Below are positions 1 through 64,000 of a stretch of 64,000 bases of DNA, in pieces; within the stretch, counting starts at the first letter, position 1; every line of letters starts with the position of its first letter. Source of the DNA: Amycolatopsis solani (GTDB lineage Bacteria; Actinomycetota; Actinomycetes; Mycobacteriales; Pseudonocardiaceae); the NCBI RefSeq assembly GCF_033441515.1, contig NZ_JAWQJT010000002.1:2542001-2606000 (forward strand), written 5' to 3'. Below the pieces are notes generated by a model, which made no database searches, was not told where the DNA came from, and saw nothing but the letters and a program-made list of their open reading frames with translations. The translations under genes and the position numbers were made by a program.

Positions 1-2
1 GC

Positions 3-665
3 GCGCTCGTCGGCCGGGCCACCGGTCAGGCGGGCGGCAGCACCGACGGCCGTGAAGCCATCGAGTCCACAGAGGACACCCCCCGGATCGACATCGTGCT
101 GCCGGACGGGGACCCGACGATCGCCGTCGACATCGAGACCGGGATCGGCGTGCCGGTGGACGCGGTGTGGCGCGTGTTCGACGACATCTCGCTGCTCGCC
201 CGGTGCCTGCCCGGCGCGGAGCTCACCGAAGACCTGGGCGACGACCACTACGCCGGCCGCGCGCGCGTGTCGGTGGGCCCGATCAAGCTCGCCTTCAAGG
301 GGGTCGCGCACGTCGTCGAGCACGACCGCGCCGGTCAGTGCCTGCGCGTGCTCGCGCAGGGGCAGGACACCGGTGGCGCGCAGACCCAGGCCGACATCGT
401 GCTGCGCACCGAGGCCACGGCCACCGGCACCGCGATGCGGGCCGAGGCCAAGGTCTACCTCACCGGCCGCATCGCGCAGTTCGGCCGGGCACTGGCCGGC
501 GACGTGAGCCGGCGCATGTTCGAGCAGTTCGCGGACGCCCTGCGCGAAGCCGCGACGTCCGGGCAGGCACCCAGCGGCCCGGTCAAGGCGCCCAGCGCGC
601 TGAAACTCCTGTTCGCCCCGCTGTTCGCCCGGATCCGGACCGCGCTGCGCCGCAAGTCCCGCTGA
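3..665 (+). CDS. CoxG-family SRPBCC protein, 5' end outside the window
   Basis: The frame is open to the window edge, so this is the C-terminal 220 residues of a longer protein; an internal GTG at 96 is probably not the start. The visible part matches the carbon monoxide dehydrogenase subunit G (CoxG) type of SRPBCC fold, with a VWRVFDDISLLARCLPGAEL-like opening and a downstream GPIKLAFKG strand. CoxG proteins associate with molybdenum hydroxylases and can be fused to them; about 30 residues of low-complexity linker precede the domain, which suggests a fusion, but the partner is not visible. The C-terminal 45 residues are basic. It is followed after 24 bp by an MFS transporter, possibly for a substrate of the same pathway. 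The family call is good; the partner is inference. Confidence 0.72.
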   Translation, partial: ALVGRATGQAGGSTDGREAIESTEDTPRIDIVLPDGDPTIAVDIETGIGVPVDAVWRVFDDISLLARCLPGAELTEDLGDDHYAGRARVSVGPIKLAFKGVAHVVEHDRAGQCLRVLAQGQDTGGAQTQADIVLRTEATATGTAMRAEAKVYLTGRIAQFGRALAGDVSRRMFEQFADALREAATSGQAPSGPVKAPSALKLLFAPLFARIRTALRRKSR

Positions 666-689
666 TCCCTGTCCCGTGAGGGGAAAACC

Positions 690-2021
690 TTGACACCCGA
701 TATCGCACCACGGCCGAAGTCGCCTCGTGCCGCGGTATTCGCTTCCGTCGCCGGCTGGTCCTTCGACCTGTTCGACCTCTTCCTGCTGCTCTACGTGGCC
801 GGTCCGATCAGCAAGAACATCTTCCCGAGCACCAGCCCGACCCTCGGCATCGCCGCGGTGTTCGGCTCGTTCGCGGTCACCGTCGTGATGCGCCCGGCGG
901 GCGCCGCGCTCTTCGGGGAGCTGGCGGACCGCAAGGGACGCAAGGGAACCATGGTGCTCGTGATGAGCGGCGTCGGCGTCACCACGGCCGCGATGGGGCT
1001 GGTCCCGTCCCACGCCTCGGTGGGCGTGCTCGCCCCGATCCTGTTCCTGGCGCTGAGGGTCGCGCAGGGGCTGTTCGTCGGCGGCGTCACCGCGACCACG
1101 CACACGCTCGGCACCGAAAGCATCGGCCCGCGCTGGCGTGGCCTGATGAGCGGGCTGATCGGGGCCGGGGGAGCGGGGCTCGGGGCCGCGCTGGCCAGCA
1201 CGGCCTACATCGTGGTCTCGGCGATCTTCCCCGGCCCGGCGTTCGACCAGTGGGGCTGGCGCGTGCTGTTCTTCTGCGGCCTGCTCAGCGCGCTGCTGAG
1301 CCTGTTCGTGCTACGCAAGGTCGAGGAATCCCCGGAGTTCGAAGGGAAACGGGAGGCTCCGGTGCCGTTCCGGGAGCTGGTCCGTGGTCGTGGCAAGAAA
1401 ATCCTCGCGCTGAACATCGCGGTGGCCGCCGGCGGCGGTGCGCAGTACTACCTGACGTCCGGTTACCTGCCCACCCTGCTCAGCGAGGTGGTCCGGATCC
1501 CGGCCGGCCTGCGCGGCGCGATCCTGCTGGTCAGCAGCGTCGTGGTGGTCGGCGCGGCGATCGCCGCGGGCGAGCTGAGCGAACGGCTCGGCCGCCGCCG
1601 GACCATGCTCGGGTTCGGCCTGGTCAACCTGGTCGCGCTGCCGGTGCTCACCTGGGGCATCGCCGCCGCCGGAAGTGGCCGCGGCGGGCTCGTGGCGGTG
1701 CTGTGCGCGCTCATGGTGATGCTGTCGAACGCCGCGTACGCGCCGCTGATGATCTTCCTCAACGAGCGGTACCCGACCGGGCTGCGGGCCAGGGGCACGG
1801 CGGTGAGCTGGAACCTCGGCTTCATGCTCGGCGGGCTGATGCCGACCCTGGTGAGCCTGCTCAGCCCGGAGCTGCCGGACGTCCCCTCACGGCTCGCGCT
1901 CTTCTTGGCGGGCGCGGCCCTGGTGTTCCTCATCGCGCTCCTGGCGAGCCCGGAGACCCGGGGAGCGCTCGATCGCGACCGTGGCGTCCGGACCGCCGCC
2001 GACGACGCCACCGCGGTCTGA
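690..2021 (+). CDS. MFS transporter, metabolite:H+ symporter type
   Basis: A 443-residue integral membrane protein with about 12 hydrophobic segments. The N-terminus (AGWSFDLFDLFLLLYVAGPI) and the loop GELADRKGRKGTMV carry the MFS signature typical of the metabolite:H+ and sialate:H+ symporter groups, which move organic acids inward. The start is a TTG at 690 behind a GAGGGG ribosome site about 6 bases upstream; no closer ATG fits. It follows the CoxG-like gene on the same strand by 24 bp, so the two may be co-transcribed and the substrate may be that of the upstream hydroxylase. The 3' end lies antisense over the 3' end of the next MFS gene. The substrate cannot be read from the sequence. 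Confidence 0.85.
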   Translation: MTPDIAPRPKSPRAAVFASVAGWSFDLFDLFLLLYVAGPISKNIFPSTSPTLGIAAVFGSFAVTVVMRPAGAALFGELADRKGRKGTMVLVMSGVGVTTAAMGLVPSHASVGVLAPILFLALRVAQGLFVGGVTATTHTLGTESIGPRWRGLMSGLIGAGGAGLGAALASTAYIVVSAIFPGPAFDQWGWRVLFFCGLLSALLSLFVLRKVEESPEFEGKREAPVPFRELVRGRGKKILALNIAVAAGGGAQYYLTSGYLPTLLSEVVRIPAGLRGAILLVSSVVVVGAAIAAGELSERLGRRRTMLGFGLVNLVALPVLTWGIAAAGSGRGGLVAVLCALMVMLSNAAYAPLMIFLNERYPTGLRARGTAVSWNLGFMLGGLMPTLVSLLSPELPDVPSRLALFLAGAALVFLIALLASPETRGALDRDRGVRTAADDATAV

Positions 2022-3638
2022 CGGCGGCCAAGGGCGCGGGGAGCGGCCGAGGAGCCGGCGGTCCCGCCGCGGCAGGACCGTCTGCGCCAGGTGCCGCACC
2101 ACCGGCGCGTCACCGGTGACGGTCAAGGCTCGCACGCGCTGGTCGAGCTGGCGGTCCAGCTCCGTCGACCGCTCGTAGTGCTGGCGCAGGTGCTCGTCCC
2201 AGCTCGGCACGACGAACTGCTCGACGAACAGCTCCGGGTCGTCCAGGTCGCGGTGCAGGCGCCACCGGGTCGCGCCGCTGCGGCGCCGGGACCAGCCGAC
2301 CGGCTGCATCGCCCGCTCGAACTCCGCGGTGCGCTGCGCGGGGACTCGCCATTCGATCTGGACCTGCACCGGACCGGACGCGGTCGCCTCCGGGGGTTCC
2401 GGCCAGTAGCGGGTGCGGCCCAGCTCGAACGAGCTGTCGGGCAGCCGCAGCGCGCGGCCGCCGACCAGGGCCGCGACGACCAGGCCGGCACCGGGTACGG
2501 CGAACGCCGTCGCGAGCCCGGCGACGTCGGCGACGAAGCCCCACACCAGCGCGCCGAGGGCCTGGCCGCCCATGAACACCAGCTGGTAGTAGGCGAGTGC
2601 CCGGGCCCGGGTCCACGCGGGCAGCAGCAGCTGGGCCGCGGAGTTCAGCGTGGACAGCACGGCGATCCACGCGACGCCGGCGAGGAACAACGCCACCACC
2701 ACCGCGGGCAGCGAGCCGGTCAGCCCGGCGACGAGGTCGGCCAGTCCGTAGAGCACCGTGCCCGCCGCGATCACGGTGTTGGTGCCGAGCACCGCCCGCA
2801 GTGACGGCAGCACGACCGCCGCGGTCACCGCGCCGGCGCCGAGGCAGGCCAGCAGCACGCCGTAACCGCCCGCGTCCAGGCGCAGCGGGCCGCGGGCGAG
2901 CGACGGCAGCAGCGACCACAGCCCGCCCGCGAAGAGCATGAACGACGCCGAGCGGGCCAGCACCGTCGCGAAGGCCGGCGCGCTGCGCACGTACCGGGCG
3001 CCCGCCCGCGTCGCGGCGACGAGGCGTTCCGAGCCGAGCGGGCGGTCGGTGCGAGGACGCCGCCAGGCGAACACGACCGCGAGCACCCCGAGGAAGGAGA
3101 CGGCGTTCAGCGCGAACGTCGCCTCCGCGCCGACGGCGGCGATCAGCACGCCACCGAGCGCCGGCCCGACCGCGCGGGCGATGTTGGCGTTGGCGCTGTT
3201 CAGCAGTGCGGCCGTGGCGATCTCGGCGCGCGGGACGAGTTCGGGCTGGATCGCCTGGAAGCTCGGGACCGACAGGGCCTGGCCGACGGCCATGGTCGCG
3301 GTGAGCGCCAGCAGCGAGCCCGGCGAGACGTGGTCCGCGGCGGTGACCGCGGCCAGGGCCGCGGCGCCGGCGAGCATGACGGTCTGGCCGGCCAGCAGCA
3401 GCCGGCGCCGGTCGAAGATGTCCCCGAGCGCCCCGGCCGGGACGACCAGGAAGAACACCGGCAGCGTCATGGCCGTCTGGACGAGGGAGACCTCCAAGGC
3501 GGAGCCCCCGAGGTCGCCCATCAGCCACTGGGCACCGACGGTCTGCGCCCACGTGCCGACGTTCCCGGCGAACTGGGCGATCCACAACGCCCGGAACATC
3601 CGCCGCCGCAGGGGCGCCCACGCCGTGGCGGCCGGCAT
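1887..3638 (-). CDS. MFS_3 (EntS-like) exporter with extra C-terminal domain
   Basis: A 583-residue protein. The first 400 residues form an MFS_3 (enterobactin-exporter-like) transporter (FRALWIAQFAGNVGTWAQTV, DRRRLLLAGQ). Residues from about 420 form a soluble domain (VQIEWRVPAQRTAEFERAMQ) resembling the ferredoxin-like tail found on other actinobacterial members. The ATG at 3638 lies only 3 bp beyond the stop of the upstream clp gene, so the two form one transcription unit. The last 45 residues or so are coded antisense to the converging MFS gene and are Arg/Pro/Gly rich, so the C-terminus is probably unstructured. The substrate is unknown; drug or siderophore export is usual for the family. 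Confidence 0.85.
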   Translation of the reverse strand: MPAATAWAPLRRRMFRALWIAQFAGNVGTWAQTVGAQWLMGDLGGSALEVSLVQTAMTLPVFFLVVPAGALGDIFDRRRLLLAGQTVMLAGAAALAAVTAADHVSPGSLLALTATMAVGQALSVPSFQAIQPELVPRAEIATAALLNSANANIARAVGPALGGVLIAAVGAEATFALNAVSFLGVLAVVFAWRRPRTDRPLGSERLVAATRAGARYVRSAPAFATVLARSASFMLFAGGLWSLLPSLARGPLRLDAGGYGVLLACLGAGAVTAAVVLPSLRAVLGTNTVIAAGTVLYGLADLVAGLTGSLPAVVVALFLAGVAWIAVLSTLNSAAQLLLPAWTRARALAYYQLVFMGGQALGALVWGFVADVAGLATAFAVPGAGLVVAALVGGRALRLPDSSFELGRTRYWPEPPEATASGPVQVQIEWRVPAQRTAEFERAMQPVGWSRRRSGATRWRLHRDLDDPELFVEQFVVPSWDEHLRQHYERSTELDRQLDQRVRALTVTGDAPVVRHLAQTVLPRRDRRLLGRSPRPWPPSDRGGVVGGGPDATVAIERSPGLRARQERDEEHQGRARQEEREP

Positions 3639-3641
3639 CGG

Positions 3642-6140
<2,499 letters not shown>

Positions 6141-6192
6141 GCGAAGGCACCGTCCTCAGCGATCGGGTACGGGTATCGGGCTCCAGAGCGGC

Positions 6193-6216
6193 TACCCGGG
6201 CCGCCGGGGCACAAAC
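6193..6216 (-). promoter_or_regulatory. sigma-B/sigma-F-like promoter of the clp operon
   Basis: Read on the minus strand, GTTT (6216-6213) is followed after exactly 15 bases by GGGTA (6197-6193), the GTTT-N15-GGGTA pattern known for actinobacterial sigma-F/sigma-B stress promoters. The predicted transcript starts near 6186 and gives a leader of about 45 bases with a GAGGAC ribosome site before the ATG at 6140. A mirror-image promoter for cydA lies beside it. Confidence 0.7.
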
Positions 6217-6231
6217 GGTCGTCCGGCCGGG

Positions 6232-6255
6232 GTTTCCCGGTCCCGGCCGCGGGTA
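6232..6255 (+). promoter_or_regulatory. sigma-B/sigma-F-like promoter of cydAB
   Basis: GTTT (6232-6235), a 15-base spacer and GGGTA (6251-6255) fit the actinobacterial sigma-F/sigma-B consensus. The predicted start point is near 6262-6266 and the cydA GTG is at 6266, so the mRNA would be leaderless or nearly so; no ribosome site is visible before the GTG, which agrees with this. Confidence 0.7.
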
Positions 6256-6265
6256 GCCGCCCGGC

Positions 6266-7615
6266 GTGACCGGAGTGCTGACCTCGTCCGCCGCGCCGCT
6301 GGACCTGCTGGCGGCGCGGGACCAGATGGCGATCTCGCTGGGCTGGCACATCATCCTCGCCTGCCTGGGCGTCGGGATGCCCGCGCTGACGCTGTTCGCG
6401 GAGTGGCGCTGGCTGCGCACCGGCGACGAGGCCTACCTGCTTTTGGCCCGGCGGTGGGCCAAGGCGATGGGCGTGCTGTTCGCCGTCGGGGCGGTGTCGG
6501 GCACGATCCTCAGCTTCGAGATGGGCATCCTGTGGCCCGGCCTGATGGGCACCTACGGCCAGGTCATCGGCCTGCCGTTCACCCTGGAGGGCATCGCGTT
6601 CTTCGTCGAAGCGATCTTCCTCGGCATCTACCTCTACGCCTGGGACCGCCTCCCGCCGCGGCGGCACCTGCTCGCCGGGGTCCCGATCGTCGTCGCCGGG
6701 GTCGCGTCGGCGTTCTTCGTGGTGAGCGCGAACGCCTGGATGAACCAGCCGCGCGGGTTCGACCTCGACTCCGGCCGGGTCACCGGCGTCGACCCGTGGG
6801 CGGCGATGTTCAACCCGGCCACCCCGCCGGAGACGATCCACATGATCCTCGCCGCGTTCATGGTCACCGGCTACCTGATCGCCGGCGTCTACGCGGTGGG
6901 CATGCTGCGCGGCCGGCGCGACCGCCACCACCGGCTCGGCCTGCTGATCCCCTTGACGTTCGCCGCCGTGCTCACGCCGCTGCAGATCGCCGCGGGCGAC
7001 TACGCCGCGCGGTTCCTGGCCGGCAACCAGCCCGCCAAGCTCGCCGCGCTCGAAGGCGTCTACCGCACCGGCTCGCACGTCCCGCTCACCATCGGCGGTG
7101 TCCCGGTCGGCGACGAACTGCGCTACGGCCTGGAGATCCCGAACGGGTTGTCGCTCCTGGTCGGGGACAGCCCGGGCACGGTGATCACCGGGCTCGACCG
7201 GACGTCGGTGGCCGACCGGCCCCCGGTGGCGATCGTGCACCTGTCCTTCGACGTCATGGTCGGCATCGGGTTCGCCCTCCTCGCGCTCGGCGCCTGGCTG
7301 GCGCTCGTGTGGTGGCGCCGCCGGGACGTCCCGCGGTCGCGGTGGTTCCTGCGCGCGGTCGCGGTCAGCGGCGTCGCCGCCTGCTGCGCGCTCGAAGCCG
7401 GGTGGGTGACCACCGAGGTCGGGCGCCAGCCGTGGATCGTCTGGGGCCACCTCCGGACGGCCGACGCCGTGAACCCCGCACCGGGCCTGCTGGCCGGGCT
7501 GATCGTCGTGCTCGCGGTCTACGTCGTGCTCACGATCGGGACGGTCTACGTGCTGCGCCGCATGGCCCGCACCGACCGGCGCGCGGCACCGCAGGAGGTG
7601 GACACGCCGTCATGA
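6266..7615 (+). CDS. cydA: cytochrome bd oxidase subunit I
   Basis: A 449-residue membrane subunit of the high-affinity quinol oxidase, which reduces O2 without pumping protons. The N-terminal helix has the conserved His (H28, SLGWHIILA) expected to bind haem b595; the acidic TLEGIAFFVEAIF helix and the PETIHMILAAFMV His helix are present, as is the C-terminal RQPWIVWGHLRT motif. The segment between helices 6 and 7 is short, as in the CioA (short Q-loop) subgroup. The GTG at 6266 sits where the upstream stress-type promoter would start transcription. The stop overlaps the cydB start (ATGA). No cydCD genes are visible in the window. Confidence 0.95.
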   Translation: MTGVLTSSAAPLDLLAARDQMAISLGWHIILACLGVGMPALTLFAEWRWLRTGDEAYLLLARRWAKAMGVLFAVGAVSGTILSFEMGILWPGLMGTYGQVIGLPFTLEGIAFFVEAIFLGIYLYAWDRLPPRRHLLAGVPIVVAGVASAFFVVSANAWMNQPRGFDLDSGRVTGVDPWAAMFNPATPPETIHMILAAFMVTGYLIAGVYAVGMLRGRRDRHHRLGLLIPLTFAAVLTPLQIAAGDYAARFLAGNQPAKLAALEGVYRTGSHVPLTIGGVPVGDELRYGLEIPNGLSLLVGDSPGTVITGLDRTSVADRPPVAIVHLSFDVMVGIGFALLALGAWLALVWWRRRDVPRSRWFLRAVAVSGVAACCALEAGWVTTEVGRQPWIVWGHLRTADAVNPAPGLLAGLIVVLAVYVVLTIGTVYVLRRMARTDRRAAPQEVDTPS

Positions 7616-8625
7616 CACTGGCCGACTGGTCCGTCGCCGTCCTCTGGGTCGGGCTGACGCTGTACGTGCTCCTCGCCGGGGCGGACTTCGGCGCCGGGTT
7701 CTGGGACCTGTTCGCCGGCGGCGCGGAGCGGGGGAGGGACCAGCGCGAGCTGCTGGAGCACGCGATCGGCCCGGTGTGGGAAGCGAACCACGTGTGGCTG
7801 ATCTTCGTGCTCGTGACGCTGTGGAGCGCGTTCCCGCCGGTGTTCGCCGCCGTGATGTCCACTTTGTACATCCCGCTGACGCTCGTGGCGCTGGGCATCA
7901 TCATCCGCGGCGCGGCGTTCGCGTTCCGGAAAGCCAGTGACACGCTGGCCCAGCAACGGCTTTTCGGGGCGGCGTTCGCCGTTTCCTCCGTGCTGACCCC
8001 GTTCTTCCTCGGCACGGTGGCCGGCGGCGTCGCCTCGGGCCGCGTCCCGGTCACGATCGCCGGCGGCGACCTGCTGACCAGCTGGCTGAACCCGACGTCG
8101 GTGCTGGGCGGCGTCCTCGCGGTCGGCGCGGCCGCGTACCTCGCCGCGACCTACCTCTGCGCCGACGCCCGGCGGGCCGGAAATCCCCGTCTGGTCGAGG
8201 CGTTCCGCCGCCGGGCGCTGGCGACCGGGCTCGCGCTGGGCGTGATCGCGGCGGCCGGGATCCCGGTGCTGGCCACCGACGCCCCGCGCCTGTTCGACGG
8301 CCTCACCCACCGCGGCCTGCCGGTCGTCATCCTCTCGGCACTGTCCGGCGCGGTGTCACTGGTGTTGCTGCTGCGCCGCCGGTACCTGGCCGTGCGGATC
8401 ACGGCGGCCCTCGCGGTGGGGACCCTGCTGTGGGGCTGGGCCGCCGGGCAGTACCCGTACCTGCTGGAACCGGACGTCACCATCGCCGAAGGCGCGGCCA
8501 CGCCGTCGGTGCTGTCGGCGACCCTGGCCGTCTTGGGGGCCGGGGCGCTCGTGCTCGTGCCGTCCCTGTGGTGGCTGTTCAGCCTGTTCCAGCGTCCGGC
8601 CGGCACGCGGTCCCCGGCCGAGTAG
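7612..8625 (+). CDS. cydB: cytochrome bd oxidase subunit II
   Basis: A 337-residue protein with about eight or nine membrane segments. It has the typical N-terminal helix (LYVLLAGADFGAGFWDLFAGG) and the WEANHVWLIFVLVTLWSAFP motif of CydB, the partner that holds subunit I and forms part of the oxygen and quinol environment. The ATG at 7612 overlaps the cydA stop by four bases, so translation should be coupled. The stop lies 4 bp from the stop of the convergent DUF8129-like gene with no obvious terminator between them. Confidence 0.95.
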   Translation: MTLADWSVAVLWVGLTLYVLLAGADFGAGFWDLFAGGAERGRDQRELLEHAIGPVWEANHVWLIFVLVTLWSAFPPVFAAVMSTLYIPLTLVALGIIIRGAAFAFRKASDTLAQQRLFGAAFAVSSVLTPFFLGTVAGGVASGRVPVTIAGGDLLTSWLNPTSVLGGVLAVGAAAYLAATYLCADARRAGNPRLVEAFRRRALATGLALGVIAAAGIPVLATDAPRLFDGLTHRGLPVVILSALSGAVSLVLLLRRRYLAVRITAALAVGTLLWGWAAGQYPYLLEPDVTIAEGAATPSVLSATLAVLGAGALVLVPSLWWLFSLFQRPAGTRSPAE

Positions 8626-8629
8626 CCGC

Positions 8630-8956
8630 TCAGGGCCGGCCACGCCGGGGTGTCAGGCCGGCGACGCCGTGGCGCAACGGGGTGGATCCCTCGGCCGCCG
8701 TCGCCTCACTGACGGGTGAGCCGTTCGCCGTGTCGGGCGTCGGCGGGGTGGCCGCGGGGTCGCCGGGCGCGGGCTCGGCGCCGTGCCGCAGCTCGTCGAG
8801 GCGGGCCTCCAGGAGCTGCAGCACCGGTACGCGTGCGGCGTGCGCCCGCTCGTGGTCGATCAGCGTGGTGAGCTGCTGCTCGTCCAGGGAGCGGATGTGG
8901 TGGCGCAGCGAGCCGAGCGGGATCTGGTCGTAGTCGGGAATGGGCAGTTCGGTCAT
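8630..8956 (-). CDS. small DUF8129-like protein
   Basis: A 108-residue protein. Residues 1-55 (LPIPDYDQIPLGSLRHHIRSL, then ERAHAARVPVLQLLEARLDEL) resemble a short conserved actinobacterial domain I recall as DUF8129, which often occurs in stress-associated small proteins; function unknown. The C-terminal half is Pro/Ala/Thr rich and likely disordered. The ATG at 8956 is preceded by GGAGGA. Upstream, a sigma-B-like element (see 8989-9013) points this way. No enzymatic motif is visible. Confidence 0.65.
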   Translation of the reverse strand: MTELPIPDYDQIPLGSLRHHIRSLDEQQLTTLIDHERAHAARVPVLQLLEARLDELRHGAEPAPGDPAATPPTPDTANGSPVSEATAAEGSTPLRHGVAGLTPRRGRP

Positions 8957-8986
8957 GCGGTCCTCCGCAACGTCGGCGTCGTCCCC

Positions 8987-9011
8987 GCGTACCCGGGCCG
9001 CCCGGGGGTAC
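8987..9011 (+). promoter_or_regulatory. sigma-B-like promoter for the SRPBCC-like gene
   Basis: GCGT (8987-8990), a 15-base spacer and GGGTAC (9006-9011) match the GNNT-N14-16-GGGTAC form described for Streptomyces sigma-B. The start point would be near 9018, leaving a leader of about 33 bases with a good AAAGGAG site before the ATG at 9051. It overlaps an equivalent element on the other strand. Confidence 0.55.
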
Positions 9012-9013
9012 AC
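8989..9013 (-). promoter_or_regulatory. sigma-B-like promoter for the DUF8129-like gene
   Basis: On the minus strand GTGT (9013-9010), 15 bases and GGGTAC (8994-8989) again fit GNNT-N14-16-GGGTAC. The start point would be near 8982 with the ATG at 8956 behind a GGAGGA site. The two elements share the same 27 bp and would compete for polymerase or be activated together. Confidence 0.52.
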
Positions 9014-9050
9014 CCGTCTGCCGGGGCAAAACCGAAAGGAGTGTGCCGGA

Positions 9051-9398
9051 ATGGCGACACGCACCGTGACCAGTAGCCACGCGATGGCGGCCGACGCCGA
9101 CATCGTCCTCAATACCGCGTCCGACCCCACCCGCGCGAAGGCGTGGCTGCCGGGCGGCGACTCGCGCGAGTACGACATCGACCTGCGTGCGGCCGAAGGG
9201 CGGGTGGAGTGGCGCCCGGCCGGCCACGACGGTTGGCCCGGCCGCCTGCGCGTCGTCGGCAGCGGGTCCGGGGCCAGCCAGGCCGAGCTGCAGGTGGAGG
9301 TCGATGACGCGGCCGACCCCGACGAGGTGCGCGAGTCCCTCGACGGCGCACTGCGCGCACTGGCGGCCGAAGTGGACCAGAACTTCAACGTCAGCTGA
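9051..9398 (+). CDS. small SRPBCC-like protein
   Basis: A 115-residue protein. The run MAADADIVLNTASDPTRAKAWLP, followed by alternating strands and a final helix (RESLDGALRALAAEVDQNF), looks like a shortened SRPBCC (polyketide cyclase/START-like) fold; the specific ligand is unknown. The ATG at 9051 has an AAAGGAG site 9 bases upstream and a sigma-B-like promoter before it. It sits divergent to the DUF8129-like gene and ahead of a dehydrogenase/DJ-1 pair, in an apparent stress block. Confidence 0.6.
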   Translation: MATRTVTSSHAMAADADIVLNTASDPTRAKAWLPGGDSREYDIDLRAAEGRVEWRPAGHDGWPGRLRVVGSGSGASQAELQVEVDDAADPDEVRESLDGALRALAAEVDQNFNVS

Positions 9399-9483
9399 CC
9401 CATCCATCGAGCGGTTGGGGTTTAGCGGGATCTTCGGCGGAAATTCGCGGCCCGAGGGGGACAGCTGCGACAAGGAGGAAGCC

Positions 9484-10644
9484 GTGAAAGCAGTGGTGTA
9501 CGAAGGGCCGCGGAAGGTCAAGGTGAAGGACGTGCCGGACGCGCGGATCGAGCGGCCGACCGACGTCCTGGTGCGGATCACGTCGGCGAACATCTGCGGT
9601 TCGGACCTGCACATGTACGAGGGCCGGACCGATTTCGAGCACGGCCGCTGGTTCGGGCACGAGAACATGGGGCAGGTGGTCGAGGTCGGCGACGGGGTCG
9701 ACAAGGTCCAAGTGGGCGACTGGGTCGTCATGCCGTTCAACATCGCGTGCGGGCACTGCAAGAACTGCGAACGGCAGCTGACGAACTACTGCCTGACCGC
9801 CCAGCCCGAGCCGCAGATGGCCGGTGCCGCGTACGGCTTCGCCGACATGGGCCCGTACGCCGGGGGACAGGCCGAGCTGCTGCGCGTGCCCTGGGGTGAC
9901 TTCAACTGCCTGCGCCTGGGCGAGGACGCCGAGCAGCGGCAGACCGACTACGTGATGCTCGCCGACATCTTCCCGACCGGCTACCACGCCACCGAGATGG
10001 CCGGCGTGCGGCCCGGCGACCAGACGGTCATCTACGGCGCGGGCCCGGTCGGGCTGATGGCCGCGCTCTCGGCGACCATTCGCGGGGCGAGCAAGGTGAT
10101 GGTCGTCGACCGGCACGCCGACCGGCTGCGGCTGGCCGAATCGATCGGCGCGATCGCCATCGACGACTCGAAGGTCGACCCGGTGCAGGCCGTGCTGGAC
10201 GAGACCATGGGGCTGGGCGCGGACAACGGCTGCGAGTGCGTCGGCTACCAGGCGCACGACCCCGACGGCCACGAGCAGGCCAACCTGACGATGAACCGGC
10301 TGGTCGCCTCGGTGCGGTTCACCGGGACGATCGGCAACGTCGGCGTCTTCGTGCCCCAGGACCCCGGCGCCGAGGACGAGCTGGCCAAGCAGGGCAAACT
10401 CGCCTTCGACTACGGCCTGTTCTGGTTCAAGGGCCAGCACGTCGGCACCGGTCAGGCGCCGGTCAAGAAGTACAACCGGCAGCTGCGCGACCTGATCGCC
10501 GCGGGCAAGGCCGAGCCGTCGTTCATCGTCAGCCACGAGCTGCCCCTCGACCAGGCGCCGGAGGCCTACGAGCACTTCGACAAGCGGGACGACGGCTGGA
10601 CGAAGGTCGTCCTGCACCCGGCGATGGCGGGAGCGGGTGCCTGA
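9484..10644 (+). CDS. zinc-dependent alcohol dehydrogenase, glutathione-independent formaldehyde dehydrogenase type
   Basis: A 386-residue medium-chain dehydrogenase. The catalytic zinc region (SANICGSDLHMYEG and GHENMGQVVE) and the structural zinc loop (CGHCKNCERQLTNYC) are intact; the Rossmann motif GAGPVGL lies at about residue 182. The long insert CECVGYQAHDPDGHEQ and the overall length match the FdhA (formaldehyde dismutase/dehydrogenase) group that oxidises aldehydes with tightly bound NAD. The GTG start at 9484 follows AAGGAGG. The next gene, a DJ-1 family protein, begins one base after the stop, so the pair may deal jointly with reactive aldehydes. Confidence 0.88.
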   Translation: MKAVVYEGPRKVKVKDVPDARIERPTDVLVRITSANICGSDLHMYEGRTDFEHGRWFGHENMGQVVEVGDGVDKVQVGDWVVMPFNIACGHCKNCERQLTNYCLTAQPEPQMAGAAYGFADMGPYAGGQAELLRVPWGDFNCLRLGEDAEQRQTDYVMLADIFPTGYHATEMAGVRPGDQTVIYGAGPVGLMAALSATIRGASKVMVVDRHADRLRLAESIGAIAIDDSKVDPVQAVLDETMGLGADNGCECVGYQAHDPDGHEQANLTMNRLVASVRFTGTIGNVGVFVPQDPGAEDELAKQGKLAFDYGLFWFKGQHVGTGQAPVKKYNRQLRDLIAAGKAEPSFIVSHELPLDQAPEAYEHFDKRDDGWTKVVLHPAMAGAGA

Positions 10645-10645
10645 C

Positions 10646-11194
10646 ATGGCCGGAGAGCTGAACGGACGCCGGGTCGCCATCCTCGCGGCCGACGGGGTGG
10701 AGCGGGTCGAGCTGGAGGAGCCGCGGAAAGCGCTGGACGACGCCGGCGCTGCCACCACCGTGGTCTCCATTTCCGACGGCGAAATCCAGGCCCGGAACAA
10801 CGATCTCGAGGACGCCGGCACCTTCAAGGTGGACAAGCTGGTCGGCGACGTATCGGTCGACGACTACGAGGCGCTGCTCCTGCCGGGCGGGACGGTGAAC
10901 CCGGACAAGCTGCGGATGGAACCCGCCGCGGTGCGGTTCGTCCGCGACTTCGTCCAGTCGGGCAAGCCGGTCGCCTCGATCTGCCACGGCCCGTGGAACT
11001 TCGTCGAGGCCGACGTCGCGCGGGGCCGCCGGCTGACGTCGTGGCCCAGCGTGCGCACCGACCTGCGCAACGCCGGAGCCGAGGTGGTCGACGAGCAGGT
11101 CGTCACCGACGGCAACATCACCACGAGCCGGTCGCCCGACGACCTGCCGGCCTTCTGCGAGCGCATCGTGGCGGAGTTCGCCAAAACCTCGTAG
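10646..11194 (+). CDS. DJ-1/PfpI family protein (protease/deglycase type)
   Basis: A 182-residue type 1 glutamine-amidotransferase-like protein of the PfpI/YhbO group. The nucleophile elbow ASICHGP holds the conserved cysteine C113 with its neighbouring His, and the acidic residue of the triad is in the N-terminal DGVERVELEEP motif. Family members have been assigned protease, glyoxalase III or deglycase activity and respond to stress. It starts one base after the dehydrogenase stop and is surely co-transcribed with it. Which reaction it catalyses here cannot be told. Confidence 0.88.
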   Translation: MAGELNGRRVAILAADGVERVELEEPRKALDDAGAATTVVSISDGEIQARNNDLEDAGTFKVDKLVGDVSVDDYEALLLPGGTVNPDKLRMEPAAVRFVRDFVQSGKPVASICHGPWNFVEADVARGRRLTSWPSVRTDLRNAGAEVVDEQVVTDGNITTSRSPDDLPAFCERIVAEFAKTS

Positions 11195-11223
11195 CCCGCC
11201 GGTCCGTCCGGGCTGTTCTGGTG

Positions 11224-11496
11224 TCAGCCGCGCCGGCTTCTCGCGGCTGCCGCCAGGACGGCCCGGGCCGCCAGCAGTCCGCCGAACCCGGGGACGAGGG
11301 CCCGGGCCCAGATCCGGCTTCGCCCGTTCGCCACGAGGACCGCGGTGACGATCGTGGCGGTGTAGGCCAGGCCGTGCACCGGGCCGACGATGCCGGAGAC
11401 CGTCCGGTGGTGGACCGTGACCAGGTTGAGCAGCAGCACGGCCAGGGAACCGAGCTCGAGGGTGCCGAGCACCCGCAGCGCGCGTCGGGCGCTCAC
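11224..11496 (-). CDS. small DUF3817-like membrane protein
   Basis: A 90-residue protein with three hydrophobic segments (LELGSLAVLLLNLVTVHH, GPVHGLAYTATIVTAVLV, ALVPGFGGLLAARAVLAAAA), fitting the DUF3817 integral membrane family; function unknown. The GTG at 11496 overlaps the TGA of the upstream membrane gene (GTGA), showing translational coupling. Confidence 0.65.
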   Translation of the reverse strand: MSARRALRVLGTLELGSLAVLLLNLVTVHHRTVSGIVGPVHGLAYTATIVTAVLVANGRSRIWARALVPGFGGLLAARAVLAAAARSRRG

Positions 11497-11939
11497 CGGC
11501 CGACCCCCGTCGTCGAGCCGGGGCGGATGATCATCAGCACGACCACCACCGCCCAGAGCAGGTTGAAGATCCCCGTGGTCATCGCCAGGCGGCGGTCCGG
11601 GCTGCCGGTGCTGAGGACCTGTCGCTGGCCCGGGAGAACCAGGCCGATCAGCAGCACGGCGGCGATCCCGGTCAGGACCATGGAGACGATCAGCCAGGTT
11701 TCGCCGAGCACGCCGAGGGCCGCTCCGGTCGCGATGCCGAACACGGGCACGAAGATCCCGATGACCGCGTACACGCGCGTGATCCGGTTCAGCACACCGG
11801 GAACCGCGTTCTTGCGCGGGTCGTCCGGCGCGAGGTGCGCCACGCGAGCCGCGGCGGGGAACATGCTCGCCGCGACGGCGACCGGCCCGATGGCGAGAAT
11901 GGCGGCGAGGACGTGCACGGACAGGAGAAACGCTTTCAT
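11493..11939 (-). CDS. small DUF2269-like membrane protein
   Basis: A 148-residue protein with four predicted membrane helices, beginning MKAFLLSVHVLAAILAIGPV. The opening His-containing helix and the central RITRVYAVIGIFVPVFG segment resemble DUF2269-type membrane proteins, assigned with moderate certainty. No catalytic motif is visible. It is translationally coupled to the smaller DUF3817-like gene downstream; the two may form a complex, which is inference. Confidence 0.6.
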   Translation of the reverse strand: MKAFLLSVHVLAAILAIGPVAVAASMFPAAARVAHLAPDDPRKNAVPGVLNRITRVYAVIGIFVPVFGIATGAALGVLGETWLIVSMVLTGIAAVLLIGLVLPGQRQVLSTGSPDRRLAMTTGIFNLLWAVVVVLMIIRPGSTTGVGR

Positions 11940-12034
11940 GCGCTGGTCTCGACTCGCGGGTGAGGCATCGGCAACCCTTTCGCGGATGATGATCAGGTGC
12001 CATGCTCCGCACCGCCGGCCCCGGCGACAACTGG

Positions 12035-12904
12035 CTATCCGGCCAGATTCCGCCTGAATCCCGCCGAGCTCGCCGGCCGAGTCCGCATCGCTTCGCCGAT
12101 CGTGGTCAGTGTCGCGATCGGATCGTCGCCGACCGGGTAGACGCCGACCTGGTCCGCCCCGGCCTCCAAGTGAGCTCGCAGTCCGGCCACGACGGTCGCG
12201 GGCTCGCCGTACGCCACCAGTGCGTCGATGAGGCGGTCGCTGCCGGAACCGGCGAGGTCTTCGTCGGTGAAGCCCAGGCGGCGCAGTGCGGCCGCGTAGT
12301 TGGTGACCCGCAGGGCGGCACCGGGCGGCTGGGAGCGCGCGAGTGCCCGGGCCCGGGCGGCGTCGGTCTCCAGCAGCGCGAAGTGGCCGGGCAGCACCAG
12401 CTTTCCGGGGCCGAGGAGCGCCCTCGCCTGCCGGGTGTGGTCCGGGGTGACCATGCACGGGACGGTGCCGGCGGTGCGATCGCGGGCCAGGCGCAGCATC
12501 CGCGGTCCGAGCGCGGCCAGCACGATCCGCTCGGCGGGCACCCCGGCCGCGGTCAGGGCGTCCACATAGGACGTCAGCTTGGCGTGCGGTGAAGCGTATT
12601 CGGTGTGGACTTCGCGGTGCCCGATCCCCACGCCCAGCAGGAACCGGCCGGGGTGCGCCGCTTCGATCCGGTGAAAGGAAGCGGCGACGGTACCGGCTTC
12701 GGCGGTCCAGGCGTTGACGATGCTCGTGCCGACGACGAGCCGGGTGGTGGCGTCGAGCAGCTCTTCGGCCTGGGCGAGGTCGGCCGGTGGTGAGGCGTCG
12801 AGCCAGAGCGTGCCGTAGCCGGCCCGTTCGAGTTCGCGGGCCCCGTCCGGGGTCGCCTGGTGGTCGCGCAGGTGGGCGCCGAGGGTGCCGAGGTCGATGG
12901 TCAT
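12035..12904 (-). CDS. luciferase-like F420-dependent oxidoreductase (TIGR03620-like)
   Basis: A 289-residue TIM-barrel protein of the bacterial luciferase family. The ERAGYGTLWLDASPPAD opening, the VGTSIVNAWT strand, FLLGVGIGH and the C-terminal ADQVGVYPVGDDP are typical of actinobacterial coenzyme F420-dependent enzymes that reduce or oxidise unknown substrates. The ATG at 12904 is divergent from the lysR gene; the shared 89-bp region makes LysR control likely. Confidence 0.85.
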   Translation of the reverse strand: MTIDLGTLGAHLRDHQATPDGARELERAGYGTLWLDASPPADLAQAEELLDATTRLVVGTSIVNAWTAEAGTVAASFHRIEAAHPGRFLLGVGIGHREVHTEYASPHAKLTSYVDALTAAGVPAERIVLAALGPRMLRLARDRTAGTVPCMVTPDHTRQARALLGPGKLVLPGHFALLETDAARARALARSQPPGAALRVTNYAAALRRLGFTDEDLAGSGSDRLIDALVAYGEPATVVAGLRAHLEAGADQVGVYPVGDDPIATLTTIGEAMRTRPASSAGFRRNLAG

Positions 12905-12993
12905 GGGACGAGCTCACCACCCGCTTCGGCCGCGAACCAGATCCGGTGCCGACGCGCAGCGATAACCTGGCGGCATCGGCGGAGGAGGATTCG

Positions 12994-13857
12994 GTGGAGC
13001 TACGAGCGTTGCGGTACTTCGTCACGGTCGCCGACGAGCTGCACTTCGGCCGCGCGGCGGAGCGGCTGCACATCGCCCAGCCCGCCGTCAGCCGGCAGAT
13101 CGCGCAGCTGGAACGCGAGCTGGGGACGCGCCTGTTCGACCGCACCCCCCGCCGGGTCCGGCTCACCGCGGCCGGGCACCGGGTGCTCGACGCGGCGCGC
13201 GAAACGCTGGCGGCGGCCGACCGGGTCCGGGGAGCCGCCGGGGCGGCCGGGGGCACGATGCGCATCGGCATCGGCGCCGGTTTCACCACGCGCCTCGAGC
13301 GCGGCATCGACGCGTTGCGCGAGGCGTCGCCGTTCGACGTCGTCCTCGTCGACCTGCCGCTCACCGCTCGCTTGGCCGCGCTGCGGCACGGGGAAATCGA
13401 CCTGGCGCTGGCCAGGGGCGTGCACGCGGCCGACGGCTTGGAGGTGCTGCCGAGCTGGACCGAGCCGCTGCTGGCCGTGCTGTCCCGGCGGCACCCCGCG
13501 GCCGGCCGGACCGCGGTCGGTGTCGACGAGCTGGCGGAGAGCACCCTGCGCCTGCCGTCCCGGGACCAGGACCCGGCGCTGCACGACGCCGTCACTTCGG
13601 CGCTCGGACCGTCCGCGCGGCTCGGCCGGCCCGCCGGGACGCCGCAGCACACGGTCGTCGAGGTGGGCTCCGACCCGGGCAGCTGGACCGTGCTGCCCGC
13701 GGACCAGGCCGCCGAAGTCCGGTCCGCGCGGGTGCGCGCCGTCCCGCTCCGGCCGCGGATGACCATCGCCGGGAGCGTCATCACCCCGCCGGACCTGCCC
13801 GGCCGGTGCGCCGCCGCACACGCGGCCGCGTTCGGGGACGGACTCACGTCAGGCTGA
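12994..13857 (+). CDS. LysR-family transcriptional regulator
   Basis: A 287-residue regulator. The N-terminal winged helix-turn-helix is textbook (ELRALRYFVTVADELHFGRA, AQPAVSRQIAQLERELGTRLF). The effector domain after residue 90 is full length. The GTG at 12994 is preceded by GGAGGAGG. It is divergent from one luciferase-like oxidoreductase and its 3' end overlaps the 3' end of another by 9 bp. LysR proteins usually control the divergent neighbour, so the gene ending at 12035 is the first candidate target. Confidence 0.92.
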   Translation: MELRALRYFVTVADELHFGRAAERLHIAQPAVSRQIAQLERELGTRLFDRTPRRVRLTAAGHRVLDAARETLAAADRVRGAAGAAGGTMRIGIGAGFTTRLERGIDALREASPFDVVLVDLPLTARLAALRHGEIDLALARGVHAADGLEVLPSWTEPLLAVLSRRHPAAGRTAVGVDELAESTLRLPSRDQDPALHDAVTSALGPSARLGRPAGTPQHTVVEVGSDPGSWTVLPADQAAEVRSARVRAVPLRPRMTIAGSVITPPDLPGRCAAAHAAAFGDGLTSG

Positions 13858-14973
13858 TCGGTTCCAGTGCTCCGCGAGCAGTTCGTAGGACCGGACCCGG
13901 TCGGCGTGCCGGTGCGTGATGGTCGTGATCACGAGCTCGTCGGCGCCGGTTGCCTCTTGCAGACGGCGCAGCCCGTCGGCCACGGTCGCGGGGGAGCCGA
14001 CGAACTGGGTGTCGACGCGGTCCGCGACCAGCGCGCGGTCTTCGTCCGTCCACGCGTGCTCGGCGGCTTCCTCCGGCGTGGGGAAGGGGATCGCGCCCTC
14101 GGCGCGACGGATGCCGCGGACCCACAAGCCGTAGCCGGCGGCCAGTTCGCGGGCGGTGGCGTCGTCCTCGGCGACGACGGCGTCGGCCGACACCGCGACG
14201 TAAGGCTCCGGGAGCGCGTCCGAGGGCTGGAAGGCCTTCCGGTAGGCGCCGACGGCTTCGAGCACACCGGACGGGCTGACGTGGTAGTTCGCGGCGAACC
14301 GCAGGGAATTGCGGCCGGCCACGGACGCGCTCTGGCCGCCGCTGCTGCCGAGGATCCAGACTTCCGGCCGCGCGCCTTCGCCCGGCACGGCGTGCGCGCG
14401 CAGGCCTTCCGCGGACCGGTAGGTGCCGGCCAGCAGGGCGAGGATGTCGCCGACCTGCTCGCCGTAGTCGGGGGATTCGGCGCCGGGTTGCTGGAGGAGC
14501 TGGAAGGTCAGCGCGAGCCGCGGCGAACCGGCCAGCCGGCTGAAGTCGGGTTTCGGCGGGACGAGCAGGCCGCCGGCCCGGCGCGCGGGTTCGGGCGGCC
14601 GGGCGGCCGCCGCGGAATATTCGCGGACGAGCTGCTTGCCGCTGCGGCCGAGCCCGAGGTCGAGACGTCCGGGGTGGAGTGCCTCGAGCAGGCCGAACTC
14701 CTCGACCACCGCCAGCGGCGTGCGGTGGGCGAGCTGGACGCCCGCGGACCCGAGCCGGATTCGGCTGGTGGCCCCGGCGACCAGGGCGATCAGCACCGGC
14801 GGCGAAGCTCCGGCGACGCCCGGGTTGAGGTGGTGCTCGGCGAACCAGTAGCGGTGGTAGCCGAAGCGCTCGGTCCGCTGGGCGAGGTCGACGGTGTTAC
14901 GCACGGCCTCGGCGACGTCGGACCCGGAACTGACCGGGACGAGGTCGAGCACCGACAGCGGGACATCAGGCAT
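13849..14973 (-). CDS. luciferase-like monooxygenase (MsnO8-type)
   Basis: A 374-residue flavin-dependent monooxygenase of the LLM class. Key features are LSVLDLVPVSSG, the RYWFAEHHLNPGVAGASP motif and the LHPGRLDLGLGR phosphate-binding region at about residue 110, typical of the MsnO8/YhbW group. The ATG at 14973 has a GGAGGAGG site. The substrate is unknown; the family includes alkane and xenobiotic oxygenases. A 156-bp gap divides it from the divergent sulfite-oxidase-like gene. Confidence 0.88.
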   Translation of the reverse strand: MPDVPLSVLDLVPVSSGSDVAEAVRNTVDLAQRTERFGYHRYWFAEHHLNPGVAGASPPVLIALVAGATSRIRLGSAGVQLAHRTPLAVVEEFGLLEALHPGRLDLGLGRSGKQLVREYSAAAARPPEPARRAGGLLVPPKPDFSRLAGSPRLALTFQLLQQPGAESPDYGEQVGDILALLAGTYRSAEGLRAHAVPGEGARPEVWILGSSGGQSASVAGRNSLRFAANYHVSPSGVLEAVGAYRKAFQPSDALPEPYVAVSADAVVAEDDATARELAAGYGLWVRGIRRAEGAIPFPTPEEAAEHAWTDEDRALVADRVDTQFVGSPATVADGLRRLQEATGADELVITTITHRHADRVRSYELLAEHWNRSA

Positions 14974-15129
14974 GGCGGGTCTCCTCCTCCGGCGCGGACG
15001 CTCCACAGGTATCCCGCGTCGTGGGGTGGCCGCACGGGTGCTCAGGATGTGGACTCGCCAGCTTCGACGCCCCCGTTCCGCACCGTGGACGTGCTGGCCC
15101 GCCGTCGGCGGCCCCCCGAAGATGCCCCC

Positions 15130-16395
15130 ATGACCGTGCCGAACGACGAGTCCGCTTACGACCGGGTGCGCTGGGCGCAGTGGCAGGCGGGACAGGCGCG
15201 CCTGCCGGGGCTGAGCCGGCGCGGCCTGCTGCGGCTGACGGCCGCCGGTGGCCTCGCGCTGACCGCGCTCGGGACGGCACCGGGCACGGCGTCGGCCGCC
15301 GGCCCGATCGTGAAACCCCTGCCGCCGGAGTGGTTCGACGTCTACGGCACCAACGCCGAGACGCGCTGGGAAGCCATGAGCGGGCAGGGCTACCTGACCC
15401 CGGTCGACCGGTTCTTCGTCCGCGATCACACCTCGACCCCGGTGCTCGACGCCGCCGGCTGGCGGTTGCGGCTGTTCGGTTCCGGCCTGCGCGGCGCGCC
15501 CACGGCGGCGAACCCGGTCGAGCTGACCTACCGGGACCTGCGCCGGCTGCCGTCCGAGACGATCACCGCGTTCATCGAGTGCGCGGGCAACGGCCGGAGC
15601 TTCTTCACCAGCCAGCAAGGGCAGGCCGTGAGCGGGACGGCGTGGAAGCTCGGCGCGGTCGGGGTCGCGCGCTGGCGCGGAGTCCGCCTCGCGACGGTGC
15701 TCGCCAGGGCGGGGCTGACCCGCGACGCCGTCGACGTGCTCCCCGAGGGACTCGACCCGGACTACGTGACGGGCGGGGTGAACCTCGGCAAGGTGCGGCG
15801 GCCGCTGCCCGTGGGCAAGGCGCTGCAGGACGTCCTGCTGGCCTACGAGATGAACGGGGAGCCGCTGCCGCCCGACCACGGCTTCCCGGTGCGGCTGGTG
15901 GTGCCGTCGTGGGTGGGGATCTCGTCGATCAAGTGGCTGGGCCGGATCGAGGTGTCGGCGACGCCGTTGGTGTCGCCGTGGAGCACCCAGTTCTACCGGC
16001 TGCTGGGCCCGGACTACCCGGCCGAGGGCACGCTCGTGACCGAGCAGGTGGTGAAGAGCGCGTTCGAGCTCCCGTGGGACGCGACCTTGGCGGCCGGGCG
16101 GCGGCACGTCCTGCGCGGCCGGTCGTGGTCGGGCCACGGCCGGATCCGGCGGGTCGAGGTGAGCACGGACGGCTCGACCTGGGAGCAGGCGAAGCCGGTC
16201 GGGTCCACCGCCGATCGCGGGTGGCTGCGGTGGGAGTTCCCGTGGCGTCCCCGCACCGCCGGGGCGTACACGGTGCGGGCGCGCGCGACCGACGTGACCG
16301 GAGCGAGCCAGCCGGACGTCGCGCCGTACAACACGCAGGGCTATCTGTTCGGCGCGGTCGTCCGGCACCCGGTCACGGTCGTCCCGACCGCGTGA
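15130..16395 (+). CDS. Tat-exported sulfite-oxidase-family molybdoenzyme
   Basis: A 421-residue protein. Residues 30-57 form a twin-arginine signal (SRRGLLRLTAAGG, cleavage near ASAA), so it acts outside the membrane. The oxidoreductase molybdopterin domain has the Mo-ligating cysteine C151 in FIECAGNGRS, and a C-terminal Mo-co dimerisation domain follows (VEVSTDGSTWEQA). Family members oxidise sulfite or reduce S-oxides. No haem or partner gene is adjacent. The domain order and length fit soluble bacterial sulfite dehydrogenases; the true substrate is open. Confidence 0.88.
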   Translation: MTVPNDESAYDRVRWAQWQAGQARLPGLSRRGLLRLTAAGGLALTALGTAPGTASAAGPIVKPLPPEWFDVYGTNAETRWEAMSGQGYLTPVDRFFVRDHTSTPVLDAAGWRLRLFGSGLRGAPTAANPVELTYRDLRRLPSETITAFIECAGNGRSFFTSQQGQAVSGTAWKLGAVGVARWRGVRLATVLARAGLTRDAVDVLPEGLDPDYVTGGVNLGKVRRPLPVGKALQDVLLAYEMNGEPLPPDHGFPVRLVVPSWVGISSIKWLGRIEVSATPLVSPWSTQFYRLLGPDYPAEGTLVTEQVVKSAFELPWDATLAAGRRHVLRGRSWSGHGRIRRVEVSTDGSTWEQAKPVGSTADRGWLRWEFPWRPRTAGAYTVRARATDVTGASQPDVAPYNTQGYLFGAVVRHPVTVVPTA

Positions 16396-16426
16396 CGGGC
16401 TGTCCCGGCCGGGGAAGGAGCGCAGG

Positions 16427-16537
16427 GTGAAGCGGTGGATTCGCGCGCTCGCAAGAGCCTTGAGGGCGCCCGGATGGGTATTCGTGCCGCCGGTTCCGCC
16501 GTTCGAACCCGGCGTGGCCGTGCCCGTTCCGGACTGA
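16427..16537 (+). CDS. possible 36-residue basic/proline-rich small protein
   Basis: GTG at 16427 follows a good GGAAGGAG site with about 8-base spacing and opens a 36-codon frame ending TGA at 16535. The peptide starts with a basic amphipathic stretch (MKRWIRALARALRAPGW) and ends with a PV/PP-rich tail. It lies between the sulfite-oxidase-like gene and the ABC-importer promoter, on the same strand. No family is recognised. The ribosome site is the main support; it could still be chance. Confidence 0.35.
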   Translation: MKRWIRALARALRAPGWVFVPPVPPFEPGVAVPVPD

Positions 16538-16550
16538 AGTCCAGGATCTG

Positions 16551-16567
16551 GAACCAGGAACTGGTTC
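16551..16567. promoter_or_regulatory. palindromic operator before the amino-acid importer
   Basis: A perfect inverted repeat GAACCAG-GAA-CTGGTTC (7+3+7) ends one base before the -35 hexamer of the ABC promoter. Its size and place suit a dimeric regulator that activates from upstream or blocks polymerase. No regulator gene lies beside it. Confidence 0.5.
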
Positions 16568-16568
16568 A

Positions 16569-16598
16569 TTGACCCGGCTCGGTCCGGCTTCTTAAGGT
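16569..16598 (+). promoter_or_regulatory. sigma-A-type promoter of the amino-acid importer
   Basis: TTGACC (16569-16574), an 18-base spacer and TAAGGT (16593-16598) match a housekeeping promoter. The start point would be near 16605, giving a leader of about 115 bases that contains the hairpin at 16614-16634. Confidence 0.55.
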
Positions 16599-16613
16599 CA
16601 TGGGCATCAGCAG

Positions 16614-16634
16614 GAAAAGCGTTTCGCGCTTTTC
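16614..16634 (+). promoter_or_regulatory. leader hairpin
   Basis: GAAAAGCG and CGCTTTTC form an 8-bp perfect stem with a 5-base loop, followed by a pyrimidine-rich run. It lies about 10 bases into the predicted importer transcript and 85 bases before the first start codon. It may shape the leader or affect early elongation. It is A/T-rich in a very GC-rich genome, which makes chance less likely. Confidence 0.35.
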
Positions 16635-16719
16635 TTTCCGTTCTTGTCGGAACAGGTACCCTCATGCCCGAATCCGTTTGGCGCGCCTTCGAAGCGCCTC
16701 CCGTCGTCGCGGGGGCGAG

Positions 16720-17586
16720 ATGACCAGCGACCTCGGCACCCGGCCCGCGCCCGCCGCGGCCCCGGAAGAGTCGCTGAAGATCGTTCCCGCGCGGCACCCG
16801 CTGACCTGGATCGCCGCCGTCGTCGTGGCCGTTCTCGTGGCGATGGCCGGCCACGCGTTGCTGACCAACAAGGCTTTCGACTGGCCGACGTTCGCGAAGT
16901 TCGTCTTCCAGAAATCGATCTTGGAAGCCGTCGCGCTGACGCTGGAACTGACGTTGTTCGGCGTGGTCGCCGGATTCCTGCTGGGCACGGTATTGGCGTT
17001 GATGCGGATTTCCCGCAATCCGCTGTTGCGGGCGGTCAGCTGGACCTACACGTGGATCTTCCGGTCGGTGCCGCTCATTCTCCAGCTGCTTTTCTGGTAC
17101 AACCTCGCGATCCTGTACAACGAGATTTCGTTCGGCGTCCCGTTCGGGCCCTCGTTCGTCTCGGTGGGGACGATGAGCCTGATCCCGCCGTTCCTCGCCG
17201 CCGGCCTGGGGCTCGCCCTGCACCAAGGCGCCTACGCCGCGGAGATCGTGCGCGCCGGGTTCCTTTCGGTCGACGCCGGGCAGCGCGAGGCCGCCGCGGC
17301 GCTGGGCATCCCGGCCGGACGGCAGTTCCGCCGGATCGTGCTGCCGCAGGCGATGCGCACGATCGTGCCGACCGCGGCCAACGAGATCGTCGGCCTGCTC
17401 AAGGCGACGTCGCAGGTCTACGTGATGGCCCTGCCGGAACTGTTCTACCAGGTCCAGGTGATCTACACGCGCAGCGGCCGGGTGATCCCGCTGCTGCTGG
17501 TGGCCACGGCCTGGTACCTCGCGCTGACCACCGTGCTGTCGGTCGGGCAGTTCTTCCTCGAGCGCCGCCTGGGGCGTGGCGCATGA
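16720..17586 (+). CDS. polar amino-acid ABC transporter permease
   Basis: A 288-residue HisM/GlnP-type permease. After a hydrophilic N-terminal 30 residues come the helices of a His/Glu/Gln/Arg/opine permease domain, with LALTLELTLFGVVAGFLLG and the EAA loop AALGIPAGRQFRRIVLPQAMR that docks on the ATPase. The ATG at 16720 has a GGGGGCGAG site; longer in-frame starts give an Arg/Ser-rich extension that looks non-coding. It overlaps the ATPase gene (ATGA). Only one permease is present, so it likely acts as a homodimer. Confidence 0.9.
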   Translation: MTSDLGTRPAPAAAPEESLKIVPARHPLTWIAAVVVAVLVAMAGHALLTNKAFDWPTFAKFVFQKSILEAVALTLELTLFGVVAGFLLGTVLALMRISRNPLLRAVSWTYTWIFRSVPLILQLLFWYNLAILYNEISFGVPFGPSFVSVGTMSLIPPFLAAGLGLALHQGAYAAEIVRAGFLSVDAGQREAAAALGIPAGRQFRRIVLPQAMRTIVPTAANEIVGLLKATSQVYVMALPELFYQVQVIYTRSGRVIPLLLVATAWYLALTTVLSVGQFFLERRLGRGA

Positions 17587-18350
17587 CCACCGAGTACATG
17601 GTGGACGTCCGGGGCGTCCACAAGAGTTTCGGCGCGCTGACCGTCCTCGACGGCGTCGACCTCCAGGTGCGTCAGGGCGAAGTGACCGTCCTGCTGGGTC
17701 CGTCCGGGTCCGGGAAGTCGACGCTGCTGCGCCTGATCAACCACCTCGAGCGCGCCGACCGGGGCTTCATCAGCGTCGGCGGCGAGCTGATGGGCTACCG
17801 CCGTTCGGGCGACCGGCTGCACGAGCTCAAGGAACGCGAAATCCTCAAGCAGCGCACCAGGATCGGCTTCGTCTTCCAGAACTTCAACCTGTTCGGGCAC
17901 CTGACGGTGCTGGAGAACGTCGTCGAGGCACCGATTTCCGCGCAACGCCGTCCGCGCGCCGAAGCCGAAGCGAAAGCGCGCGAGCTGCTCACCCGGGTCG
18001 GCCTCGAGGAGAAGGCGGCCGAGTACCCGCGGCGGTTGTCCGGCGGGCAGCAGCAGCGCGTGGCGATCGCACGGGCGCTCGCCCTCGAGCCCGACGTCCT
18101 CCTGTTCGACGAGCCGACCTCGGCCCTCGACCCCGAGCTGGTGGGCGAGGTCCTGGAAGTCATCCGCGACCTGGCGAAAGCCGGGACGACCATGGTCGTC
18201 GTCACCCACGAGCTGGGCTTCGCCCGCGAGGTCGCCGACACCGTCGTGTTCCTCGACGCGGGCCGGGTGGTCGAACAAGGCCCGCCCGCCGACGTCCTCG
18301 ATCGCCCCCAGCACCCCCGCACCCGTTCCTTCGTCGAGAAAGTCCTTTGA
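17583..18350 (+). CDS. polar amino-acid ABC transporter ATPase
   Basis: A 255-residue ATPase energising import by the preceding permease. Walker A (GPSGSGKST), Q-loop, LSGGQQQR signature, Walker B (LLFDEPTSALD) and switch His (VTHELGFAREV) are all present. The group includes GlnQ, HisP and cystine importers. Start and stop overlap or abut the neighbours: ATGA with the permease, and the binding-protein ribosome site lies over the stop. Confidence 0.93.
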   Translation: MTTEYMVDVRGVHKSFGALTVLDGVDLQVRQGEVTVLLGPSGSGKSTLLRLINHLERADRGFISVGGELMGYRRSGDRLHELKEREILKQRTRIGFVFQNFNLFGHLTVLENVVEAPISAQRRPRAEAEAKARELLTRVGLEEKAAEYPRRLSGGQQQRVAIARALALEPDVLLFDEPTSALDPELVGEVLEVIRDLAKAGTTMVVVTHELGFAREVADTVVFLDAGRVVEQGPPADVLDRPQHPRTRSFVEKVL

Positions 18351-18358
18351 GGAGAGTC

Positions 18359-19297
18359 ATGAGACTGAGAACGCTTCTGCTCGCTTCGGTGTTCGCGCTC
18401 GCCGCGTGCGGCAGCCCCGAAGCGGCCACCACGGCACCCGCGGACCAGCCCGGCGGGGTCAACATCACCGCGAACCAGAACCGGATCCGGGCGCAGCAGG
18501 TCGACGCGATCGCCGCGCTCGTCCCGGCCGCCATCCGCACCCGTGGCACCCTCGTCGTCGGCACCACCGGCAACGGCACCCCGCCGCTGTCCTTCCGGGC
18601 GGACGACGACAAGACGGTCATCGGCGTCGAGCCCGACCTCGCCCAGCTGGTCGCCGACGTGCTCGGGCTGAAGCTCGACCTGCAGGCCTCGTCGTGGGAA
18701 AACCTGTTCCTCTCGGTGGAGAACCGGCAGTTCGACGCCGGGTTCTCGAACATCACGGTGACCGAGGAGCGCAAGGACAAGTACGACTTCGCGACCTACC
18801 GCAAGGACACGATCGCGTTCGAGGTCAAAAACGAGAAGAACATCGCGGTGAAGGAGGCGAAGGACATCGCCGGGCTCACCGTCGGCGTCGGCGCGGGGAC
18901 GAACCAGGAGCAGATCCTCCTGCGCTGGGACCAGCAGAACAAGGCGGGCGGGCTGGCCCCGGTGAAGTTCCAGTACTACCAGGCGACCTCCGAGTACTAC
19001 CTCGCGCTGCAGTCCGGCCGGATCGACGTCTACGCCGGCCCGAACCCGACGTCGGCCTACCACGTCGCCGTCGACGGGAAGACGAAGATCGTGGGCACGG
19101 TGTCCGGCGGCGGCACCATCCCGGCGGACATCGCGGCGATGACCAAGAAGGACAGCGGCCTGGTGCGGGCGCTGCAGCAGGCACTGGACACCGTGATCAA
19201 GAACGGGCAGTACGCCGAGGTCCTCAAGCGCTGGAACCTCGCGTCGGAGGCGCTGCCCGCGTCGGAGGTCAACCCGCAGGGCCTGCCGCGCAAGTGA
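18359..19297 (+). CDS. amino-acid ABC transporter substrate-binding lipoprotein
   Basis: A 312-residue family 3 extracellular solute-binding protein. A short signal with lipobox LAAC makes C17 the lipid-anchored cysteine. The core runs from TRGTLVVGTTGNGTPPLSF to the C-terminal EVLKRWNL helix, with YDFATYRKDTIAF and the cleft motif VGVGAGTNQEQ. It captures a polar amino acid, possibly a sulfur or acidic one, for the permease/ATPase pair; the ligand is not readable. The GAGGAGAG site overlaps the ATPase stop. Confidence 0.92.
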   Translation: MRLRTLLLASVFALAACGSPEAATTAPADQPGGVNITANQNRIRAQQVDAIAALVPAAIRTRGTLVVGTTGNGTPPLSFRADDDKTVIGVEPDLAQLVADVLGLKLDLQASSWENLFLSVENRQFDAGFSNITVTEERKDKYDFATYRKDTIAFEVKNEKNIAVKEAKDIAGLTVGVGAGTNQEQILLRWDQQNKAGGLAPVKFQYYQATSEYYLALQSGRIDVYAGPNPTSAYHVAVDGKTKIVGTVSGGGTIPADIAAMTKKDSGLVRALQQALDTVIKNGQYAEVLKRWNLASEALPASEVNPQGLPRK

Positions 19298-19306
19298 GCC
19301 GCGGGC

Positions 19307-22156
19307 TCAGCGGCTGATCGCCGCCGCGTAGTCGAAGAGCGTCACGCGGTCGGGGAGCTTCGTCTTCGCCATCAGGCTGGAGACGTGCTTCTCGACCGTC
19401 TTCGGCGAGATCAGCAGGCGCCGGGCGATGTCGGTGTTGCCGAGGCGGTGCGCGAGCAGGCGGAACACGTCGTACTCGCGCACCGTCACCCCCGCGTCGC
19501 GCAGCTCCCGGGGGAGCAGCTGGAGGCCGGGCCGCCGCTGGCGGACGGACTCCCCGGCCCGCCGCAGCAGCGCCCGGCACGCCCCGGCGACGGCCGGGAC
19601 CGCGGCGTCGTGGAAGTACTCCTCCGCCGCGCGCAGCCAGGTGACCGGGTCGCCCCAGCCGTCGGCCAGCGCGGCTTCGGCGACGAGCCGGGCACCGAGG
19701 TGGGCGGCCATCCGGTAGGGACGCGCCGCCTCCCGCGCCTCCCGCACCGCGGCATCCGCACCGGCGACGTCACCCCGGCGGCCACGCGCCACCGCCCGCG
19801 CCAGCGCGGTGAACTGCCGGTCCCAGCGCAGCCGGCCGCCGTGCGGCGCATCCGGATCCTCCTGCCCGGCAAGGACGTCTAGCAGGATCCGGAGCCCGTG
19901 GTGCCCGGCCAGCGGCGAGTCGCCGGCGCGCTTGAGGTCGCGGCGGGCCTGTTCGCGATCTTCCTCCAGCACCGCGCAGAACGCCTGGCCCAGGCCGAGG
20001 CACAGGGCGAGGTCCGGGTGGTGGTCGCCGCCGGCGGCACGCGCGTCGGCGATCGCCTCCGTCATGCCGGCACGGTCGGCCCGGTGCGCGGCGGAGACCG
20101 CGCGGAGGGCGTGGGCGTGCCGGACGACCGCGCCGAGCCCGTGGTGTACGGCGCTCGCCGTGAGCCGCTCGAGCCGCGGTGCGGCGGCGGGGAAGTCGCC
20201 GCCGAGCACCAGCCCGTGCAGGACGAGCCCGGCTTCGGCCGCATGCGTCGCGGCCACCGCCCCGACGCGTTCCGCTTGCTGCCGAGCCAGGGCGAGCCCG
20301 CCGGTGTCGCCGTCGGCGAAGGCCGCGTGCTCGCCCATGCCGAGCAGAACGTGCGTGCGCCACAGCGGGATCCGGTGCGTGTCGGTCAGGTGCCAGGCTC
20401 GTTCGAGGTGCTCGCTCGCCGCCGCCGGGTCCCGGTCCCGGGCGAGGACGCCCAAGGCGAGGGCCGCCTGGCAGGCGGCGACCGGGTCGTCGTGCCGTCC
20501 GGCCTGCTCCAGTGCGCCGGCGGCGAGCCGGCCCGCGTCGTCTTCGCGGCCCGGGAGGCCGAGCAGCAGGAGGGCGTGTACGGCGTCGGCGGCTGTGCGC
20601 TGCCGGTCGGACCCTCGCCGGGTGCGGGCGGCGGCCACCTGGACGAGCCCCTCTTCGGTCCGGCCGGCGAGGTACGCGGCCCAAGCCACCCGCGCGTGCA
20701 GCACGGCGGCCCGCTCGAACAGGCCGAACTCGGAGAAGCGGCCCGCCAGTGCCAAGGCGCGATCGGTCTGCCCCGTTTCGCCGAGCACCTGGATCAGCGA
20801 CTCGAGCACCGCACCCCGCAACGGCAGGTCGGGGCTGTCGGTCAGCAGCGCGTCCGCACGCTCCAGGAAGGTGACCGCGGAAGCGGCCTCCGCCGTCTCG
20901 AGCGCCCGGTGCCCGGCGTCGGCGAACAGCCGCCCGGCGACGGCGCGGTCGCCCGCGAGCTGCCGCAGGTGCGCGACCCGCGCGCACCAGTCACCGGGCA
21001 GGCCCGGGTGCAGCAGCTCGGCGGCGTCGGCGGCCAGCCGGGCGAGTTCCGCGTGCCGCGTCGGCCCGAGCTGGGCGAGCACGGCCTCGACCGTCAGCGG
21101 GTGCCGGAAGGCGTACCACCCGAGCGCCGCCGGATCCGGCTCGAGGAGCCGTCCCTCGACCGCCGCGTCGAGGAAGACCGCCACGGTCCGGTCGTCGGCC
21201 CCGGCCGCCCGTTGCACCACCGGCACGGCGAACCGGAGCCCGAACACCGCCGCGGCGCTCAGCAGCCCGGCCCCCTCGGGGCCGAGCCGGGCCATCCGGG
21301 CGGCGACGCTGCCGACCAGAGCGGCGGGCACCGCGCCGGCGGACGTGTCCGCCAGCTGCCACCCGCCGGCGCCCTCGGTCAGCACCCGGTCGTGGACCAG
21401 CTCGTGCAGCAGCTCCTCGACCAGGAACGGGATCCCGGCGCTCAGCTGCCACAGGTGGGTCGCGGTCGCGGTGGGCACCCGGGCCCGCTCCGTTCCCAGG
21501 CACGCCGCCACCACGTCGTGCACCTCGCCGGGGCCGAGCGGGTGCAGCGTGCGGAGGGCGCAGACCCCGCGCCGGGCCGCGGCCCGGGCGATCTCCCGGG
21601 CCGCGGACGGCTCGTCGCCGATCGTGCCGATCAGCAGCACCCGCGTCGACTCCAGGTTGCCGGCCAGGTACTCCAGGACGAACAGCGTTTCCGCGTCGGC
21701 GTCGTGCAGGTCGTCCAGGACCAGCACGCAGCCACCGGCCCGGCCGACCACGGCCAGCAGCCGCAGCACCGCCTCGGCGACGACGAGCAGCGGCGGTGCG
21801 GGATCGTCCGCCGGGGCACCGCGCCAGTCGGGCACGAGCACACCCAGCGCCGGCCGGTACGGGCCGAGTTCGCCCACGTCGACGGGTTCGGCGTCCCGCG
21901 TCAGCGAAAACAGCGCTTCGGCCAGCGGGCGGAACGGCACCGCCGGGCCGACCGAGCTGCCTTGCCCGCGCAGCACCCGGGCGCCGCGCCCGGCCGCCCG
22001 TGCCGCGGCTTCCCTGGCGAGGCGGGACTTGCCGATCCCGCTCTCCCCGGCGAGGAAGACCGCGCCGCCGCGCCCGGCCAGCGCGGCGTCGAACGCCGTG
22101 GCCAGTTCCCGCAGCTGCGCGTCCCGGCCGACCAGCTCCGGCGACCGGATCAGCAT
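19307..22156 (-). CDS. LAL-type LuxR-family ATP-binding activator
   Basis: A 949-residue large ATP-binding regulator of the LuxR family. An N-terminal AAA-like module has Walker A GESGIGKSR at about 37-45 and a Walker B-like LVLDDLHDAD; a long helical repeat middle follows, and the last 65 residues are a LuxR helix-turn-helix (TVREYDVFRLLAHRLGNTDIARRLLISPKTVEKHVSSL). Such proteins are common pathway-specific activators in actinobacterial clusters. The ATG at 22156 directly precedes the conserved LVGRDAQL motif; a TTG at 22186 is an alternative. It is divergent from the biosynthetic genes and is their most likely activator. Confidence 0.9.
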   Translation of the reverse strand: MLIRSPELVGRDAQLRELATAFDAALAGRGGAVFLAGESGIGKSRLAREAAARAAGRGARVLRGQGSSVGPAVPFRPLAEALFSLTRDAEPVDVGELGPYRPALGVLVPDWRGAPADDPAPPLLVVAEAVLRLLAVVGRAGGCVLVLDDLHDADAETLFVLEYLAGNLESTRVLLIGTIGDEPSAAREIARAAARRGVCALRTLHPLGPGEVHDVVAACLGTERARVPTATATHLWQLSAGIPFLVEELLHELVHDRVLTEGAGGWQLADTSAGAVPAALVGSVAARMARLGPEGAGLLSAAAVFGLRFAVPVVQRAAGADDRTVAVFLDAAVEGRLLEPDPAALGWYAFRHPLTVEAVLAQLGPTRHAELARLAADAAELLHPGLPGDWCARVAHLRQLAGDRAVAGRLFADAGHRALETAEAASAVTFLERADALLTDSPDLPLRGAVLESLIQVLGETGQTDRALALAGRFSEFGLFERAAVLHARVAWAAYLAGRTEEGLVQVAAARTRRGSDRQRTAADAVHALLLLGLPGREDDAGRLAAGALEQAGRHDDPVAACQAALALGVLARDRDPAAASEHLERAWHLTDTHRIPLWRTHVLLGMGEHAAFADGDTGGLALARQQAERVGAVAATHAAEAGLVLHGLVLGGDFPAAAPRLERLTASAVHHGLGAVVRHAHALRAVSAAHRADRAGMTEAIADARAAGGDHHPDLALCLGLGQAFCAVLEEDREQARRDLKRAGDSPLAGHHGLRILLDVLAGQEDPDAPHGGRLRWDRQFTALARAVARGRRGDVAGADAAVREAREAARPYRMAAHLGARLVAEAALADGWGDPVTWLRAAEEYFHDAAVPAVAGACRALLRRAGESVRQRRPGLQLLPRELRDAGVTVREYDVFRLLAHRLGNTDIARRLLISPKTVEKHVSSLMAKTKLPDRVTLFDYAAAISR

Positions 22157-22786
22157 GCGCGGCGCGCGGCCGCGAAAAAGGAACAATCGTATTCACGCAT
22201 CGAATTGAGCCCCCAGCTCTCCGGCCCCCCGGACAGGCTCTCCTTGGATACACGAAGGGCCGGTCCGCGCCAAGGCGGACCGAATACTGGAATGGTGGTG
22301 CCGCGATACCGGCCGGACTGGGGTGGTTTCCCCCGGTTTCCGTCGGCCGGCCCGCGGGTGCGCCGGGCCGGTCGCTAGCCCGTTCGGGGGTTTACCGGAC
22401 GCGGCGAGTTTGCCTCCCGCGCTCGCGCGCCGTGACGCTTGCCGCACAAGTGGTCCGGACCTCCGGTATCTACTGGGAAGTAGTGGCCGGGCTTCGCTGG
22501 TCAAGGCAAAGGTGGGTCGGTCGGCCGGAGGGTACGGGACAAAGGTGGGGGAGTTGCCCCTCTAGCGCCGCCGGGCCGGCGATGTGCAGACTGGCGACGG
22601 CCACGGACTGGGGTGAAGTGAGCCGGGGCACGGGGGTACCACAGCGGAACACGACGCGGGATGAGCCGCGCCCGTATCCGCTCGAGCACGTTTCCCCCGA
22701 TCGGCAAAGTGCCCGGAAGGGTGCGCGATCGGACATTCACATCCGGAAAAGAAACGGTCATTCACGCGAAAGAATGCGGGGAAAAA
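22157..22786. promoter_or_regulatory. 630-bp divergent regulatory region of the cluster
   Basis: No convincing gene is seen. The stretch divides the LAL regulator from the first biosynthetic gene. It holds a palindrome GGTCCGGACC (22452-22461), an inverted repeat CTACT-GGGA-AGTAG (22470-22483) and two copies of AAAGGTGGG (22508-22516 and 22541-22549) 33 bp apart, that is three helical turns. These are plausible regulator sites; a clear sigma-A hexamer pair was not found. The long frame crossing it has no ribosome site and no protein-like composition. Confidence 0.5.
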
Positions 22787-23647
22787 GTGGGTGCGAACGG
22801 AATCACCCGGGTCGGCGTGGTCGGCTCGGGCACGATGGGCGCGGGGATCGCCGAGCTCTGCGCGACCCGGGGGCTGGACGTCCGGCTGGCGGTGTCACGG
22901 GAGTCGTCGCTGACGACGGCGCCGCGGAAGATCTCGGCGTCCCTCGACCGCCGCGTCGGCAAGGGGAAGCTGACGCCGGCCGAGCGCGATGCCGCGCTGG
23001 CCCGGATCAGCGTCGGCACGGACCTCGCCGACCTCGGCGACCGCCAGCTCGTCATCGAGGCGATCCCCGAGGACGAGCAGCTCAAGCTCGGGCTCTTCGC
23101 CACCCTGGACAAGATCGCCGGCGACGACACCGTGCTGGCCAGCACCACCTCGGCGATCGCGATCACCCGGCTCGCCGCGGCGACCACGCGCCCGGACCGG
23201 GTGCTGGGCCTGCACTTCTTCAACCCCGTCACCGCGCTGCGGCTCGTCGAGATCGTCCCGGCACTCGCGACGGCCACCGAGGTGACCGAGCGGGTGACGG
23301 CCTTCGCGGAGCACACCCTCGACCGGCAGCCGGTCAGCGTCGCCGACCAGAGCGGCTTCGTCGTCAACGCCCTGCTGATCCCGTACCTGCTCGCGGCGAT
23401 CCGCATGGTCGACACCGGCTACTGCCCGGCCGCGGACGTCGACCTCGCGATGGAGCTGGGCTGCGCCCACCCGATGGGCCCGCTCAAGCTCGCCGACCTG
23501 ATCGGCCTCGACGTCGTCGCCGCCATCGCGGCCGCATTGCACGAGGAGTTCAAGCAGCCCCTCTACGCCGCCCCGCCGTCGCTTTCCCGGCTCGTCGAAG
23601 CCGGCCACCTCGGCCGCAAGACCGGCCGCGGCTTCCACACCTACTGA
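22787..23647 (+). CDS. 3-hydroxyacyl-CoA dehydrogenase (3-hydroxybutyryl-CoA type)
   Basis: A 286-residue NAD(P)-dependent dehydrogenase. The Rossmann motif GVVGSGTMGAGIAE is at about residues 8-21; the catalytic His/Glu region LGLHFFNPV and the C-terminal domain (DQSGFVVNALLIPYLLAAIRM, GCAHPMGPLKLADLIGLD) are complete. It interconverts 3-oxoacyl- and 3-hydroxyacyl-CoA, most likely C4 or short chains. The GTG at 22787 precedes the conserved NAD domain by six residues; its ribosome site is weak. It opens the biosynthetic operon, so here it may reduce a 3-oxoacyl-CoA formed by the KAS III enzymes (inference). Confidence 0.88.
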   Translation: MGANGITRVGVVGSGTMGAGIAELCATRGLDVRLAVSRESSLTTAPRKISASLDRRVGKGKLTPAERDAALARISVGTDLADLGDRQLVIEAIPEDEQLKLGLFATLDKIAGDDTVLASTTSAIAITRLAAATTRPDRVLGLHFFNPVTALRLVEIVPALATATEVTERVTAFAEHTLDRQPVSVADQSGFVVNALLIPYLLAAIRMVDTGYCPAADVDLAMELGCAHPMGPLKLADLIGLDVVAAIAAALHEEFKQPLYAAPPSLSRLVEAGHLGRKTGRGFHTY

Positions 23648-23664
23648 GCTCGAGGAGAAACTCC

Positions 23665-24873
23665 GTGCACTCGTTCCTGAACATCAAGAAGTCCGCCCGG
23701 ATCAGCGACGACTTCTGGGACGTCACCGACAAGGCCGGCCTGTTCGACGTCGTCGTCGCCGGGCTCGGCGACGGCCGCCACCGCGCCCTCGCCGACGGCC
23801 ACGAGTTCGTCAACATGTCCTCGTATTCGTACCTCGGCCTCGACACCCACCCGAAGCTGGTGCGGGCCGCGGCCGACGCCGTGCTCGCCGAAGGCGCGCT
23901 CAACACGTCGACGTCCCGGATGCGTGTCCGCTTCGGTGTCCTGAAGGACGCCGAAGCCGCCCTGTCCGAACTGTTCGACGTCGAGGCCGTGACGCTCAAC
24001 TCCTGCGCCGCCGCCGCGTGGGCCGCGCTGCCGCTGGTCGCCTCCGGCATCTTCACCGAAGGCGAGCCGCCGCTGATGGTGTTCGACAAGAACGCGCACT
24101 TCTGCCTCAACGCCATGAAGCCGAGCGTCGCCGACGAAACCGAAGTCGCCGTGGTGCCGCACAACGACGTCGAGGCCCTGGAGGCGTTGTGCAAGCAGCA
24201 CAAGCGGGTCGCCTACGTCGCCGACGGCGTCTACAGCACCGGCGGCCAGGCCCCGGTGAAGGAACTCCTGGCCCTGCAGGAGAAGTACGGCCTGTTCCTG
24301 GTCTTCGACGAGGCCCATGGCATCTCGACCGTCGGCCACCGCGGCCGCGGTGTCGTGCTGGAGGAACTGGGCCAGATCAACGACCGCACGATCATCATCA
24401 CCTCGCTGAACAAGGGTTTCGGCGCGTCCGGCGGCGCGATCTTCCTCGGCAAGCGCGGGTCCCAGTGGCGGCTGGACACCGCGCAGCGCAACGGCGGCCC
24501 GCTGATGTGGTCGCAGCGCATCAACACCGCCGGCCTCGGCGGCCTGCTCGCGTCCGCGGAACTGCACCGCACCGACGAGCTGACCGCGCTGCAGCAGCGG
24601 CTGCAGGACAACATCGCGCTCTTCGACCGCCTGGTGGAAACCGGCGAACGCGGCGACGGCCTGCCGATCCGGTTCGTTCGTGTGGGGTCGGAGGACGCGA
24701 CCGTCCGGCTCGCGCAGGACCTGTTCCGCGCCGGGTTCTACGTGTCGCCGATCTTCTTCCCGATCATCGGCCGCGGCAAGGCGGGCCTGCGGATCATGCT
24801 GCGCGCCAGCATGACCACCGCCGAGATCGAGCAGTTCGCGGGGTTGCTGACGTCCCTGGGCGCCGAGGCATGA
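23665..24873 (+). CDS. alpha-oxoamine synthase-family PLP enzyme
   Basis: A 402-residue fold-type I PLP enzyme of the 8-amino-7-oxononanoate/serine palmitoyltransferase family, which joins an amino acid to an acyl thioester with loss of CO2 to give an alpha-amino ketone. VFDEAHGISTVGHRGRG supplies the cofactor Asp and His (D215, H218), and SLNKGFGASGG holds the internal aldimine lysine K250. The usual T-F-G/S-K core around the lysine is replaced by TSLNKGFG, so this is a divergent subgroup. The GTG at 23665 follows GAGGAG. The stop overlaps the next start. It is the probable carbon-carbon-forming step between an amino acid and a chain made by neighbouring enzymes. Confidence 0.85.
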   Translation: MHSFLNIKKSARISDDFWDVTDKAGLFDVVVAGLGDGRHRALADGHEFVNMSSYSYLGLDTHPKLVRAAADAVLAEGALNTSTSRMRVRFGVLKDAEAALSELFDVEAVTLNSCAAAAWAALPLVASGIFTEGEPPLMVFDKNAHFCLNAMKPSVADETEVAVVPHNDVEALEALCKQHKRVAYVADGVYSTGGQAPVKELLALQEKYGLFLVFDEAHGISTVGHRGRGVVLEELGQINDRTIIITSLNKGFGASGGAIFLGKRGSQWRLDTAQRNGGPLMWSQRINTAGLGGLLASAELHRTDELTALQQRLQDNIALFDRLVETGERGDGLPIRFVRVGSEDATVRLAQDLFRAGFYVSPIFFPIIGRGKAGLRIMLRASMTTAEIEQFAGLLTSLGAEA

Positions 24874-26474
24874 CCGCTCTGCTCTCGACCATCGACGTCG
24901 GCTCGGACACGTTCCGCCGCAACATCGAAGACTTCGAAGCCAACCGCGACGTCATCGCCGCGGCCACCGCCGCCGCGGTCGCCGGCGGCACCGGGAAAGC
25001 GCACCGCAAGCACGCGGACCGCGGCAAGCTGACCGCCCGGCAGCGGATCGCGCGGCTGCTGGACCCCGGCACCCCGCTGCTCGAAGTCGGCCGGCTCGCC
25101 GCCCACGACGTCTACGACGAGCCGGTGCCCTCGGCCGCACTCGTCGTGGGCGTCGGGATCGTCGCCGGACGGCCGTTCATGGTCTTCGCCAACGACGCCA
25201 CCGTGAAGGGCGGCACCTACTTCCCGCTCGGCGTCCGCAAGCACCTGCGCGGCCAGAAGATCGCCCGGGAAAACGGTCTCGGCTGCATCTACCTCGTCGA
25301 CTCCGGCGGTGTTTTCCTGCCCCTGCAGGAGGACCTGTTCCCCGACGAAGACCACCTCGGCCGGATCTTCCGGAACATCGCCGAAATGTCCGCCGAAGGG
25401 CTGCCGCAGCTGGCGGCGGTGATGGGGTCGTGCACCGCGGGCGGTGCGTACATCCCGGCGATGTGCGACGAGACGGTGATGGTCCGCGGCACCGGCACGG
25501 TGTTCCTCGGCGGCCCGCAGCTGGTGCGCGCCGCGACCGGCGAGATCGTCGACGCGGAGACGCTCGGCGGCGCGGACCTGCACACCCGCGTCACCGGCGT
25601 CGCCGACCACCTCGCCGAGACCGACGACCACGCCCTCGAGATCCTGCGCGACCTCGCCGCGCGCAGCCCGCGGCCGCTGCTGGCCGCACCGTCCCGGCCG
25701 CCGCGCCCGCCGAAGTACGACCCGGCCGAGCTGGCCGGGGTCGTCAGCGCCGGGCTGAAGGAGCACATCCCGGCGCGGGAGATCCTCGCGCGGCTGCTCG
25801 ACGACAGCGAGTTCACCGAGTACCGCGCGCGGTTCGGCCCGACGATCGTCTGCGGGACCGGGCACGTCGGCGGTTACCCGGTCGGCGTGCTGATCAACGA
25901 CGGCGTGCTGTTCTCCGAGAGCGCCCAGAAGGCCGCCAACTTCATCGAGGTCTGCGCGCAACGCGATATCCCACTGCTGTTCCTGCACAACATCAACGGG
26001 TTCATGGTCGGCGCCGAATACGAAGCAGGCGGCATCACCAAGCACGGCGCCAAGCTCGTCAACGCCGTTTCGTGTGCGAAGGTGCCGAAGTTCAGCCTGG
26101 TCGTAGGCGGCAGCTACGGCGCGGGCAACTTCGCCATGTGCGGGCGGTCGATGGGCTCGCAGCTGATGGCGATGTGGCCGAGCGCACGGTCCACTGTGGT
26201 CGGTGCCGAGCAGACGGCGAAGGTGATGACGCAGATCCGCGCCGACCAGCTCGCCAAGGAGGGCCGCGAGCTGACACCCGAGGAAGAGGCGGCGATCCGC
26301 GAGCCGATCCTCGCCTCCTACGAGCGGCAGGCGCAGCCGCTGTACTACGCGGCCCGGCTGTGGGTCGACGCCGTCGTGGACCCGGTCGAGACGCGGGACT
26401 GGCTGACGTTGTGCCTGGCCATGGCCGCCGACGCGCCGAAGCGGGAGACCCGCTTCGGGGTCTTCAGGATGTGA
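24870..26474 (+). CDS. acyl-CoA carboxylase beta subunit, methylcrotonyl-CoA type
   Basis: A 534-residue carboxyltransferase with two crotonase-like halves. The motif VFLPLQEDLFPDEDHLGRIF is the hallmark of methylcrotonyl/geranyl-CoA carboxylase beta subunits rather than propionyl- or acetyl-CoA types; GSCTAGGAYIPAM and GGSYGAGNFAMCGR oxyanion loops are intact. It moves CO2 from biotin to an acyl-CoA, by homology a branched enoyl-CoA. Start overlaps the previous stop (ATGA). It pairs with the biotin protein 7 bp downstream. Its place in the cluster suggests supply of an unusual extender or acyl unit; leucine catabolism is the alternative. Confidence 0.88.
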   Translation: MTALLSTIDVGSDTFRRNIEDFEANRDVIAAATAAAVAGGTGKAHRKHADRGKLTARQRIARLLDPGTPLLEVGRLAAHDVYDEPVPSAALVVGVGIVAGRPFMVFANDATVKGGTYFPLGVRKHLRGQKIARENGLGCIYLVDSGGVFLPLQEDLFPDEDHLGRIFRNIAEMSAEGLPQLAAVMGSCTAGGAYIPAMCDETVMVRGTGTVFLGGPQLVRAATGEIVDAETLGGADLHTRVTGVADHLAETDDHALEILRDLAARSPRPLLAAPSRPPRPPKYDPAELAGVVSAGLKEHIPAREILARLLDDSEFTEYRARFGPTIVCGTGHVGGYPVGVLINDGVLFSESAQKAANFIEVCAQRDIPLLFLHNINGFMVGAEYEAGGITKHGAKLVNAVSCAKVPKFSLVVGGSYGAGNFAMCGRSMGSQLMAMWPSARSTVVGAEQTAKVMTQIRADQLAKEGRELTPEEEAAIREPILASYERQAQPLYYAARLWVDAVVDPVETRDWLTLCLAMAADAPKRETRFGVFRM

Positions 26475-26481
26475 GGGGACG

Positions 26482-28434
26482 ATGCCGAAACGTGTGCTGA
26501 TCGCCAACCGCGGGGAGATCGCCCGCCGGATCGCCCGCACCTGCCGCCGGCTGGGCGTCGACCACGTGGCCGTGCATTCGGACGCCGATGCCGGAGCGGC
26601 CCACCTGGACGGCGCCGTGGAGTCCGTCCACATCGGACCCTCGGCGGCGCGGGAGAGCTACCTCGACATCGACGCCGTCGTGGAGGCCGCCCTGCGCACG
26701 GACTGCGACGCCGTGCACCCGGGGTACGGATTCCTCTCGGAGAACCCGGAATTCGCCGCGCGCGTCACCGAAGCCGGTCTGGTCTACATCGGACCGGATG
26801 CGGCGACCATCGCGGCGATGGGGGACAAGGCCCGCGCCCGGGAGCTGATGGCCGCGGCCGGCGTCCCGGTGCTGCCGGGATCCGAGCACGCGACGGAATC
26901 GGCGGACGTCCTGCTCGCCGACGCCCGCCGGATCGGTTACCCGGTGATCCTGAAGCCGGTCGCCGGGGGCGGCGGCAAGGGGATGCGCGTGGTGCACACC
27001 GAAGCGGAGCTGCCCGAGGCGGTCGAGGAGGCGGTGCGGCTGGGCCGCGCCGGGTTCGGCGACGGACGGCTGCTGGCCGAACGCTACGTCGCCGCGCCGC
27101 GGCACATCGAGGTCCAGGTCTTCGGCGACCACCACGGGAACGTCGTCCACCTCTTCGAGCGCGAATGCTCGCTGCAGCGGCGGCACCAGAAGATCGTCGA
27201 GGAGGCCCCGGCCCCGCACCTCCCGGCGACGACGCGCCACGCTCTGCTGAACGCGGCGGTCCGCGGCGCCACCGCGCTCGGCTACGTCGGGGCGGGCACG
27301 TTCGAGTTCATCCTCGACGGCGACGGCCGGTTCTTCTTCCTCGAGGTCAACACCCGGCTGCAGGTCGAGCACCCGGTCACCGAGGAGATCACCGGACTCG
27401 ACCTGGTCGAATGGCAACTGCTCGCCGCCGACGGCGAGCCGCTCCCGCTGCCGCAGTGGCAAATCCGGGCCACCGGCCACGCGATCGAGTGCCGGGTCTA
27501 CGCCGAAGACCCCGAGCACGGGTTCCGGCCCGCGCCGGGACACGCCGAGGTCGTCCGCTGGCCGGCGGGCGTCCGCGTCGAGGCCGCGTTCGACGAGTCC
27601 GGCGCGGTGCCGGGCTTCTACGACCCGATGGTCGCGAAGCTGGTCGCCGCCGGTCCGGACCGCGACACCGCGCTCGCTCGCCTCCGCGCGGCGATCGAGG
27701 ACACCACGCTCGTCGGGCTGACCACCAACCTCGGCTTCCTCGCCGAACTGCTGGCCGAGCCGCGGGTCGCCGAAGGCCGGGTCGACACCCACCTCGTCGA
27801 CGCGTTGACCGCTCGCCCGGTGCCGCACAGCCGGGACGCCCAAGCGCTCGCGTGCGCGGCGGCCATGGCCGTGCCTCTCCGGGAGACGGGTGCGTCGCCG
27901 TGGACCGGCACGCTCGGCGCGTTCGACCGCGCCGCGCTCGATCCGGAGGCGCCACTCGGCCGGATCGTGCTGCGCCACGACGGCCGCGACCGCGAAGCCC
28001 GGCTGCTGGCCCGCGACCGGGCCGGACTGCACGTCGAAACCGGCGGCCGCCGGTACGCCGTAACCGCCGAGCGCGGGCCGGACGGGCTGGTCCGCGGCCG
28101 GATCGGGACCACTCCCTGGACGGGGTTGCCCACCGCGGGCGGCTACGAGATCGTCCTCGGCGGCCACCGGGTCGCCCTGGCGCGCCGCACCTTCGACGAA
28201 GGCGGCGGCGACGCCTCCGACGGCGCGGTGCGCACGCCGATGCCGGGGGTCGTCGTCGGCGTCGCCTGCGAACCCGGGGCCCGGGTCGAACCGGGGGAGC
28301 TGCTGGTGGTCGTCGAGGCGATGAAGATGGAGAACCGCATCGTCGCGCCGTTCGCCGGGACCGTCGAGCGGCTTTCCTGCGCCCTCAACGCGAACGTCAC
28401 CGCCGGACAGGTCCTGGTCACCTTGAAACCCTGA
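26482..28434 (+). CDS. acyl-CoA carboxylase alpha subunit (biotin carboxylase + BCCP)
   Basis: A 650-residue protein. Residues 1-445 are biotin carboxylase (KRVLIANRGEIARRI, Gly-rich ATP loop PVAGGGGKGMRVV, EVNTRLQVEHPVTE); a linker domain follows; the C-terminal 70 residues are the biotinyl domain with the attachment lysine K615 in EAMKMENR. It carboxylates biotin with bicarbonate and ATP for the beta subunit encoded just upstream. Beta-before-alpha order and the length match actinobacterial methylcrotonyl-CoA carboxylase pairs. Confidence 0.93.
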   Translation: MPKRVLIANRGEIARRIARTCRRLGVDHVAVHSDADAGAAHLDGAVESVHIGPSAARESYLDIDAVVEAALRTDCDAVHPGYGFLSENPEFAARVTEAGLVYIGPDAATIAAMGDKARARELMAAAGVPVLPGSEHATESADVLLADARRIGYPVILKPVAGGGGKGMRVVHTEAELPEAVEEAVRLGRAGFGDGRLLAERYVAAPRHIEVQVFGDHHGNVVHLFERECSLQRRHQKIVEEAPAPHLPATTRHALLNAAVRGATALGYVGAGTFEFILDGDGRFFFLEVNTRLQVEHPVTEEITGLDLVEWQLLAADGEPLPLPQWQIRATGHAIECRVYAEDPEHGFRPAPGHAEVVRWPAGVRVEAAFDESGAVPGFYDPMVAKLVAAGPDRDTALARLRAAIEDTTLVGLTTNLGFLAELLAEPRVAEGRVDTHLVDALTARPVPHSRDAQALACAAAMAVPLRETGASPWTGTLGAFDRAALDPEAPLGRIVLRHDGRDREARLLARDRAGLHVETGGRRYAVTAERGPDGLVRGRIGTTPWTGLPTAGGYEIVLGGHRVALARRTFDEGGGDASDGAVRTPMPGVVVGVACEPGARVEPGELLVVVEAMKMENRIVAPFAGTVERLSCALNANVTAGQVLVTLKP

Positions 28435-28445
28435 AGGAGAAACCC

Positions 28446-29699
28446 ATGCCCGAAACCCTGCTGTTCGTCGGGGGCGCCCGGCCGCTCAGCTTCAGCCTCG
28501 ACATGGCGGCCGAGGCACTGGCCCAGGCCGCGGCGCGCGGCCTGCGCGTGCACGTCACCAACACCGCCGAGGTCCTCGCCGCCACCGAAGACGTCGTCGG
28601 GAAGGCCTCGGAGACGTCCACTGTGGACATCCTGAAGCCCGGCGAGTCCGCGGCCTGGGCGAAGGCGCGGGACGAGCACTTCGACGCCGTTTACGCGCTC
28701 CAGGAGCTGGCCCAGGTCGCCGTCGCCGAGACGGCCGAAGCGGTCGGCGCCCCGGGCAACCCGCCGGAGGCCGTCCACCGCGTCCGGACCAAGGACGCCT
28801 GCCGGGAAGCGCTGGCCGCCGCCGGGTTCCCGCAGCCGGTCGTGCGGTTGTGTGCCGACGAAGCCGCGGCGGCGGCGTTCCTGCGCGAGTACGCGGGGCC
28901 GTGGATCGTCAAACCGCGGGACGCCATGGGCAGCACCGGCGTGAGCCTGGTGACCGAGCCCGCGCGGCTGGCCGCGGCGATCGCCCTGCTGCCGGACACG
29001 AAGCCGTTCCTCGTCGAGCAGTTCGTCGAGGGGCCGGAGTTCAGCGTCGAAGGCGTCTTCCTCGGGGGTGAGCCGAAGATCCTCGCCGTGACGGCCAAGG
29101 AGAAGGTGCCGCCGCCGTTCTTCGTCGAGACCGGGCACGTGCTGCCCGCGCCGCTGCCGGACGCCCGGCGCCGGGAGATCGAAGACCAGGTGTCGAGCGC
29201 GCTGAAGACGCTCGGGCTGCGCGTCGGCGGCTTCCACGTCGAGCTGTGGCTCACCGCGGACGGCGTCGTGCTCGGCGAGGTGCACGGCCGCTTCGGCGGC
29301 GACTGGATCCACCGCATGCTCGCCCACGCCATCCCCGGCCTCGAGCTGTACGGGCTGGTGTTCGACGACATGCTCGGCCGTCCGGTCACCGGCGTCCCGC
29401 TGACGCCGAGCCGCGGCGCCGCCGTCCGGTACCTGACACCGCCGCCCGGGCGGCTGGCCGCCGTCGAAGGCTGGGACGAGGTGCTCGCCCACCCCGCCGT
29501 CCTGCACGCGGAACTGGGCGTCGGACCCGGGGACGAAATCAGGCCCTTGCACCGCTCCGGCGACCGCGTCGGCCTGATCGTCGTCGGCGCCGAGACGCCC
29601 GAAGCGGCCAGCGCGCTGGCCGCCGACCTCGTGGACTCGGTGAAGTTCGTGCCCGAGTCCGAACCCGACCGCCTGCCGGGCCTGTGGGCCCTGCGCTGA
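28446..29699 (+). CDS. ATP-grasp carboxylate-amine ligase
   Basis: A 417-residue ATP-grasp enzyme. N-terminal Rossmann-like domain (LLFVGGARPLSFSLDMA), then VRTKDACREALAAAGFPQP and the ATP loop PWIVKPRDAMGSTGVSLV at about 155, the Mg-binding GEVHGRFGGDWIHRML, and a C-terminal LAL-type domain. Relatives activate a carboxylate as acyl phosphate and couple it to an amine (L-amino acid ligases, dipeptide or amide synthases). The ATG at 28446 follows GAAGGAG. In this operon it probably forms the amide or peptide bond of the product; substrates are unknown. Confidence 0.87.
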   Translation: MPETLLFVGGARPLSFSLDMAAEALAQAAARGLRVHVTNTAEVLAATEDVVGKASETSTVDILKPGESAAWAKARDEHFDAVYALQELAQVAVAETAEAVGAPGNPPEAVHRVRTKDACREALAAAGFPQPVVRLCADEAAAAAFLREYAGPWIVKPRDAMGSTGVSLVTEPARLAAAIALLPDTKPFLVEQFVEGPEFSVEGVFLGGEPKILAVTAKEKVPPPFFVETGHVLPAPLPDARRREIEDQVSSALKTLGLRVGGFHVELWLTADGVVLGEVHGRFGGDWIHRMLAHAIPGLELYGLVFDDMLGRPVTGVPLTPSRGAAVRYLTPPPGRLAAVEGWDEVLAHPAVLHAELGVGPGDEIRPLHRSGDRVGLIVVGAETPEAASALAADLVDSVKFVPESEPDRLPGLWALR

Positions 29700-29710
29700 C
29701 CGAGGACGAC

Positions 29711-30748
29711 ATGACCGACATCGGCATTCTCAGTACCGGCTCTTATCTGCCCGACCGCGTGGTCCCCAACGCCGAGATCGCGCCGGCGGCGGGCGTCGAC
29801 GCGGCGTGGATCGAACGCAAGACCGGCATCCGCGAGCGCCGGCACGCCGCACCCGGGCAAGCGACGTCCAACCTCGCGGCGATCGCGGCCGACCGGGCCC
29901 TGCTCGCGGCGGGCTTGAGCCCGGACCACGTCGACCACATCGTCGTCGCGACCTCCACCCCGGACCACCCGCAGCCGGCGACGGCCAGCCTGGTGCAGCA
30001 CCTGATCGGCGCCCGCTCGGCTTCGGCGGTCGACGTCAACGCGGTGTGCAGCGGGTTCGTCTACGCGCTGGCGATGGCCCAGGGGCTGGTGCGCGACGGC
30101 GGGCACGCGCTGGTGATCGGCGCCGACATCTACTCCCGCATCCTGGACGTGCGTGACCGCAAGACCGCGATCCTGTTCGGTGACGGGGCGGGGGCGGTCG
30201 TGCTCGGCCCCGTTCCGGCGGGAGGGGGCGTCATCGGCACGCGGCTGCGCGGACACGGCGACGCCCACCGCCTGATCGGCGTGCGCGCCGGCGGCAGCCG
30301 CATCCCGGCGTCGGTGCGTTCGGTTCTGGACGGCGAGCACTTCTTCCGCATGGACGGCCGTGGCGTGCGCGAGTTCGTCACCGGGCACGTGCCCGACGCG
30401 ATCGCCGGGGCGTTGCGGGAAAGCGGCCTGCCCGCCACCGCCGTCGACCACTTCGTGCCGCACCAGGCGAACGGCGTCATGCTGCGTGAACTGGGGGAGA
30501 CGCTCGACCTGCCCAATGCCGCCCTGCACCTGACCGTCGACCGCTTCGCCAACACCGGCGCGGCGTCCGTGCCGATCACGCTCGACACCGCCCACCACGC
30601 CGGCGCGCTGAACGTCGGCGACGTCGTGCTGCTCGCGGGGTTCGGCGGCGGCATGAACCTCGGCGTCGGCCTGTGCCGGTGGACCGCCGCCCCGCCGCGG
30701 CCCGAAGCCGGCGTCGAGGACCGCGCCGTCACCCTGTCCCACCACTGA
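29711..30748 (+). CDS. free-standing ketoacyl synthase III (first copy)
   Basis: A 345-residue KAS III-like thiolase-fold enzyme. The triad is complete: C113 in DVNAVCSGF, H251 in VPHQANG and N281 in ANTGAAS. It should join an acyl-CoA starter to a malonyl-type thioester, or transfer an acyl group to an alcohol or amine as CerJ-like members do. No acyl carrier protein gene is visible nearby, so CoA substrates are likely. It follows the ATP-grasp gene by 11 bp and precedes an MFS exporter. A second, clearly related copy lies at 36385. Confidence 0.9.
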   Translation: MTDIGILSTGSYLPDRVVPNAEIAPAAGVDAAWIERKTGIRERRHAAPGQATSNLAAIAADRALLAAGLSPDHVDHIVVATSTPDHPQPATASLVQHLIGARSASAVDVNAVCSGFVYALAMAQGLVRDGGHALVIGADIYSRILDVRDRKTAILFGDGAGAVVLGPVPAGGGVIGTRLRGHGDAHRLIGVRAGGSRIPASVRSVLDGEHFFRMDGRGVREFVTGHVPDAIAGALRESGLPATAVDHFVPHQANGVMLRELGETLDLPNAALHLTVDRFANTGAASVPITLDTAHHAGALNVGDVVLLAGFGGGMNLGVGLCRWTAAPPRPEAGVEDRAVTLSHH

Positions 30749-30760
30749 GGAAGGCCTGCC

Positions 30761-31981
30761 ATGCCCGCGCTCCTGCCCCGCGGCGGACCACCCCGGCTCC
30801 TGGCCGTGGCGACCCTGGTCACGATGACCGGCTACGGCGTCTACCTGACCGCGGGTGTCCTGTACTTCACCCGCGTCGTCCAGCTGCCGGCCGGCCAGGT
30901 CGGCGCCGGGCTGACCATCGCGGGCGCGGTGTCGCTCGCAGCCGGGATCCCGTTCGGCCACCTCGCCGACCGCCACGGCGCCCGTACCGTCTACGCGCTC
31001 ACGCTCGTGCTCGGCGCGATCTCCATGACGGGACTGTGCCTGGCCCAGGACTTCTGGACGTTCGTGGCCTTCGCAAGCCTCGGCGCCGCGGCCCAGACCG
31101 CGGGGCCGGCGGCTCGCAGCCCGCTCGTGCAGGAGTACGGCGGCGACCGGCCCGCCGAGTTCCGCGGCTACCTGCGCTCGGTGACCAACCTCGGCATCGC
31201 GGTGGGGGCGTTGCTGGCCGGCTGGGGCGTCGCGGCCGACACGCGCAACGCGTACCTGCTGCTGATCGGCGGCAGCGCGCTGTCTTACGCGGCGAGCACG
31301 GCGATCGTGCTGTTCCTCCCGGCGGTCCCGCCCAAACCGGCGGGTGCCGGCCCGAGGTGGGTCGCGTTGCGGGACCGGCCGTACCTGGTGCTGACGCTGC
31401 TGGACGGCGTGATGGCGATCCAGTACCGGGTGCTCACGGCGGCGGTCCCGCTGTGGCTGGTCGCCCGGACGACGGCGCCGAACTGGACGGTATCCGGCGT
31501 GCTGGTGGTCAACACCGTGATCGTGGTGTTCTTCCAGGTCCGGGCCAGCCGCCGGATCGACACGACCCGCGCGGGCGCGGTGGCGTTCCGGCGGGCCGGC
31601 TTCGCGTTCTTCGCGGCGTGCGTGGCGATCGCGGCGATGGCGGGCGCCCCGACGTGGCTGGCGCTCGTCTTCCTGCTGGCCGCGGTGGTCGTGCACACGG
31701 TCGGCGAGCTCTGGCAGGCCGCGGGCGGCTTCGAGCTGTCCTTCACCCTGGCGCCCCCGCACGCGGTCGGCCAGTACCAGGGCTTGTTCGGGATGGGCTT
31801 GGGACTCGGCGTGACGCTGGGGCCGGCGGTGCTGATCGCGTTGTGCATCACGTGGGGCACCCCGGGCTGGTTCGTGATCGGCGGCATCTTCGCCGCCACC
31901 GGGTTGGCCGTCCCCGCGGTGGTGCGCTGGGCCGAGCGCGACCGGTCGCGGCAGGTGGAGGCCGAGCCGCAGGTCGCGTGA
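30761..31981 (+). CDS. MFS exporter
   Basis: A 406-residue transporter with 12 predicted helices and the MFS loop motif GHLADRHGARTVYAL after helix 2. It follows the KAS III gene by 12 bp with the ATG at 30761, so it belongs to the biosynthetic operon and probably exports the product or an intermediate. The substrate cannot be inferred further. Confidence 0.87.
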   Translation: MPALLPRGGPPRLLAVATLVTMTGYGVYLTAGVLYFTRVVQLPAGQVGAGLTIAGAVSLAAGIPFGHLADRHGARTVYALTLVLGAISMTGLCLAQDFWTFVAFASLGAAAQTAGPAARSPLVQEYGGDRPAEFRGYLRSVTNLGIAVGALLAGWGVAADTRNAYLLLIGGSALSYAASTAIVLFLPAVPPKPAGAGPRWVALRDRPYLVLTLLDGVMAIQYRVLTAAVPLWLVARTTAPNWTVSGVLVVNTVIVVFFQVRASRRIDTTRAGAVAFRRAGFAFFAACVAIAAMAGAPTWLALVFLLAAVVVHTVGELWQAAGGFELSFTLAPPHAVGQYQGLFGMGLGLGVTLGPAVLIALCITWGTPGWFVIGGIFAATGLAVPAVVRWAERDRSRQVEAEPQVA

Positions 31982-32172
31982 GCCCCTTCCCGGGCGCTGC
32001 GCCCTTCTGCCGGGTCCAGGGCGGCCGGACGGCGCAGTGGCGGATCCGGCGAACCGGTGGTGTGCGGGAATGGGACGAAGATCCACGGTGTGCCGCTGGT
32101 GCGCTCCGTCGTCGCTGCGCTACTTTCCGCCAGCAACGGCGAACCGGCTCCGGAGGTGACGCGGCTTGATCG

Positions 32173-32185
32173 GGACCATAGGTCC
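32173..32185. promoter_or_regulatory. short inverted repeat before the NarL-type regulator
   Basis: GGACC-ATA-GGTCC is a perfect 5+3+5 palindrome 52 bp upstream of the predicted GTG at 32237, within a 255-bp gap after the MFS gene. A possible site for autoregulation; no promoter hexamers are convincing. Confidence 0.3.
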
Positions 32186-32236
32186 GAACCATTGCCCCTC
32201 AACGTGTTCTCCCGGCGGGGGTGGGACGCCGAGGTC

Positions 32237-32881
32237 GTGATCCGCGTCCTGCTGATCCTGTCCTGCGCACACCGGTCCCGCCGGATCGGGCGGCTGCTCG
32301 CCGCGGAGGCCGACATCGAGGTGCGGTACCGCGGCGCCGCGAGCTGGAGCGGTGTCGTGACCGAGCTCGCGGAGTTCGCGCCGTCGGTGGTGGTGCTCGA
32401 CCGGGCCGTGCTCGGCGAGGAGGGCGTCACGGCCATCGGGGACATCGTGCGCGCCGCCCGCTCGCCCGCCGTCGTGCTCGTGGCCGACACCTACCACCCG
32501 GCGGACGCGCTGCCCGCCGCGCGGGCCGGCGTGCGCGGCTACGTCGTCGACGGCGCTGGCACCGGCCCGTGGGCGGCCGTGGTCCGCGCGGTCGCGGCGG
32601 GCGAGGCCTGGCTGGCCCCGCCCGCGGCCGGCGACCTGCTCGACGAACTCCGCGCGCGGGCGCCGCTGCGGCCGCGGGAGCCGCCGCAGGTTCCGTTGAC
32701 CGAACGGGAACTGAGCGTGCTCCGGCTCGTGGCGCAAGGCTGCTCGAACCTGGAGGTGGCGGCGGAGCTGGGGCTGAGCCAGTCGACGGTCAAGACCCAC
32801 GTGTCCCGCATGCTGGCCCGCCTCGACCTGCGCAGCCGTACCCAGCTGGCCGCCTTCGCGCGGGACCTCGGCATCGTGTGA
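32237..32881 (+). CDS. atypical NarL/LuxR-family response regulator
   Basis: A 214-residue protein with a receiver-like N-terminal domain and a C-terminal LuxR helix-turn-helix (PLTERELSVLRLVAQGCSNLEVA, STVKTHVSRML). The receiver keeps an aspartate at the phospho-acceptor place (D55, VVVLDRAVLG) but lacks the acidic pair after strand 1 (IRVLLILSC in place of a DD motif) and the conserved lysine after strand 5 (RGYVVDG). It is therefore unlikely to be switched by normal phosphorylation, and no histidine kinase is next to it. The GTG at 32237 begins the receiver fold; a frame reaching back to 32057 adds residues without domain character. Confidence 0.78.
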   Translation: MIRVLLILSCAHRSRRIGRLLAAEADIEVRYRGAASWSGVVTELAEFAPSVVVLDRAVLGEEGVTAIGDIVRAARSPAVVLVADTYHPADALPAARAGVRGYVVDGAGTGPWAAVVRAVAAGEAWLAPPAAGDLLDELRARAPLRPREPPQVPLTERELSVLRLVAQGCSNLEVAAELGLSQSTVKTHVSRMLARLDLRSRTQLAAFARDLGIV

Positions 32882-33066
32882 AATCGTCGATGTTCGTTCT
32901 TTCGACCGATGCGGGCGCCGACGCGACCGCAATACGATGTCCGTGGCCGGTGCGGTCCCGCATTCGCGGCCCCGGCTGTAATGCCCCTGCTGTGGTGCCC
33001 CCGGAGTGCGCGATGACGCCGCTTCCGGTTCGGACGAATTCGCTGAACAGTGGACGGAGGTCGGTT

Positions 33067-34062
33067 TTGCCCAGGGAAGAGGGCTCCGCGTCGGGAATGC
33101 CGCTCGCGCGTTACGAGCTCTTCCGTTCTCGTGACCCGAATCATGTGCGTGCCGAGGTGAGCCGGGTGTGGACGCCGCACACCCTGCGGGTGCTCGGTGG
33201 CGATTCGCGGCTGGACGCGCGAATGCACTACGCGCGATTGTGCGATCTGTCGGTGAGCGCGCTGAGTTACGGCGGAACCGTGCGTGTCGCTTCCGGACCC
33301 GCCGAATCGTTCTTCACCGTGCTGGTTCCGCTGGCCGGCGAAGCCGAGGCGTGCTGCGGGAACGACCGGGTGCGGCTGAGCACCGCGACCGCCGGGGTGC
33401 TCTCGCCGGGTGACCCGGTGGCGCTGCGCTGGCCGGGTGACTGCACGCAGCTGGTCGTGCGGCTGGAGCGGACCGGGCTGGAGGCCCGGTTGAGCGACCT
33501 GCTCGGCGCGCCGCTGCGGCGGCCGCTGCGGTTCGCCCCCGCGATGACCGTCGGCTCCGGCAACGGCAGCAGCTGGCTGCGCGGCCTGCGGATGCTGGTG
33601 GCCGAGCTCGAGCGGCCCGGGTCGCTGATCGAGCGGCGCGCGGTGGCCGAGACGTTCGAGCGCACGCTGGTCACCGCGTTGCTGATGGGGCAGCCCAGCA
33701 ACTACACCCGGATGCTCGACGGCGAGGTCCCGGCCGCCCCCACCCGCGCGGTCAGCATCGCGCTGGAGTGGATCGCCAACCACCCGAAGTGGCAGCACAC
33801 GACGGCGAGCCTGGCGCGGGAGGCCGACGTCACCGAGCGGTCGCTGCAGCTGGGTTTCCGCAAGCACTTCAAGATGGGCCCGATGGAGTACCTGCGCGAG
33901 ACCCGCCTCCGCGGGGTGCGCGACCAGCTGCGCGCGGCCCAGTCCGACGCCGTCACGGTGACCGAGGTGGCCGCGGAATGGGGTTTCCTGCACGCCGGGC
34001 ACTTCGCCGCGCGCTATCAGCAGCGATTCGGTGAACGGCCGTCGGAAACGCTCCGGCGCTGA
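33067..34062 (+). CDS. AraC-family transcriptional regulator
   Basis: A 331-residue regulator. Residues 15-190 match an AraC-binding-like cupin (AraC_binding_2: RDPNHVRAEVSRVWTPH, LSYGGTVRV); the last 105 residues carry the two helix-turn-helix motifs (ASLAREADVTERSLQLGFRKHF and VAAEWGFLHAGHFAARYQQRFGERPSE). The TTG at 33067 follows a strong GGAGG 6 bases upstream; ATG codons at 33013 and 33097 are alternatives. It lies between the atypical response regulator and the DrrAB exporter and may control one or both halves of the cluster. Confidence 0.85.
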   Translation: MPREEGSASGMPLARYELFRSRDPNHVRAEVSRVWTPHTLRVLGGDSRLDARMHYARLCDLSVSALSYGGTVRVASGPAESFFTVLVPLAGEAEACCGNDRVRLSTATAGVLSPGDPVALRWPGDCTQLVVRLERTGLEARLSDLLGAPLRRPLRFAPAMTVGSGNGSSWLRGLRMLVAELERPGSLIERRAVAETFERTLVTALLMGQPSNYTRMLDGEVPAAPTRAVSIALEWIANHPKWQHTTASLAREADVTERSLQLGFRKHFKMGPMEYLRETRLRGVRDQLRAAQSDAVTVTEVAAEWGFLHAGHFAARYQQRFGERPSETLRR

Positions 34063-34159
34063 ATTCCGCGCCTTTCTTTCGTTTTTCGGATATCGGCAGG
34101 CACGTCGTCCGGTGAATCATGGATTCCAGCCGGAAAACAAAACGTGCGAAGGAGGGAAA

Positions 34160-35125
34160 GTGCCGCCGATGATCCGGGTGGAAAACCTGGTCAAGCGGTT
34201 CGGGCGGACCACGGCGCTCGACCGGGTCGGATTCACCGCCGCCGCGGGCACCGTGGTCGGCGTGCTCGGCCCGAACGGTGCCGGGAAGACGACCGTGGTC
34301 CGGATACTGGCCACGCTGGTGCGGCCGGACGACGGCCTGGTCCAGGTCGGCGGGCTCGACGTGACGCGCGAACCGGCGCGGGTGCGCGCGCTGCTCGGGC
34401 TCACCGGCCAGTACGCGTCGGTCGACGGGGACCTGACGGGCACGGAAAACCTGGTGCTGTTCGGCCGCCTGCTGGGGCTGTCCCGCCCGGTGGCGCGGGA
34501 CCGGGCGGCGGAGCTGCTCGAGCGCTTCGAGCTCGGCACCGCCGCCACCCGGCCCGCGGCGACGTACTCCGGCGGCATGCGCCGCCGGCTCGACCTGGCC
34601 GCCAGCTTGGTCGGCCGGCCCCGGGTCCTCTGCCTCGACGAGCCGACGACCGGGCTCGACCCGCACGTCCGGCGCGAGCTGTGGCAGGTGGTGCGGGAGC
34701 TGGTGGCCGAAGGCGTCACGGTGCTGCTCACCACGCAGTACCTGGAGGAGGCGGACCGCCTCGCCGACCGCGTCACGGTGTTCGACGCGGGCCGGGTGGT
34801 CGCCGACGACAGCCCCGCCGAGCTCAAGCGCCGGATCGGCGACCGCACGGTGCAGGTCCGGCCCGCGATCGCCGAGGACCTCGACGCGACCGCCCGCGTC
34901 CTGGCCAAGCTGACCGGCGTCACGCCGACCCGCGACGCGGGCACCGGCCTGCTCACCGCCCCGGCCGCCGACCCGATGGTGCTGTCCACTTTGGTCCGTG
35001 AGCTGGACCGGGCCGGGCTTGCTGTGGCCGAACTGGCGTTGCGGCTGCCGAGCCTGGACGAGGTTTTCCTGGCGTTGACGGGAAAGCCGGCGCTCCCCAC
35101 GGCCCACGAAGGAGGTGCGCGATGA
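34160..35125 (+). CDS. DrrA-type ABC exporter ATPase
   Basis: A 321-residue daunorubicin-resistance-type ATPase. Walker A GPNGAGKTT at about 37-45, signature TYSGGMRRRLDLA, Walker B LCLDEPTTGLD and the C-terminal PSLDEVFLALTGKPA tail typical of DrrA. It powers the DrrB-like membrane partner and would export the cluster product, giving self-resistance. The GTG at 34160 follows AAGGAGGG; an ATG nine bases on is possible. Its last 35 codons are part of a tandem duplication that also includes the start of drrB. Confidence 0.9.
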   Translation: MPPMIRVENLVKRFGRTTALDRVGFTAAAGTVVGVLGPNGAGKTTVVRILATLVRPDDGLVQVGGLDVTREPARVRALLGLTGQYASVDGDLTGTENLVLFGRLLGLSRPVARDRAAELLERFELGTAATRPAATYSGGMRRRLDLAASLVGRPRVLCLDEPTTGLDPHVRRELWQVVRELVAEGVTVLLTTQYLEEADRLADRVTVFDAGRVVADDSPAELKRRIGDRTVQVRPAIAEDLDATARVLAKLTGVTPTRDAGTGLLTAPAADPMVLSTLVRELDRAGLAVAELALRLPSLDEVFLALTGKPALPTAHEGGAR

Positions 35126-35214
35126 GCGGCCGGGTAGCTCCCGCGGGGCGGCCCTTGACGGGAAAGTCCGCGCGGCCGGAGGCGCCCGCGGTGCGGGAAG
35201 GAGGTGCGGTGTGA
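35122..35214 (+). CDS. 30-residue mini-ORF created by the duplication
   Basis: It starts with the same residues as DrrB (MSGRVAPA), then runs into a diverged piece (RPLTGKSARPEAPAVREGGAV) and stops at 35212. It has a GAAGGAGGTG ribosome site, its ATG overlaps the drrA stop and its TGA overlaps the next GTG, so it should be translated by coupling. It may have no function beyond passing ribosomes to drrB. Confidence 0.55.
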   Translation: MSGRVAPAGRPLTGKSARPEAPAVREGGAV

Positions 35215-35360
35215 GCGGCCGGGTAGCTCCCGCGGAAGCCGTGCGGCACGGACTGGCCGTGGCCGAGCTGGCGTTGCGGCTGCCGAGCTTGGACGAGGTT
35301 TTCCTGGCGTTGACCGGAAAGCCGGCGCTCCCCACGGCTCACGAAGGAGGTGCGCGATGA
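35211..35360 (+). CDS. 49-residue DrrB-start/DrrA-tail chimera
   Basis: The first 14 residues equal the DrrB N-terminus (MSGRVAPAEAVRHGL); the next 35 repeat the DrrA C-terminus (VAELALRLPSLDEVFLALTG and following). It begins with GTG at 35211 overlapping the preceding stop and ends in the TGA that overlaps the true drrB ATG at 35357. The DrrA tail contributes to DrrA-DrrB contact in known systems, so a free copy could bind DrrB, but a translational relay role is simpler. Confidence 0.6.
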   Translation: MSGRVAPAEAVRHGLAVAELALRLPSLDEVFLALTGKPALPTAHEGGAR

Positions 35361-36136
35361 GCGGCCGGGTCGCTCCCGCCGAAGCCGTCCGGCACGGGCT
35401 GATCCTCGCCGGGCGGGGGGTGCGCAAGATCCGGCGCAACCCCGAGCACCTCGTCGACGTGACCGTGCAGCCGCTGCTGTTCCTCGTCATGTTCGGGTAC
35501 CTGTTCGGCGGGGCCATCGCCGGCAGCACGGACGCCTACCTGCCGGACCTCGTGCCGGGGCTGATGGTGCCGAGCGTGCTGATGGCCACCCTCTCGGCCG
35601 GGGTCGGCTTGAACAGCGACTGCGGCACCGGGGTGTTCGACCGGTTCCGCAGCATGCCGATCGCCCGGTCGGCGCCGCTGACCGGGGTCGTGCTCGCCGG
35701 TGCGGTCCGGTACTTCGTCGCGGTCGCCGTCCTGCTGGCGGCGGGCACGGCCCTGGGCTACCGCGTCCGGACCGGGCCGCTCGAAGTGCTGGCCGCGACG
35801 GCGATCCTCGTCACCGCTGGGCTTTGCTTCTGCTGGGTCACCGTGTTCCTCGGCATGGTGCTGCGTGATCGGGACGCCGTGCAGGGCAGCGCCGTCGCGC
35901 TGTTCATGCCGATGGTGTTCGCCAGCAGCGTGTTCGTGCCCGCGGCGAGCATGCCCGGCTGGCTGCGCGCGTGGTCGGGCGTCAACCCGGTGAGCCTGCT
36001 CGCCGACGCCGTGCGCGGCCTGCTGAACGGCGGCCCCGTCGCGGGACCGCTCACCGGTGCGCTGGCCTGGTCGGCCGGCGTGCTGCTCGTGTTCTTCCCC
36101 TTGGCGATCCGCGCCTACCAGCGGCGCGTCGGATGA
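35357..36136 (+). CDS. DrrB-type ABC exporter permease
   Basis: A 259-residue ABC-2 type permease with six predicted helices. RNPEHLVDVTVQPLLFLVMFGYLFGGAI and the later FDRFRSMPIARSAPL and NPVSLLADAVRGLLNGG motifs are typical of DrrB. It forms the membrane part of the exporter with the DrrA-type ATPase. The ATG at 35357 is the third in a series of duplicated start sites and has GAAGGAGGTG 6-7 bases upstream. Followed 19 bp later by the small DUF5988-like gene. Confidence 0.9.
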   Translation: MSGRVAPAEAVRHGLILAGRGVRKIRRNPEHLVDVTVQPLLFLVMFGYLFGGAIAGSTDAYLPDLVPGLMVPSVLMATLSAGVGLNSDCGTGVFDRFRSMPIARSAPLTGVVLAGAVRYFVAVAVLLAAGTALGYRVRTGPLEVLAATAILVTAGLCFCWVTVFLGMVLRDRDAVQGSAVALFMPMVFASSVFVPAASMPGWLRAWSGVNPVSLLADAVRGLLNGGPVAGPLTGALAWSAGVLLVFFPLAIRAYQRRVG

Positions 36137-36155
36137 CGGAGAGGTGAACCAGGCC

Positions 36156-36374
36156 ATGGGCTCTGCCGAGCCGACCGTGAAAGTGACCCTGCACGGAGCA
36201 CCCGACGGAATGCCCGCGACGGTGCTCGTCCGCCTCGCCGATTTCTCGCCGGACCGGCTGAAGATCCCGTTCCGGGCCGGGTACGAGCACTTCGTTCCCC
36301 AAGACAGTTCCCCTGGAGTACCGGAAGACGGCGCCGTCTTCGTCTGGTGCGACCGGACGAAATTCGCGGAATAG
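36156..36374 (+). CDS. small DUF5988-like protein
   Basis: A 72-residue protein (VKVTLHGAPDGMPATVLVR, IPFRAGYEHFVP, VFVWCDRTKFAE). The pattern of a short beta-rich protein ending in W-x-x-R-T-K-x-A-E resembles the DUF5988 family, small proteins recurrent in actinobacterial biosynthetic clusters; role unknown. The ATG at 36156 has GAGAGGTGA about 8 bases upstream; a GTG at 36144 would add four residues. It is the second gene of the drrB-KAS III segment, with close spacing on both sides. Confidence 0.65.
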   Translation: MGSAEPTVKVTLHGAPDGMPATVLVRLADFSPDRLKIPFRAGYEHFVPQDSSPGVPEDGAVFVWCDRTKFAE

Positions 36375-36384
36375 AAAGGCGCCC

Positions 36385-37395
36385 ATGAACACCGCCATCC
36401 TCGGGACCGGCTCGTACCTGCCGGAATCCGTGCTCACCAGTGCCGAACTGGGCCGTCGGCTCGGCCTCGGCGACCAGTGGATCTTCGACAAGACCGGCAT
36501 CTCCGAGCGCCGGGTCGCGGCGCCGGACGAGGCGACCTCGGACCTGGCCACCCGGGCCGCCGAGCAGGCGCTGCTGGCGGCGAACCTCTCGGCCACCGAC
36601 ATCGACCTGCTGATCGTCGCCACTTCGACGCCCGACCAGCCGATCCCGGCCACCGCGTGCGCGGTCCAGGCCAACCTCGGTGCGAAGCGCGCGGCGGCGT
36701 TCGACGTCGACTCCGTCTGCAGCGGCTTCGTCTACGCGCTCGTCACCGCGCACGCGCTCCTCGAAGCCGACCCGTTGCCCCGCAACGCCTTGGTCATCGG
36801 CGCGGACACGTATTCGCGCATCCTCGACTACGAGGACCGGCGCACCTGCGTGCTGTTCGGCGACGGGGCCGGGGCGGTCGTGCTCGGCAAGCGCGGCAAC
36901 GGCCGCGGGCTGCTGTCGAGCGCGCTCGGTTCGGACGGGACGACGGCCGACTTCGTGACCGTGCCCGGCGGCGGCAGCCGCCGTCCGGCGAGCGCGGCCA
37001 CCGTCGCCGCGGGCGAGCACTACTTCGCCATGCGCGGCAGGCAGGTCAAGGACCTCGCCTCGCGGGTGCTGCCCGACCTCGTCGTCGACGTCGCGAAGTC
37101 GGCGGAATTCGAGGTCTCGGAGATCGACCTCATCGTGCCGCACCAGGCGAACGGCCGGATGCTCGAGGACCTGGCCAAGACCCTCGACCTGCGCCCCGAG
37201 CAGATGCACCTGACCGTCGAGCGCTACGGCAACACCGGCGCGGCCTCGGTCCCGATCACCCTCGACGACGCCGTGCGCTCCGGGCGGCTGTTCGACGACG
37301 ACGTCGTCCTGCTCGTGGCCTTCGGCGGCGGCATGAGCTGGGGTGGGGCGACACTGCGCTGGACGCGCCCGCGCAAGCCGCGGGAGGCCCGGTGA
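36385..37395 (+). CDS. free-standing ketoacyl synthase III (second copy)
   Basis: A 336-residue KAS III enzyme related to the copy at 29711 (shared CSGFVYAL, GADxYSRIL and VPHQANG blocks). The triad is C112, H253 and N283, so it should be active. Two intact free-standing KAS III enzymes without carrier protein or chain-length factor suggest either two successive condensations or one condensation and one acyl transfer. The ATG at 36385 is 10 bp after the DUF5988-like stop. The stop overlaps the next GTG (GTGA). Confidence 0.9.
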   Translation: MNTAILGTGSYLPESVLTSAELGRRLGLGDQWIFDKTGISERRVAAPDEATSDLATRAAEQALLAANLSATDIDLLIVATSTPDQPIPATACAVQANLGAKRAAAFDVDSVCSGFVYALVTAHALLEADPLPRNALVIGADTYSRILDYEDRRTCVLFGDGAGAVVLGKRGNGRGLLSSALGSDGTTADFVTVPGGGSRRPASAATVAAGEHYFAMRGRQVKDLASRVLPDLVVDVAKSAEFEVSEIDLIVPHQANGRMLEDLAKTLDLRPEQMHLTVERYGNTGAASVPITLDDAVRSGRLFDDDVVLLVAFGGGMSWGGATLRWTRPRKPREAR

Positions 37396-39365
37396 TCCGG
37401 GTGCCGCGCTCCGGGCCGCCTCGCCACGAAGTCGAGTTCCGCGGCGACGTGCGCATCCCGTCGAGCGAGCCGGGGCTGACCCTCGGCGCCGATCTCTACC
37501 TGCCCAAGACGGCCCACCGCGTGCCGGTGCTGGTGACCCTCCACACCGGACGCAAGGACGGTCTCGGCGGCATCGCGGCGAGCCGGTACCTGCGCTACTT
37601 CGCCGAACGCGGCTACGCGGTGCTCTACGTCGACTGCTTCGGCATCGGGACGTCCGAGGGAACACCACGGCCCCTGCTGAGCCCGGGCGAGGTCGCCGAC
37701 GGCGTTTCGGTGGTGCAGTGGGCCGCCGCGCAACCGTGGTGCACCGGCCGGGTCGGCATGTGGGGCCTGTCCCACGGCGGCATGACGACGCTGGCCGTCG
37801 CCGCGGAGCGACCGCCCGCGCTGAAGGCGATCTTCCCGGTGATGGGCTGGACCGACGTCGAACGCGACCTGGTGCACCCGGCCGGCCTGCGCGGCGGGAT
37901 CGGGATGTTCGGGCACCTGAGCCTCTACCACATCTTCTGCGCCCTGCTGCCGCCGTTGCGGGACCACGACCGCGAGACCTACGAAAGCGTGTGGAAGGAA
38001 CGGCTGGAGAAGTTCGAGCCGTGGTTCGCCGACGCCTGGGAACACCCGCCCGGGCACGAAGTCTGGGCGCAACGCCGGATCGACGCGCGCCGGATCACCG
38101 TGCCGTCGTTGTGCGTCGCGGGCTGGCGGGACCTGTTCTGCGACGGGATGATCACCGCCTACCAGCAGATCCGGGCGCCGAAACAGCTGATCGCCGGCCC
38201 GTGGCTGCACACCTTCCCGGATGTGGCGGCGGTCGAGCCGTTCCCGTCGGCGGTGCTCGCCTGCGCGTGGTGGGACCGGTGGCTGCACGGCCGGGCACCG
38301 CGGGCGGGCAATCGCGAGCGGACGGCGATCTTCTTCGTCCAGGGCGCGGGCGCCCGCTGGGTCCGCGCCGGGCAGTGGCCGCCGGAGAAGAAGGCCGACC
38401 ACGTCTTCGTCGCCTCCCGCACCGGGCACCTGTACCGGTCCGCGCCGGGCGGGCGCCCGTCGGCGGCCGCCACCGTCACCGGCCGGGGTGACCCGACCGT
38501 GGGCGCGTTGAGCGGCCTGACGAAGCACCCGACCGACCGCTTCGGCTACCCGCTCGACCAGCACGACGACGACGCCCGGACGCTCGCGTTCACCAGCGCG
38601 CCGCTGCCGGAGCCGCTGCTGATCGCCGGCCGGCCGTCGGTGCGGCTGCTGCTGGGCCCCGGCACCACCGCGACCCGGTGCGTGCTCAAGGTGACCGACG
38701 TCGACGAACAGGACCGCTCGCTGCTCATCGCCGCGGGCACCGTGGATCTGGCCCGGCGCGAGGACGTCGTCCAGGTGCCGCTCGACCCGACGTGCTACCG
38801 GGTCGCCGCGGGCCACCGCGTGCGGCTGGTGCTGGCCGAAGCGGACATCCCGCGGCTGTGGCCCGCCGAGGAGCCGGGACTGCTCGGCGTCCGCGTGATC
38901 CGCGGCCCCGGCGACTACGTCGGTCTCGCCGCCGAGGAGTACGAAGGCCACCACGCCACGACGCTGAGCCTGCCCGCGGCCGATCCGGCGGCGCTCACCG
39001 ACGTGGCGGTTCCGCCGCCGGACCGGCGGAGCCCGCCCGGCCCCGGGCGTGACCGCTGGGAAATCGCCCGCGACCACCTGCGCTCGTCGGTCCGGCTGAC
39101 CGTGGAAAAGCGCGACCGGATCCGGGTCCCCGGCGACGACCGGGACTTCCTCGCGATGACCACGCAGGTCGACCTGGGCGTGCCGGAGCACCACCCGGCG
39201 GCGGCGCGCATGACGGCGAAGGGGGAGAAGACCGCCGAAACCCCGGACGGCGACCGGGTCGTCGTCCGGGCCGGCATCGACATGGGGGCCGCCGACGCCG
39301 CCGTCACGGCCGAAGTGCTCGTCAACGGCACGCAGTTCTTCACGCGGGAGTGGAAATGGACCTGA
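37392..39365 (+). CDS. CocE/NonD-family serine hydrolase (first copy)
   Basis: A 657-residue alpha/beta hydrolase of the X-Pro dipeptidyl-peptidase/cocaine esterase family. Nucleophile S127 lies in GLSHGG (usually GxSYxG), the acid is in GWRDLFCDG and the His in AGPWLHTFP. A C-terminal jelly-roll (X-ProD_C) covers about 410-657. Relatives cleave esters or amides, and NonD makes lactone/ester bonds in nonactin assembly, so a bond-forming role is possible. No signal peptide is seen, so it is cytoplasmic. It is coupled to the KAS III gene by a GTGA overlap. A homologue is encoded at 48359. Confidence 0.88.
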   Translation: MIRVPRSGPPRHEVEFRGDVRIPSSEPGLTLGADLYLPKTAHRVPVLVTLHTGRKDGLGGIAASRYLRYFAERGYAVLYVDCFGIGTSEGTPRPLLSPGEVADGVSVVQWAAAQPWCTGRVGMWGLSHGGMTTLAVAAERPPALKAIFPVMGWTDVERDLVHPAGLRGGIGMFGHLSLYHIFCALLPPLRDHDRETYESVWKERLEKFEPWFADAWEHPPGHEVWAQRRIDARRITVPSLCVAGWRDLFCDGMITAYQQIRAPKQLIAGPWLHTFPDVAAVEPFPSAVLACAWWDRWLHGRAPRAGNRERTAIFFVQGAGARWVRAGQWPPEKKADHVFVASRTGHLYRSAPGGRPSAAATVTGRGDPTVGALSGLTKHPTDRFGYPLDQHDDDARTLAFTSAPLPEPLLIAGRPSVRLLLGPGTTATRCVLKVTDVDEQDRSLLIAAGTVDLARREDVVQVPLDPTCYRVAAGHRVRLVLAEADIPRLWPAEEPGLLGVRVIRGPGDYVGLAAEEYEGHHATTLSLPAADPAALTDVAVPPPDRRSPPGPGRDRWEIARDHLRSSVRLTVEKRDRIRVPGDDRDFLAMTTQVDLGVPEHHPAAARMTAKGEKTAETPDGDRVVVRAGIDMGAADAAVTAEVLVNGTQFFTREWKWT

Positions 39366-40552
39366 CCGGGCTCGAACGTCCGCTGAACTACCTGGAGCTG
39401 GCCCACCTCGACCGCGTGGTGATCATGGCCGCGGAGTACGACGGCGAGCTGGACCCCGTCGTGCTCGCCCGTGCGTTCCGGCACCTGTGCGCGGTCCACC
39501 CGGTGCTGCGCGCCCGGGTCCGCGGGACCTCCCCGGAGGCCGTGCTGGCCGTCGCCCCGGACCACGAACCGGAGCTGATCGTCCTGCCGGACGGGGCGGA
39601 CGCGCTGGCCCGGATCGCCGCGCTGCCGTGGGACGCCACCGCCGGGGTCGCCGACCTCGTGCTCGTCCAGGGGGACGCGCACGGGTACGTGGCCCTGCGT
39701 ACCGACCATTCGATCACCGACGCGAACGCGTGGCTCGGCACCTTCCGGGAGCTGCTGCGGGTGTTCACCGCGTTCGCGTCGGGGGAGGAGCCGGTGAGCG
39801 AGCCGGGCACGGCGTTGCCGGCGCCGCCCGCCGCGCTCTTCCACGAGCGGCTCGGCCTCATCCCGTACGACCGGCGGCTGTTCCACTCCGCGACCCCGCC
39901 CGAGCCGTCGGCCGCGCCGGCGGGCCTGTTCAGCGGCTACCTCCGGCTCGGCGTCGCGGAGACGCAGTGGCTCAAGCGCGCGGCCCGCCGGTACGAGACG
40001 ACGGTGCACGGCCTGGTCGCCGGCGCGATCCTGCTCGCCCAGCGCGTGCTGGCGGGCGGGCGGGAGACCGTGCCGATGTACTGCGTCTCGCCGGTGGACT
40101 TCCGCCGCCGCGTCGACCCGCCGGTGGGCGAGCTGGAGACGACCAACTTCATGATGTCGTACGTGGCCGAGACGGGCGTTTCCCCGCGGCTGAGCCCGGT
40201 CCTGGTCGGCCGCGAGGTCAAGGCCCGGATGGACGAGGTGCTGGCGGGCCCGGAAGGCGTCCGGGAAGCGGCGCCGATGGAGGACGCGCTCGGGCGCAAC
40301 CTCTCCTACGCGCTGATCAGCAACCTCGGCGTGGTCGAAGAGTTCCCGGCGCCCGCCGGGCTGGAGTTCTCCGAGATCCACATCCTCGACACGGTCGGCG
40401 ACACCTTCTTCCCGGGCTACTACGTCTCGACGTACCGCGACCGGCTCACCGTGCTGCACATCTTCACCGAACGGTTCTTCAGCCGCGGCGACGTCGACCG
40501 GCTGGTCCGCGAGCTCCACGAGCAGCTGCTCATCGTCGGTGCTTCGGCTTAG
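39356..40552 (+). CDS. PapA-like condensation-domain acyltransferase
   Basis: A 398-residue free-standing protein with the chloramphenicol acetyltransferase/condensation fold. The catalytic motif is DHSITDA: the second His (H118) and the Asp (D122) of HHxxxDG are kept, while the first His is Asp and the Gly is Ala. SPVDFRRRVDPPVG fits the second structural motif of PapA-type enzymes, which move acyl groups to hydroxyls. ATG at 39356 (GGGAG 6 bases upstream) overlaps the hydrolase gene by 10 bp. Likely a tailoring O- or N-acyltransferase working before or after the glycosyltransferase downstream. Confidence 0.78.
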   Translation: MDLTGLERPLNYLELAHLDRVVIMAAEYDGELDPVVLARAFRHLCAVHPVLRARVRGTSPEAVLAVAPDHEPELIVLPDGADALARIAALPWDATAGVADLVLVQGDAHGYVALRTDHSITDANAWLGTFRELLRVFTAFASGEEPVSEPGTALPAPPAALFHERLGLIPYDRRLFHSATPPEPSAAPAGLFSGYLRLGVAETQWLKRAARRYETTVHGLVAGAILLAQRVLAGGRETVPMYCVSPVDFRRRVDPPVGELETTNFMMSYVAETGVSPRLSPVLVGREVKARMDEVLAGPEGVREAAPMEDALGRNLSYALISNLGVVEEFPAPAGLEFSEIHILDTVGDTFFPGYYVSTYRDRLTVLHIFTERFFSRGDVDRLVRELHEQLLIVGASA

Positions 40553-40566
40553 GGAGGAAGGGATCC

Positions 40567-41838
40567 GTGAAGGTTCTGCTGCTGACCCACGGCAGCCGCG
40601 GCGACGTCCAGCCGTTCGCCGCGCTCGCTGCCGCGCTGACCGGGGCCGGGCACGACGTGGTGCTGGCCGCGCCGGCGTCTTCGGCCGCGGTGGCCGAGGC
40701 CCACTGCACGCGGGTGCTCCCGCTCGACGACGGGACGAACAAGCTGGTCGACGACCGGGCGGCGTGGGAGGCCGTCGAACGCAACTTCCGCGGCCTGCGC
40801 GGGAAACGGCTCGGCGTGCGACTGGCGCGCCGCAACCGCCTCGCCATGCGGCGGGTGTTCGACGACCTCGCGGCACTGGCCCGGACGACGGCCGGCGCCG
40901 TCGACCTCGTCGTGCACCAGGTCAACGTGCCCGGCCACGCGATCGCCGAACTGCTGGGCGTCCCGGCGGTCCCGGTGTGCCTGCAGCCGTTCTGGGTGCC
41001 GACGCCGTCGTTCCCCGACCCGCTGTTCCCGTACCGGCTGCCCGCGGCGCTCAACCGGGTGTCGTACCTGTCGACCAGGACGTTCGTGCGGGCCCTGACC
41101 GGCAGTCCCGCGCGGTTCCGGCGGGACGGGCTCGGCCTGCCCCGCCGCCGGTTCGCCGCCGACCCCCTCCGACGGCCCGGCGGCGGCCCGGCGCCGGTGC
41201 TGCAGGCGTTCAGCCGGCACGTGCTGCCGCCGGGGGCGCGGTACCCGGAAAACGTGCACACGCCGGGGTTCTTCTTCCTGCCCCCGGCACCGTGGACCGC
41301 GCCGCCCGACCTGGCGGCCTTCCTCGCGGGCGGCGAGCCGCCGGTCTACGTCGGGTTCGGCAGCATGGTCGGCAGCGACCCGGCCCGCACTGGCCGCATC
41401 GTGGCGGAAGCGTTGCGCGCCACCGGAGTCCGGGCGATCGTCGCGCTCGGCCGTGGCGGAATCCGGCCGGACGGCCTGGGGGACAACGCGTTCTGCCTGA
41501 CGGAGGCCCCGCACGACTGGCTGTTTCCCCGCACGGCCGCGGTCGTGCACCACGGCGGCGCGGGCACGACGGCCGCGGCGCTGGCGGCCGGGCGCCCCCA
41601 GGTGGCTTGCCCGTTCATGTTCGACCAGCCGTACTTCGGCCGCCGGCTGTTCGCGTTGGGGGTGGCCCCGCCACCGCAACCCTTGCGGGAGCTGACCGCG
41701 GACGGCTTGGCCCGCGCGATCGGCGACGCGGTCGCGGGAACCACCCCGGCCCGCGCGAAGGAGCTGGGCGAGCTGATCCGCGCGGAGGACGGCGTCGGCC
41801 ACGCGGTCAAGGTGCTCGAGGAGGTCGGCGCGGGTTGA
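40567..41838 (+). CDS. GT1-family glycosyltransferase
   Basis: A 423-residue GT-B enzyme of family 1, similar in layout to antibiotic (GtfB/OleD-like) and sterol glucosyltransferases. The N-terminal GSRGDVQPFAALAAAL motif for acceptor/phosphate contact and the C-terminal donor motif VHHGGAGTTAAALAAGRPQV (with the later DQPYFGRRL) are intact. It would attach a sugar from an NDP donor to the product or to a toxic intermediate. No deoxysugar genes lie in the window, so a common sugar such as glucose is likely. The GTG at 40567 follows GGGAGGAAGG. It ends the plus-strand cluster just before a nested palindrome. Confidence 0.88.
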   Translation: MKVLLLTHGSRGDVQPFAALAAALTGAGHDVVLAAPASSAAVAEAHCTRVLPLDDGTNKLVDDRAAWEAVERNFRGLRGKRLGVRLARRNRLAMRRVFDDLAALARTTAGAVDLVVHQVNVPGHAIAELLGVPAVPVCLQPFWVPTPSFPDPLFPYRLPAALNRVSYLSTRTFVRALTGSPARFRRDGLGLPRRRFAADPLRRPGGGPAPVLQAFSRHVLPPGARYPENVHTPGFFFLPPAPWTAPPDLAAFLAGGEPPVYVGFGSMVGSDPARTGRIVAEALRATGVRAIVALGRGGIRPDGLGDNAFCLTEAPHDWLFPRTAAVVHHGGAGTTAAALAAGRPQVACPFMFDQPYFGRRLFALGVAPPPQPLRELTADGLARAIGDAVAGTTPARAKELGELIRAEDGVGHAVKVLEEVGAG

Positions 41839-41855
41839 GTGGTCTGCCGCGGCTG

Positions 41856-41901
41856 GTCGTGAGTGTTTAGGAGGGTTCTAACCCGACTAAACACTCACGA
41901 C
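41856..41901. terminator. nested palindrome, probable bidirectional terminator/REP-like element
   Basis: Perfect 15-bp arms (GTCGTGAGTGTTTAG and its complement) enclose a 2-base GA/GA mismatch and an inner 5-bp stem GGGTT/AACCC with a 2-base loop. It sits between convergent transcription units (glycosyltransferase and dppF-like gene), as a terminator would. No U-tract follows either arm. A differently sequenced but equally built palindrome occurs at 56312-56368. Confidence 0.65.
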
Positions 41902-41904
41902 GCG

Positions 41905-42600
41905 CTAGCTGAGCCGGGCTGGGCCGTGCTCGGTGATGCGGCCGTCGCGCAGGATGGCGACGCGGTGGCAGGCGAAGCGGATCACGTCGATGTCGTGGGA
42001 GATGAACACGTAGCTCAGCCCCAGCTGCTGCTGCAGGTCCAGCAGCAGGTTGAGGATCTGGGCCTGCACCGACAGGTCGAGCGCGCTGGTCGGCTCGTCG
42101 CAGACCACCAGTTCCGGCTCCAGCACCAGGGCGCGGGCGATGGCGATGCGCTGCAGCTGCCCGCCGGAGAACGAGCCGGGGTAGCGGGTCGCCGTGGTGC
42201 GGGGCAGGCCGACGCGGTCCAGTACCGCCGCGACCCGGTCCTCGGCCGCGCGGCGGGGGAGGCGGCGGACCACCCGCAGCGGCTCGGCGAGCGTACTGCC
42301 GATCGTGCGGGACGGGTTGAGTGAGCCGTGCGGGTCCTGGAACACGATCTGCAGGTGCCGGCTCAGCTCGCGCCGCCGCCGCAGGCCCGCGTGCGTGATG
42401 TCCTCGCCGCGGAACAGGATCCGGCCGCCGCACGGGTGGACCAGGCCGACGATCGCGTGCCCGATGGTCGACTTCCCCGAACCCGACTCGCCGAGCAGGC
42501 CGAGCGTCTCCCCGGCGCGGACGACGAGGTGGACGCCGGACACCACCGGGTGCCGGGGCCGGTAGCCAGCCGACAGGTCGTGGAGTTCAAGCAGAGGCAC
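41905..42600 (-). CDS. oligopeptide-type ABC importer ATPase (DppF-like)
   Basis: A 231-residue ATPase: Walker A GESGSGKST, FSGGQLQRIAIARAL signature, Walker B VVCDEPTSALD and switch His ISHDIDVIRF. It lacks the usual C-terminal oligopeptide-transporter extension with cysteines, which is present on the fused partner. GTG at 42600 with GGGAGGGG upstream overlaps the partner gene by 14 bp. The last gene of the minus-strand operon. Confidence 0.9.
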   Translation of the reverse strand: MPLLELHDLSAGYRPRHPVVSGVHLVVRAGETLGLLGESGSGKSTIGHAIVGLVHPCGGRILFRGEDITHAGLRRRRELSRHLQIVFQDPHGSLNPSRTIGSTLAEPLRVVRRLPRRAAEDRVAAVLDRVGLPRTTATRYPGSFSGGQLQRIAIARALVLEPELVVCDEPTSALDLSVQAQILNLLLDLQQQLGLSYVFISHDIDVIRFACHRVAILRDGRITEHGPARLS

Positions 42601-44503
42601 GTTCCCCTCCCGGCGACAGCTTGGCGTGGTGGAGGCACCGAGTCCGGTGCCCAGTAGCGGGTTCGAAGACCGGGACCGGCGCCGCACTGCATTCGGCCGT
42701 CGCGAGGGTGCACCGCGGGGCGAAGTGGCAGCCACGCGGCCAGTGCGCCGGGTCCGGCACCGAGCCCGGGATCGCGGGCAGCCGCGAGCCCGGCCGGGCC
42801 CGGCGCGGCAGCGCGCCGAGCAGGCCCTCGGTGTACGGGTGGCGGGGCCGGTCCAGCAGCTCGCCGACCGGGCCGGACTCCACGATGTGCCCGGCGTACA
42901 TGACGTAGGCCCGGCGGCAGAACTCCGAGACCACCGACCAGTCGTGCGTGATGAGCAGGATCGCCATCCCGCGCTCGGCCTGCAGCCGCCCCAGCAGGCC
43001 GAGCACCTCCGACCGCACCGTGGCGTCGAGGGCCGTCGTCGGCTCGTCGGCGATGAGCAGGCTCGGTTCCCCGGCCAGCGCCATGGCGATCGCGACGCGC
43101 TGGGCCATCCCGCCGGACAGCTCGTGCGGGTAGCGGCGGGCGACGTCGGCGGTCAGGTTGACGTCGGCCAGCAGCGCGAGCGTGCGCTCGCGCACCGACG
43201 CCCGCGTGCCGCCGCGGCGCAGCCGGACCAGCTCGTCGAGCTGGCTCGCCACGGTGAACACCGGGTCCAGCGCCGCCACCGGGTCCTGCGAGATCAGCGC
43301 GATCCGCGAGCCGCGCAGCCGGCGCACCGCCCGCGGTCCGGCCAGCGCCAGGTCGGCGCCGTCGAACCGGAGGCTCCCGGCGGTGACCGCGCCGCCCGCC
43401 GGGAGCAGGTCGAGGACCGCGCGGCCGGTGATCGTCTTGCCGCAGCCGGATTCACCGACCAGGGCGACGCTCTCGCCGTGGCCGATGTCGAGGTCGAGGT
43501 CGGTCACCACGACCCGGTCCTCGGACAGCGTGATCTCCACGTCCCGCAGGGAAAGCAGCGCCGTGGACGGCTCGGCGTGCGGCGTCAGCTTCGGCGCGGC
43601 CGCCCGGTGCGCGCGGTGCAGGCGGTCGCGCAGCGGTTCCGCGCGGTCGGCGGTCGCGTCGCGGACGACGTCGCCGAGCAAGCCGAAGGCCAGGATCGCC
43701 AGGCCGAGCACGACCCCCGGCGGCACCAGCAGCCACGGCTGCCGGTCGATCACCGCCGCCGCCTGCGCGATCATGTCGCCCCACGTCGGATCCGGCGGCT
43801 GCGCGCCGAACCCGAGGTAGCTGAGCCCGGCGTCGATCAGCAGCGCGCCGCCGGCCAGCAGCGACACCTGGACGATGACCGGGCCGGCGATCCGCGGCAG
43901 GATGTGCGCCACCACGATCCGGCGGTGCGGCAGCCCGCACACCCGCGCCGCGGCGACGTAGAGCTCCTTGCGCACGGCCAGGGTGGCGCCGCGGACCACC
44001 CGCGCGAGCCCCGGCGAGACGAGGATGCCCAGCGCGATCATCACGACGGTCTGGTGCTCGCCGACGACGGCCAGCACGACCAGCAGCGTCATCAGGACCG
44101 GGATCGCGAGCAGCACGTCGACCACCCAGGTGAACGCCCGGTCGAACCAGCCGTCCAGGTACCCGGCCAGAACACCGCTGGTGACGCCCACCCCGACCAC
44201 CGTGGCGACGACGATCGCCGCGTGCAGCAGGCTGATCTGGCCGCCGTACATCAGCCGCGTCAGCACGTCGCGGCCGAGCGCGTCGGTGCCCAGCGGGTGC
44301 GCCCGCCCCGGCCCGGCGAGCACCTGGTCCAGGTCGGTCGCACCCGGGTCGTACGGCGCGAGGACGGGCGCCAGCACCGAACCGGCCACCAGCAGCACGA
44401 GGTAGCACAAGGGAAGCAGGGCGAGCGGGCGGCGCAGCGTGGCGAGCCACCGCCGTCCGGGCCGGACGCCCCGGGCGACGAAGTCCTCGATGCCGGCGGT
44501 CAC
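42587..44503 (-). CDS. fused permease/ATPase of an oligopeptide-type ABC importer (DppC-DppD)
   Basis: A 638-residue fusion. Residues 20-300 form a DppC/OppC permease with the EAA-type loop (ARVCGLPHRRIVVAHILPRI); from about 325 an ATPase follows (Walker A GESGCGKTI, signature LSGGMAQRVAIAMAL, Walker B LIADEPTTALD) with the C-terminal cysteine-containing extension (CHFAPRCTLATAEC) typical of oligo/dipeptide importers. GTG at 44503 overlaps the dppB-like stop. Such fusions occur in actinobacteria; the pairing with a separate second ATPase completes the heterodimer. Confidence 0.9.
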   Translation of the reverse strand: MTAGIEDFVARGVRPGRRWLATLRRPLALLPLCYLVLLVAGSVLAPVLAPYDPGATDLDQVLAGPGRAHPLGTDALGRDVLTRLMYGGQISLLHAAIVVATVVGVGVTSGVLAGYLDGWFDRAFTWVVDVLLAIPVLMTLLVVLAVVGEHQTVVMIALGILVSPGLARVVRGATLAVRKELYVAAARVCGLPHRRIVVAHILPRIAGPVIVQVSLLAGGALLIDAGLSYLGFGAQPPDPTWGDMIAQAAAVIDRQPWLLVPPGVVLGLAILAFGLLGDVVRDATADRAEPLRDRLHRAHRAAAPKLTPHAEPSTALLSLRDVEITLSEDRVVVTDLDLDIGHGESVALVGESGCGKTITGRAVLDLLPAGGAVTAGSLRFDGADLALAGPRAVRRLRGSRIALISQDPVAALDPVFTVASQLDELVRLRRGGTRASVRERTLALLADVNLTADVARRYPHELSGGMAQRVAIAMALAGEPSLLIADEPTTALDATVRSEVLGLLGRLQAERGMAILLITHDWSVVSEFCRRAYVMYAGHIVESGPVGELLDRPRHPYTEGLLGALPRRARPGSRLPAIPGSVPDPAHWPRGCHFAPRCTLATAECSAAPVPVFEPATGHRTRCLHHAKLSPGGERASA

Positions 44504-45441
44504 CGGACCCGCGCCTTCGGGTTCAGCCAGCCGTAGGCCAGGTCCACCACGAGGTTGACCGCGACGACGATCACCGTGAACACCACCACCACGCCCTGGA
44601 TCATCCGGATGTCGTGCAGGGAGGTGGCCTGGACGGCGAGCCCGCCCAGGCCCGGCATGGCGAAGACGGACTCCACGAAGACCGTCCCGCTCAGCAGCCC
44701 GATGAACGTCAGCCCGACGAGGGTCACCACCGGGATCGCCGCGTTGCGCAGCGCGTGGCGCAGCACCACCGACCCCTCGGGGACGCCGTGGGCGCGCAAC
44801 GCCGTCACGTAGTCGCGCGAGAGCGCGTCCAGCATCGCGTCCCGGGTCTGCTTGGCGAACACGGCGATCCCCGGCAGCGCCAGGGTCGCCACCGGCAGCA
44901 CCAGGCTGCGCGCCCACCCGGCGGGTGAGGTGCCGAAGGAGACGTACCCGGTGGCGGGCAGCAGCTGGACGGTGACCGCGAAGAGCGTCACCATCGTGAG
45001 CGCGAACCAGAAGCTGGGCAGCGCGTACCCGATCAGCGAAAGCACGTCGACGACCCGGCCGATCCGGCCACCGTGGACGGCGCTGACGACGCCGAGGGTG
45101 ACGCCGACGAACGCGGTCACCGCGGTGGCGCAGCCGATCAGCGACAGCGTGACGGGCAGCCGGCCGGCGATCTCGTCCGCCACGGAAAGCCCGCTGATCG
45201 GCGAGGTGCCGAGGTCGCCGTGCAGCGCGTCCCGCAGCCACTGCCCGTACTGGGCCAGCACGGGCTGGTCGAGGCCGAGCTGGTGGCGCAGCTGTTCGTA
45301 GGCCGGGGCGCTGAAGTTCTGGCCGAGGATGGCGCGGGCGAGGTCGCCGGGCGCGGCGGACTGCAGCAGGAACGCCGCCAGCGAAACGACGAAGACGAGC
45401 GCCACCGACACCACCAGGCGATGCGCGATCAACCGAAGCAT
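44500..45441 (-). CDS. oligopeptide-type ABC importer permease (DppB-like)
   Basis: A 313-residue permease with six helices, the APGDLARAILGQNFSAPAYEQL periplasmic segment and the EAA loop LRAHGVPEGSVVLRHALRNAAIP. It pairs with the DppC half of the fusion protein. ATG at 45441 overlaps the stop of the glycosidase gene by 13 bp, so import and glycosidase are made together. Confidence 0.92.
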   Translation of the reverse strand: MLRLIAHRLVVSVALVFVVSLAAFLLQSAAPGDLARAILGQNFSAPAYEQLRHQLGLDQPVLAQYGQWLRDALHGDLGTSPISGLSVADEIAGRLPVTLSLIGCATAVTAFVGVTLGVVSAVHGGRIGRVVDVLSLIGYALPSFWFALTMVTLFAVTVQLLPATGYVSFGTSPAGWARSLVLPVATLALPGIAVFAKQTRDAMLDALSRDYVTALRAHGVPEGSVVLRHALRNAAIPVVTLVGLTFIGLLSGTVFVESVFAMPGLGGLAVQATSLHDIRMIQGVVVVFTVIVVAVNLVVDLAYGWLNPKARVR

Positions 45442-46784
45442 GGCCGCAGCCCGTCCTTCCCGTCCCGCCGCTGGACGTCCAGGAACTGCCGGTACCACCG
45501 GTAGGACGCCTTGGGCGTGCGGGCGAGCGTCGTGAAGTCGACGTGCACCAGCCCGAAGCGGGGGCGGTAGCCGTGGTCCCATTCGAGGTTGTCGAGCAGC
45601 GACCAGACGTGGTAGCCGCGGATGTCCGAGCCCGCGTCGAGCGCGGCGCGGACCTGGCGCAGGCACTCCCGCAGGTAGGCGATGCGCGGCAGGTCCTCGA
45701 CCGAGCCGGTGCCGTCCGGCTCGTCCAGGCCGGCGTAGCCGTTCTCGGTGATCTGGATCGGCGGCAGGTCCGGGTAGGTGCGGCGCAGCCAGGCCAGCAG
45801 CGCCCCGAACCGCTCCGGGACCACCGGCCAGCCGAGCAGGTTCGTGCTCGCGCCGGGCACCGGCACGCGGGTGTAGCCGAACACCCCGGACTCCGACGCG
45901 GCGACGTGCGCGGGGGCGTACCAGTTGACCCCGACGAAATCGAGCGGCGCGGCCATGATGGCGCGGTCGGCGTCGCCCGCTTCGAGCACCGGCTTGCCGT
46001 CGAGGTGCGGGAAGTCCCCGCGCAGCAAGGGATCCAGGAACAGCCGGTCCTCGTAGGCCTCGGCCCGCGCGGCCGCGGCGACGTCCGCCGGCCGGTCGGT
46101 GGCCGGCGTCGTGCCGGCCAGGTTGAGGCTGATCCCGATCTCCGCGCCGGTGACGTGGGCCCGCAGGCGCGGGACGGCCAGGCCGTGCCCGAGCACCAGG
46201 TGGTGAGCGACCCGCAGCCCGTGGCGCCGCACCGGCGGCCCCGGCGGGCCGGTCAGCTCGGCGTGCATGACGGAAAGCGGTTCGTTGAGCGTGATCCAGC
46301 GCCGGACGCGGTCGCCGTAGCGGACGGCGAGCCCCTCGGCGTAGTCGGCGAAGCGGCTCGCGGTGTCGCGGTCGGCCCAGCCGCCGGCGTCCTCGATCGC
46401 CTGCGGGTGGTCCCAGTGGTAGACCGTGAGCATCGGCTCGATCCGCCGGGCCAGCAGCCCGTCGACCAGGCGGTCGTAGAAGTCCAGCCCGCGCCGGTTC
46501 CACCGGCCCCGGCCGGCGGGCTGGACCCGCGGCCAGGACACGGAAAACCGGTAGCTGCCGACGCCGAGCCCGGCCATCAGGTCGAGGTCCTCGGCCAGCC
46601 GGTGGTAGTGGTCGCAGGCGACGTCGCCGGTGGCGCCGCCGGCGAGGCCGCCCGGCCGGTGCGCCCGGGTGTCCCAGTTGGACGGTCCTTTCCCGTCGGC
46701 GTCCCACGCGCCTTCGATCTGGTAGGCGGCGGTGGCGACGCCCCACCGGAAGTACGGCGGGAACACCGGGTCCGGCTCGGTCAT
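45429..46784 (-). CDS. family 1 glycoside hydrolase (beta-glucosidase type)
   Basis: A 451-residue GH1 enzyme. Acid/base E168 in WITLNEP and nucleophile E347 in ITENGY are both present, with RWGVATAAYQIEGAW at the N-terminus and SLLDNLEWDHGY near the end for sugar binding. No signal peptide is seen, so it acts in the cytoplasm, probably on an imported glycoside. The gene lies inside the importer operon with an ATGA overlap to the binding-protein gene. With the glycosyltransferase at 40567 it could form an attach/remove pair for the same sugar (inference). Confidence 0.92.
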   Translation of the reverse strand: MTEPDPVFPPYFRWGVATAAYQIEGAWDADGKGPSNWDTRAHRPGGLAGGATGDVACDHYHRLAEDLDLMAGLGVGSYRFSVSWPRVQPAGRGRWNRRGLDFYDRLVDGLLARRIEPMLTVYHWDHPQAIEDAGGWADRDTASRFADYAEGLAVRYGDRVRRWITLNEPLSVMHAELTGPPGPPVRRHGLRVAHHLVLGHGLAVPRLRAHVTGAEIGISLNLAGTTPATDRPADVAAAARAEAYEDRLFLDPLLRGDFPHLDGKPVLEAGDADRAIMAAPLDFVGVNWYAPAHVAASESGVFGYTRVPVPGASTNLLGWPVVPERFGALLAWLRRTYPDLPPIQITENGYAGLDEPDGTGSVEDLPRIAYLRECLRQVRAALDAGSDIRGYHVWSLLDNLEWDHGYRPRFGLVHVDFTTLARTPKASYRWYRQFLDVQRRDGKDGLRPCFG

Positions 46785-48328
46785 GCCCGGTCCACCGGGT
46801 GCCAGGCGGCGACGCTGGGGAACGGCTTGCCGGGCACCGGGTCGACGCCCACGGTGTCGCGGTAGAACAGCAGCCCGGGGCTCAGGCACACCGGCAGGAA
46901 CCAGCCGAGCTCGACCACGCGCCGGACGATCTGTTTGTCGAGGGCGGGCCGGGTGGCGGCGTCGGCGGCCGCGGCCTGCCGGTCGAGGCGTTCCAGCTCG
47001 GGATCGCTGCTGTGGAACGGATTCATCCCGATCGCCTCCTTCAGCCAGAGCCCGCGGCCCATGAAGTAGGCGGGCAGCACGCCCCAGCCCATGCTGGAGG
47101 CCGGGTACTGGGTCAGCGCGGTGTTGGCGGTGGCGGGCTCCTTCGCCGCGATCCGCAGCGTGACCCCGATCTGCTTCAGGTCCGACGCGATGGCCTGGGC
47201 CAGGTCGCCGGGGAACGCGGGCGTGGACGGGATCACCACCGGCAGGTCGAAGCCGCCGGCGTGCCCGGCGTCGGCCAGCAGCTGCCGGGCCCGGCCGGGA
47301 TCGTGGGTGTAGAAGGGCTGTGCGCTGTAGCCGTCCTCGCCCGGCGCCGACGGCTGGTCGACGGGGATGCCGTATTCGCCGAGCAGGGCCGAGGTGATCT
47401 TGGCCCGGTCGACCGCGAAGTTGAGCGCCTGCCGGACCCGCACGTCGGCCAGCGGCGGCGACAGCGTGCCGGCCCGGTCGTTGAGCTGCAGGCCCATCAC
47501 GATGGCGGGGCTGGCCGCCACCGCGAACCCGGCGGCCTTCGCGCCGTCGGCGATGGCGTAGCTGCCGGCGACGACGTCGACCTGGCCGGTCTTGAGGGCG
47601 GCGAGGGCGGTGTTCTCGTTGGGCAGCACCTTGACGGTGATCTTGTCGTAGAACCGGCCCGCCGGGTTCCAATACTTCGGGCTGGGCCCGTAGGTGTAGT
47701 GGTCGTTGGCGACGGTTTCCCCGGGCAGGAGGACGTACGGCCCGGCGCCGGAGGTCCGGGTCGCGAGGTCCGCCGGCGCGGCGGCGCCCGCCGGGCTGAT
47801 CACGTCGCCGGCGAGGAAGTCCTGGGTGAACAGCGTCGGCAGGAGCGGGTGCGGCTGGTCGAGCGTCAGGCGCAGCACCAGCGGTTCCGGCGTGGTCATC
47901 GTGGCGATCGGGGCGAGGAACGCCGCGGCTTGCCCGGCGGACCGGCGGAAGTGCTCGATGCTGGTCTTCAGGCCCTCGGCGGTCAGCGGTGTGCCGTCGC
48001 TGAAGGTCACGCCGCTGCGCAGGGTGAGTTCGAAGGCGGTGTTGCCGGTGCCCAGGTAGCGCCACGCCGTCGCGAGCCGGGGCTGGTAGCTGCCGTCGGC
48101 CGCCCGGTAGATCAGCGGGTCGTAGGCGGGTTGCAGGAAGAACTGCGACTCCCCGCCCGCCTTCGCCGGGTCGAGGCTGGTCGGCGGCCAGTACTGGCCG
48201 ATGCGCAGGGTGCGGTCCGCGGCGGGCGGACCGGCCGGCCCGCCGCACGCGCCGGCGGCCAGGCCGGCGGCGAGCAGCAGGCCGCCGACGGTGAAGTCGC
48301 GGCGGGAAAGGACGGCAGGGGAGGACAT
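46781..48328 (-). CDS. oligopeptide-type ABC substrate-binding lipoprotein
   Basis: A 515-residue family 5 solute-binding protein. The signal combines a twin-arginine motif (SRRDFTVGG) with a lipobox LAAGAC ending at C28, so it is a Tat-exported lipoprotein. The core starts RTLRIGQYWPPTSLDPAK and has LRSGVTFSDGTPLTA and VRQALNFAVDRAKI, typical of dipeptide, oligopeptide and some oligosaccharide binders. Neighbouring glycosidase and hydrolase genes suggest the ligand is a glycoside or acyl-peptide. Its stop overlaps the glycosidase ATG. Confidence 0.92.
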   Translation of the reverse strand: MSSPAVLSRRDFTVGGLLLAAGLAAGACGGPAGPPAADRTLRIGQYWPPTSLDPAKAGGESQFFLQPAYDPLIYRAADGSYQPRLATAWRYLGTGNTAFELTLRSGVTFSDGTPLTAEGLKTSIEHFRRSAGQAAAFLAPIATMTTPEPLVLRLTLDQPHPLLPTLFTQDFLAGDVISPAGAAAPADLATRTSGAGPYVLLPGETVANDHYTYGPSPKYWNPAGRFYDKITVKVLPNENTALAALKTGQVDVVAGSYAIADGAKAAGFAVAASPAIVMGLQLNDRAGTLSPPLADVRVRQALNFAVDRAKITSALLGEYGIPVDQPSAPGEDGYSAQPFYTHDPGRARQLLADAGHAGGFDLPVVIPSTPAFPGDLAQAIASDLKQIGVTLRIAAKEPATANTALTQYPASSMGWGVLPAYFMGRGLWLKEAIGMNPFHSSDPELERLDRQAAAADAATRPALDKQIVRRVVELGWFLPVCLSPGLLFYRDTVGVDPVPGKPFPSVAAWHPVDRA

Positions 48329-48358
48329 GGAGCACCTTTCGCTTCAGGACCGGCGGGT

Positions 48359-50227
48359 TCAGCCGCGCCAGTGCCGGTCGAGCAGGGAAACGCCGTCCTG
48401 GACGACCTTTCCGCGGGCGTCGAGGGTGGTCGCGGTCGCGGTGACCGAGACCTCGACGACGACGTGGGCGCCGGTCGCGGTGTCGACGGTGCCGGTGATG
48501 CGGCCGGTGACGGTCGACTCGGCGGGGTCGAGCCGGTGCGCCGTGGCGACGAGTTCCTGGTCCACGCTCAGGGTGTGCCGTCCGCCGGGCACGTCCTCGG
48601 GCCGGATCCGGTTGCCGCCCGCCAGGCGCAGGGAAACCGTTTCGCGCAGCAGGTCTTCGGTGACCTCCCAGGACGCTTCCGCTCCGGCAGGGCCGGCCGG
48701 CTGCTCTTCGAGGTCCGCGAGCGCGGGCTCGGCCGGTTCCGGCATCGGGCACGCTTTCCCGCGGGTGGCGTCCGCGAGCGGGAGCGTGAGCGTGTGGGCC
48801 TCCGGCCACCCGTCGGGCGGCTCCTGCGGCCACACGCGGGGGAAGTCGCCGGGGGCGACGACGACCCGGATCCGGTGGCCCGCCGCGACTTCGTAGGCGG
48901 TCGGGTTCAGCGGCACGGTCAGGTCGCCGTCCGCTTCGCCCGCGCAGGCGAGGCCCGCGGAGATCAGCACCGACCGCCCGGCGGGGTCGACGTCGGTCAG
49001 TTTCACCGACACCCGCGGCCACCCCCTGGTGAGCGTGACCGACGGCCGGCCGGCGATGAGCCACGGCCGGGACAGCGGCGGCGAGGTGTGGCAGAGGCTG
49101 CGGCTGTCGTCGCCGTGCTGGTCCATGGGCAGCCCGAACTGCCCGGCGGGGGTCGACCACAGCCCGGACTGCAGGCCGGTGGCCGGATCCGGCTCGGGCG
49201 GCGCGGACCGCTGCCAGCCGGCGAGGTCTTCGATCCGCACGGTGCTTTCGGGTGGCCAGGAATCGAAGCCGAGCCAGCGCGGCCGCGCGCCCTGCGCGTA
49301 CACCCGGACTTCGGGGGTGTCCTCGCCCGCGCCGGCGCCGAGCAGCCAGCGGTCCCACCACGACCGGGCGATCTCGAGGAAGTCGATCGGCGTCACCGGG
49401 CACTCCTGCGGCATGACGTGCATCCACGGCCCGGCGATCAGGGCCTTGGTGCCGCGGAGCTCTTCGTACGCGCGAACCGCGCCGTCGACGAAGAGATCCC
49501 GCCAGCCGGCGACGCACAGGGCCGGGACCGCCACGGCGGCGACGTCGATCCGGCGCCGGGGCCAGACCGGCGATCCCGGGCCGTTGCGGAAGAGGTCGAG
49601 GACGTAGGGCGCGAAGGTCAGGCGGCGGTGCCAGCGCGCCTGCTCGTCCGGGTCGGCGAAGTCGTCCACCGGGGGCAGGAGCTGGTTGAACAACGTGCTC
49701 ACCGACCAGGACGCCAGTGGCGAGAACGCGCCGCGCGTCCCGCCCGGGTGGACGAACTGGTGCCCGGGATCGGTCGGGCCTTCGAGCGCGATGACCGCGC
49801 GCAGGGCCGCCGGTCGCCGGGCGGCGGCGCGCAGGGTGGTGATGGCCCCGTAGGACCCGCCCCACATGCCGACCGCGCCGGTGCACCACTCCTGCGCGGC
49901 GCCCCAGCGGATGGCGTCGAGCGCGTCGTCGGCTTCGCCGGGGTCGAACGGCGGCCGCTGGACGCCGTCGGACGAGCCGGTGCCGAGCAGGTCGACGAGC
50001 AGGGACGCGTAGCCGCGCTCGGCGAACCAGCGTTCGGTGGGCGAGCCGTTGAGCGCCGCGACGTCCCGCCGGTAGGGCAGGACGGTGACCAGCAGCGGGA
50101 ACGGGCCCGGGCCGTCGGGCAGGAACAGGTCGGCCGAAAGCGTGACTCCCGGCTCGGGCGTGGGAATCCGGACGTCGCGCCGGAGCACGACTTCGTGGCG
50201 CCGGTCAGTGTCCGTGCGTGCAGGCAT
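48359..50227 (-). CDS. CocE/NonD-family serine hydrolase (second copy)
   Basis: A 622-residue homologue of the hydrolase at 37392. S125 in GGSYGA is the nucleophile; GWRDLFVDG and AGPWMHVMP hold the Asp and His. The C-terminal jelly-roll domain is full length. No signal peptide. ATG at 50227 with GGAGG upstream opens the minus-strand importer operon, 30 bp before the binding-protein gene. Because one copy lies in the biosynthetic operon and one in the uptake operon, they may work on related bonds, one forming or trimming and one breaking. Confidence 0.9.
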   Translation of the reverse strand: MPARTDTDRRHEVVLRRDVRIPTPEPGVTLSADLFLPDGPGPFPLLVTVLPYRRDVAALNGSPTERWFAERGYASLLVDLLGTGSSDGVQRPPFDPGEADDALDAIRWGAAQEWCTGAVGMWGGSYGAITTLRAAARRPAALRAVIALEGPTDPGHQFVHPGGTRGAFSPLASWSVSTLFNQLLPPVDDFADPDEQARWHRRLTFAPYVLDLFRNGPGSPVWPRRRIDVAAVAVPALCVAGWRDLFVDGAVRAYEELRGTKALIAGPWMHVMPQECPVTPIDFLEIARSWWDRWLLGAGAGEDTPEVRVYAQGARPRWLGFDSWPPESTVRIEDLAGWQRSAPPEPDPATGLQSGLWSTPAGQFGLPMDQHGDDSRSLCHTSPPLSRPWLIAGRPSVTLTRGWPRVSVKLTDVDPAGRSVLISAGLACAGEADGDLTVPLNPTAYEVAAGHRIRVVVAPGDFPRVWPQEPPDGWPEAHTLTLPLADATRGKACPMPEPAEPALADLEEQPAGPAGAEASWEVTEDLLRETVSLRLAGGNRIRPEDVPGGRHTLSVDQELVATAHRLDPAESTVTGRITGTVDTATGAHVVVEVSVTATATTLDARGKVVQDGVSLLDRHWRG

Positions 50228-50255
50228 CGCCGCCTCCGCTTTCGCCGGAAGGAGT

Positions 50256-50293
50256 GGGTACTAGATCGAATACTTCAGTACCCGATTTCGTAC
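50256..50293. promoter_or_regulatory. probable TetR operator before the hydrolase/importer operon
   Basis: The stretch holds a 7-bp inverted repeat GGGTACT/AGTACCC (50256-50262, 50277-50283) and, overlapping it, GTACCCGATTTCGTAC (50278-50293). The latter recurs with one mismatch at 51027-51042 upstream of the tetR gene. It lies 29-66 bp before the operon start, where a repressor would block transcription. Confidence 0.6.
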
Positions 50294-50342
50294 GTTAGAC
50301 ACAGACGACGCGACCGCGCAAGCCCTGGCGGAGGTGAGGCCG

Positions 50343-50975
50343 CTACTTCCCGGCCTGGTTGGTCAACGCGGCGAGCACCAGCGCCCCGAGTTCGGTGTAG
50401 GCGTCGGCCATGGACAGTCCCGACCGGTCCAGCAGCTCGCCGTGCTGGATGCCGTCGATGAGCAGGCTGACCGCGGCACCGACGAAGTCCGCGTTGACGG
50501 CGCGGAACGCGCCCGAAGCCACACCGTCCTGAATGGACTCCCGCACGCGGTGCGCGGCGGCCAGCGAATGCCGGGCGTACAGCTCGGTGGTGGCTTCGAA
50601 CGTGAGCAGGTCCGCGTAGCACTCCGGCGACATCCGGCGCAGCTCGGAGCCCAGTCCGGCCAGGTACTCGGCGATGCGCTGCGGGGGATCGGTGATCGGC
50701 CCGACCTTCTCCTCGACCCGGGCGGTCGCCTCCTGGAAGAAGTGCCGGACGGCGACGACGACGAGCTGTTCCTTGCTGCCGGCCACCGCGTAGAGCGTCG
50801 ACTTCGAACACTGCAGCCTGCTGGCCAGGTCGTCGACGGTCAGCCGGGCGAAGCCCTCGTCCAGGAAAAGCCGTTCCAGGCGCAGGATCAGTTCCTCGCG
50901 CTTGGTGTCGGACATGCGTCGGCTTCGCGCCGTGCGCGCTCCCGGTGGCGTCATCCAAGGTGGCTTCGCGGTCAT
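50343..50975 (-). CDS. TetR-family regulator
   Basis: A 210-residue regulator. The N-terminal helix-turn-helix is clear (LILRLERLFLDEGFARLTVDDLASRLQCSKSTLYAVAGSKEQLV); the ligand domain follows at about 95-210. ATG at 50975 is chosen; internal starts at 50954 and 50916 lose only non-domain residues. It is upstream of the importer operon on the same strand, and a shared 16-bp operator motif before both units supports joint autoregulated control. Confidence 0.88.
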   Translation of the reverse strand: MTAKPPWMTPPGARTARSRRMSDTKREELILRLERLFLDEGFARLTVDDLASRLQCSKSTLYAVAGSKEQLVVVAVRHFFQEATARVEEKVGPITDPPQRIAEYLAGLGSELRRMSPECYADLLTFEATTELYARHSLAAAHRVRESIQDGVASGAFRAVNADFVGAAVSLLIDGIQHGELLDRSGLSMADAYTELGALVLAALTNQAGK

Positions 50976-51026
50976 GGTTCCGTAGCCTCGCACACGCCCG
51001 GGTTCGAGGCGGCGCGCGGTACCACC

Positions 51027-51042
51027 GTACCCTATTTCGTAC
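51027..51042. promoter_or_regulatory. probable TetR operator before tetR
   Basis: GTACCCTATTTCGTAC differs at one base from 50278-50293. An additional GTAC half-site lies 8 bp upstream (51019). The site is in the 69-bp gap between the tetR start and the stop of the GAF-LuxR gene, fitting autorepression. Confidence 0.6.
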
Positions 51043-51044
51043 CG

Positions 51045-51893
51045 TCACGGGAGAAGGCCGAAGCGGCGGGCGGTGACCACGGCCTCCATCCGGCTGCGGG
51101 CCACGAGCTTGCGCATGGTGCTGCGCAGGTAGCTCTTCACCGTTTCCCCGGTGATCCCGAGATCCTCCGCGATCTGGTGGTTGGTCCAGCCGAGGGCCAC
51201 GCACGCGAGCACGTCGAGCTCCCGTGCCGACAGCGCCGGCCCGGTCGGGGTCCGCGCCGGCCGGCCGGAGACGGCCGAGAGCGTTTCGCAGACCGCGCGG
51301 ACGCGGCCGCGCAGCACCGGGTCCTCGAGGCTCTGGGTGAGGAGCCGGAGTTCGGCGTAGGCCTCGCGGACGAGCTCCCAGTGCGGGCGGTGGCAGTCGG
51401 TCGCGTCGTAGCGGTCCAGCCAGGCCAGCCGCCGGGTCACCTCGTCGCGCACGGCCAGGCCCTGTTCGAGCTCGCGGGCCGACTCCACGACGGACTGCAC
51501 CACGCGGTCGCCCAGCGGCACCGGGCTGCGCACCGCGCCGTAGAGCACGCCGCGGACGGTGCGCGCCACGACCACCGGCACGGCGACCATCGCGCGCAGC
51601 CCCTCGGCCACGATGATGTGGTCGTAGTGGTGGCTGATCCCGGTCGAGCGCACGTAGTCGTCGACGACGACCGGCCGCCGCTGCGCCACCGCCTTCCCGC
51701 CGAGCCCGCGCCCGTACTCGAGGCTGACCCCCCGCAGCGCCCCCGTGTTCGGGCCGGCGAGCTGGCTCAGCTTCACCTGCCGGCCCGAGCCCACTTCGCC
51801 CCCGAACGTCAGCGGCAGGCCGGTCGCGTCCCGCATCCGGGCGAGCGCGCGGTGGATCTCCGGGCGGTCGTCGGCCGTGGCGTTCGGGTTCAC
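51045..51893 (-). CDS. GAF-LuxR transcriptional regulator
   Basis: A 282-residue regulator. A GAF-like sensor spans about 25-160 (GLPLTFGGEVGSGRQVKLSQ, LGGKAVAQRRPVVVDDYVRS) and a LuxR helix-turn-helix ends the protein (LSARELDVLACVALGWTNHQIAEDLGITGETVKSYLRSTM). GTG at 51893 follows GAGGAGG. It is divergent from the acyl-CoA synthetase gene, which it probably controls; GAF-LuxR proteins paired with acyl-CoA ligases are common in actinobacteria. The effector might be an aromatic or acyl compound. Confidence 0.85.
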   Translation of the reverse strand: MNPNATADDRPEIHRALARMRDATGLPLTFGGEVGSGRQVKLSQLAGPNTGALRGVSLEYGRGLGGKAVAQRRPVVVDDYVRSTGISHHYDHIIVAEGLRAMVAVPVVVARTVRGVLYGAVRSPVPLGDRVVQSVVESARELEQGLAVRDEVTRRLAWLDRYDATDCHRPHWELVREAYAELRLLTQSLEDPVLRGRVRAVCETLSAVSGRPARTPTGPALSARELDVLACVALGWTNHQIAEDLGITGETVKSYLRSTMRKLVARSRMEAVVTARRFGLLP

Positions 51894-52026
51894 GCCTGCC
51901 TCCTCGGGAACGTCGCGCGCTGGTCCCGTTCCCCTCAGCCGGGGGTAGCTGGGTCTCCGCCGCGATGGGACATTTTTGCCACGGTACGGCACCGCGGCGG
52001 TACCGCGCAGGTCCCGGGAGGCCCTC

Positions 52027-53640
52027 ATGACGAGCATCCGACGCCACGTCGAGGATCTGGTCTCGCGGTTCGACCACCCGCGGGCCCGTGCCGCCGAGCT
52101 GCTGTGCGACCGGCACCCCGCGGACGCCGTGGCGTTCACCGTCGTCGAGCCGGACCTTTCCCGGCGCGACTGGACTTTCGGCGAGCTGCGAACCCGCTCC
52201 GCGCGGCTGGCCACGGCGCTGGCCGACCTCGGCGCCGGCCCGGGCGACCGCGTCGCGACGCTGCTGGGCAAGTCGGCGGACCTCGTCGTGACGCTGCTCG
52301 CGATCTGGCGGATCGGCGCCGTGCACGTGCCGCTGTTCACCGCGCTGGCCCCGCCGGCGATCGCCACCCGGCTCGCGGGCAGCGGCGCGCGGATCGTGGT
52401 CACCGAACCCGCGCAACGGGCGAAACTCGGCCCCAGCGAAGACATCCCGGCGGCGTGGCGGCTGACCGTGATCACCGCCGGCGCCGCCGGGGACCAGCGC
52501 GGCGACCACCGTTTCGAGCGGCTGCTCCAGGCACCCGAACAGCCGGTGCCGGTGGCGATGGGCGGGGAGGCGACCCTCGTCGAGCTCTACACCTCGGGCA
52601 CGACCGGGCCGGCCAAGGGCGTGCCCGTGCCGCTGTGGGCGGTGGCGTCGATGCTGGCCTACCAGGAGTTCGGGCTGGACCACCAGGAGACCGACGTCTT
52701 CTGGAACGCCGCCGACCCCGGCTGGGCCTACGGCCTCTACCACGCGATCATCGGCCCGCTCGGCCTCGGGCGGCGCTCGCTGATGCTCCACAGTGGATTC
52801 TCCGCCCGGCTCACCTGGGCGGTCCTCGGCGCCTTCCGCGTCACCAACTTCACCGCCGGGCCGACGGTCTACCGCGCGCTGCGCGCCGCGGAGGACCTGG
52901 CGCCGCCGGACCTGTTGCTGCGGCACTGTTCGTCGGCGGGGGAGCCGCTGCCTGCCGACGTGAGCGCGTGGGCGGAGCGCGCGCTCGGCGTGCCGGTCCT
53001 GGACCACTACGGCCAGACGGAACTGGGCATGGCCGTCGCCAACGCCTGGCACCCCGGCCTGCGGGCCGAGCGGCGCCCCGGGTCGATGGGCCGCGCCCTG
53101 CCCGGCTGGCGCCTCGACGTGCTGCGCCCGGAGACGGCGGAGCCCGCGGCGCCCGGGGAGCGCGGGCGGCTCGCCGTCGACCTGGCCGCCAGCCCGCTGA
53201 TGTGGTTCAGCGGGTATCGGGGCGCGCCCGGGCGCACGGCCGAGCGGTTCACCGCGGACCGCCGCTGGTACCTCACCGGGGACACCGCCGCGCGGGACGA
53301 CGAAGGCAACTTCCACTTCACCGCGCGCGACGACGACGTCATCCTGATGGCGGGCTACCGGATCGGACCGTCCGAAGTGGAATCGGTGCTGCTGGCCCAC
53401 CCGGCCGTCACCGAAGCCGCCGTCGTCGGCGTCCCGGACGACCTGCGCGGCGAGGTCGTCGCCGCCCACGTCGTCGTGCGCCCCGGCCACGACGCCGGGC
53501 CGGCGCTGGCCGCCGAACTGCAGGCGCTGGTGAAGGCGCGCTTCGCCGCGCACGCCTACCCGCGGATCGTCCGCTTCGTCGCGGAACTGCCGAGAACGCC
53601 GAGCGGCAAGCTCCAGCGGTCCGCCCTGCGCTCGCGATAG
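52027..53640 (+). CDS. acyl-CoA synthetase (AMP-forming)
   Basis: A 537-residue ANL-superfamily ligase of the acetyl/medium-chain acyl-CoA type. Motifs in order: YTSGTTGPAKG (phosphate loop), DHYGQTELG, YLTGDTA with the adenylate Asp, and the catalytic C-terminal lysine in RTPSGKLQR. It makes acyl-CoA from a free acid, ATP and CoA. ATG at 52027 has GGGAGG upstream. Divergent from the GAF-LuxR gene. It could supply the CoA starter for the KAS III enzymes 13-22 kb away, but may be a separate catabolic gene. Confidence 0.9.
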   Translation: MTSIRRHVEDLVSRFDHPRARAAELLCDRHPADAVAFTVVEPDLSRRDWTFGELRTRSARLATALADLGAGPGDRVATLLGKSADLVVTLLAIWRIGAVHVPLFTALAPPAIATRLAGSGARIVVTEPAQRAKLGPSEDIPAAWRLTVITAGAAGDQRGDHRFERLLQAPEQPVPVAMGGEATLVELYTSGTTGPAKGVPVPLWAVASMLAYQEFGLDHQETDVFWNAADPGWAYGLYHAIIGPLGLGRRSLMLHSGFSARLTWAVLGAFRVTNFTAGPTVYRALRAAEDLAPPDLLLRHCSSAGEPLPADVSAWAERALGVPVLDHYGQTELGMAVANAWHPGLRAERRPGSMGRALPGWRLDVLRPETAEPAAPGERGRLAVDLAASPLMWFSGYRGAPGRTAERFTADRRWYLTGDTAARDDEGNFHFTARDDDVILMAGYRIGPSEVESVLLAHPAVTEAAVVGVPDDLRGEVVAAHVVVRPGHDAGPALAAELQALVKARFAAHAYPRIVRFVAELPRTPSGKLQRSALRSR

Positions 53641-53894
53641 CGGTCGCTCGTCGCCTTCCCGGGTGACCCCCGGGAAGCTTTGCCCTGCCTGCGCGCGTCT
53701 TCCGCGAGCCGGCCCGTTCCCGGCTGCTCCCGAAGCGCCGGGCTCAGTCGCCCGTGCCGGCCCACGCCCGGCGCGGGTCCGGGAGAGCGCTCTGTTCTCC
53801 TGCCCACGCCTGGTGTCCCCGGGCCGGTCGCACCGGCGCGCCCGGACACGCCCGGGGACACCAGGTTCCGCATCCCCCGCCCCTGGAGGCAACG

Positions 53895-54956
53895 ATGCCC
53901 AGGCCCGTCGAAGACCGGCAGATCCCGTCCCGCGCGGCGGCACCCGAACGAGGGCCCGTGCCTTCGCGGGTGTCACGGCGGAAGTTCGTCCTCGGCGCGG
54001 CCGCGGGATTGTCCGCGCTCGCCCTCGCCCGGCCCGCCGCGGCCACGACGTCGCCGCGCGCGGTGGCGGACAGCGGCGCCCGGGTGCTCGCCGAGCAGCG
54101 GCTGAGCCCGACCATGCTCGACCTGACCGTCGACTCCCCGGCCCTGGCGGCCACCGCGATGGTGCGGCTGCTGCACCCGCCGGACTGGACCCCGGGTGCC
54201 ACCCGCACCTGGCCCGTGCTCTACCTGCTGCACGGCGCGGGCGACGACTACACGTCGTGGACGCGCTCGACCGACATCGCCACCTTCACCCGCGGCGCCG
54301 AACTGCTGGTGGTGATGCCCTCGGGGGGCCGTGACGGGTTCTATTCGGACTGGTTCAACCGCGGCGCCGGCGGGGCGCCGCGCTGGGAGACCTTCCACCT
54401 CACCGAACTGCGGCAGATCCTCGAGCGCGGCTACGGCGCCGGCCCCGTCCGGTCGATCGCCGGTCTGTCCATGGGCGGTTTTGGCGCGCTTTCCTACGCC
54501 GGACGGCACCCGGGGATGTTCGCCGCGGCCGCGTCCTACAGCGGCGTGGTGCACACGACCTACCAAGGCGCCCGCGGGCCGAGCCTGATCCAGGGCGTCC
54601 TGGTGAAGGACGGCTACGATCCCACCGCGCTGTGGGGCGATCCGAACCTGAACTCCGACGTCTGGGCCGCGCACAACCCGTACGACCTGGCGAGGAACCT
54701 GGGGGGCATCCCGCTGTACCTGGCCTGCGGCAACGGAACCCCCGGCGTGCTCGACCCGCCGGGCACGCCGCCGGACCTGTTCATCGAGCCGCTGTGCGCG
54801 GAGATGAACACCGCGCTCGCGCGCCGGCTGCGCGACACCGGCGCGACCGTCACGACGGACTTCTACGGCCCGGGAACGCACAACTGGCCGTGGTGGCAAC
54901 GTTCCCTCCACCAATCGCTGCCCCTGCTGACCCAGCCGCTGAACCTCGGGGGCTGA
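53895..54956 (+). CDS. Tat-exported esterase (antigen 85/esterase D-like)
   Basis: A 353-residue alpha/beta hydrolase. Residues 27-51 form a twin-arginine signal (SRRKFVLGAAAGLSALALARPAAA), so it is secreted. The nucleophile S192 is in GLSMGGFGAL and the His in GTHNWPWW. The fold resembles mycolyltransferase/antigen 85 and feruloyl esterase-type (CE1) enzymes; Amycolatopsis lacks mycolic acids, so a polysaccharide or acyl-ester substrate is more likely. ATG at 53895 follows TGGAGG. The downstream flank passes into the homopolymer artefact. Confidence 0.85.
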   Translation: MPRPVEDRQIPSRAAAPERGPVPSRVSRRKFVLGAAAGLSALALARPAAATTSPRAVADSGARVLAEQRLSPTMLDLTVDSPALAATAMVRLLHPPDWTPGATRTWPVLYLLHGAGDDYTSWTRSTDIATFTRGAELLVVMPSGGRDGFYSDWFNRGAGGAPRWETFHLTELRQILERGYGAGPVRSIAGLSMGGFGALSYAGRHPGMFAAAASYSGVVHTTYQGARGPSLIQGVLVKDGYDPTALWGDPNLNSDVWAAHNPYDLARNLGGIPLYLACGNGTPGVLDPPGTPPDLFIEPLCAEMNTALARRLRDTGATVTTDFYGPGTHNWPWWQRSLHQSLPLLTQPLNLGG

Positions 54957-55026
54957 CGGCCGGGCGATACCCCGGGTATCACCCGCGCGGGGGTCGCCGC
55001 GCCCGTGCAGGTCCAGAGAGTCGTGG

Positions 55027-55241
<215 letters not shown>

Positions 55242-56198
55242 ACGTCCGAGCAGGCGGACCGGCGGGCGGGGACGCGCGGCCGCGGCGCGGTATGCGGCGA
55301 CGAGATCGCCGGCGACAGCACCCGGTTCCCTGCGCAGCCGGCTCGGCACCGTCTGCACGAAGGCGACACCGGCCGCGGTGTAGCGGTTGTTCCTGGCCAG
55401 GGTCGCGGTGTAGCCGGGTTGTCCGAAGTGGAACTCGCAGGAGTCGATCTCCCAGGCCAGTGCGACGTCGTCGAGCCAGGCGTCGGGGGTGGCGAGGTAG
55501 CGGCCCTGCTCGTCGTGGACCACGGGGTTCCAGATCGGCTCCGGCAGACCGGTGCGGCGCCACAGCGCCATGGCCTCCGCTTCGGCGGCCGAGCGGGCGC
55601 CGCGACTGATTTCGGCGAGCGCTTCGCGGGGCAGGGCGCTTCCCCGGTCGCTGCCGTTCTCCAGCTCGGCCGACAGCTCGGCCGGATCGACCCGCAGCTG
55701 CTGGACGGCTTCGGCAAGCAACGCCCGGATCGGCGCGAGTTCGGTCAGCCGGCGGCACGCGTCCAGCACCGCCCGGGCCACCGGAGCCATGGCGAGCCCG
55801 CCTGCCCGGACCGTCGCGGGCATTCGGGTGGTCCGCTCCATGAGGACGTAGCCGCTGCTCATGGTCTTCAGGTGGGCCGGCAGCAGAAGGTGAACCGGCT
55901 CGCCCGGCTTGGCATCGCGCTTCAGTCCCTGGCGCCGGCAGGACTCCAATCCCGTGACGACTGCCGTGTCACCGCCGTAGAGCAGCGCGCCCTCGACCAG
56001 CTGGCGGCGGGTCGGGACGCCGGTGCGAAGCAGGACCACGCCCGGCAAGAGCCGCTGCCACGGCCGGCCGGGACGGCACCTTCGGTAGCTCGTGCGGGAA
56101 GGAACGCCCAGTTCTTGCAGCCGGGCGACGGTGATCACCCCTCGCCGACTGGCGGCGTAGAGCGCCTCGGCGTCCGCGGTCCACGATCGTCTCGTCAC
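55242..56198 (-). pseudogene. AbiEi/DUF559-like protein, 3' end lost in the homopolymer tract
   Basis: About 319 residues can be read from GTG 56198. The N-terminus is an AbiEi-type winged helix (YAASRRGVITVARLQELGVPSRTSYRRC); the later part (TPDAWLDDVALAWEIDSCEFHFGQPGY and LARNNRYTAAGV) has the PD...E-x-D spacing of DUF559/Vsr-like nucleases. Such proteins are frequent in actinobacteria and are annotated as hypothetical or AbiEi-family antitoxins. The reading frame enters poly-G at its C-terminus, so the true end is unknown; the break is probably technical rather than biological. Confidence 0.65.
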
Positions 56199-56311
56199 CG
56201 TTCGATCGTCTTGAGCCGGACTGCTCCGCGCCAGGCCCCTTCCGTGATCTGTGGACTACTCGGCCGCGCGTACCCCGGGCTGTGGACAACCTCGCGGGGG
56301 CCCGGGTTCGA

Positions 56312-56368
56312 AGGTCGCGAATGACTCATTCGGGACGTCGGAGGTCCCCAATGAGTCATTCGCGACCT
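56312..56368. repeat. nested palindrome (REP-like)
   Basis: Perfect 19-bp arms (56312-56330 and 56350-56368, containing AATGACTCATT/AATGAGTCATT) enclose an inner 5-bp stem GGGAC/GTCCC. The build (outer arm, small mismatch, inner stem) equals that at 41856-41901 although the sequence differs. It lies between the truncated AbiEi-like gene and the mraZ control region. Confidence 0.65.
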
Positions 56369-56390
56369 CTGGGCCGCGCGCCACCCTCGG

Positions 56391-56650
56391 CCCACCGGAT
56401 CCCACTCGCGTCTCGTGCGCCACGACCCGCAGCCCCACCGGACCCCACCGAGGGTCGACCGGCGCCCCCACCCGGCCCCACTCGCGGCCCCACGCGCCCC
56501 CACCGGCGCCCCCACTGGGCCCCACCGGGCACCCCGAGGGTTCCTTCGCGGCCGTTATGCGGACGCATGGGGAACAGCTGAGGTTGCTCCGGACCCCGCC
56601 GAGGGGGATCTTGGCCACCGGGCCCCACATCGGCCCCCACCTGCCCCCAC
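56391..56650. repeat. array of CCCAC boxes upstream of mraZ
   Basis: CCCAC (GTGGG on the other strand) starts at 56391, 56401, 56434, 56444, 56467, 56477, 56489, 56499, 56511, 56521, 56624, 56636 and 56646. Six pairs are exactly 10 bp apart, and 56467-56532 is a threefold 22-bp repeat with 10/12-bp alternation. The stretch has no gene. GTGGG resembles MraZ boxes but in the opposite orientation to those at the promoter. Otherwise nothing was seen between 56199 and 56705 apart from the palindrome. Confidence 0.6.
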
Positions 56651-56705
56651 CCTGCTGACCTGCAAAAACGGAACACACGACGGAGTGAGCCGCCGGTTTC
56701 TCGCG

Positions 56706-56746
56706 TTGACTGTGGTGAAAAGTGGGGTACGGTGGTGGCCAGTGGG
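56706..56746 (+). promoter_or_regulatory. mraZ promoter with four 10-bp MraZ-like boxes
   Basis: TTGACT (56706-56711), a 16-base spacer and TACGGT (56728-56733) form a sigma-A promoter with a start point near 56740. Over and after it, GTGG recurs at 56712, 56722, 56732 and 56742, one per helical turn. MraZ is known to bind direct repeats of TGGG/GTGG type with 10-bp period at its own promoter, so this is probably the autorepression site of the division cluster. Confidence 0.72.
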
Positions 56747-56812
56747 GCGGAAGGGAAGCCCTGGAGCCGTAGACGGTGGTTCGCCACCGGGTGCGGTAGG
56801 GAGGTGGAGGCC

Positions 56813-57244
56813 GTGTTCCTCGGCACCCACACCCCGAAGCTGGACGACAAGGGGCGGCTCGCGCTGCCCGCGAAGTTCCGCGACGCCTTGGCCGGCGGGC
56901 TGATGCTCACCAAGGGGCAGGACCACTGCCTCTTCGTCTTCCCCCGCGCCGAGTTCGAGCAGATGGCGCGCAAGGTCGCCGAGGCCCCGTTCACGAACGA
57001 GGCGGTTCGGGCCTACCAGCGCTACCTGTTCGCCGGGACGGACGAGCAACGGCCGGACGGCCAGGGGCGCATCACGATCGCGTCCGAGCTCCGCCGCTAC
57101 GCGGGGCTCAGCAAGGAGTGCGTGGTGATCGGGGCGATCACCAGGCTGGAGATCTGGGACGCCCAAGCGTGGCAGGGCTACCTGGAAGAACACGAAGACA
57201 GCTACGCGAAGGCTCGAGAGGAAGTACTGCCGGGCGTCTTCTAG
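56813..57244 (+). CDS. mraZ: transcriptional regulator MraZ
   Basis: A 143-residue DNA-binding protein with two SpoVT/AbrB-like halves ([25 protein letters not shown] and the second-repeat [18 protein letters not shown]). It controls the division and cell-wall cluster it heads. GTG at 56813 with GGAGG upstream fits the family N-terminus; a frame reaching 56732 adds non-conserved residues. Boxes for its binding lie over the promoter at 56706-56746. Confidence 0.95.
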
Positions 57245-57263
57245 ACGTGCGGTCGCGGTGCAC

Positions 57264-57414
57264 CTTCGTCGTCGGGGGACGAAGAGGTTCGCCGCCCGTG
57301 CGACGAAGGGGAAGCCCACCCGGATGCCGTGAGGCCTCTGTCCGCTCAACAGCCCTGGTGCACCTTCCCCGGTACCAGGTCCGCAGCGGGCGGACAGGGA
57401 CCTGACGGCATCCG
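57264..57414 (+). promoter_or_regulatory. structured mraZ-rsmH intergenic RNA
   Basis: Two structures lie in the 217-bp gap. First, CTTCGTC (57264-57270) can pair with GACGAAG at 57278-57284 or with CGACGAAG at 57301-57308, giving alternative hairpins. Second, 57321-57346 pairs with 57391-57414 almost throughout (CGGATGCCGT with ACGGCATCCG, GTCCGC with GCGGAC), enclosing an inner stem CCTGGT/ACCAGG (57354-57359, 57374-57379). No U-tract follows. Possible attenuator, processing site or mRNA-stability element. Confidence 0.5.
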
Positions 57415-57461
57415 CCATATTTCCCCCGGGCCGCCCAGGCGAGAAAGGGGGAGGGGACACC

Positions 57462-58415
57462 ATGACGGCACCCGAGCACGTCCCGGTACTGCTGCGGCGC
57501 ATCGTCGAGCTGTTCACCCCCGTGTTCGCCGACCGCGACGGCGTCCTCGTGGACGCGACGGTCGGCCTCGGCGGGCATTCCGACGCCCTCCTCGACGCCT
57601 TCCCGCGGCTCCGGCTCGTCGCGCTGGACCGCGATCCGGCCGCGCTCGAGAAGTCCGCGGAGCGCCTCGCGCGCCACGGCGACCGCGTCGACTTCGTGCA
57701 CACGATCTACGACGGGCTGCCCGAGGCGCTCGCCGGGCTGAACCTCACCAAGGCCGACGGCATCCTGTTCGACCTCGGCGTCTCCTCGATGCAGCTGGAC
57801 CGGGCCGAACGCGGGTTCGCCTACGCCAAGGATTCGCCGCTGGACATGCGGATGGACCCGACCACCGGGTTCACCGCCGCCGACGTGCTGAACACCTACG
57901 CGCCCGGCGAGCTGATCCGGATCCTGCGCGACTACGGCGAGGAACGCTTCGCGCAGCGGATCGTCAAAGCCGTCGTGAAGGCCCGCGAACAGGAGCCGTT
58001 CACGACCAGCGGACGCCTGGTCGAGCTGCTCTACGACGCCGTACCGGCCGCCACCCGGCGCACCGGCGGGCACCCGGCCAAGCGCACCTTCCAGGCGCTG
58101 CGGATCGAGGTCAACGGCGAGCTGGAGGTGCTCCGGCGGGCCATGCCGGCCGCACTCGGCGCGCTGAGGACGGGCGGGCGGATCGTCGTCGAGTCCTACC
58201 AGTCGCTGGAGGACCGGCTCGTCAAGCAGGCGCTGGCCGAACTCGCGAAGTCCCGCACCCCGGAAGGACTTCCGGTCGAGCTGCCGGGACACGGGCCGGA
58301 GCTGAAGCTCCTGACCCGGGGCGCCGAGAAGGCCGGCGAAGAGGAGATCGAACGGAACCCGCGCGCCGCCTCGGTGCGGCTGCGGGCCGCTGAGAGGATC
58401 GGAGAGCCGCGATGA
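57462..58415 (+). CDS. rsmH: 16S rRNA (cytosine(1402)-N4)-methyltransferase RsmH
   Basis: A 317-residue SAM-dependent methyltransferase (MraW) that modifies C1402 in the decoding centre. [13 protein letters not shown], the SAM loop [28 protein letters not shown] and [14 protein letters not shown] are the family blocks. ATG at 57462 has GGGGGAGGGG upstream. Stop overlaps the ftsL-like ATG. Confidence 0.97.
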
Positions 58416-59131
58416 CCGCTCCCACGAAGTCCCGCCGCCGCACCGCGCCGTCGACGCGGGGACGCACCGAGGCCGCCCGCACCACCGTCGAACCGGACCC
58501 GCAGCCGACCGAGCCGGGCAAGGCGTCCCGGCGCGGGTCGCGGGGCCGCACGTCCGCGGCCGAGCGCGCCTACGCGCGCCGCGCCCAGCGGGCCGACCTG
58601 CTCAAGGAGCGCGAGCCGCGCCCGGCGCCGAAGGCCGCGCCGGGCACGCCCGCGCCGAAGCTCAAGCTGAAGCTGCGGCTGCCGAAGTCGCGGGCCTCGT
58701 TCGTGCTGATGATGATGGCGCTGCTGGCCGTCGGCGTGGCCACCACGCTGTGGCTGTCCACGCAGGCGATCGCCGACTCCTACCGGCTCGAGCAGCTGCG
58801 CACCGCCAACGCGGGGCTGGCCGAGACGAAGGAACAGCTCCAGCGCGACGTCGCCAAGGCCGAGTCGCCCGCTTCGCTGGCCCCCGCGGCCCAGCAGCAG
58901 GGCATGGTGCCCGGGGGCGACCCGGCGCGGATCGTCGTCGGCCCGGACGGCAAGACCTCGCTCGTCGGCGAGCCCAAGAAGGCCAAGGCGGACACGCCGG
59001 CGGTGCCGGTCGCGCCGCCGGCCGCGCCCGCCGCGGGCACGCAGTCGCAGCAGGGCGCCCCGATCGAAGGTGACCAGCCCGCCGTGCCCGCCGAGGAGCA
59101 GCCGCCGGCGCAGCCGGGGGCCGGTCAGTGA
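58412..59131 (+). CDS. ftsL: FtsL-like cell-division protein
   Basis: A 239-residue bitopic membrane protein in the ftsL position. A basic, disordered cytoplasmic part (1-95) precedes one helix ([22 protein letters not shown], about 95-116), a short coiled coil with [19 protein letters not shown], and a Pro/Ala-rich extracellular tail. FtsL bridges FtsQ/FtsB and the FtsWI synthase. Sequence identity in this family is low, so assignment rests on place and layout. ATGA overlap with rsmH. Confidence 0.85.
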
Positions 59132-61053
59132 TGGCTTCGAGCCGCGGACAGGTCCGCGCGCGCTCCGCGGGGAGCGCGCGCCGGACCTACGCCGCCGGGA
59201 CGCGCAGCGCGGCCGCACGCCGGGGCAACGGCGGCAACCGCACGCGGTTCTCCGCCGTGCGGCTGCTGCTGGTCGCCGTGCTGCTGGTCGCGGGCGGGAA
59301 ACTGGTGCAGGTGCAGTGGTTCGAGGCCGGGGCGCTGTCCGCCGCGGCCGAGCGGCAGCGCACCCAGACCATCGACATCCCGGCCCAGCGCGGGTCCATT
59401 GTGGACCGCAGTGGTGCCAAGCTGGCGTTCAGCGTCGAGGTGCGCACGCTTTCGGTGAACCTCAAGGCGCTGCGCAAGAGCATGACCGACTTCGCCGCGA
59501 AGAACCCCGGCACCGAGCGGACGTTCGACGCCGAGACGGCCGCCGCCGCGAAGTACATCGCCGGCAAGCTGCCTAACGTGATCGGCGAGCAGCAGCTGCT
59601 GGACCTGTTCCACAAGCAGGCGTCCTTCACCTACCTGGTGAACAACGTCGAGCCGTCGATCGCCGCCGACATCGTCAAGCACTTCGCCTGGATCGGCGTC
59701 GAGAAGCGCGCGCTGCGCGAATACCCGGGCGGCAGCCTGGCCTCGAACATCGTCGGCGCGGCGAACTGGCGCTCCGACGACCCGGACGTCTCCAAGCACA
59801 ACCTGCACGGCCTGGTCGGGCTGGAGCTGCTGCGCGACAACGACCTGGCGGGCACGCCGGGCCGGATGATGGTCAACACCAAGAACGGCAGCGAAAACGT
59901 CGTCATCCCGGGCACCGAGCACGACCTGCAGGCCGCGGTCCCCGGCTCGGACCTCGAGCTGACCGTCGACTCGGACCTGCAGTACGAGGTGCAGCGGCAG
60001 CTGTCGGACTACGTCCAGCAGTCGCACGCCAAGGGCGGGCAGGCGGTCGTGCTGGACGCCAAGACCGGCGAGGTCTACGCGCTGGCCAACGACAAGACGT
60101 TCGACCCCAACGACCAGACGACCTGGACCAACGAAGACCTGGCCAACCCCGCGGTCACCACGCCGTTCGAACCGGGGTCGGTGAACAAGATCGTCACCGC
60201 CACCGGCGCGATCGACGAGGGCATCGCGACGCCGGAGTCGACGATCCCGGTGCCCGGCGCGCTGCAGGTGGCCGACAAGACGGTGCACGACGCCTGGACC
60301 CACGGCACGCAGACGTTCACCACCGCCGGCATCTTCGCCAAGTCGTCGAACATCGGCACGTTGCTGCTCGCGCAGAAGATCGGCGAGGAGCACTACTCGG
60401 AGCTGCTCAAGCGCTTCGGCCTCGGCCAGCGCACCGGCGTCGGCCTCCCCGGCGAGAGCGCCGGCGTGGTGCCCGCGCGCAGCCAGTGGTCGGCGACGAC
60501 GTTCGGCAACCTGCCGATCGGGCAGGGCCTGTCGATGACGGTCCTGCAGATGGCGGGGATGTACCAGGCCATCGCGAACGACGGCCTGCGCGTCGAACCG
60601 CGGATCGTCAAGGCGAAAGTCAACCCGGACGGGACGACGGTGCCCGAGCCGGCGCCGAAGAGCGTCCAGGTGGTCAGCCCGCAGACGGCGAAGACGGTGC
60701 GCGACATGATGCGCGCGGTCGCCCAGAACGGCAAGGGCCTGCAGAAGGGCACCGCGCCGACGGCGGCGGTCGAGGGCTACCAGATCTCCGGCAAGACCGG
60801 CACCGGCCAGCAGGTCGACCCGCGGACGAAGGCCTACAGCGACCACCTGTACAACATCACCTTCGCCGGCATCCTGCCCGCCGACCACCCGCGGTTCGTG
60901 GTCGGCATCCGGCTGGACGCGCCGGACACGACGCTGCCGGTGGGGCACTCCGCGGCGCCGCTGTTCCACAGCATCGCGTCGTACCTGACGCAGCGGTACC
61001 AGATCCCGCTGTCGGACGGCCCCACGCCGGAAGTCCCGCTCATCGTCCAGTAG
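59131..61053 (+). CDS. ftsI: division-specific peptidoglycan transpeptidase (FtsI/PBP2-type, class B PBP)
   Basis: A 640-residue class B penicillin-binding protein that cross-links septal peptidoglycan. A basic tail and one membrane helix (VRLLLVAVLLVAGGKLV) are followed by the dimerisation domain and the transpeptidase with S350 in EPGSVNK (SxxK), S405-S406-N407 (SxN) and K555-T-G. The PBP step works with FtsW, which lies beyond the window. ATG at 59131 shares a base with the ftsL-like stop; a GTG at 59128 is an alternative. A strong terminator follows. Confidence 0.95.
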   Translation: MASSRGQVRARSAGSARRTYAAGTRSAAARRGNGGNRTRFSAVRLLLVAVLLVAGGKLVQVQWFEAGALSAAAERQRTQTIDIPAQRGSIVDRSGAKLAFSVEVRTLSVNLKALRKSMTDFAAKNPGTERTFDAETAAAAKYIAGKLPNVIGEQQLLDLFHKQASFTYLVNNVEPSIAADIVKHFAWIGVEKRALREYPGGSLASNIVGAANWRSDDPDVSKHNLHGLVGLELLRDNDLAGTPGRMMVNTKNGSENVVIPGTEHDLQAAVPGSDLELTVDSDLQYEVQRQLSDYVQQSHAKGGQAVVLDAKTGEVYALANDKTFDPNDQTTWTNEDLANPAVTTPFEPGSVNKIVTATGAIDEGIATPESTIPVPGALQVADKTVHDAWTHGTQTFTTAGIFAKSSNIGTLLLAQKIGEEHYSELLKRFGLGQRTGVGLPGESAGVVPARSQWSATTFGNLPIGQGLSMTVLQMAGMYQAIANDGLRVEPRIVKAKVNPDGTTVPEPAPKSVQVVSPQTAKTVRDMMRAVAQNGKGLQKGTAPTAAVEGYQISGKTGTGQQVDPRTKAYSDHLYNITFAGILPADHPRFVVGIRLDAPDTTLPVGHSAAPLFHSIASYLTQRYQIPLSDGPTPEVPLIVQ

Positions 61054-61068
61054 GCACAGTGCGTGAAG

Positions 61069-61092
61069 GCCCCCTCACCTGCGTGAGGGGGC
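61069..61092 (+). terminator. intrinsic terminator after ftsI
   Basis: GCCCCCTCAC and GTGAGGGGGC form a perfect 10-bp GC-rich stem with a CTGC tetraloop, flanked by AAG and CTTTC so the stem can extend with A-T pairs. It lies 15 bp after the ftsI stop and divides mraZ-ftsI from murE onwards, so murE probably has its own promoter in 61098-61247. Confidence 0.85.
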
Positions 61093-61247
61093 TTTCGTGT
61101 GCCCAGCGTCCACTTCGGTCAGCAGCGGGGGTGAAAGCGTTGCGGCGCAATGAGGTGCGCGTCGCCGTCTAGCACATGTGCCTCAGCCGCGCGCAATCGC
61201 CGTACCGCGTGCGGGGCCCCCGGACGGCCGCCGGTAGCCTCTTGGCC

Positions 61248-62834
61248 GTGTCCGTGTCCTCGTCCCGTTCCCAGGTGCCGGAAAGCCCGGTGAAAGCGGT
61301 CCCCGCGCCGCCGCGCCCGGCGCGCATCGACCCGGTCCCGCTGGCGACCCTCCTCGCCAGGGCGGACGCCCGCCTGATCGCCGAGCGGCCCGACGCCGCC
61401 GACCTCACCGTCACCGGCACCACCCTGCGGGCCCAGCACGTGCTGCCCGGCGACCTCTTCGCCGCCCTCCCGGGGGCCCGCGCGCACGGCGCCGACTTCA
61501 GCGACCAGGCGGTCGCCGCCGGTGCCGTCGCGGTGCTCACCGACGCCGCGGGCGCCGAGCGGCCCGCCCTGCGCGACGCCGGCGTCCCGATCCTCGTCCA
61601 CGCCGACCCGCGCGCCGCCCTCGGCGAGATCGCCGCCTGGATCTACGGCGAGCCCTCCCTGAAGCTGGCCATCCTCGGCGTCACCGGCACCTCCGGCAAG
61701 ACCACGACGTCCTACCTGGTCGACGCCGGGTTGCAGGCCGCGGGCCTGACCACCGGCCTGATCGGCACGGTGGAGACCCGGATCGCCGGCGAACGCCTGG
61801 TCAGCGGCTTCACCACACCCGAGGCACCGGACCTGCAGGCGCTGCTCGCGGTGATGCTCGAGCGTGGGGTCACGCACGTGCCGATGGAGGTCTCCAGCCA
61901 CGCGCTCGCGCTGGGCCGCGCCAACGGCACCCGGTTCGCGGTCGGCGCGTTCACCAACCTCTCCCAGGACCACCTGGACTTCCACAAGGACATGCAGGAG
62001 TACTTCGCCGCGAAGTCCCTGCTGTTCGACGGCCGCTCGACCACCGAGGTCGTCGTGGTCGACAGCGCGTGGGGCCAGGCCCTGCTCACGCCGCAGACGG
62101 TCACGGTGACCACGGACCCGGGCACCGACGCCCTCTGGAAGGCCACCGACCTGGAGGCCACCCCGCACGGCGAGCAGACGTTCACCCTGCACGGTCCGGA
62201 CGGCGTCAGCGTGCCCGCCCGGATCCCGCTGCCCGGCGAGTTCAACGTCGCCAACGCCGTGCTCGCCGCCGCGATCCTGAGCACCGCCGGCGTGGGCCTG
62301 GAGCACATCGTCACCGGGCTCGCCCAGGTGCAGGTGCCGGGCCGGATGGAGCGGGTCTACGTCGGCCAGGAGTTCACCGCCGTCGTCGACTACGCCCACA
62401 AGCCCGCCGCGGTCGCCCAGGGCCTGGACGCGCTGCGCGCCCGCACCGAGGGCCGGATCATCACCGTGCTCGGCTGCGGCGGCGACCGGGACACCGCCAA
62501 GCGCCCGATGATGGGCGAGGCGGCGGCCCGCCGCAGCGAAGTCCTGATCGTCACCGACGACAACCCGCGTTCCGAGGACCCCGCGGCGATCCGCGCGGCG
62601 ATGCTGGCCGGCGCCCGCGCGGTCGGGCCCGCCGAGGGCGGCGAAGTCGTCGAGATCGGCGACCGCCGCGAAGCCATCGCGCACGCGGTCGCGCTGGCCG
62701 GGCCGGGCGACATCGTCTTCCTCGCCGGCAAGGGGCACGAGTCCGGCCAGGAGGCCGGCGGCGTCGTGCACCCGTTCTCCGACCGCGACGAGCTGGCCGC
62801 GGCCATCAGAAACAAACTCGAGGTGAATGTGTGA
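61248..62834 (+). CDS. murE: UDP-MurNAc-L-Ala-D-Glu:meso-diaminopimelate ligase
   Basis: A 528-residue Mur ligase adding the third residue of the peptidoglycan stem. The ATP loop is GVTGTSGKTTT, SSHALALGR marks the central domain, and D438-N-P-R441 is the signature for meso-diaminopimelate rather than lysine. GTG at 61248 is chosen; the extra N-terminal residues to about 28 are typical of actinobacterial MurE. Stop overlaps the murF GTG. Confidence 0.95.
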   Translation: MSVSSSRSQVPESPVKAVPAPPRPARIDPVPLATLLARADARLIAERPDAADLTVTGTTLRAQHVLPGDLFAALPGARAHGADFSDQAVAAGAVAVLTDAAGAERPALRDAGVPILVHADPRAALGEIAAWIYGEPSLKLAILGVTGTSGKTTTSYLVDAGLQAAGLTTGLIGTVETRIAGERLVSGFTTPEAPDLQALLAVMLERGVTHVPMEVSSHALALGRANGTRFAVGAFTNLSQDHLDFHKDMQEYFAAKSLLFDGRSTTEVVVVDSAWGQALLTPQTVTVTTDPGTDALWKATDLEATPHGEQTFTLHGPDGVSVPARIPLPGEFNVANAVLAAAILSTAGVGLEHIVTGLAQVQVPGRMERVYVGQEFTAVVDYAHKPAAVAQGLDALRARTEGRIITVLGCGGDRDTAKRPMMGEAAARRSEVLIVTDDNPRSEDPAAIRAAMLAGARAVGPAEGGEVVEIGDRREAIAHAVALAGPGDIVFLAGKGHESGQEAGGVVHPFSDRDELAAAIRNKLEVNV

Positions 62835-64000
62835 TCGTGCTCAGCCTGGCCGAGATCGCCGACGTCGTCGGCGGCCGGCTGCACCGCGCCGAACCGGGCG
62901 TGCGGGTCACCGGCAGCGTGGAGTTCGACACGCGGAAGCTCACCCCCGGCGGCCTGTTCGTCGCCCTGCCGGGGGAGAAGGTCGACGGCCACGACTTCGC
63001 CGCGCAGGCCGTCGAGGCCGGCGCCGTGGCCGTGCTGGCCGCCCGCGAGGTCGACGCGCCCGCGATCGTCGTGCCGCCGCTGGCCGAGGGCGAGGCCCAC
63101 GAGCGCTCGGTCGCGCTGACCGGCGACAAGGACGGCTCCGGCGCCGCGGTGCTGGGCGCGCTCGCCAAGCTCGCGCGCTACGTCGTGCAGCGGCTGGCCG
63201 AGGGCACCCTGACCGTCGTCGGCGTCACCGGCTCGTCCGGCAAGACGTCGACGAAGGACGTCATCGCGCAGCTGCTCGAGCCGCTCGGCCCGACCGTCGC
63301 GCCGCCCGGGTCGTTCAACAACGAGCTGGGCCACCCCTGGACCGCCCTGCGGGCCGACGCGCAGACCCGGCACCTGGTGCTGGAGCTGTCCGCGCGCGGC
63401 CCGGGGCACATCGCCCACCTCGCCGAGATCGCCCCGCCGAAGATCGGCGTCGTGCTCAACGTCGGCACCGCGCACGTCGGCGAGTTCGGCTCGCGCGAAG
63501 GCATCGCGAAGACCAAGGGCGAGCTCGTCGAGGCCCTGCCCGCGGACGGCGTCGCGGTCCTGAACCTCGACGACCCGCTGGTCGCGGCCATGGCGAGCCG
63601 CACCAAGGCCCGCGTGGTGTACGTCGGCGAGAGTGCCTCCGCGCAGGTCCGGGCCGCGGACATCACCCTCGACGACGAAGCCCGCGCTTCCTTCCGGCTG
63701 ATCACCCCGGCCGGCGAGGCCGACGTCCGGCTGCCGCTGCACGGCGAGCACCACGTCGGCAACGCCCTGTCCGCCGCGGCCGTCGCGCTGGAGCTGGGCG
63801 CGACCCCGGCGGAGATCGCCGCGCGGCTCTCCGGCCTCGAACGGCGGTCCGCGCGCCGCATGGAGGTCGTCACCCGCGAAGACGGCGTGACGATCCTCAA
63901 CGACTCGTTCAACGCCAACCCCGAGTCGATGCGGGCGGGCCTGAAGGCCCTCGCGGCGATGACGCGGGAGACCGGCCGCCGGTCCTGGGCCGTGCTCGGC
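62831..64000 (+). CDS. murF: UDP-MurNAc-tripeptide:D-Ala-D-Ala ligase, 3' end outside the window
   Basis: The first 390 residues are visible. It adds D-Ala-D-Ala to the UDP-MurNAc-tripeptide. The N-terminal domain (LSLAEIADVVGGRL, SVEFDTRKLTPGGLFVALPG), the ATP loop GVTGSSGKTSTKD, LNVGTAHVGEFGS and the NDSFNANPESM motif identify MurF. GTG at 62831 overlaps the murE stop (GTGA), so the two ligases are translationally coupled. Confidence 0.96.
   Translation, partial: MIVLSLAEIADVVGGRLHRAEPGVRVTGSVEFDTRKLTPGGLFVALPGEKVDGHDFAAQAVEAGAVAVLAAREVDAPAIVVPPLAEGEAHERSVALTGDKDGSGAAVLGALAKLARYVVQRLAEGTLTVVGVTGSSGKTSTKDVIAQLLEPLGPTVAPPGSFNNELGHPWTALRADAQTRHLVLELSARGPGHIAHLAEIAPPKIGVVLNVGTAHVGEFGSREGIAKTKGELVEALPADGVAVLNLDDPLVAAMASRTKARVVYVGESASAQVRAADITLDDEARASFRLITPAGEADVRLPLHGEHHVGNALSAAAVALELGATPAEIAARLSGLERRSARRMEVVTREDGVTILNDSFNANPESMRAGLKALAAMTRETGRRSWAVLG

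What the first reader, a model, noticed from the sequence alone, without database searches (positions are those of the whole stretch)
22787..41838. Biosynthetic locus built on an oxoamine synthase, two free-standing KAS III enzymes and an ATP-grasp ligase
The plus-strand genes combine a 3-hydroxyacyl-CoA dehydrogenase, alpha-oxoamine synthase, methylcrotonyl-type carboxylase, ATP-grasp ligase, two KAS III, CocE/NonD hydrolase, PapA-like acyltransferase and GT1 glycosyltransferase with two exporters and three regulators. No modular PKS, NRPS or carrier protein is present. I do not recognise this combination. A plausible scheme is: KAS III makes a 3-oxoacyl-CoA, the dehydrogenase reduces it, the oxoamine synthase joins it to an amino acid, the ATP-grasp enzyme adds an amine, and the last enzymes acylate and glycosylate.
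Basis: partly seen in the sequence, partly recalled or inferred. Interest (0 to 1): 0.72.

Follow-up and report, generated by a model that had tools for sequence, protein, structure and literature searches.

The report
Carboxylase-fed oxoamine synthase pathway
Two separately inherited gene sets lie side by side here; the first looks like an undescribed carrier-free pathway that joins a carboxylated acyl-CoA to an amino acid and then adds another amino acid, a chemistry related to the known ketomemicin-type pseudopeptides but with a different precursor supply.

Summary
Of 80 genomes of the genus, 6 have module 1 (22787-31981) and 9 have module 2 (32192-41838 and on to about 50200); 2 have both, and in one of these, A. 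vancoresmycina, they lie on different contigs. So KAS III no. 2, CocE, PapA-like and GT1 should be taken out of the pathway.

Module 1 is HBDH, oxoamine synthase (AOS), MCC-type carboxylase (two subunits), ATP-grasp ligase, KAS III, MFS. It groups apart from the hosts' own MCC, and its distances track the AOS (r=0.93) where host MCC does not (r=0.00; 9 genomes). Best reading: the carboxylase makes an unsaturated dicarboxylic acyl-CoA, the AOS condenses it with an amino acid, the ATP-grasp adds an amino acid, the MFS exports. Relatives: ketomemicin, dynaplanin and albogrisin AOS; I found no paper joining an AOS to a carboxylase. Substrates and product untested. New variant of a known kind.

The parts
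19307..22156 (-). LAL-type LuxR regulator, divergent from module 1; probable regulator of it (inferred from position)
   Evidence: AAA_16 + GerE; a 74-78% homologue sits divergently at module 1 in the 5 other Amycolatopsis genomes
22787..23647 (+). module 1: 3-hydroxybutyryl-CoA dehydrogenase (HBDH)
   Evidence: PF02737/PF00725, NF005875 399 bits over cut-off 319; nearest solved relative 6hrd; near the AOS in 13 of 26 loci
23665..24873 (+). module 1: alpha-oxoamine synthase (AOS)
   Evidence: NF005697; 53% identical to Alb29, PDB 8xha; 44-47% to the AOS of the Salinispora-containing, ketomemicin-type branch
24870..26474 (+). module 1: MCC-type carboxyltransferase (CT)
   Evidence: closest solved protein P. 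aeruginosa MCC beta 3u9r, 638 bits; in a CT group with 100/100 support apart from host MCCs
26482..28434 (+). module 1: biotin carboxylase + BCCP subunit (BC)
   Evidence: PF00289, PF02786, PF02785, PF00364; EAMKME biotin site in the translation (motif recalled)
28446..29699 (+). module 1: ATP-grasp L-amino-acid-ligase-like enzyme
   Evidence: PF13535 + PF18603 LAL_C2; 3vot L-amino acid ligase BL00235 at 4e-22; in 9 of 26 loci
29711..30748 (+). module 1: KAS III no. 1
   Evidence: PF08545/PF08541; Cys, His, Asn motifs kept; QAN-x-R Arg replaced by Val in the 8 module 1 copies read
30761..31981 (+). module 1: MFS exporter
   Evidence: PF07690; 65-95% homologue ends the operon in the 7 other loci with the full gene set
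32192..32881 (+). module 2: LuxR-type regulator
   Evidence: GerE; at module 2 in 7 of the 8 relatives read, not called in L116
33166..34062 (+). module 2: AraC-type regulator
   Evidence: PF14525/PF12833; at module 2 in the 8 relatives read
34160..35125 (+). module 2: DrrA-like ABC ATPase
   Evidence: PF00005/PF13732
35357..36136 (+). module 2: ABC-2 permease
   Evidence: PF01061
36156..36374 (+). module 2: small DUF5988 protein (72 aa)
   Evidence: PF19450 57 bits over cut-off 27; coordinates; at the same place in 7 of 8 relatives read, not in L116
36385..37395 (+). module 2: KAS III no. 2
   Evidence: 91% homologue in A. vancoresmycina lies on another contig than the AOS; QAN-x-R Arg kept in 7 of 8 module 2 copies read, Met in L116
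37392..39365 (+). module 2: CocE/NonD hydrolase
   Evidence: TIGR00976 231 bits over cut-off 66; in 9 of 80 genus genomes
39356..40552 (+). module 2: PapA-like acyltransferase
   Evidence: PF16911
40567..41838 (+). module 2: GT1 glycosyltransferase
   Evidence: PF06722/PF00201; Rgt-like 140 bits, far below its cut-off of 800
41905..50227 (-). module 2, divergent arm: ABC transporter genes of dipeptide type, GH1 glycosidase (45429-46784), SBP_bac_5, second S15/CocE-like hydrolase (48359-50227)
   Evidence: Pfam for 41905-42600 and the genes from 45429 on; the two genes at 42587-45441 are named by eye; GH1 is in the same 9 of 80 genomes as CocE

Best explanation
Module 1 (22787-31981) is a self-contained, carrier-free pathway. 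Inferred steps: KAS III no. 1 makes a short 3-oxoacyl-CoA from CoA substrates; HBDH reduces it; a housekeeping crotonase dehydrates it; the MCC-type carboxylase adds CO2 at the gamma carbon, giving an unsaturated dicarboxylic acyl-CoA (glutaconyl-CoA type); the AOS condenses this with an amino acid with loss of the amino acid's carboxyl, giving an omega-carboxy alpha-amino enone, a stretched, unsaturated analogue of a ketomethylene pseudodipeptide; the ATP-grasp ligase couples an amino acid to it; the MFS exports it; the LAL protein regulates. Shown by sequence: gene content, the module border, the AOS-carboxylase linkage and their joint inheritance, a carboxylase of MCC rather than GCC type with a changed set of residues. 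Inferred: every substrate, the order of steps, the product and its use. Module 2 is a separate gene set with its own function.
For: Border: 6 of 80 genus genomes have the module 1 AOS at 95-100%, 9 of 80 have module 2, 2 have both; in one of these (A. vancoresmycina) module 1 is on contig 15 and module 2 on contig 1. Linkage: CT and BC both in 22 of 26 loci with AOS >=60% identity and 4 of 6 at 52-60%; 0 of 26 at 40-52% (partner counted at >=43% identity and 45% coverage). 23 cluster CTs form one group (100/100) apart from 11 host MCCs and 9 GCC-like CTs. AOS-cluster CT distance r=0.933, AOS-host MCC r=0.001 (36 pairs, 9 genomes). The MCC/GCC lineage carboxylates the gamma carbon of unsaturated acyl-CoA (PMC4673880, passages); 23 of 23 cluster CTs have the MCC 3-residue insertion. 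AOS enzymes that use an acyl-CoA in pseudopeptide making are known (PMC9239090, PMC11943689). KAS1 has lost the QAN-x-R Arg.
Against: No substrate is tested. KAS III no. 1 and HBDH are absent from many loci (present in 5 and 13 of 26), so they may serve another step. No crotonase is in the module. 4 of 26 loci have the AOS without an intact CT (L006, L015, L030 with an acyl-CoA dehydrogenase instead; L054 in pieces). The residue I take for the pocket Phe of MCC is Leu in 16 of 23 cluster CTs, the window's included, and Phe in 7, so the acyl group is not fixed by this. Two solved chains labelled propionyl- or acetyl-/propionyl-CoA carboxylase (9tps, and 4q0g AccD1) match the CT almost as well as MCC (about 610 bits). 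Pairs in the distance correlation are not independent, and the CT tree carries a long-branch warning for the join with the GCC-like rows. The joint presence of the two modules is above expectation though not significantly (odds ratio 4.8, p=0.13). [quoted passage not shown]
Confidence: 0.5

Rival explanations
1. One reading: both modules make one glycosylated, acylated compound, the AOS taking a 3-hydroxyacyl-CoA.
For: The two modules are adjacent and co-directional in this genome; KAS1 is the closest match to KAS2 in this genome, 53%; joint presence is 2 of 80 where about 0.7 is expected.
Against: 4 genus genomes have module 1 only, 7 have module 2 only, and A. vancoresmycina has both on different contigs; the excess is not significant (Fisher p=0.13; 1 shared genome of 79 without the window's, p=0.42).
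Confidence: 0.06
2. Module 1 makes a known ketomemicin/arphamenine/albogrisin-type compound.
For: AOS of the same subfamily: 53% to Alb29, 44-47% to the ketomemicin-type branch. The five Chromobacterium genomes searched each have one KtmB-like enzyme at E<=1e-20, the carboxylase-linked AOS, and arphamenines come from C. violaceum (PMC11943689, introduction).
Against: No aldolase, dehydratase or amidinotransferase, as listed for ktm, among the module 1 Pfam hits; none of the 26 loci with AOS at 40-52% has the carboxylase. I recall, not from a call, that arphamenine is made through benzylmalate, which needs no biotin carboxylase.
Confidence: 0.12
3. The carboxylase supplies 3-methylglutaconyl-CoA from leucine breakdown (ordinary MCC chemistry) and the AOS uses that; KAS1/HBDH do another step.
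For: CT is closest to MCC; 3-methylglutaconyl-CoA from the Liu pathway is reported as a natural-product precursor in caprazamycin (PMC9636800, passages); many AOS-CT-BC loci lack KAS III and HBDH.
Against: The host has another MCC-like CT, 54% identical, with BC and what reads by eye as an acyl-CoA dehydrogenase beside it; 25 columns separate cluster CTs from host MCCs, two with an aromatic residue lost (F330T, W434A), hinting at another acyl group.
Confidence: 0.25
4. The genes are primary metabolism (biotin AONS and a second leucine MCC) that happen to adjoin.
For: Families also occur in primary metabolism.
Against: The bioF model scores 150 bits against a cut-off of 426; a second, 27%-identical AOS-family gene is elsewhere in the genome; AOS, CT and BC recur together with an MFS in two phyla; 6 of 80 genus genomes only.
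Confidence: 0.03

Closest known systems
Ketomemicin (ktm) pathway, KtmB
   Same: AOS of the same subfamily joins an amino acid to an acyl-CoA; ATP-grasp ligase; no NRPS (PMC11943689, introduction and passages).
   Different: ktm has aldolase, dehydratase, amidinotransferase and dehydrogenase; module 1 has carboxylase, HBDH, KAS III and MFS. AOS 44-47% identical to the Salinispora-containing branch.
Dynaplanin (dynVWXYZ), DynZ
   Same: Stand-alone AOS plus one N-acylating enzyme are the two genes required in a heterologous host; cluster missed by typical algorithms (PMC9239090, abstract, passages and section 8).
   Different: DynY is a GNAT acyltransferase, not an ATP-grasp; the word carboxylase does not occur in the main text. 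I had no DynZ sequence to compare.
Albogrisin AOS Alb29 (PDB 8xha)
   Same: Nearest characterised AOS, 53% identity; [quoted passage not shown]
   Different: The Leu reported for Alb29 I place in LNSSLSR; the window has LNTSTSR with Thr there (my alignment). I did not see the alb cluster; three loci on the Alb29 branch (L028, L029, L032) show no CT or BC, L032 and L028 being cut by a contig end.
3-Methylcrotonyl-CoA carboxylase
   Same: Two-subunit domain make-up, MCC-type insertion; 3u9r best solved hit.
   Different: Group apart from host MCCs; Leu at the presumed pocket Phe, 25 diagnostic columns.
Dedicated biotin carboxylase for alkylmalonyl-CoA extender units (PMC5187497, seen only as a search listing)
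   Same: A biotin carboxylase serving one natural-product pathway.
   Different: Feeds a modular polyketide synthase; here there is none.

Membership tests
Ketomemicin-type (ktm) cluster | KtmB-type AOS | tested here: met
   same subfamily model NF005697; 44-47% to the Salinispora-containing branch but in the other main branch of the tree
Ketomemicin-type (ktm) cluster | aldolase, dehydratase, amidinotransferase genes | tested here: not met
   none among Pfam hits of module 1
Ketomemicin-type (ktm) cluster | ATP-grasp ligase homologous to KtmD | tested here: inconclusive
   an ATP-grasp is present; one 450-aa Salinispora neighbour showed no similarity, but I did not establish which gene is ktmD
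gamma-carboxylating (MCC/GCC) acyl-CoA carboxylases | MCC-type beta subunit with 3-residue insertion absent from GCC | tested here: met
   23 of 23 cluster CTs and 11 of 11 host MCCs have it; 9 of 9 GCC-like lack it (rule from PMC4673880)
methylcrotonyl-CoA carboxylase (strict) | pocket Phe (Phe191) | tested here: not met
   Leu163 in the window; Leu 16, Phe 7 of 23 cluster CTs; Phe 11 of 11 host MCCs. That Phe191 is this column is my reading of the alignment
methylcrotonyl-CoA carboxylase (strict) | activity on 3-methylcrotonyl-CoA | not testable with these tools
   needs enzyme assay
L-amino acid ligase (ATP-grasp) | ATP-grasp plus LAL C-terminal domain | tested here: met
   PF13535 and PF18603 over cut-off
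FabH-type KAS III using acyl carrier protein | Arg of QAN-x-R (ACP docking; role recalled, not from a call) | tested here: not met
   KAS1: Val in the 8 module 1 copies read; KAS2: Arg in 7 of 8 module 2 copies read, Met in L116
8-amino-7-oxononanoate synthase (biotin) | TIGR00858 cut-off | tested here: not met
   150 bits, cut-off 426

The most novel reading that the evidence does not exclude
A cross-phylum family of natural-product pathways in which a dedicated gamma-carboxylating acyl-CoA carboxylase and an AOS act as one unit to make omega-carboxy alpha-amino enones: a second biosynthetic route to ketomethylene-like pseudopeptides, with accessory Claisen (KAS III or thiolase), dehydrogenase and ATP-grasp genes added or lost by lineage.
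Probability: 0.3. Interest if true: 0.72.

Novelty: new variant of a known kind. Interest (0 to 1): 0.5.

Why it matters
Ketomemicins and arphamenines are said to be the only known natural ketomethylene pseudopeptides (PMC11943689, introduction), and the related dynaplanin cluster was missed by typical cluster finders (PMC9239090, abstract). An AOS that travels with its own carboxylase through Actinomycetota, Chromobacterium and Burkholderiaceae gives a simple two-gene query for a possible new compound class, and predicts a chemistry (CO2 fixed into the acyl-CoA before the oxoamine condensation) that can be tested with three purified proteins. The module border also tells the experimenter which genes to delete or express.

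Tried and rejected
Tetrapyrrole antimetabolite idea: the expected product resembles 5-aminolevulinate, so I looked for a second HemB as self-resistance; 10 of 10 genomes have exactly one PF00490 gene, none near the cluster. Not supported, not excluded.

Arphamenine idea for the Chromobacterium loci: kept only as a rival. A thiolase and a beta-keto acid cleavage enzyme lie upstream of the AOS in L018, with same-family genes in L020 and L033.

Regulatory signals: the scan of 22100-42000 found 0 promoter-like sites (shuffles 0.4) and 6 terminator-like sites (shuffles 5.8), so it says nothing.

Phylum-wide frequency: 1 of 396 drawn genomes has the AOS at E<=1e-120, the window's own; only 4 candidates per genome were scored, so misses are possible.

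Literature: AOS/Alb29, ketomemicin with AOS, carboxylase, ATP-grasp, albogrisin (passages in PMC8399204 and PMC9672321, give no structure), aminoketone and others, arphamenine, MCC with AONS and pseudopeptide, alaremycin (listing only), glutaconyl/MCC, DUF5988, 0 papers, Amycolatopsis with AOS and ketomethylene. No listed title or abstract start, and no passage I read, describes an AOS with a carboxylase; most listed papers were not opened, and the library holds open-licence PMC papers only.

No structure prediction was run: a 53%-identical AOS and MCC beta subunits have solved folds, and I saw no way to get coordinates for a pocket comparison.

Errors of mine, corrected: the first gene caller lost an offset (redone); the first CT tree read minus-strand loci on the wrong strand and the second held wrongly framed rows; both are superseded, which leaves out L106-L109.
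Full report
1. What is there. The window lies in a 10.3-Mb genome (G000:C2:2542001-2606000) that I take for Amycolatopsis from the 97% identical AOS of named Amycolatopsis records. A gene caller of mine based on codon-position GC gave 52 genes. Seven genes from 22787 to 31981 are packed with gaps of -4 to 17 bases, then 210 and 284 bases flank the LuxR gene.

2. Two modules. In A. vancoresmycina the AOS operon lies on contig 15 with amino-acid ABC genes and the LAL regulator upstream, while LuxR-AraC-ABC-DUF5988-KAS III-CocE-PapA-GT and the divergent transporter genes lie on contig 1. Among 80 genomes of the genus, this one included, the AOS at 95-100% identity is in 6 (two more have only 42-46% relatives), CocE at E<=1e-150 in 9, eight of them at 91% or more (15 candidates scored per genome), and the GH1 glycosidase of the divergent arm in the same 9. 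Both modules: 2 of 80, the window genome and A. vancoresmycina. About 0.7 would be expected; the excess is not significant (odds ratio 4.8, Fisher p=0.13; p=0.42 without the window genome). Gene order was read in seven further module 2 loci and two further module 1 loci. It is kept, with these exceptions: my caller shows no separate KAS2 and only a short PapA in L114 and no first ABC gene of the divergent arm in L113; the 63-79% relative L116 shows no LuxR homologue and no DUF5988. I conclude that module 2 begins at about 32192 and runs to about 50227, and is not part of the AOS pathway.

3. The AOS family. A scan of the genome-contig collection with peptide patterns of the AOS gave 59 loci; such a scan favours close kin. 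Counted with partners at 43% identity and 45% coverage or more: AOS at 60% identity or more, 26 loci, with CT 22, BC 22 (the same 22), HBDH 13, ATP-grasp 9, KAS III no. 1 5; at 52-60%, 6 loci, CT and BC 4 each; at 40-52%, 26 loci (the Salinispora-containing branch and L032), CT 0, BC 0. The window itself (L001) and L059, a fragment, are not in these counts. The entry 'KAS2 5' in that table is, I take it, KAS2 matching KAS1 genes, since no CocE, PapA or GT is found there. Arrangements read: HBDH-AOS-CT-BC-ATP-grasp-KAS III-MFS (Amycolatopsis, Actinospica, S. violaceoruber NRRL S-981); HBDH-AOS-MFS-CT-BC (Kitasatospora, Streptomyces, Microtetraspora); AOS-MFS-CT-BC (Chromobacterium, Burkholderiaceae, Rhodococcus, Actinomadura rayongensis); MFS-AOS-CT-BC (Nocardia colli); AOS-CT-BC-ATP-grasp-MFS (Kitasatospora sp. 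A2-31); acyl-CoA dehydrogenase-AOS-ATP-grasp-MFS (two Actinomadura, N. crassostreae). The inserted MFS (L018) and the acyl-CoA dehydrogenase (L006) were identified by Pfam. That the 40-52% branch is ketomemicin-type rests on its Salinispora members, where ktm is common (PMC11943689, passages), not on a gene-by-gene check. In the tree of 60 AOS the window sits with the carboxylase-linked rows; Alb29 is a long branch in the same half (support of that half 94/88), the ketomemicin-type rows apart (100/100); the tree has long-branch warnings and only a midpoint root. ATP-grasp and AOS hits in the protein searches share 16 'longest contig' lengths by my eye, among the 120 rows listed in each (of 569 and 276 hits), as expected if the genes are often linked.

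4. The carboxylase belongs to the AOS. Ten host genomes were searched for CT relatives; nine have a cluster CT (59-92% identical to the window's) and a distinct MCC-like CT (52-56%), and one (that of L006) only the latter and a 45% one. In the tree of 43 CTs the 23 cluster CTs form one group at 100/100; 11 host MCCs (78/76 as a group) and 9 GCC-like CTs (100/100) lie outside; the tool warns of long branches where the GCC-like rows join. Groups were assigned by me from identity and locus. Over 9 genomes (36 pairs) AOS distance correlates with cluster CT distance at r=0.933 and with host MCC distance at r=0.001; over 18 loci r is 0.973 for CT and 0.952 for BC (153 pairs) and, for the loci with HBDH (66 pairs), 0.912. 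Pairs are not independent, but host MCC is a fair control: AOS and CT were inherited together and not with their hosts' MCC.

5. What the carboxylase may do. PMC4673880 (abstract and other passages) separates alpha-carboxylating PCC from gamma-carboxylating MCC/GCC, and gives a Phe and a 3-residue insertion as the MCC signature against GCC. The window CT scores 638 bits to P. aeruginosa MCC and 409 to GCC; chains labelled PCC score 237 or less, except 9tps (labelled PCC beta, 610 bits) and 4q0g (AccD1, labelled acetyl-/propionyl-CoA carboxylase, 609 bits; from memory AccD1 is an MCC). The CT has the insertion, but Leu at what I read as the Phe position; 16 of 23 cluster CTs have Leu, 7 Phe. 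Twenty-five columns separate cluster CTs from host MCCs at 90% or more in both, among them F330T and W434A. I read this as gamma-carboxylation of an alpha,beta-unsaturated acyl-CoA, perhaps other than 3-methylcrotonyl-CoA. This is inference.

6. The other enzymes. HBDH is of the 3-hydroxybutyryl-CoA type. KAS1 keeps Cys, His and Asn; the Arg of QAN-x-R, which from memory is the ACP-docking residue of FabH, is Val in the 8 module 1 copies read, agreeing with the absence of a carrier protein. The Chromobacterium locus L018 has a thiolase and a beta-keto acid cleavage enzyme upstream instead. A chain from 3-oxoacyl-CoA to 3-hydroxyacyl-CoA to enoyl-CoA to carboxylated enoyl-CoA therefore fits, with a crotonase from the host. 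The ATP-grasp is of L-amino acid ligase type. The AOS has Thr in LNTSTSR where I place the Leu of Alb29; PMC11906848 (passages) reports that changes at this position widen substrate scope (Val in KBL, Thr in ALAS, Ser in SPT and AONS). This may favour a small amino acid, a weak hint.

7. Known relatives. Stand-alone AOS are known in ketomemicin, dynaplanin and albogrisin pathways (PMC11943689 introduction and passages; PMC9239090 abstract, passages and section 8; PMC11906848 passages). Caprazamycin shows that 3-methylglutaconyl-CoA can feed a natural product (PMC9636800, passages). I found no paper joining an AOS to a carboxylase, within open-licence PMC papers.

8. Verdict. I file module 1 as a new variant of AOS-based, carrier-free pseudopeptide-like pathways, product unknown.

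Noticed in passing
32192-50227: Module 2 as a unit: GT1 and a GH1 glycosidase, two CocE/S15-like hydrolases, PapA-like acyltransferase, KAS III, DUF5988, an ABC exporter and ABC genes of dipeptide type with SBP_bac_5; CocE and GH1 are in the same 9 of 80 Amycolatopsis genomes. A glycosylate-and-reactivate cycle is one guess; function unknown.
   Followed up: partly
36156-36374: DUF5988 small protein directly before KAS III, at the same place in 7 of 8 relatives read; no paper in the held library has the term DUF5988.
   Followed up: partly
16720-19297: Genes read by eye as a polar amino acid ABC transporter upstream of module 1, also next to it in A. vancoresmycina (92-96%), with related ones near the AOS of Actinomadura rayongensis.
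   Followed up: no
54930-55250: Long poly-C, poly-A and poly-G stretches (a run of 53 C at 55124-55176) in a 1.9-kb stretch without a called gene; may be a sequence or assembly artefact.
   Followed up: no
L006, L015, L030: Variant AOS loci with an acyl-CoA dehydrogenase-like gene (that of L006: best solved hit 63 bits) in place of the carboxylase, followed by ATP-grasp and MFS.
   Followed up: partly
L018 6104-9948: This Chromobacterium AOS locus carries an EamA transporter, a beta-keto acid cleavage enzyme, an esterase-like gene and a thiolase upstream of AOS-MFS-CT-BC.
   Followed up: partly
L054: Streptomyces sp. WAC08241 has HBDH, AOS and carboxylase genes in pieces, a decayed copy or sequence errors.
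   Followed up: no
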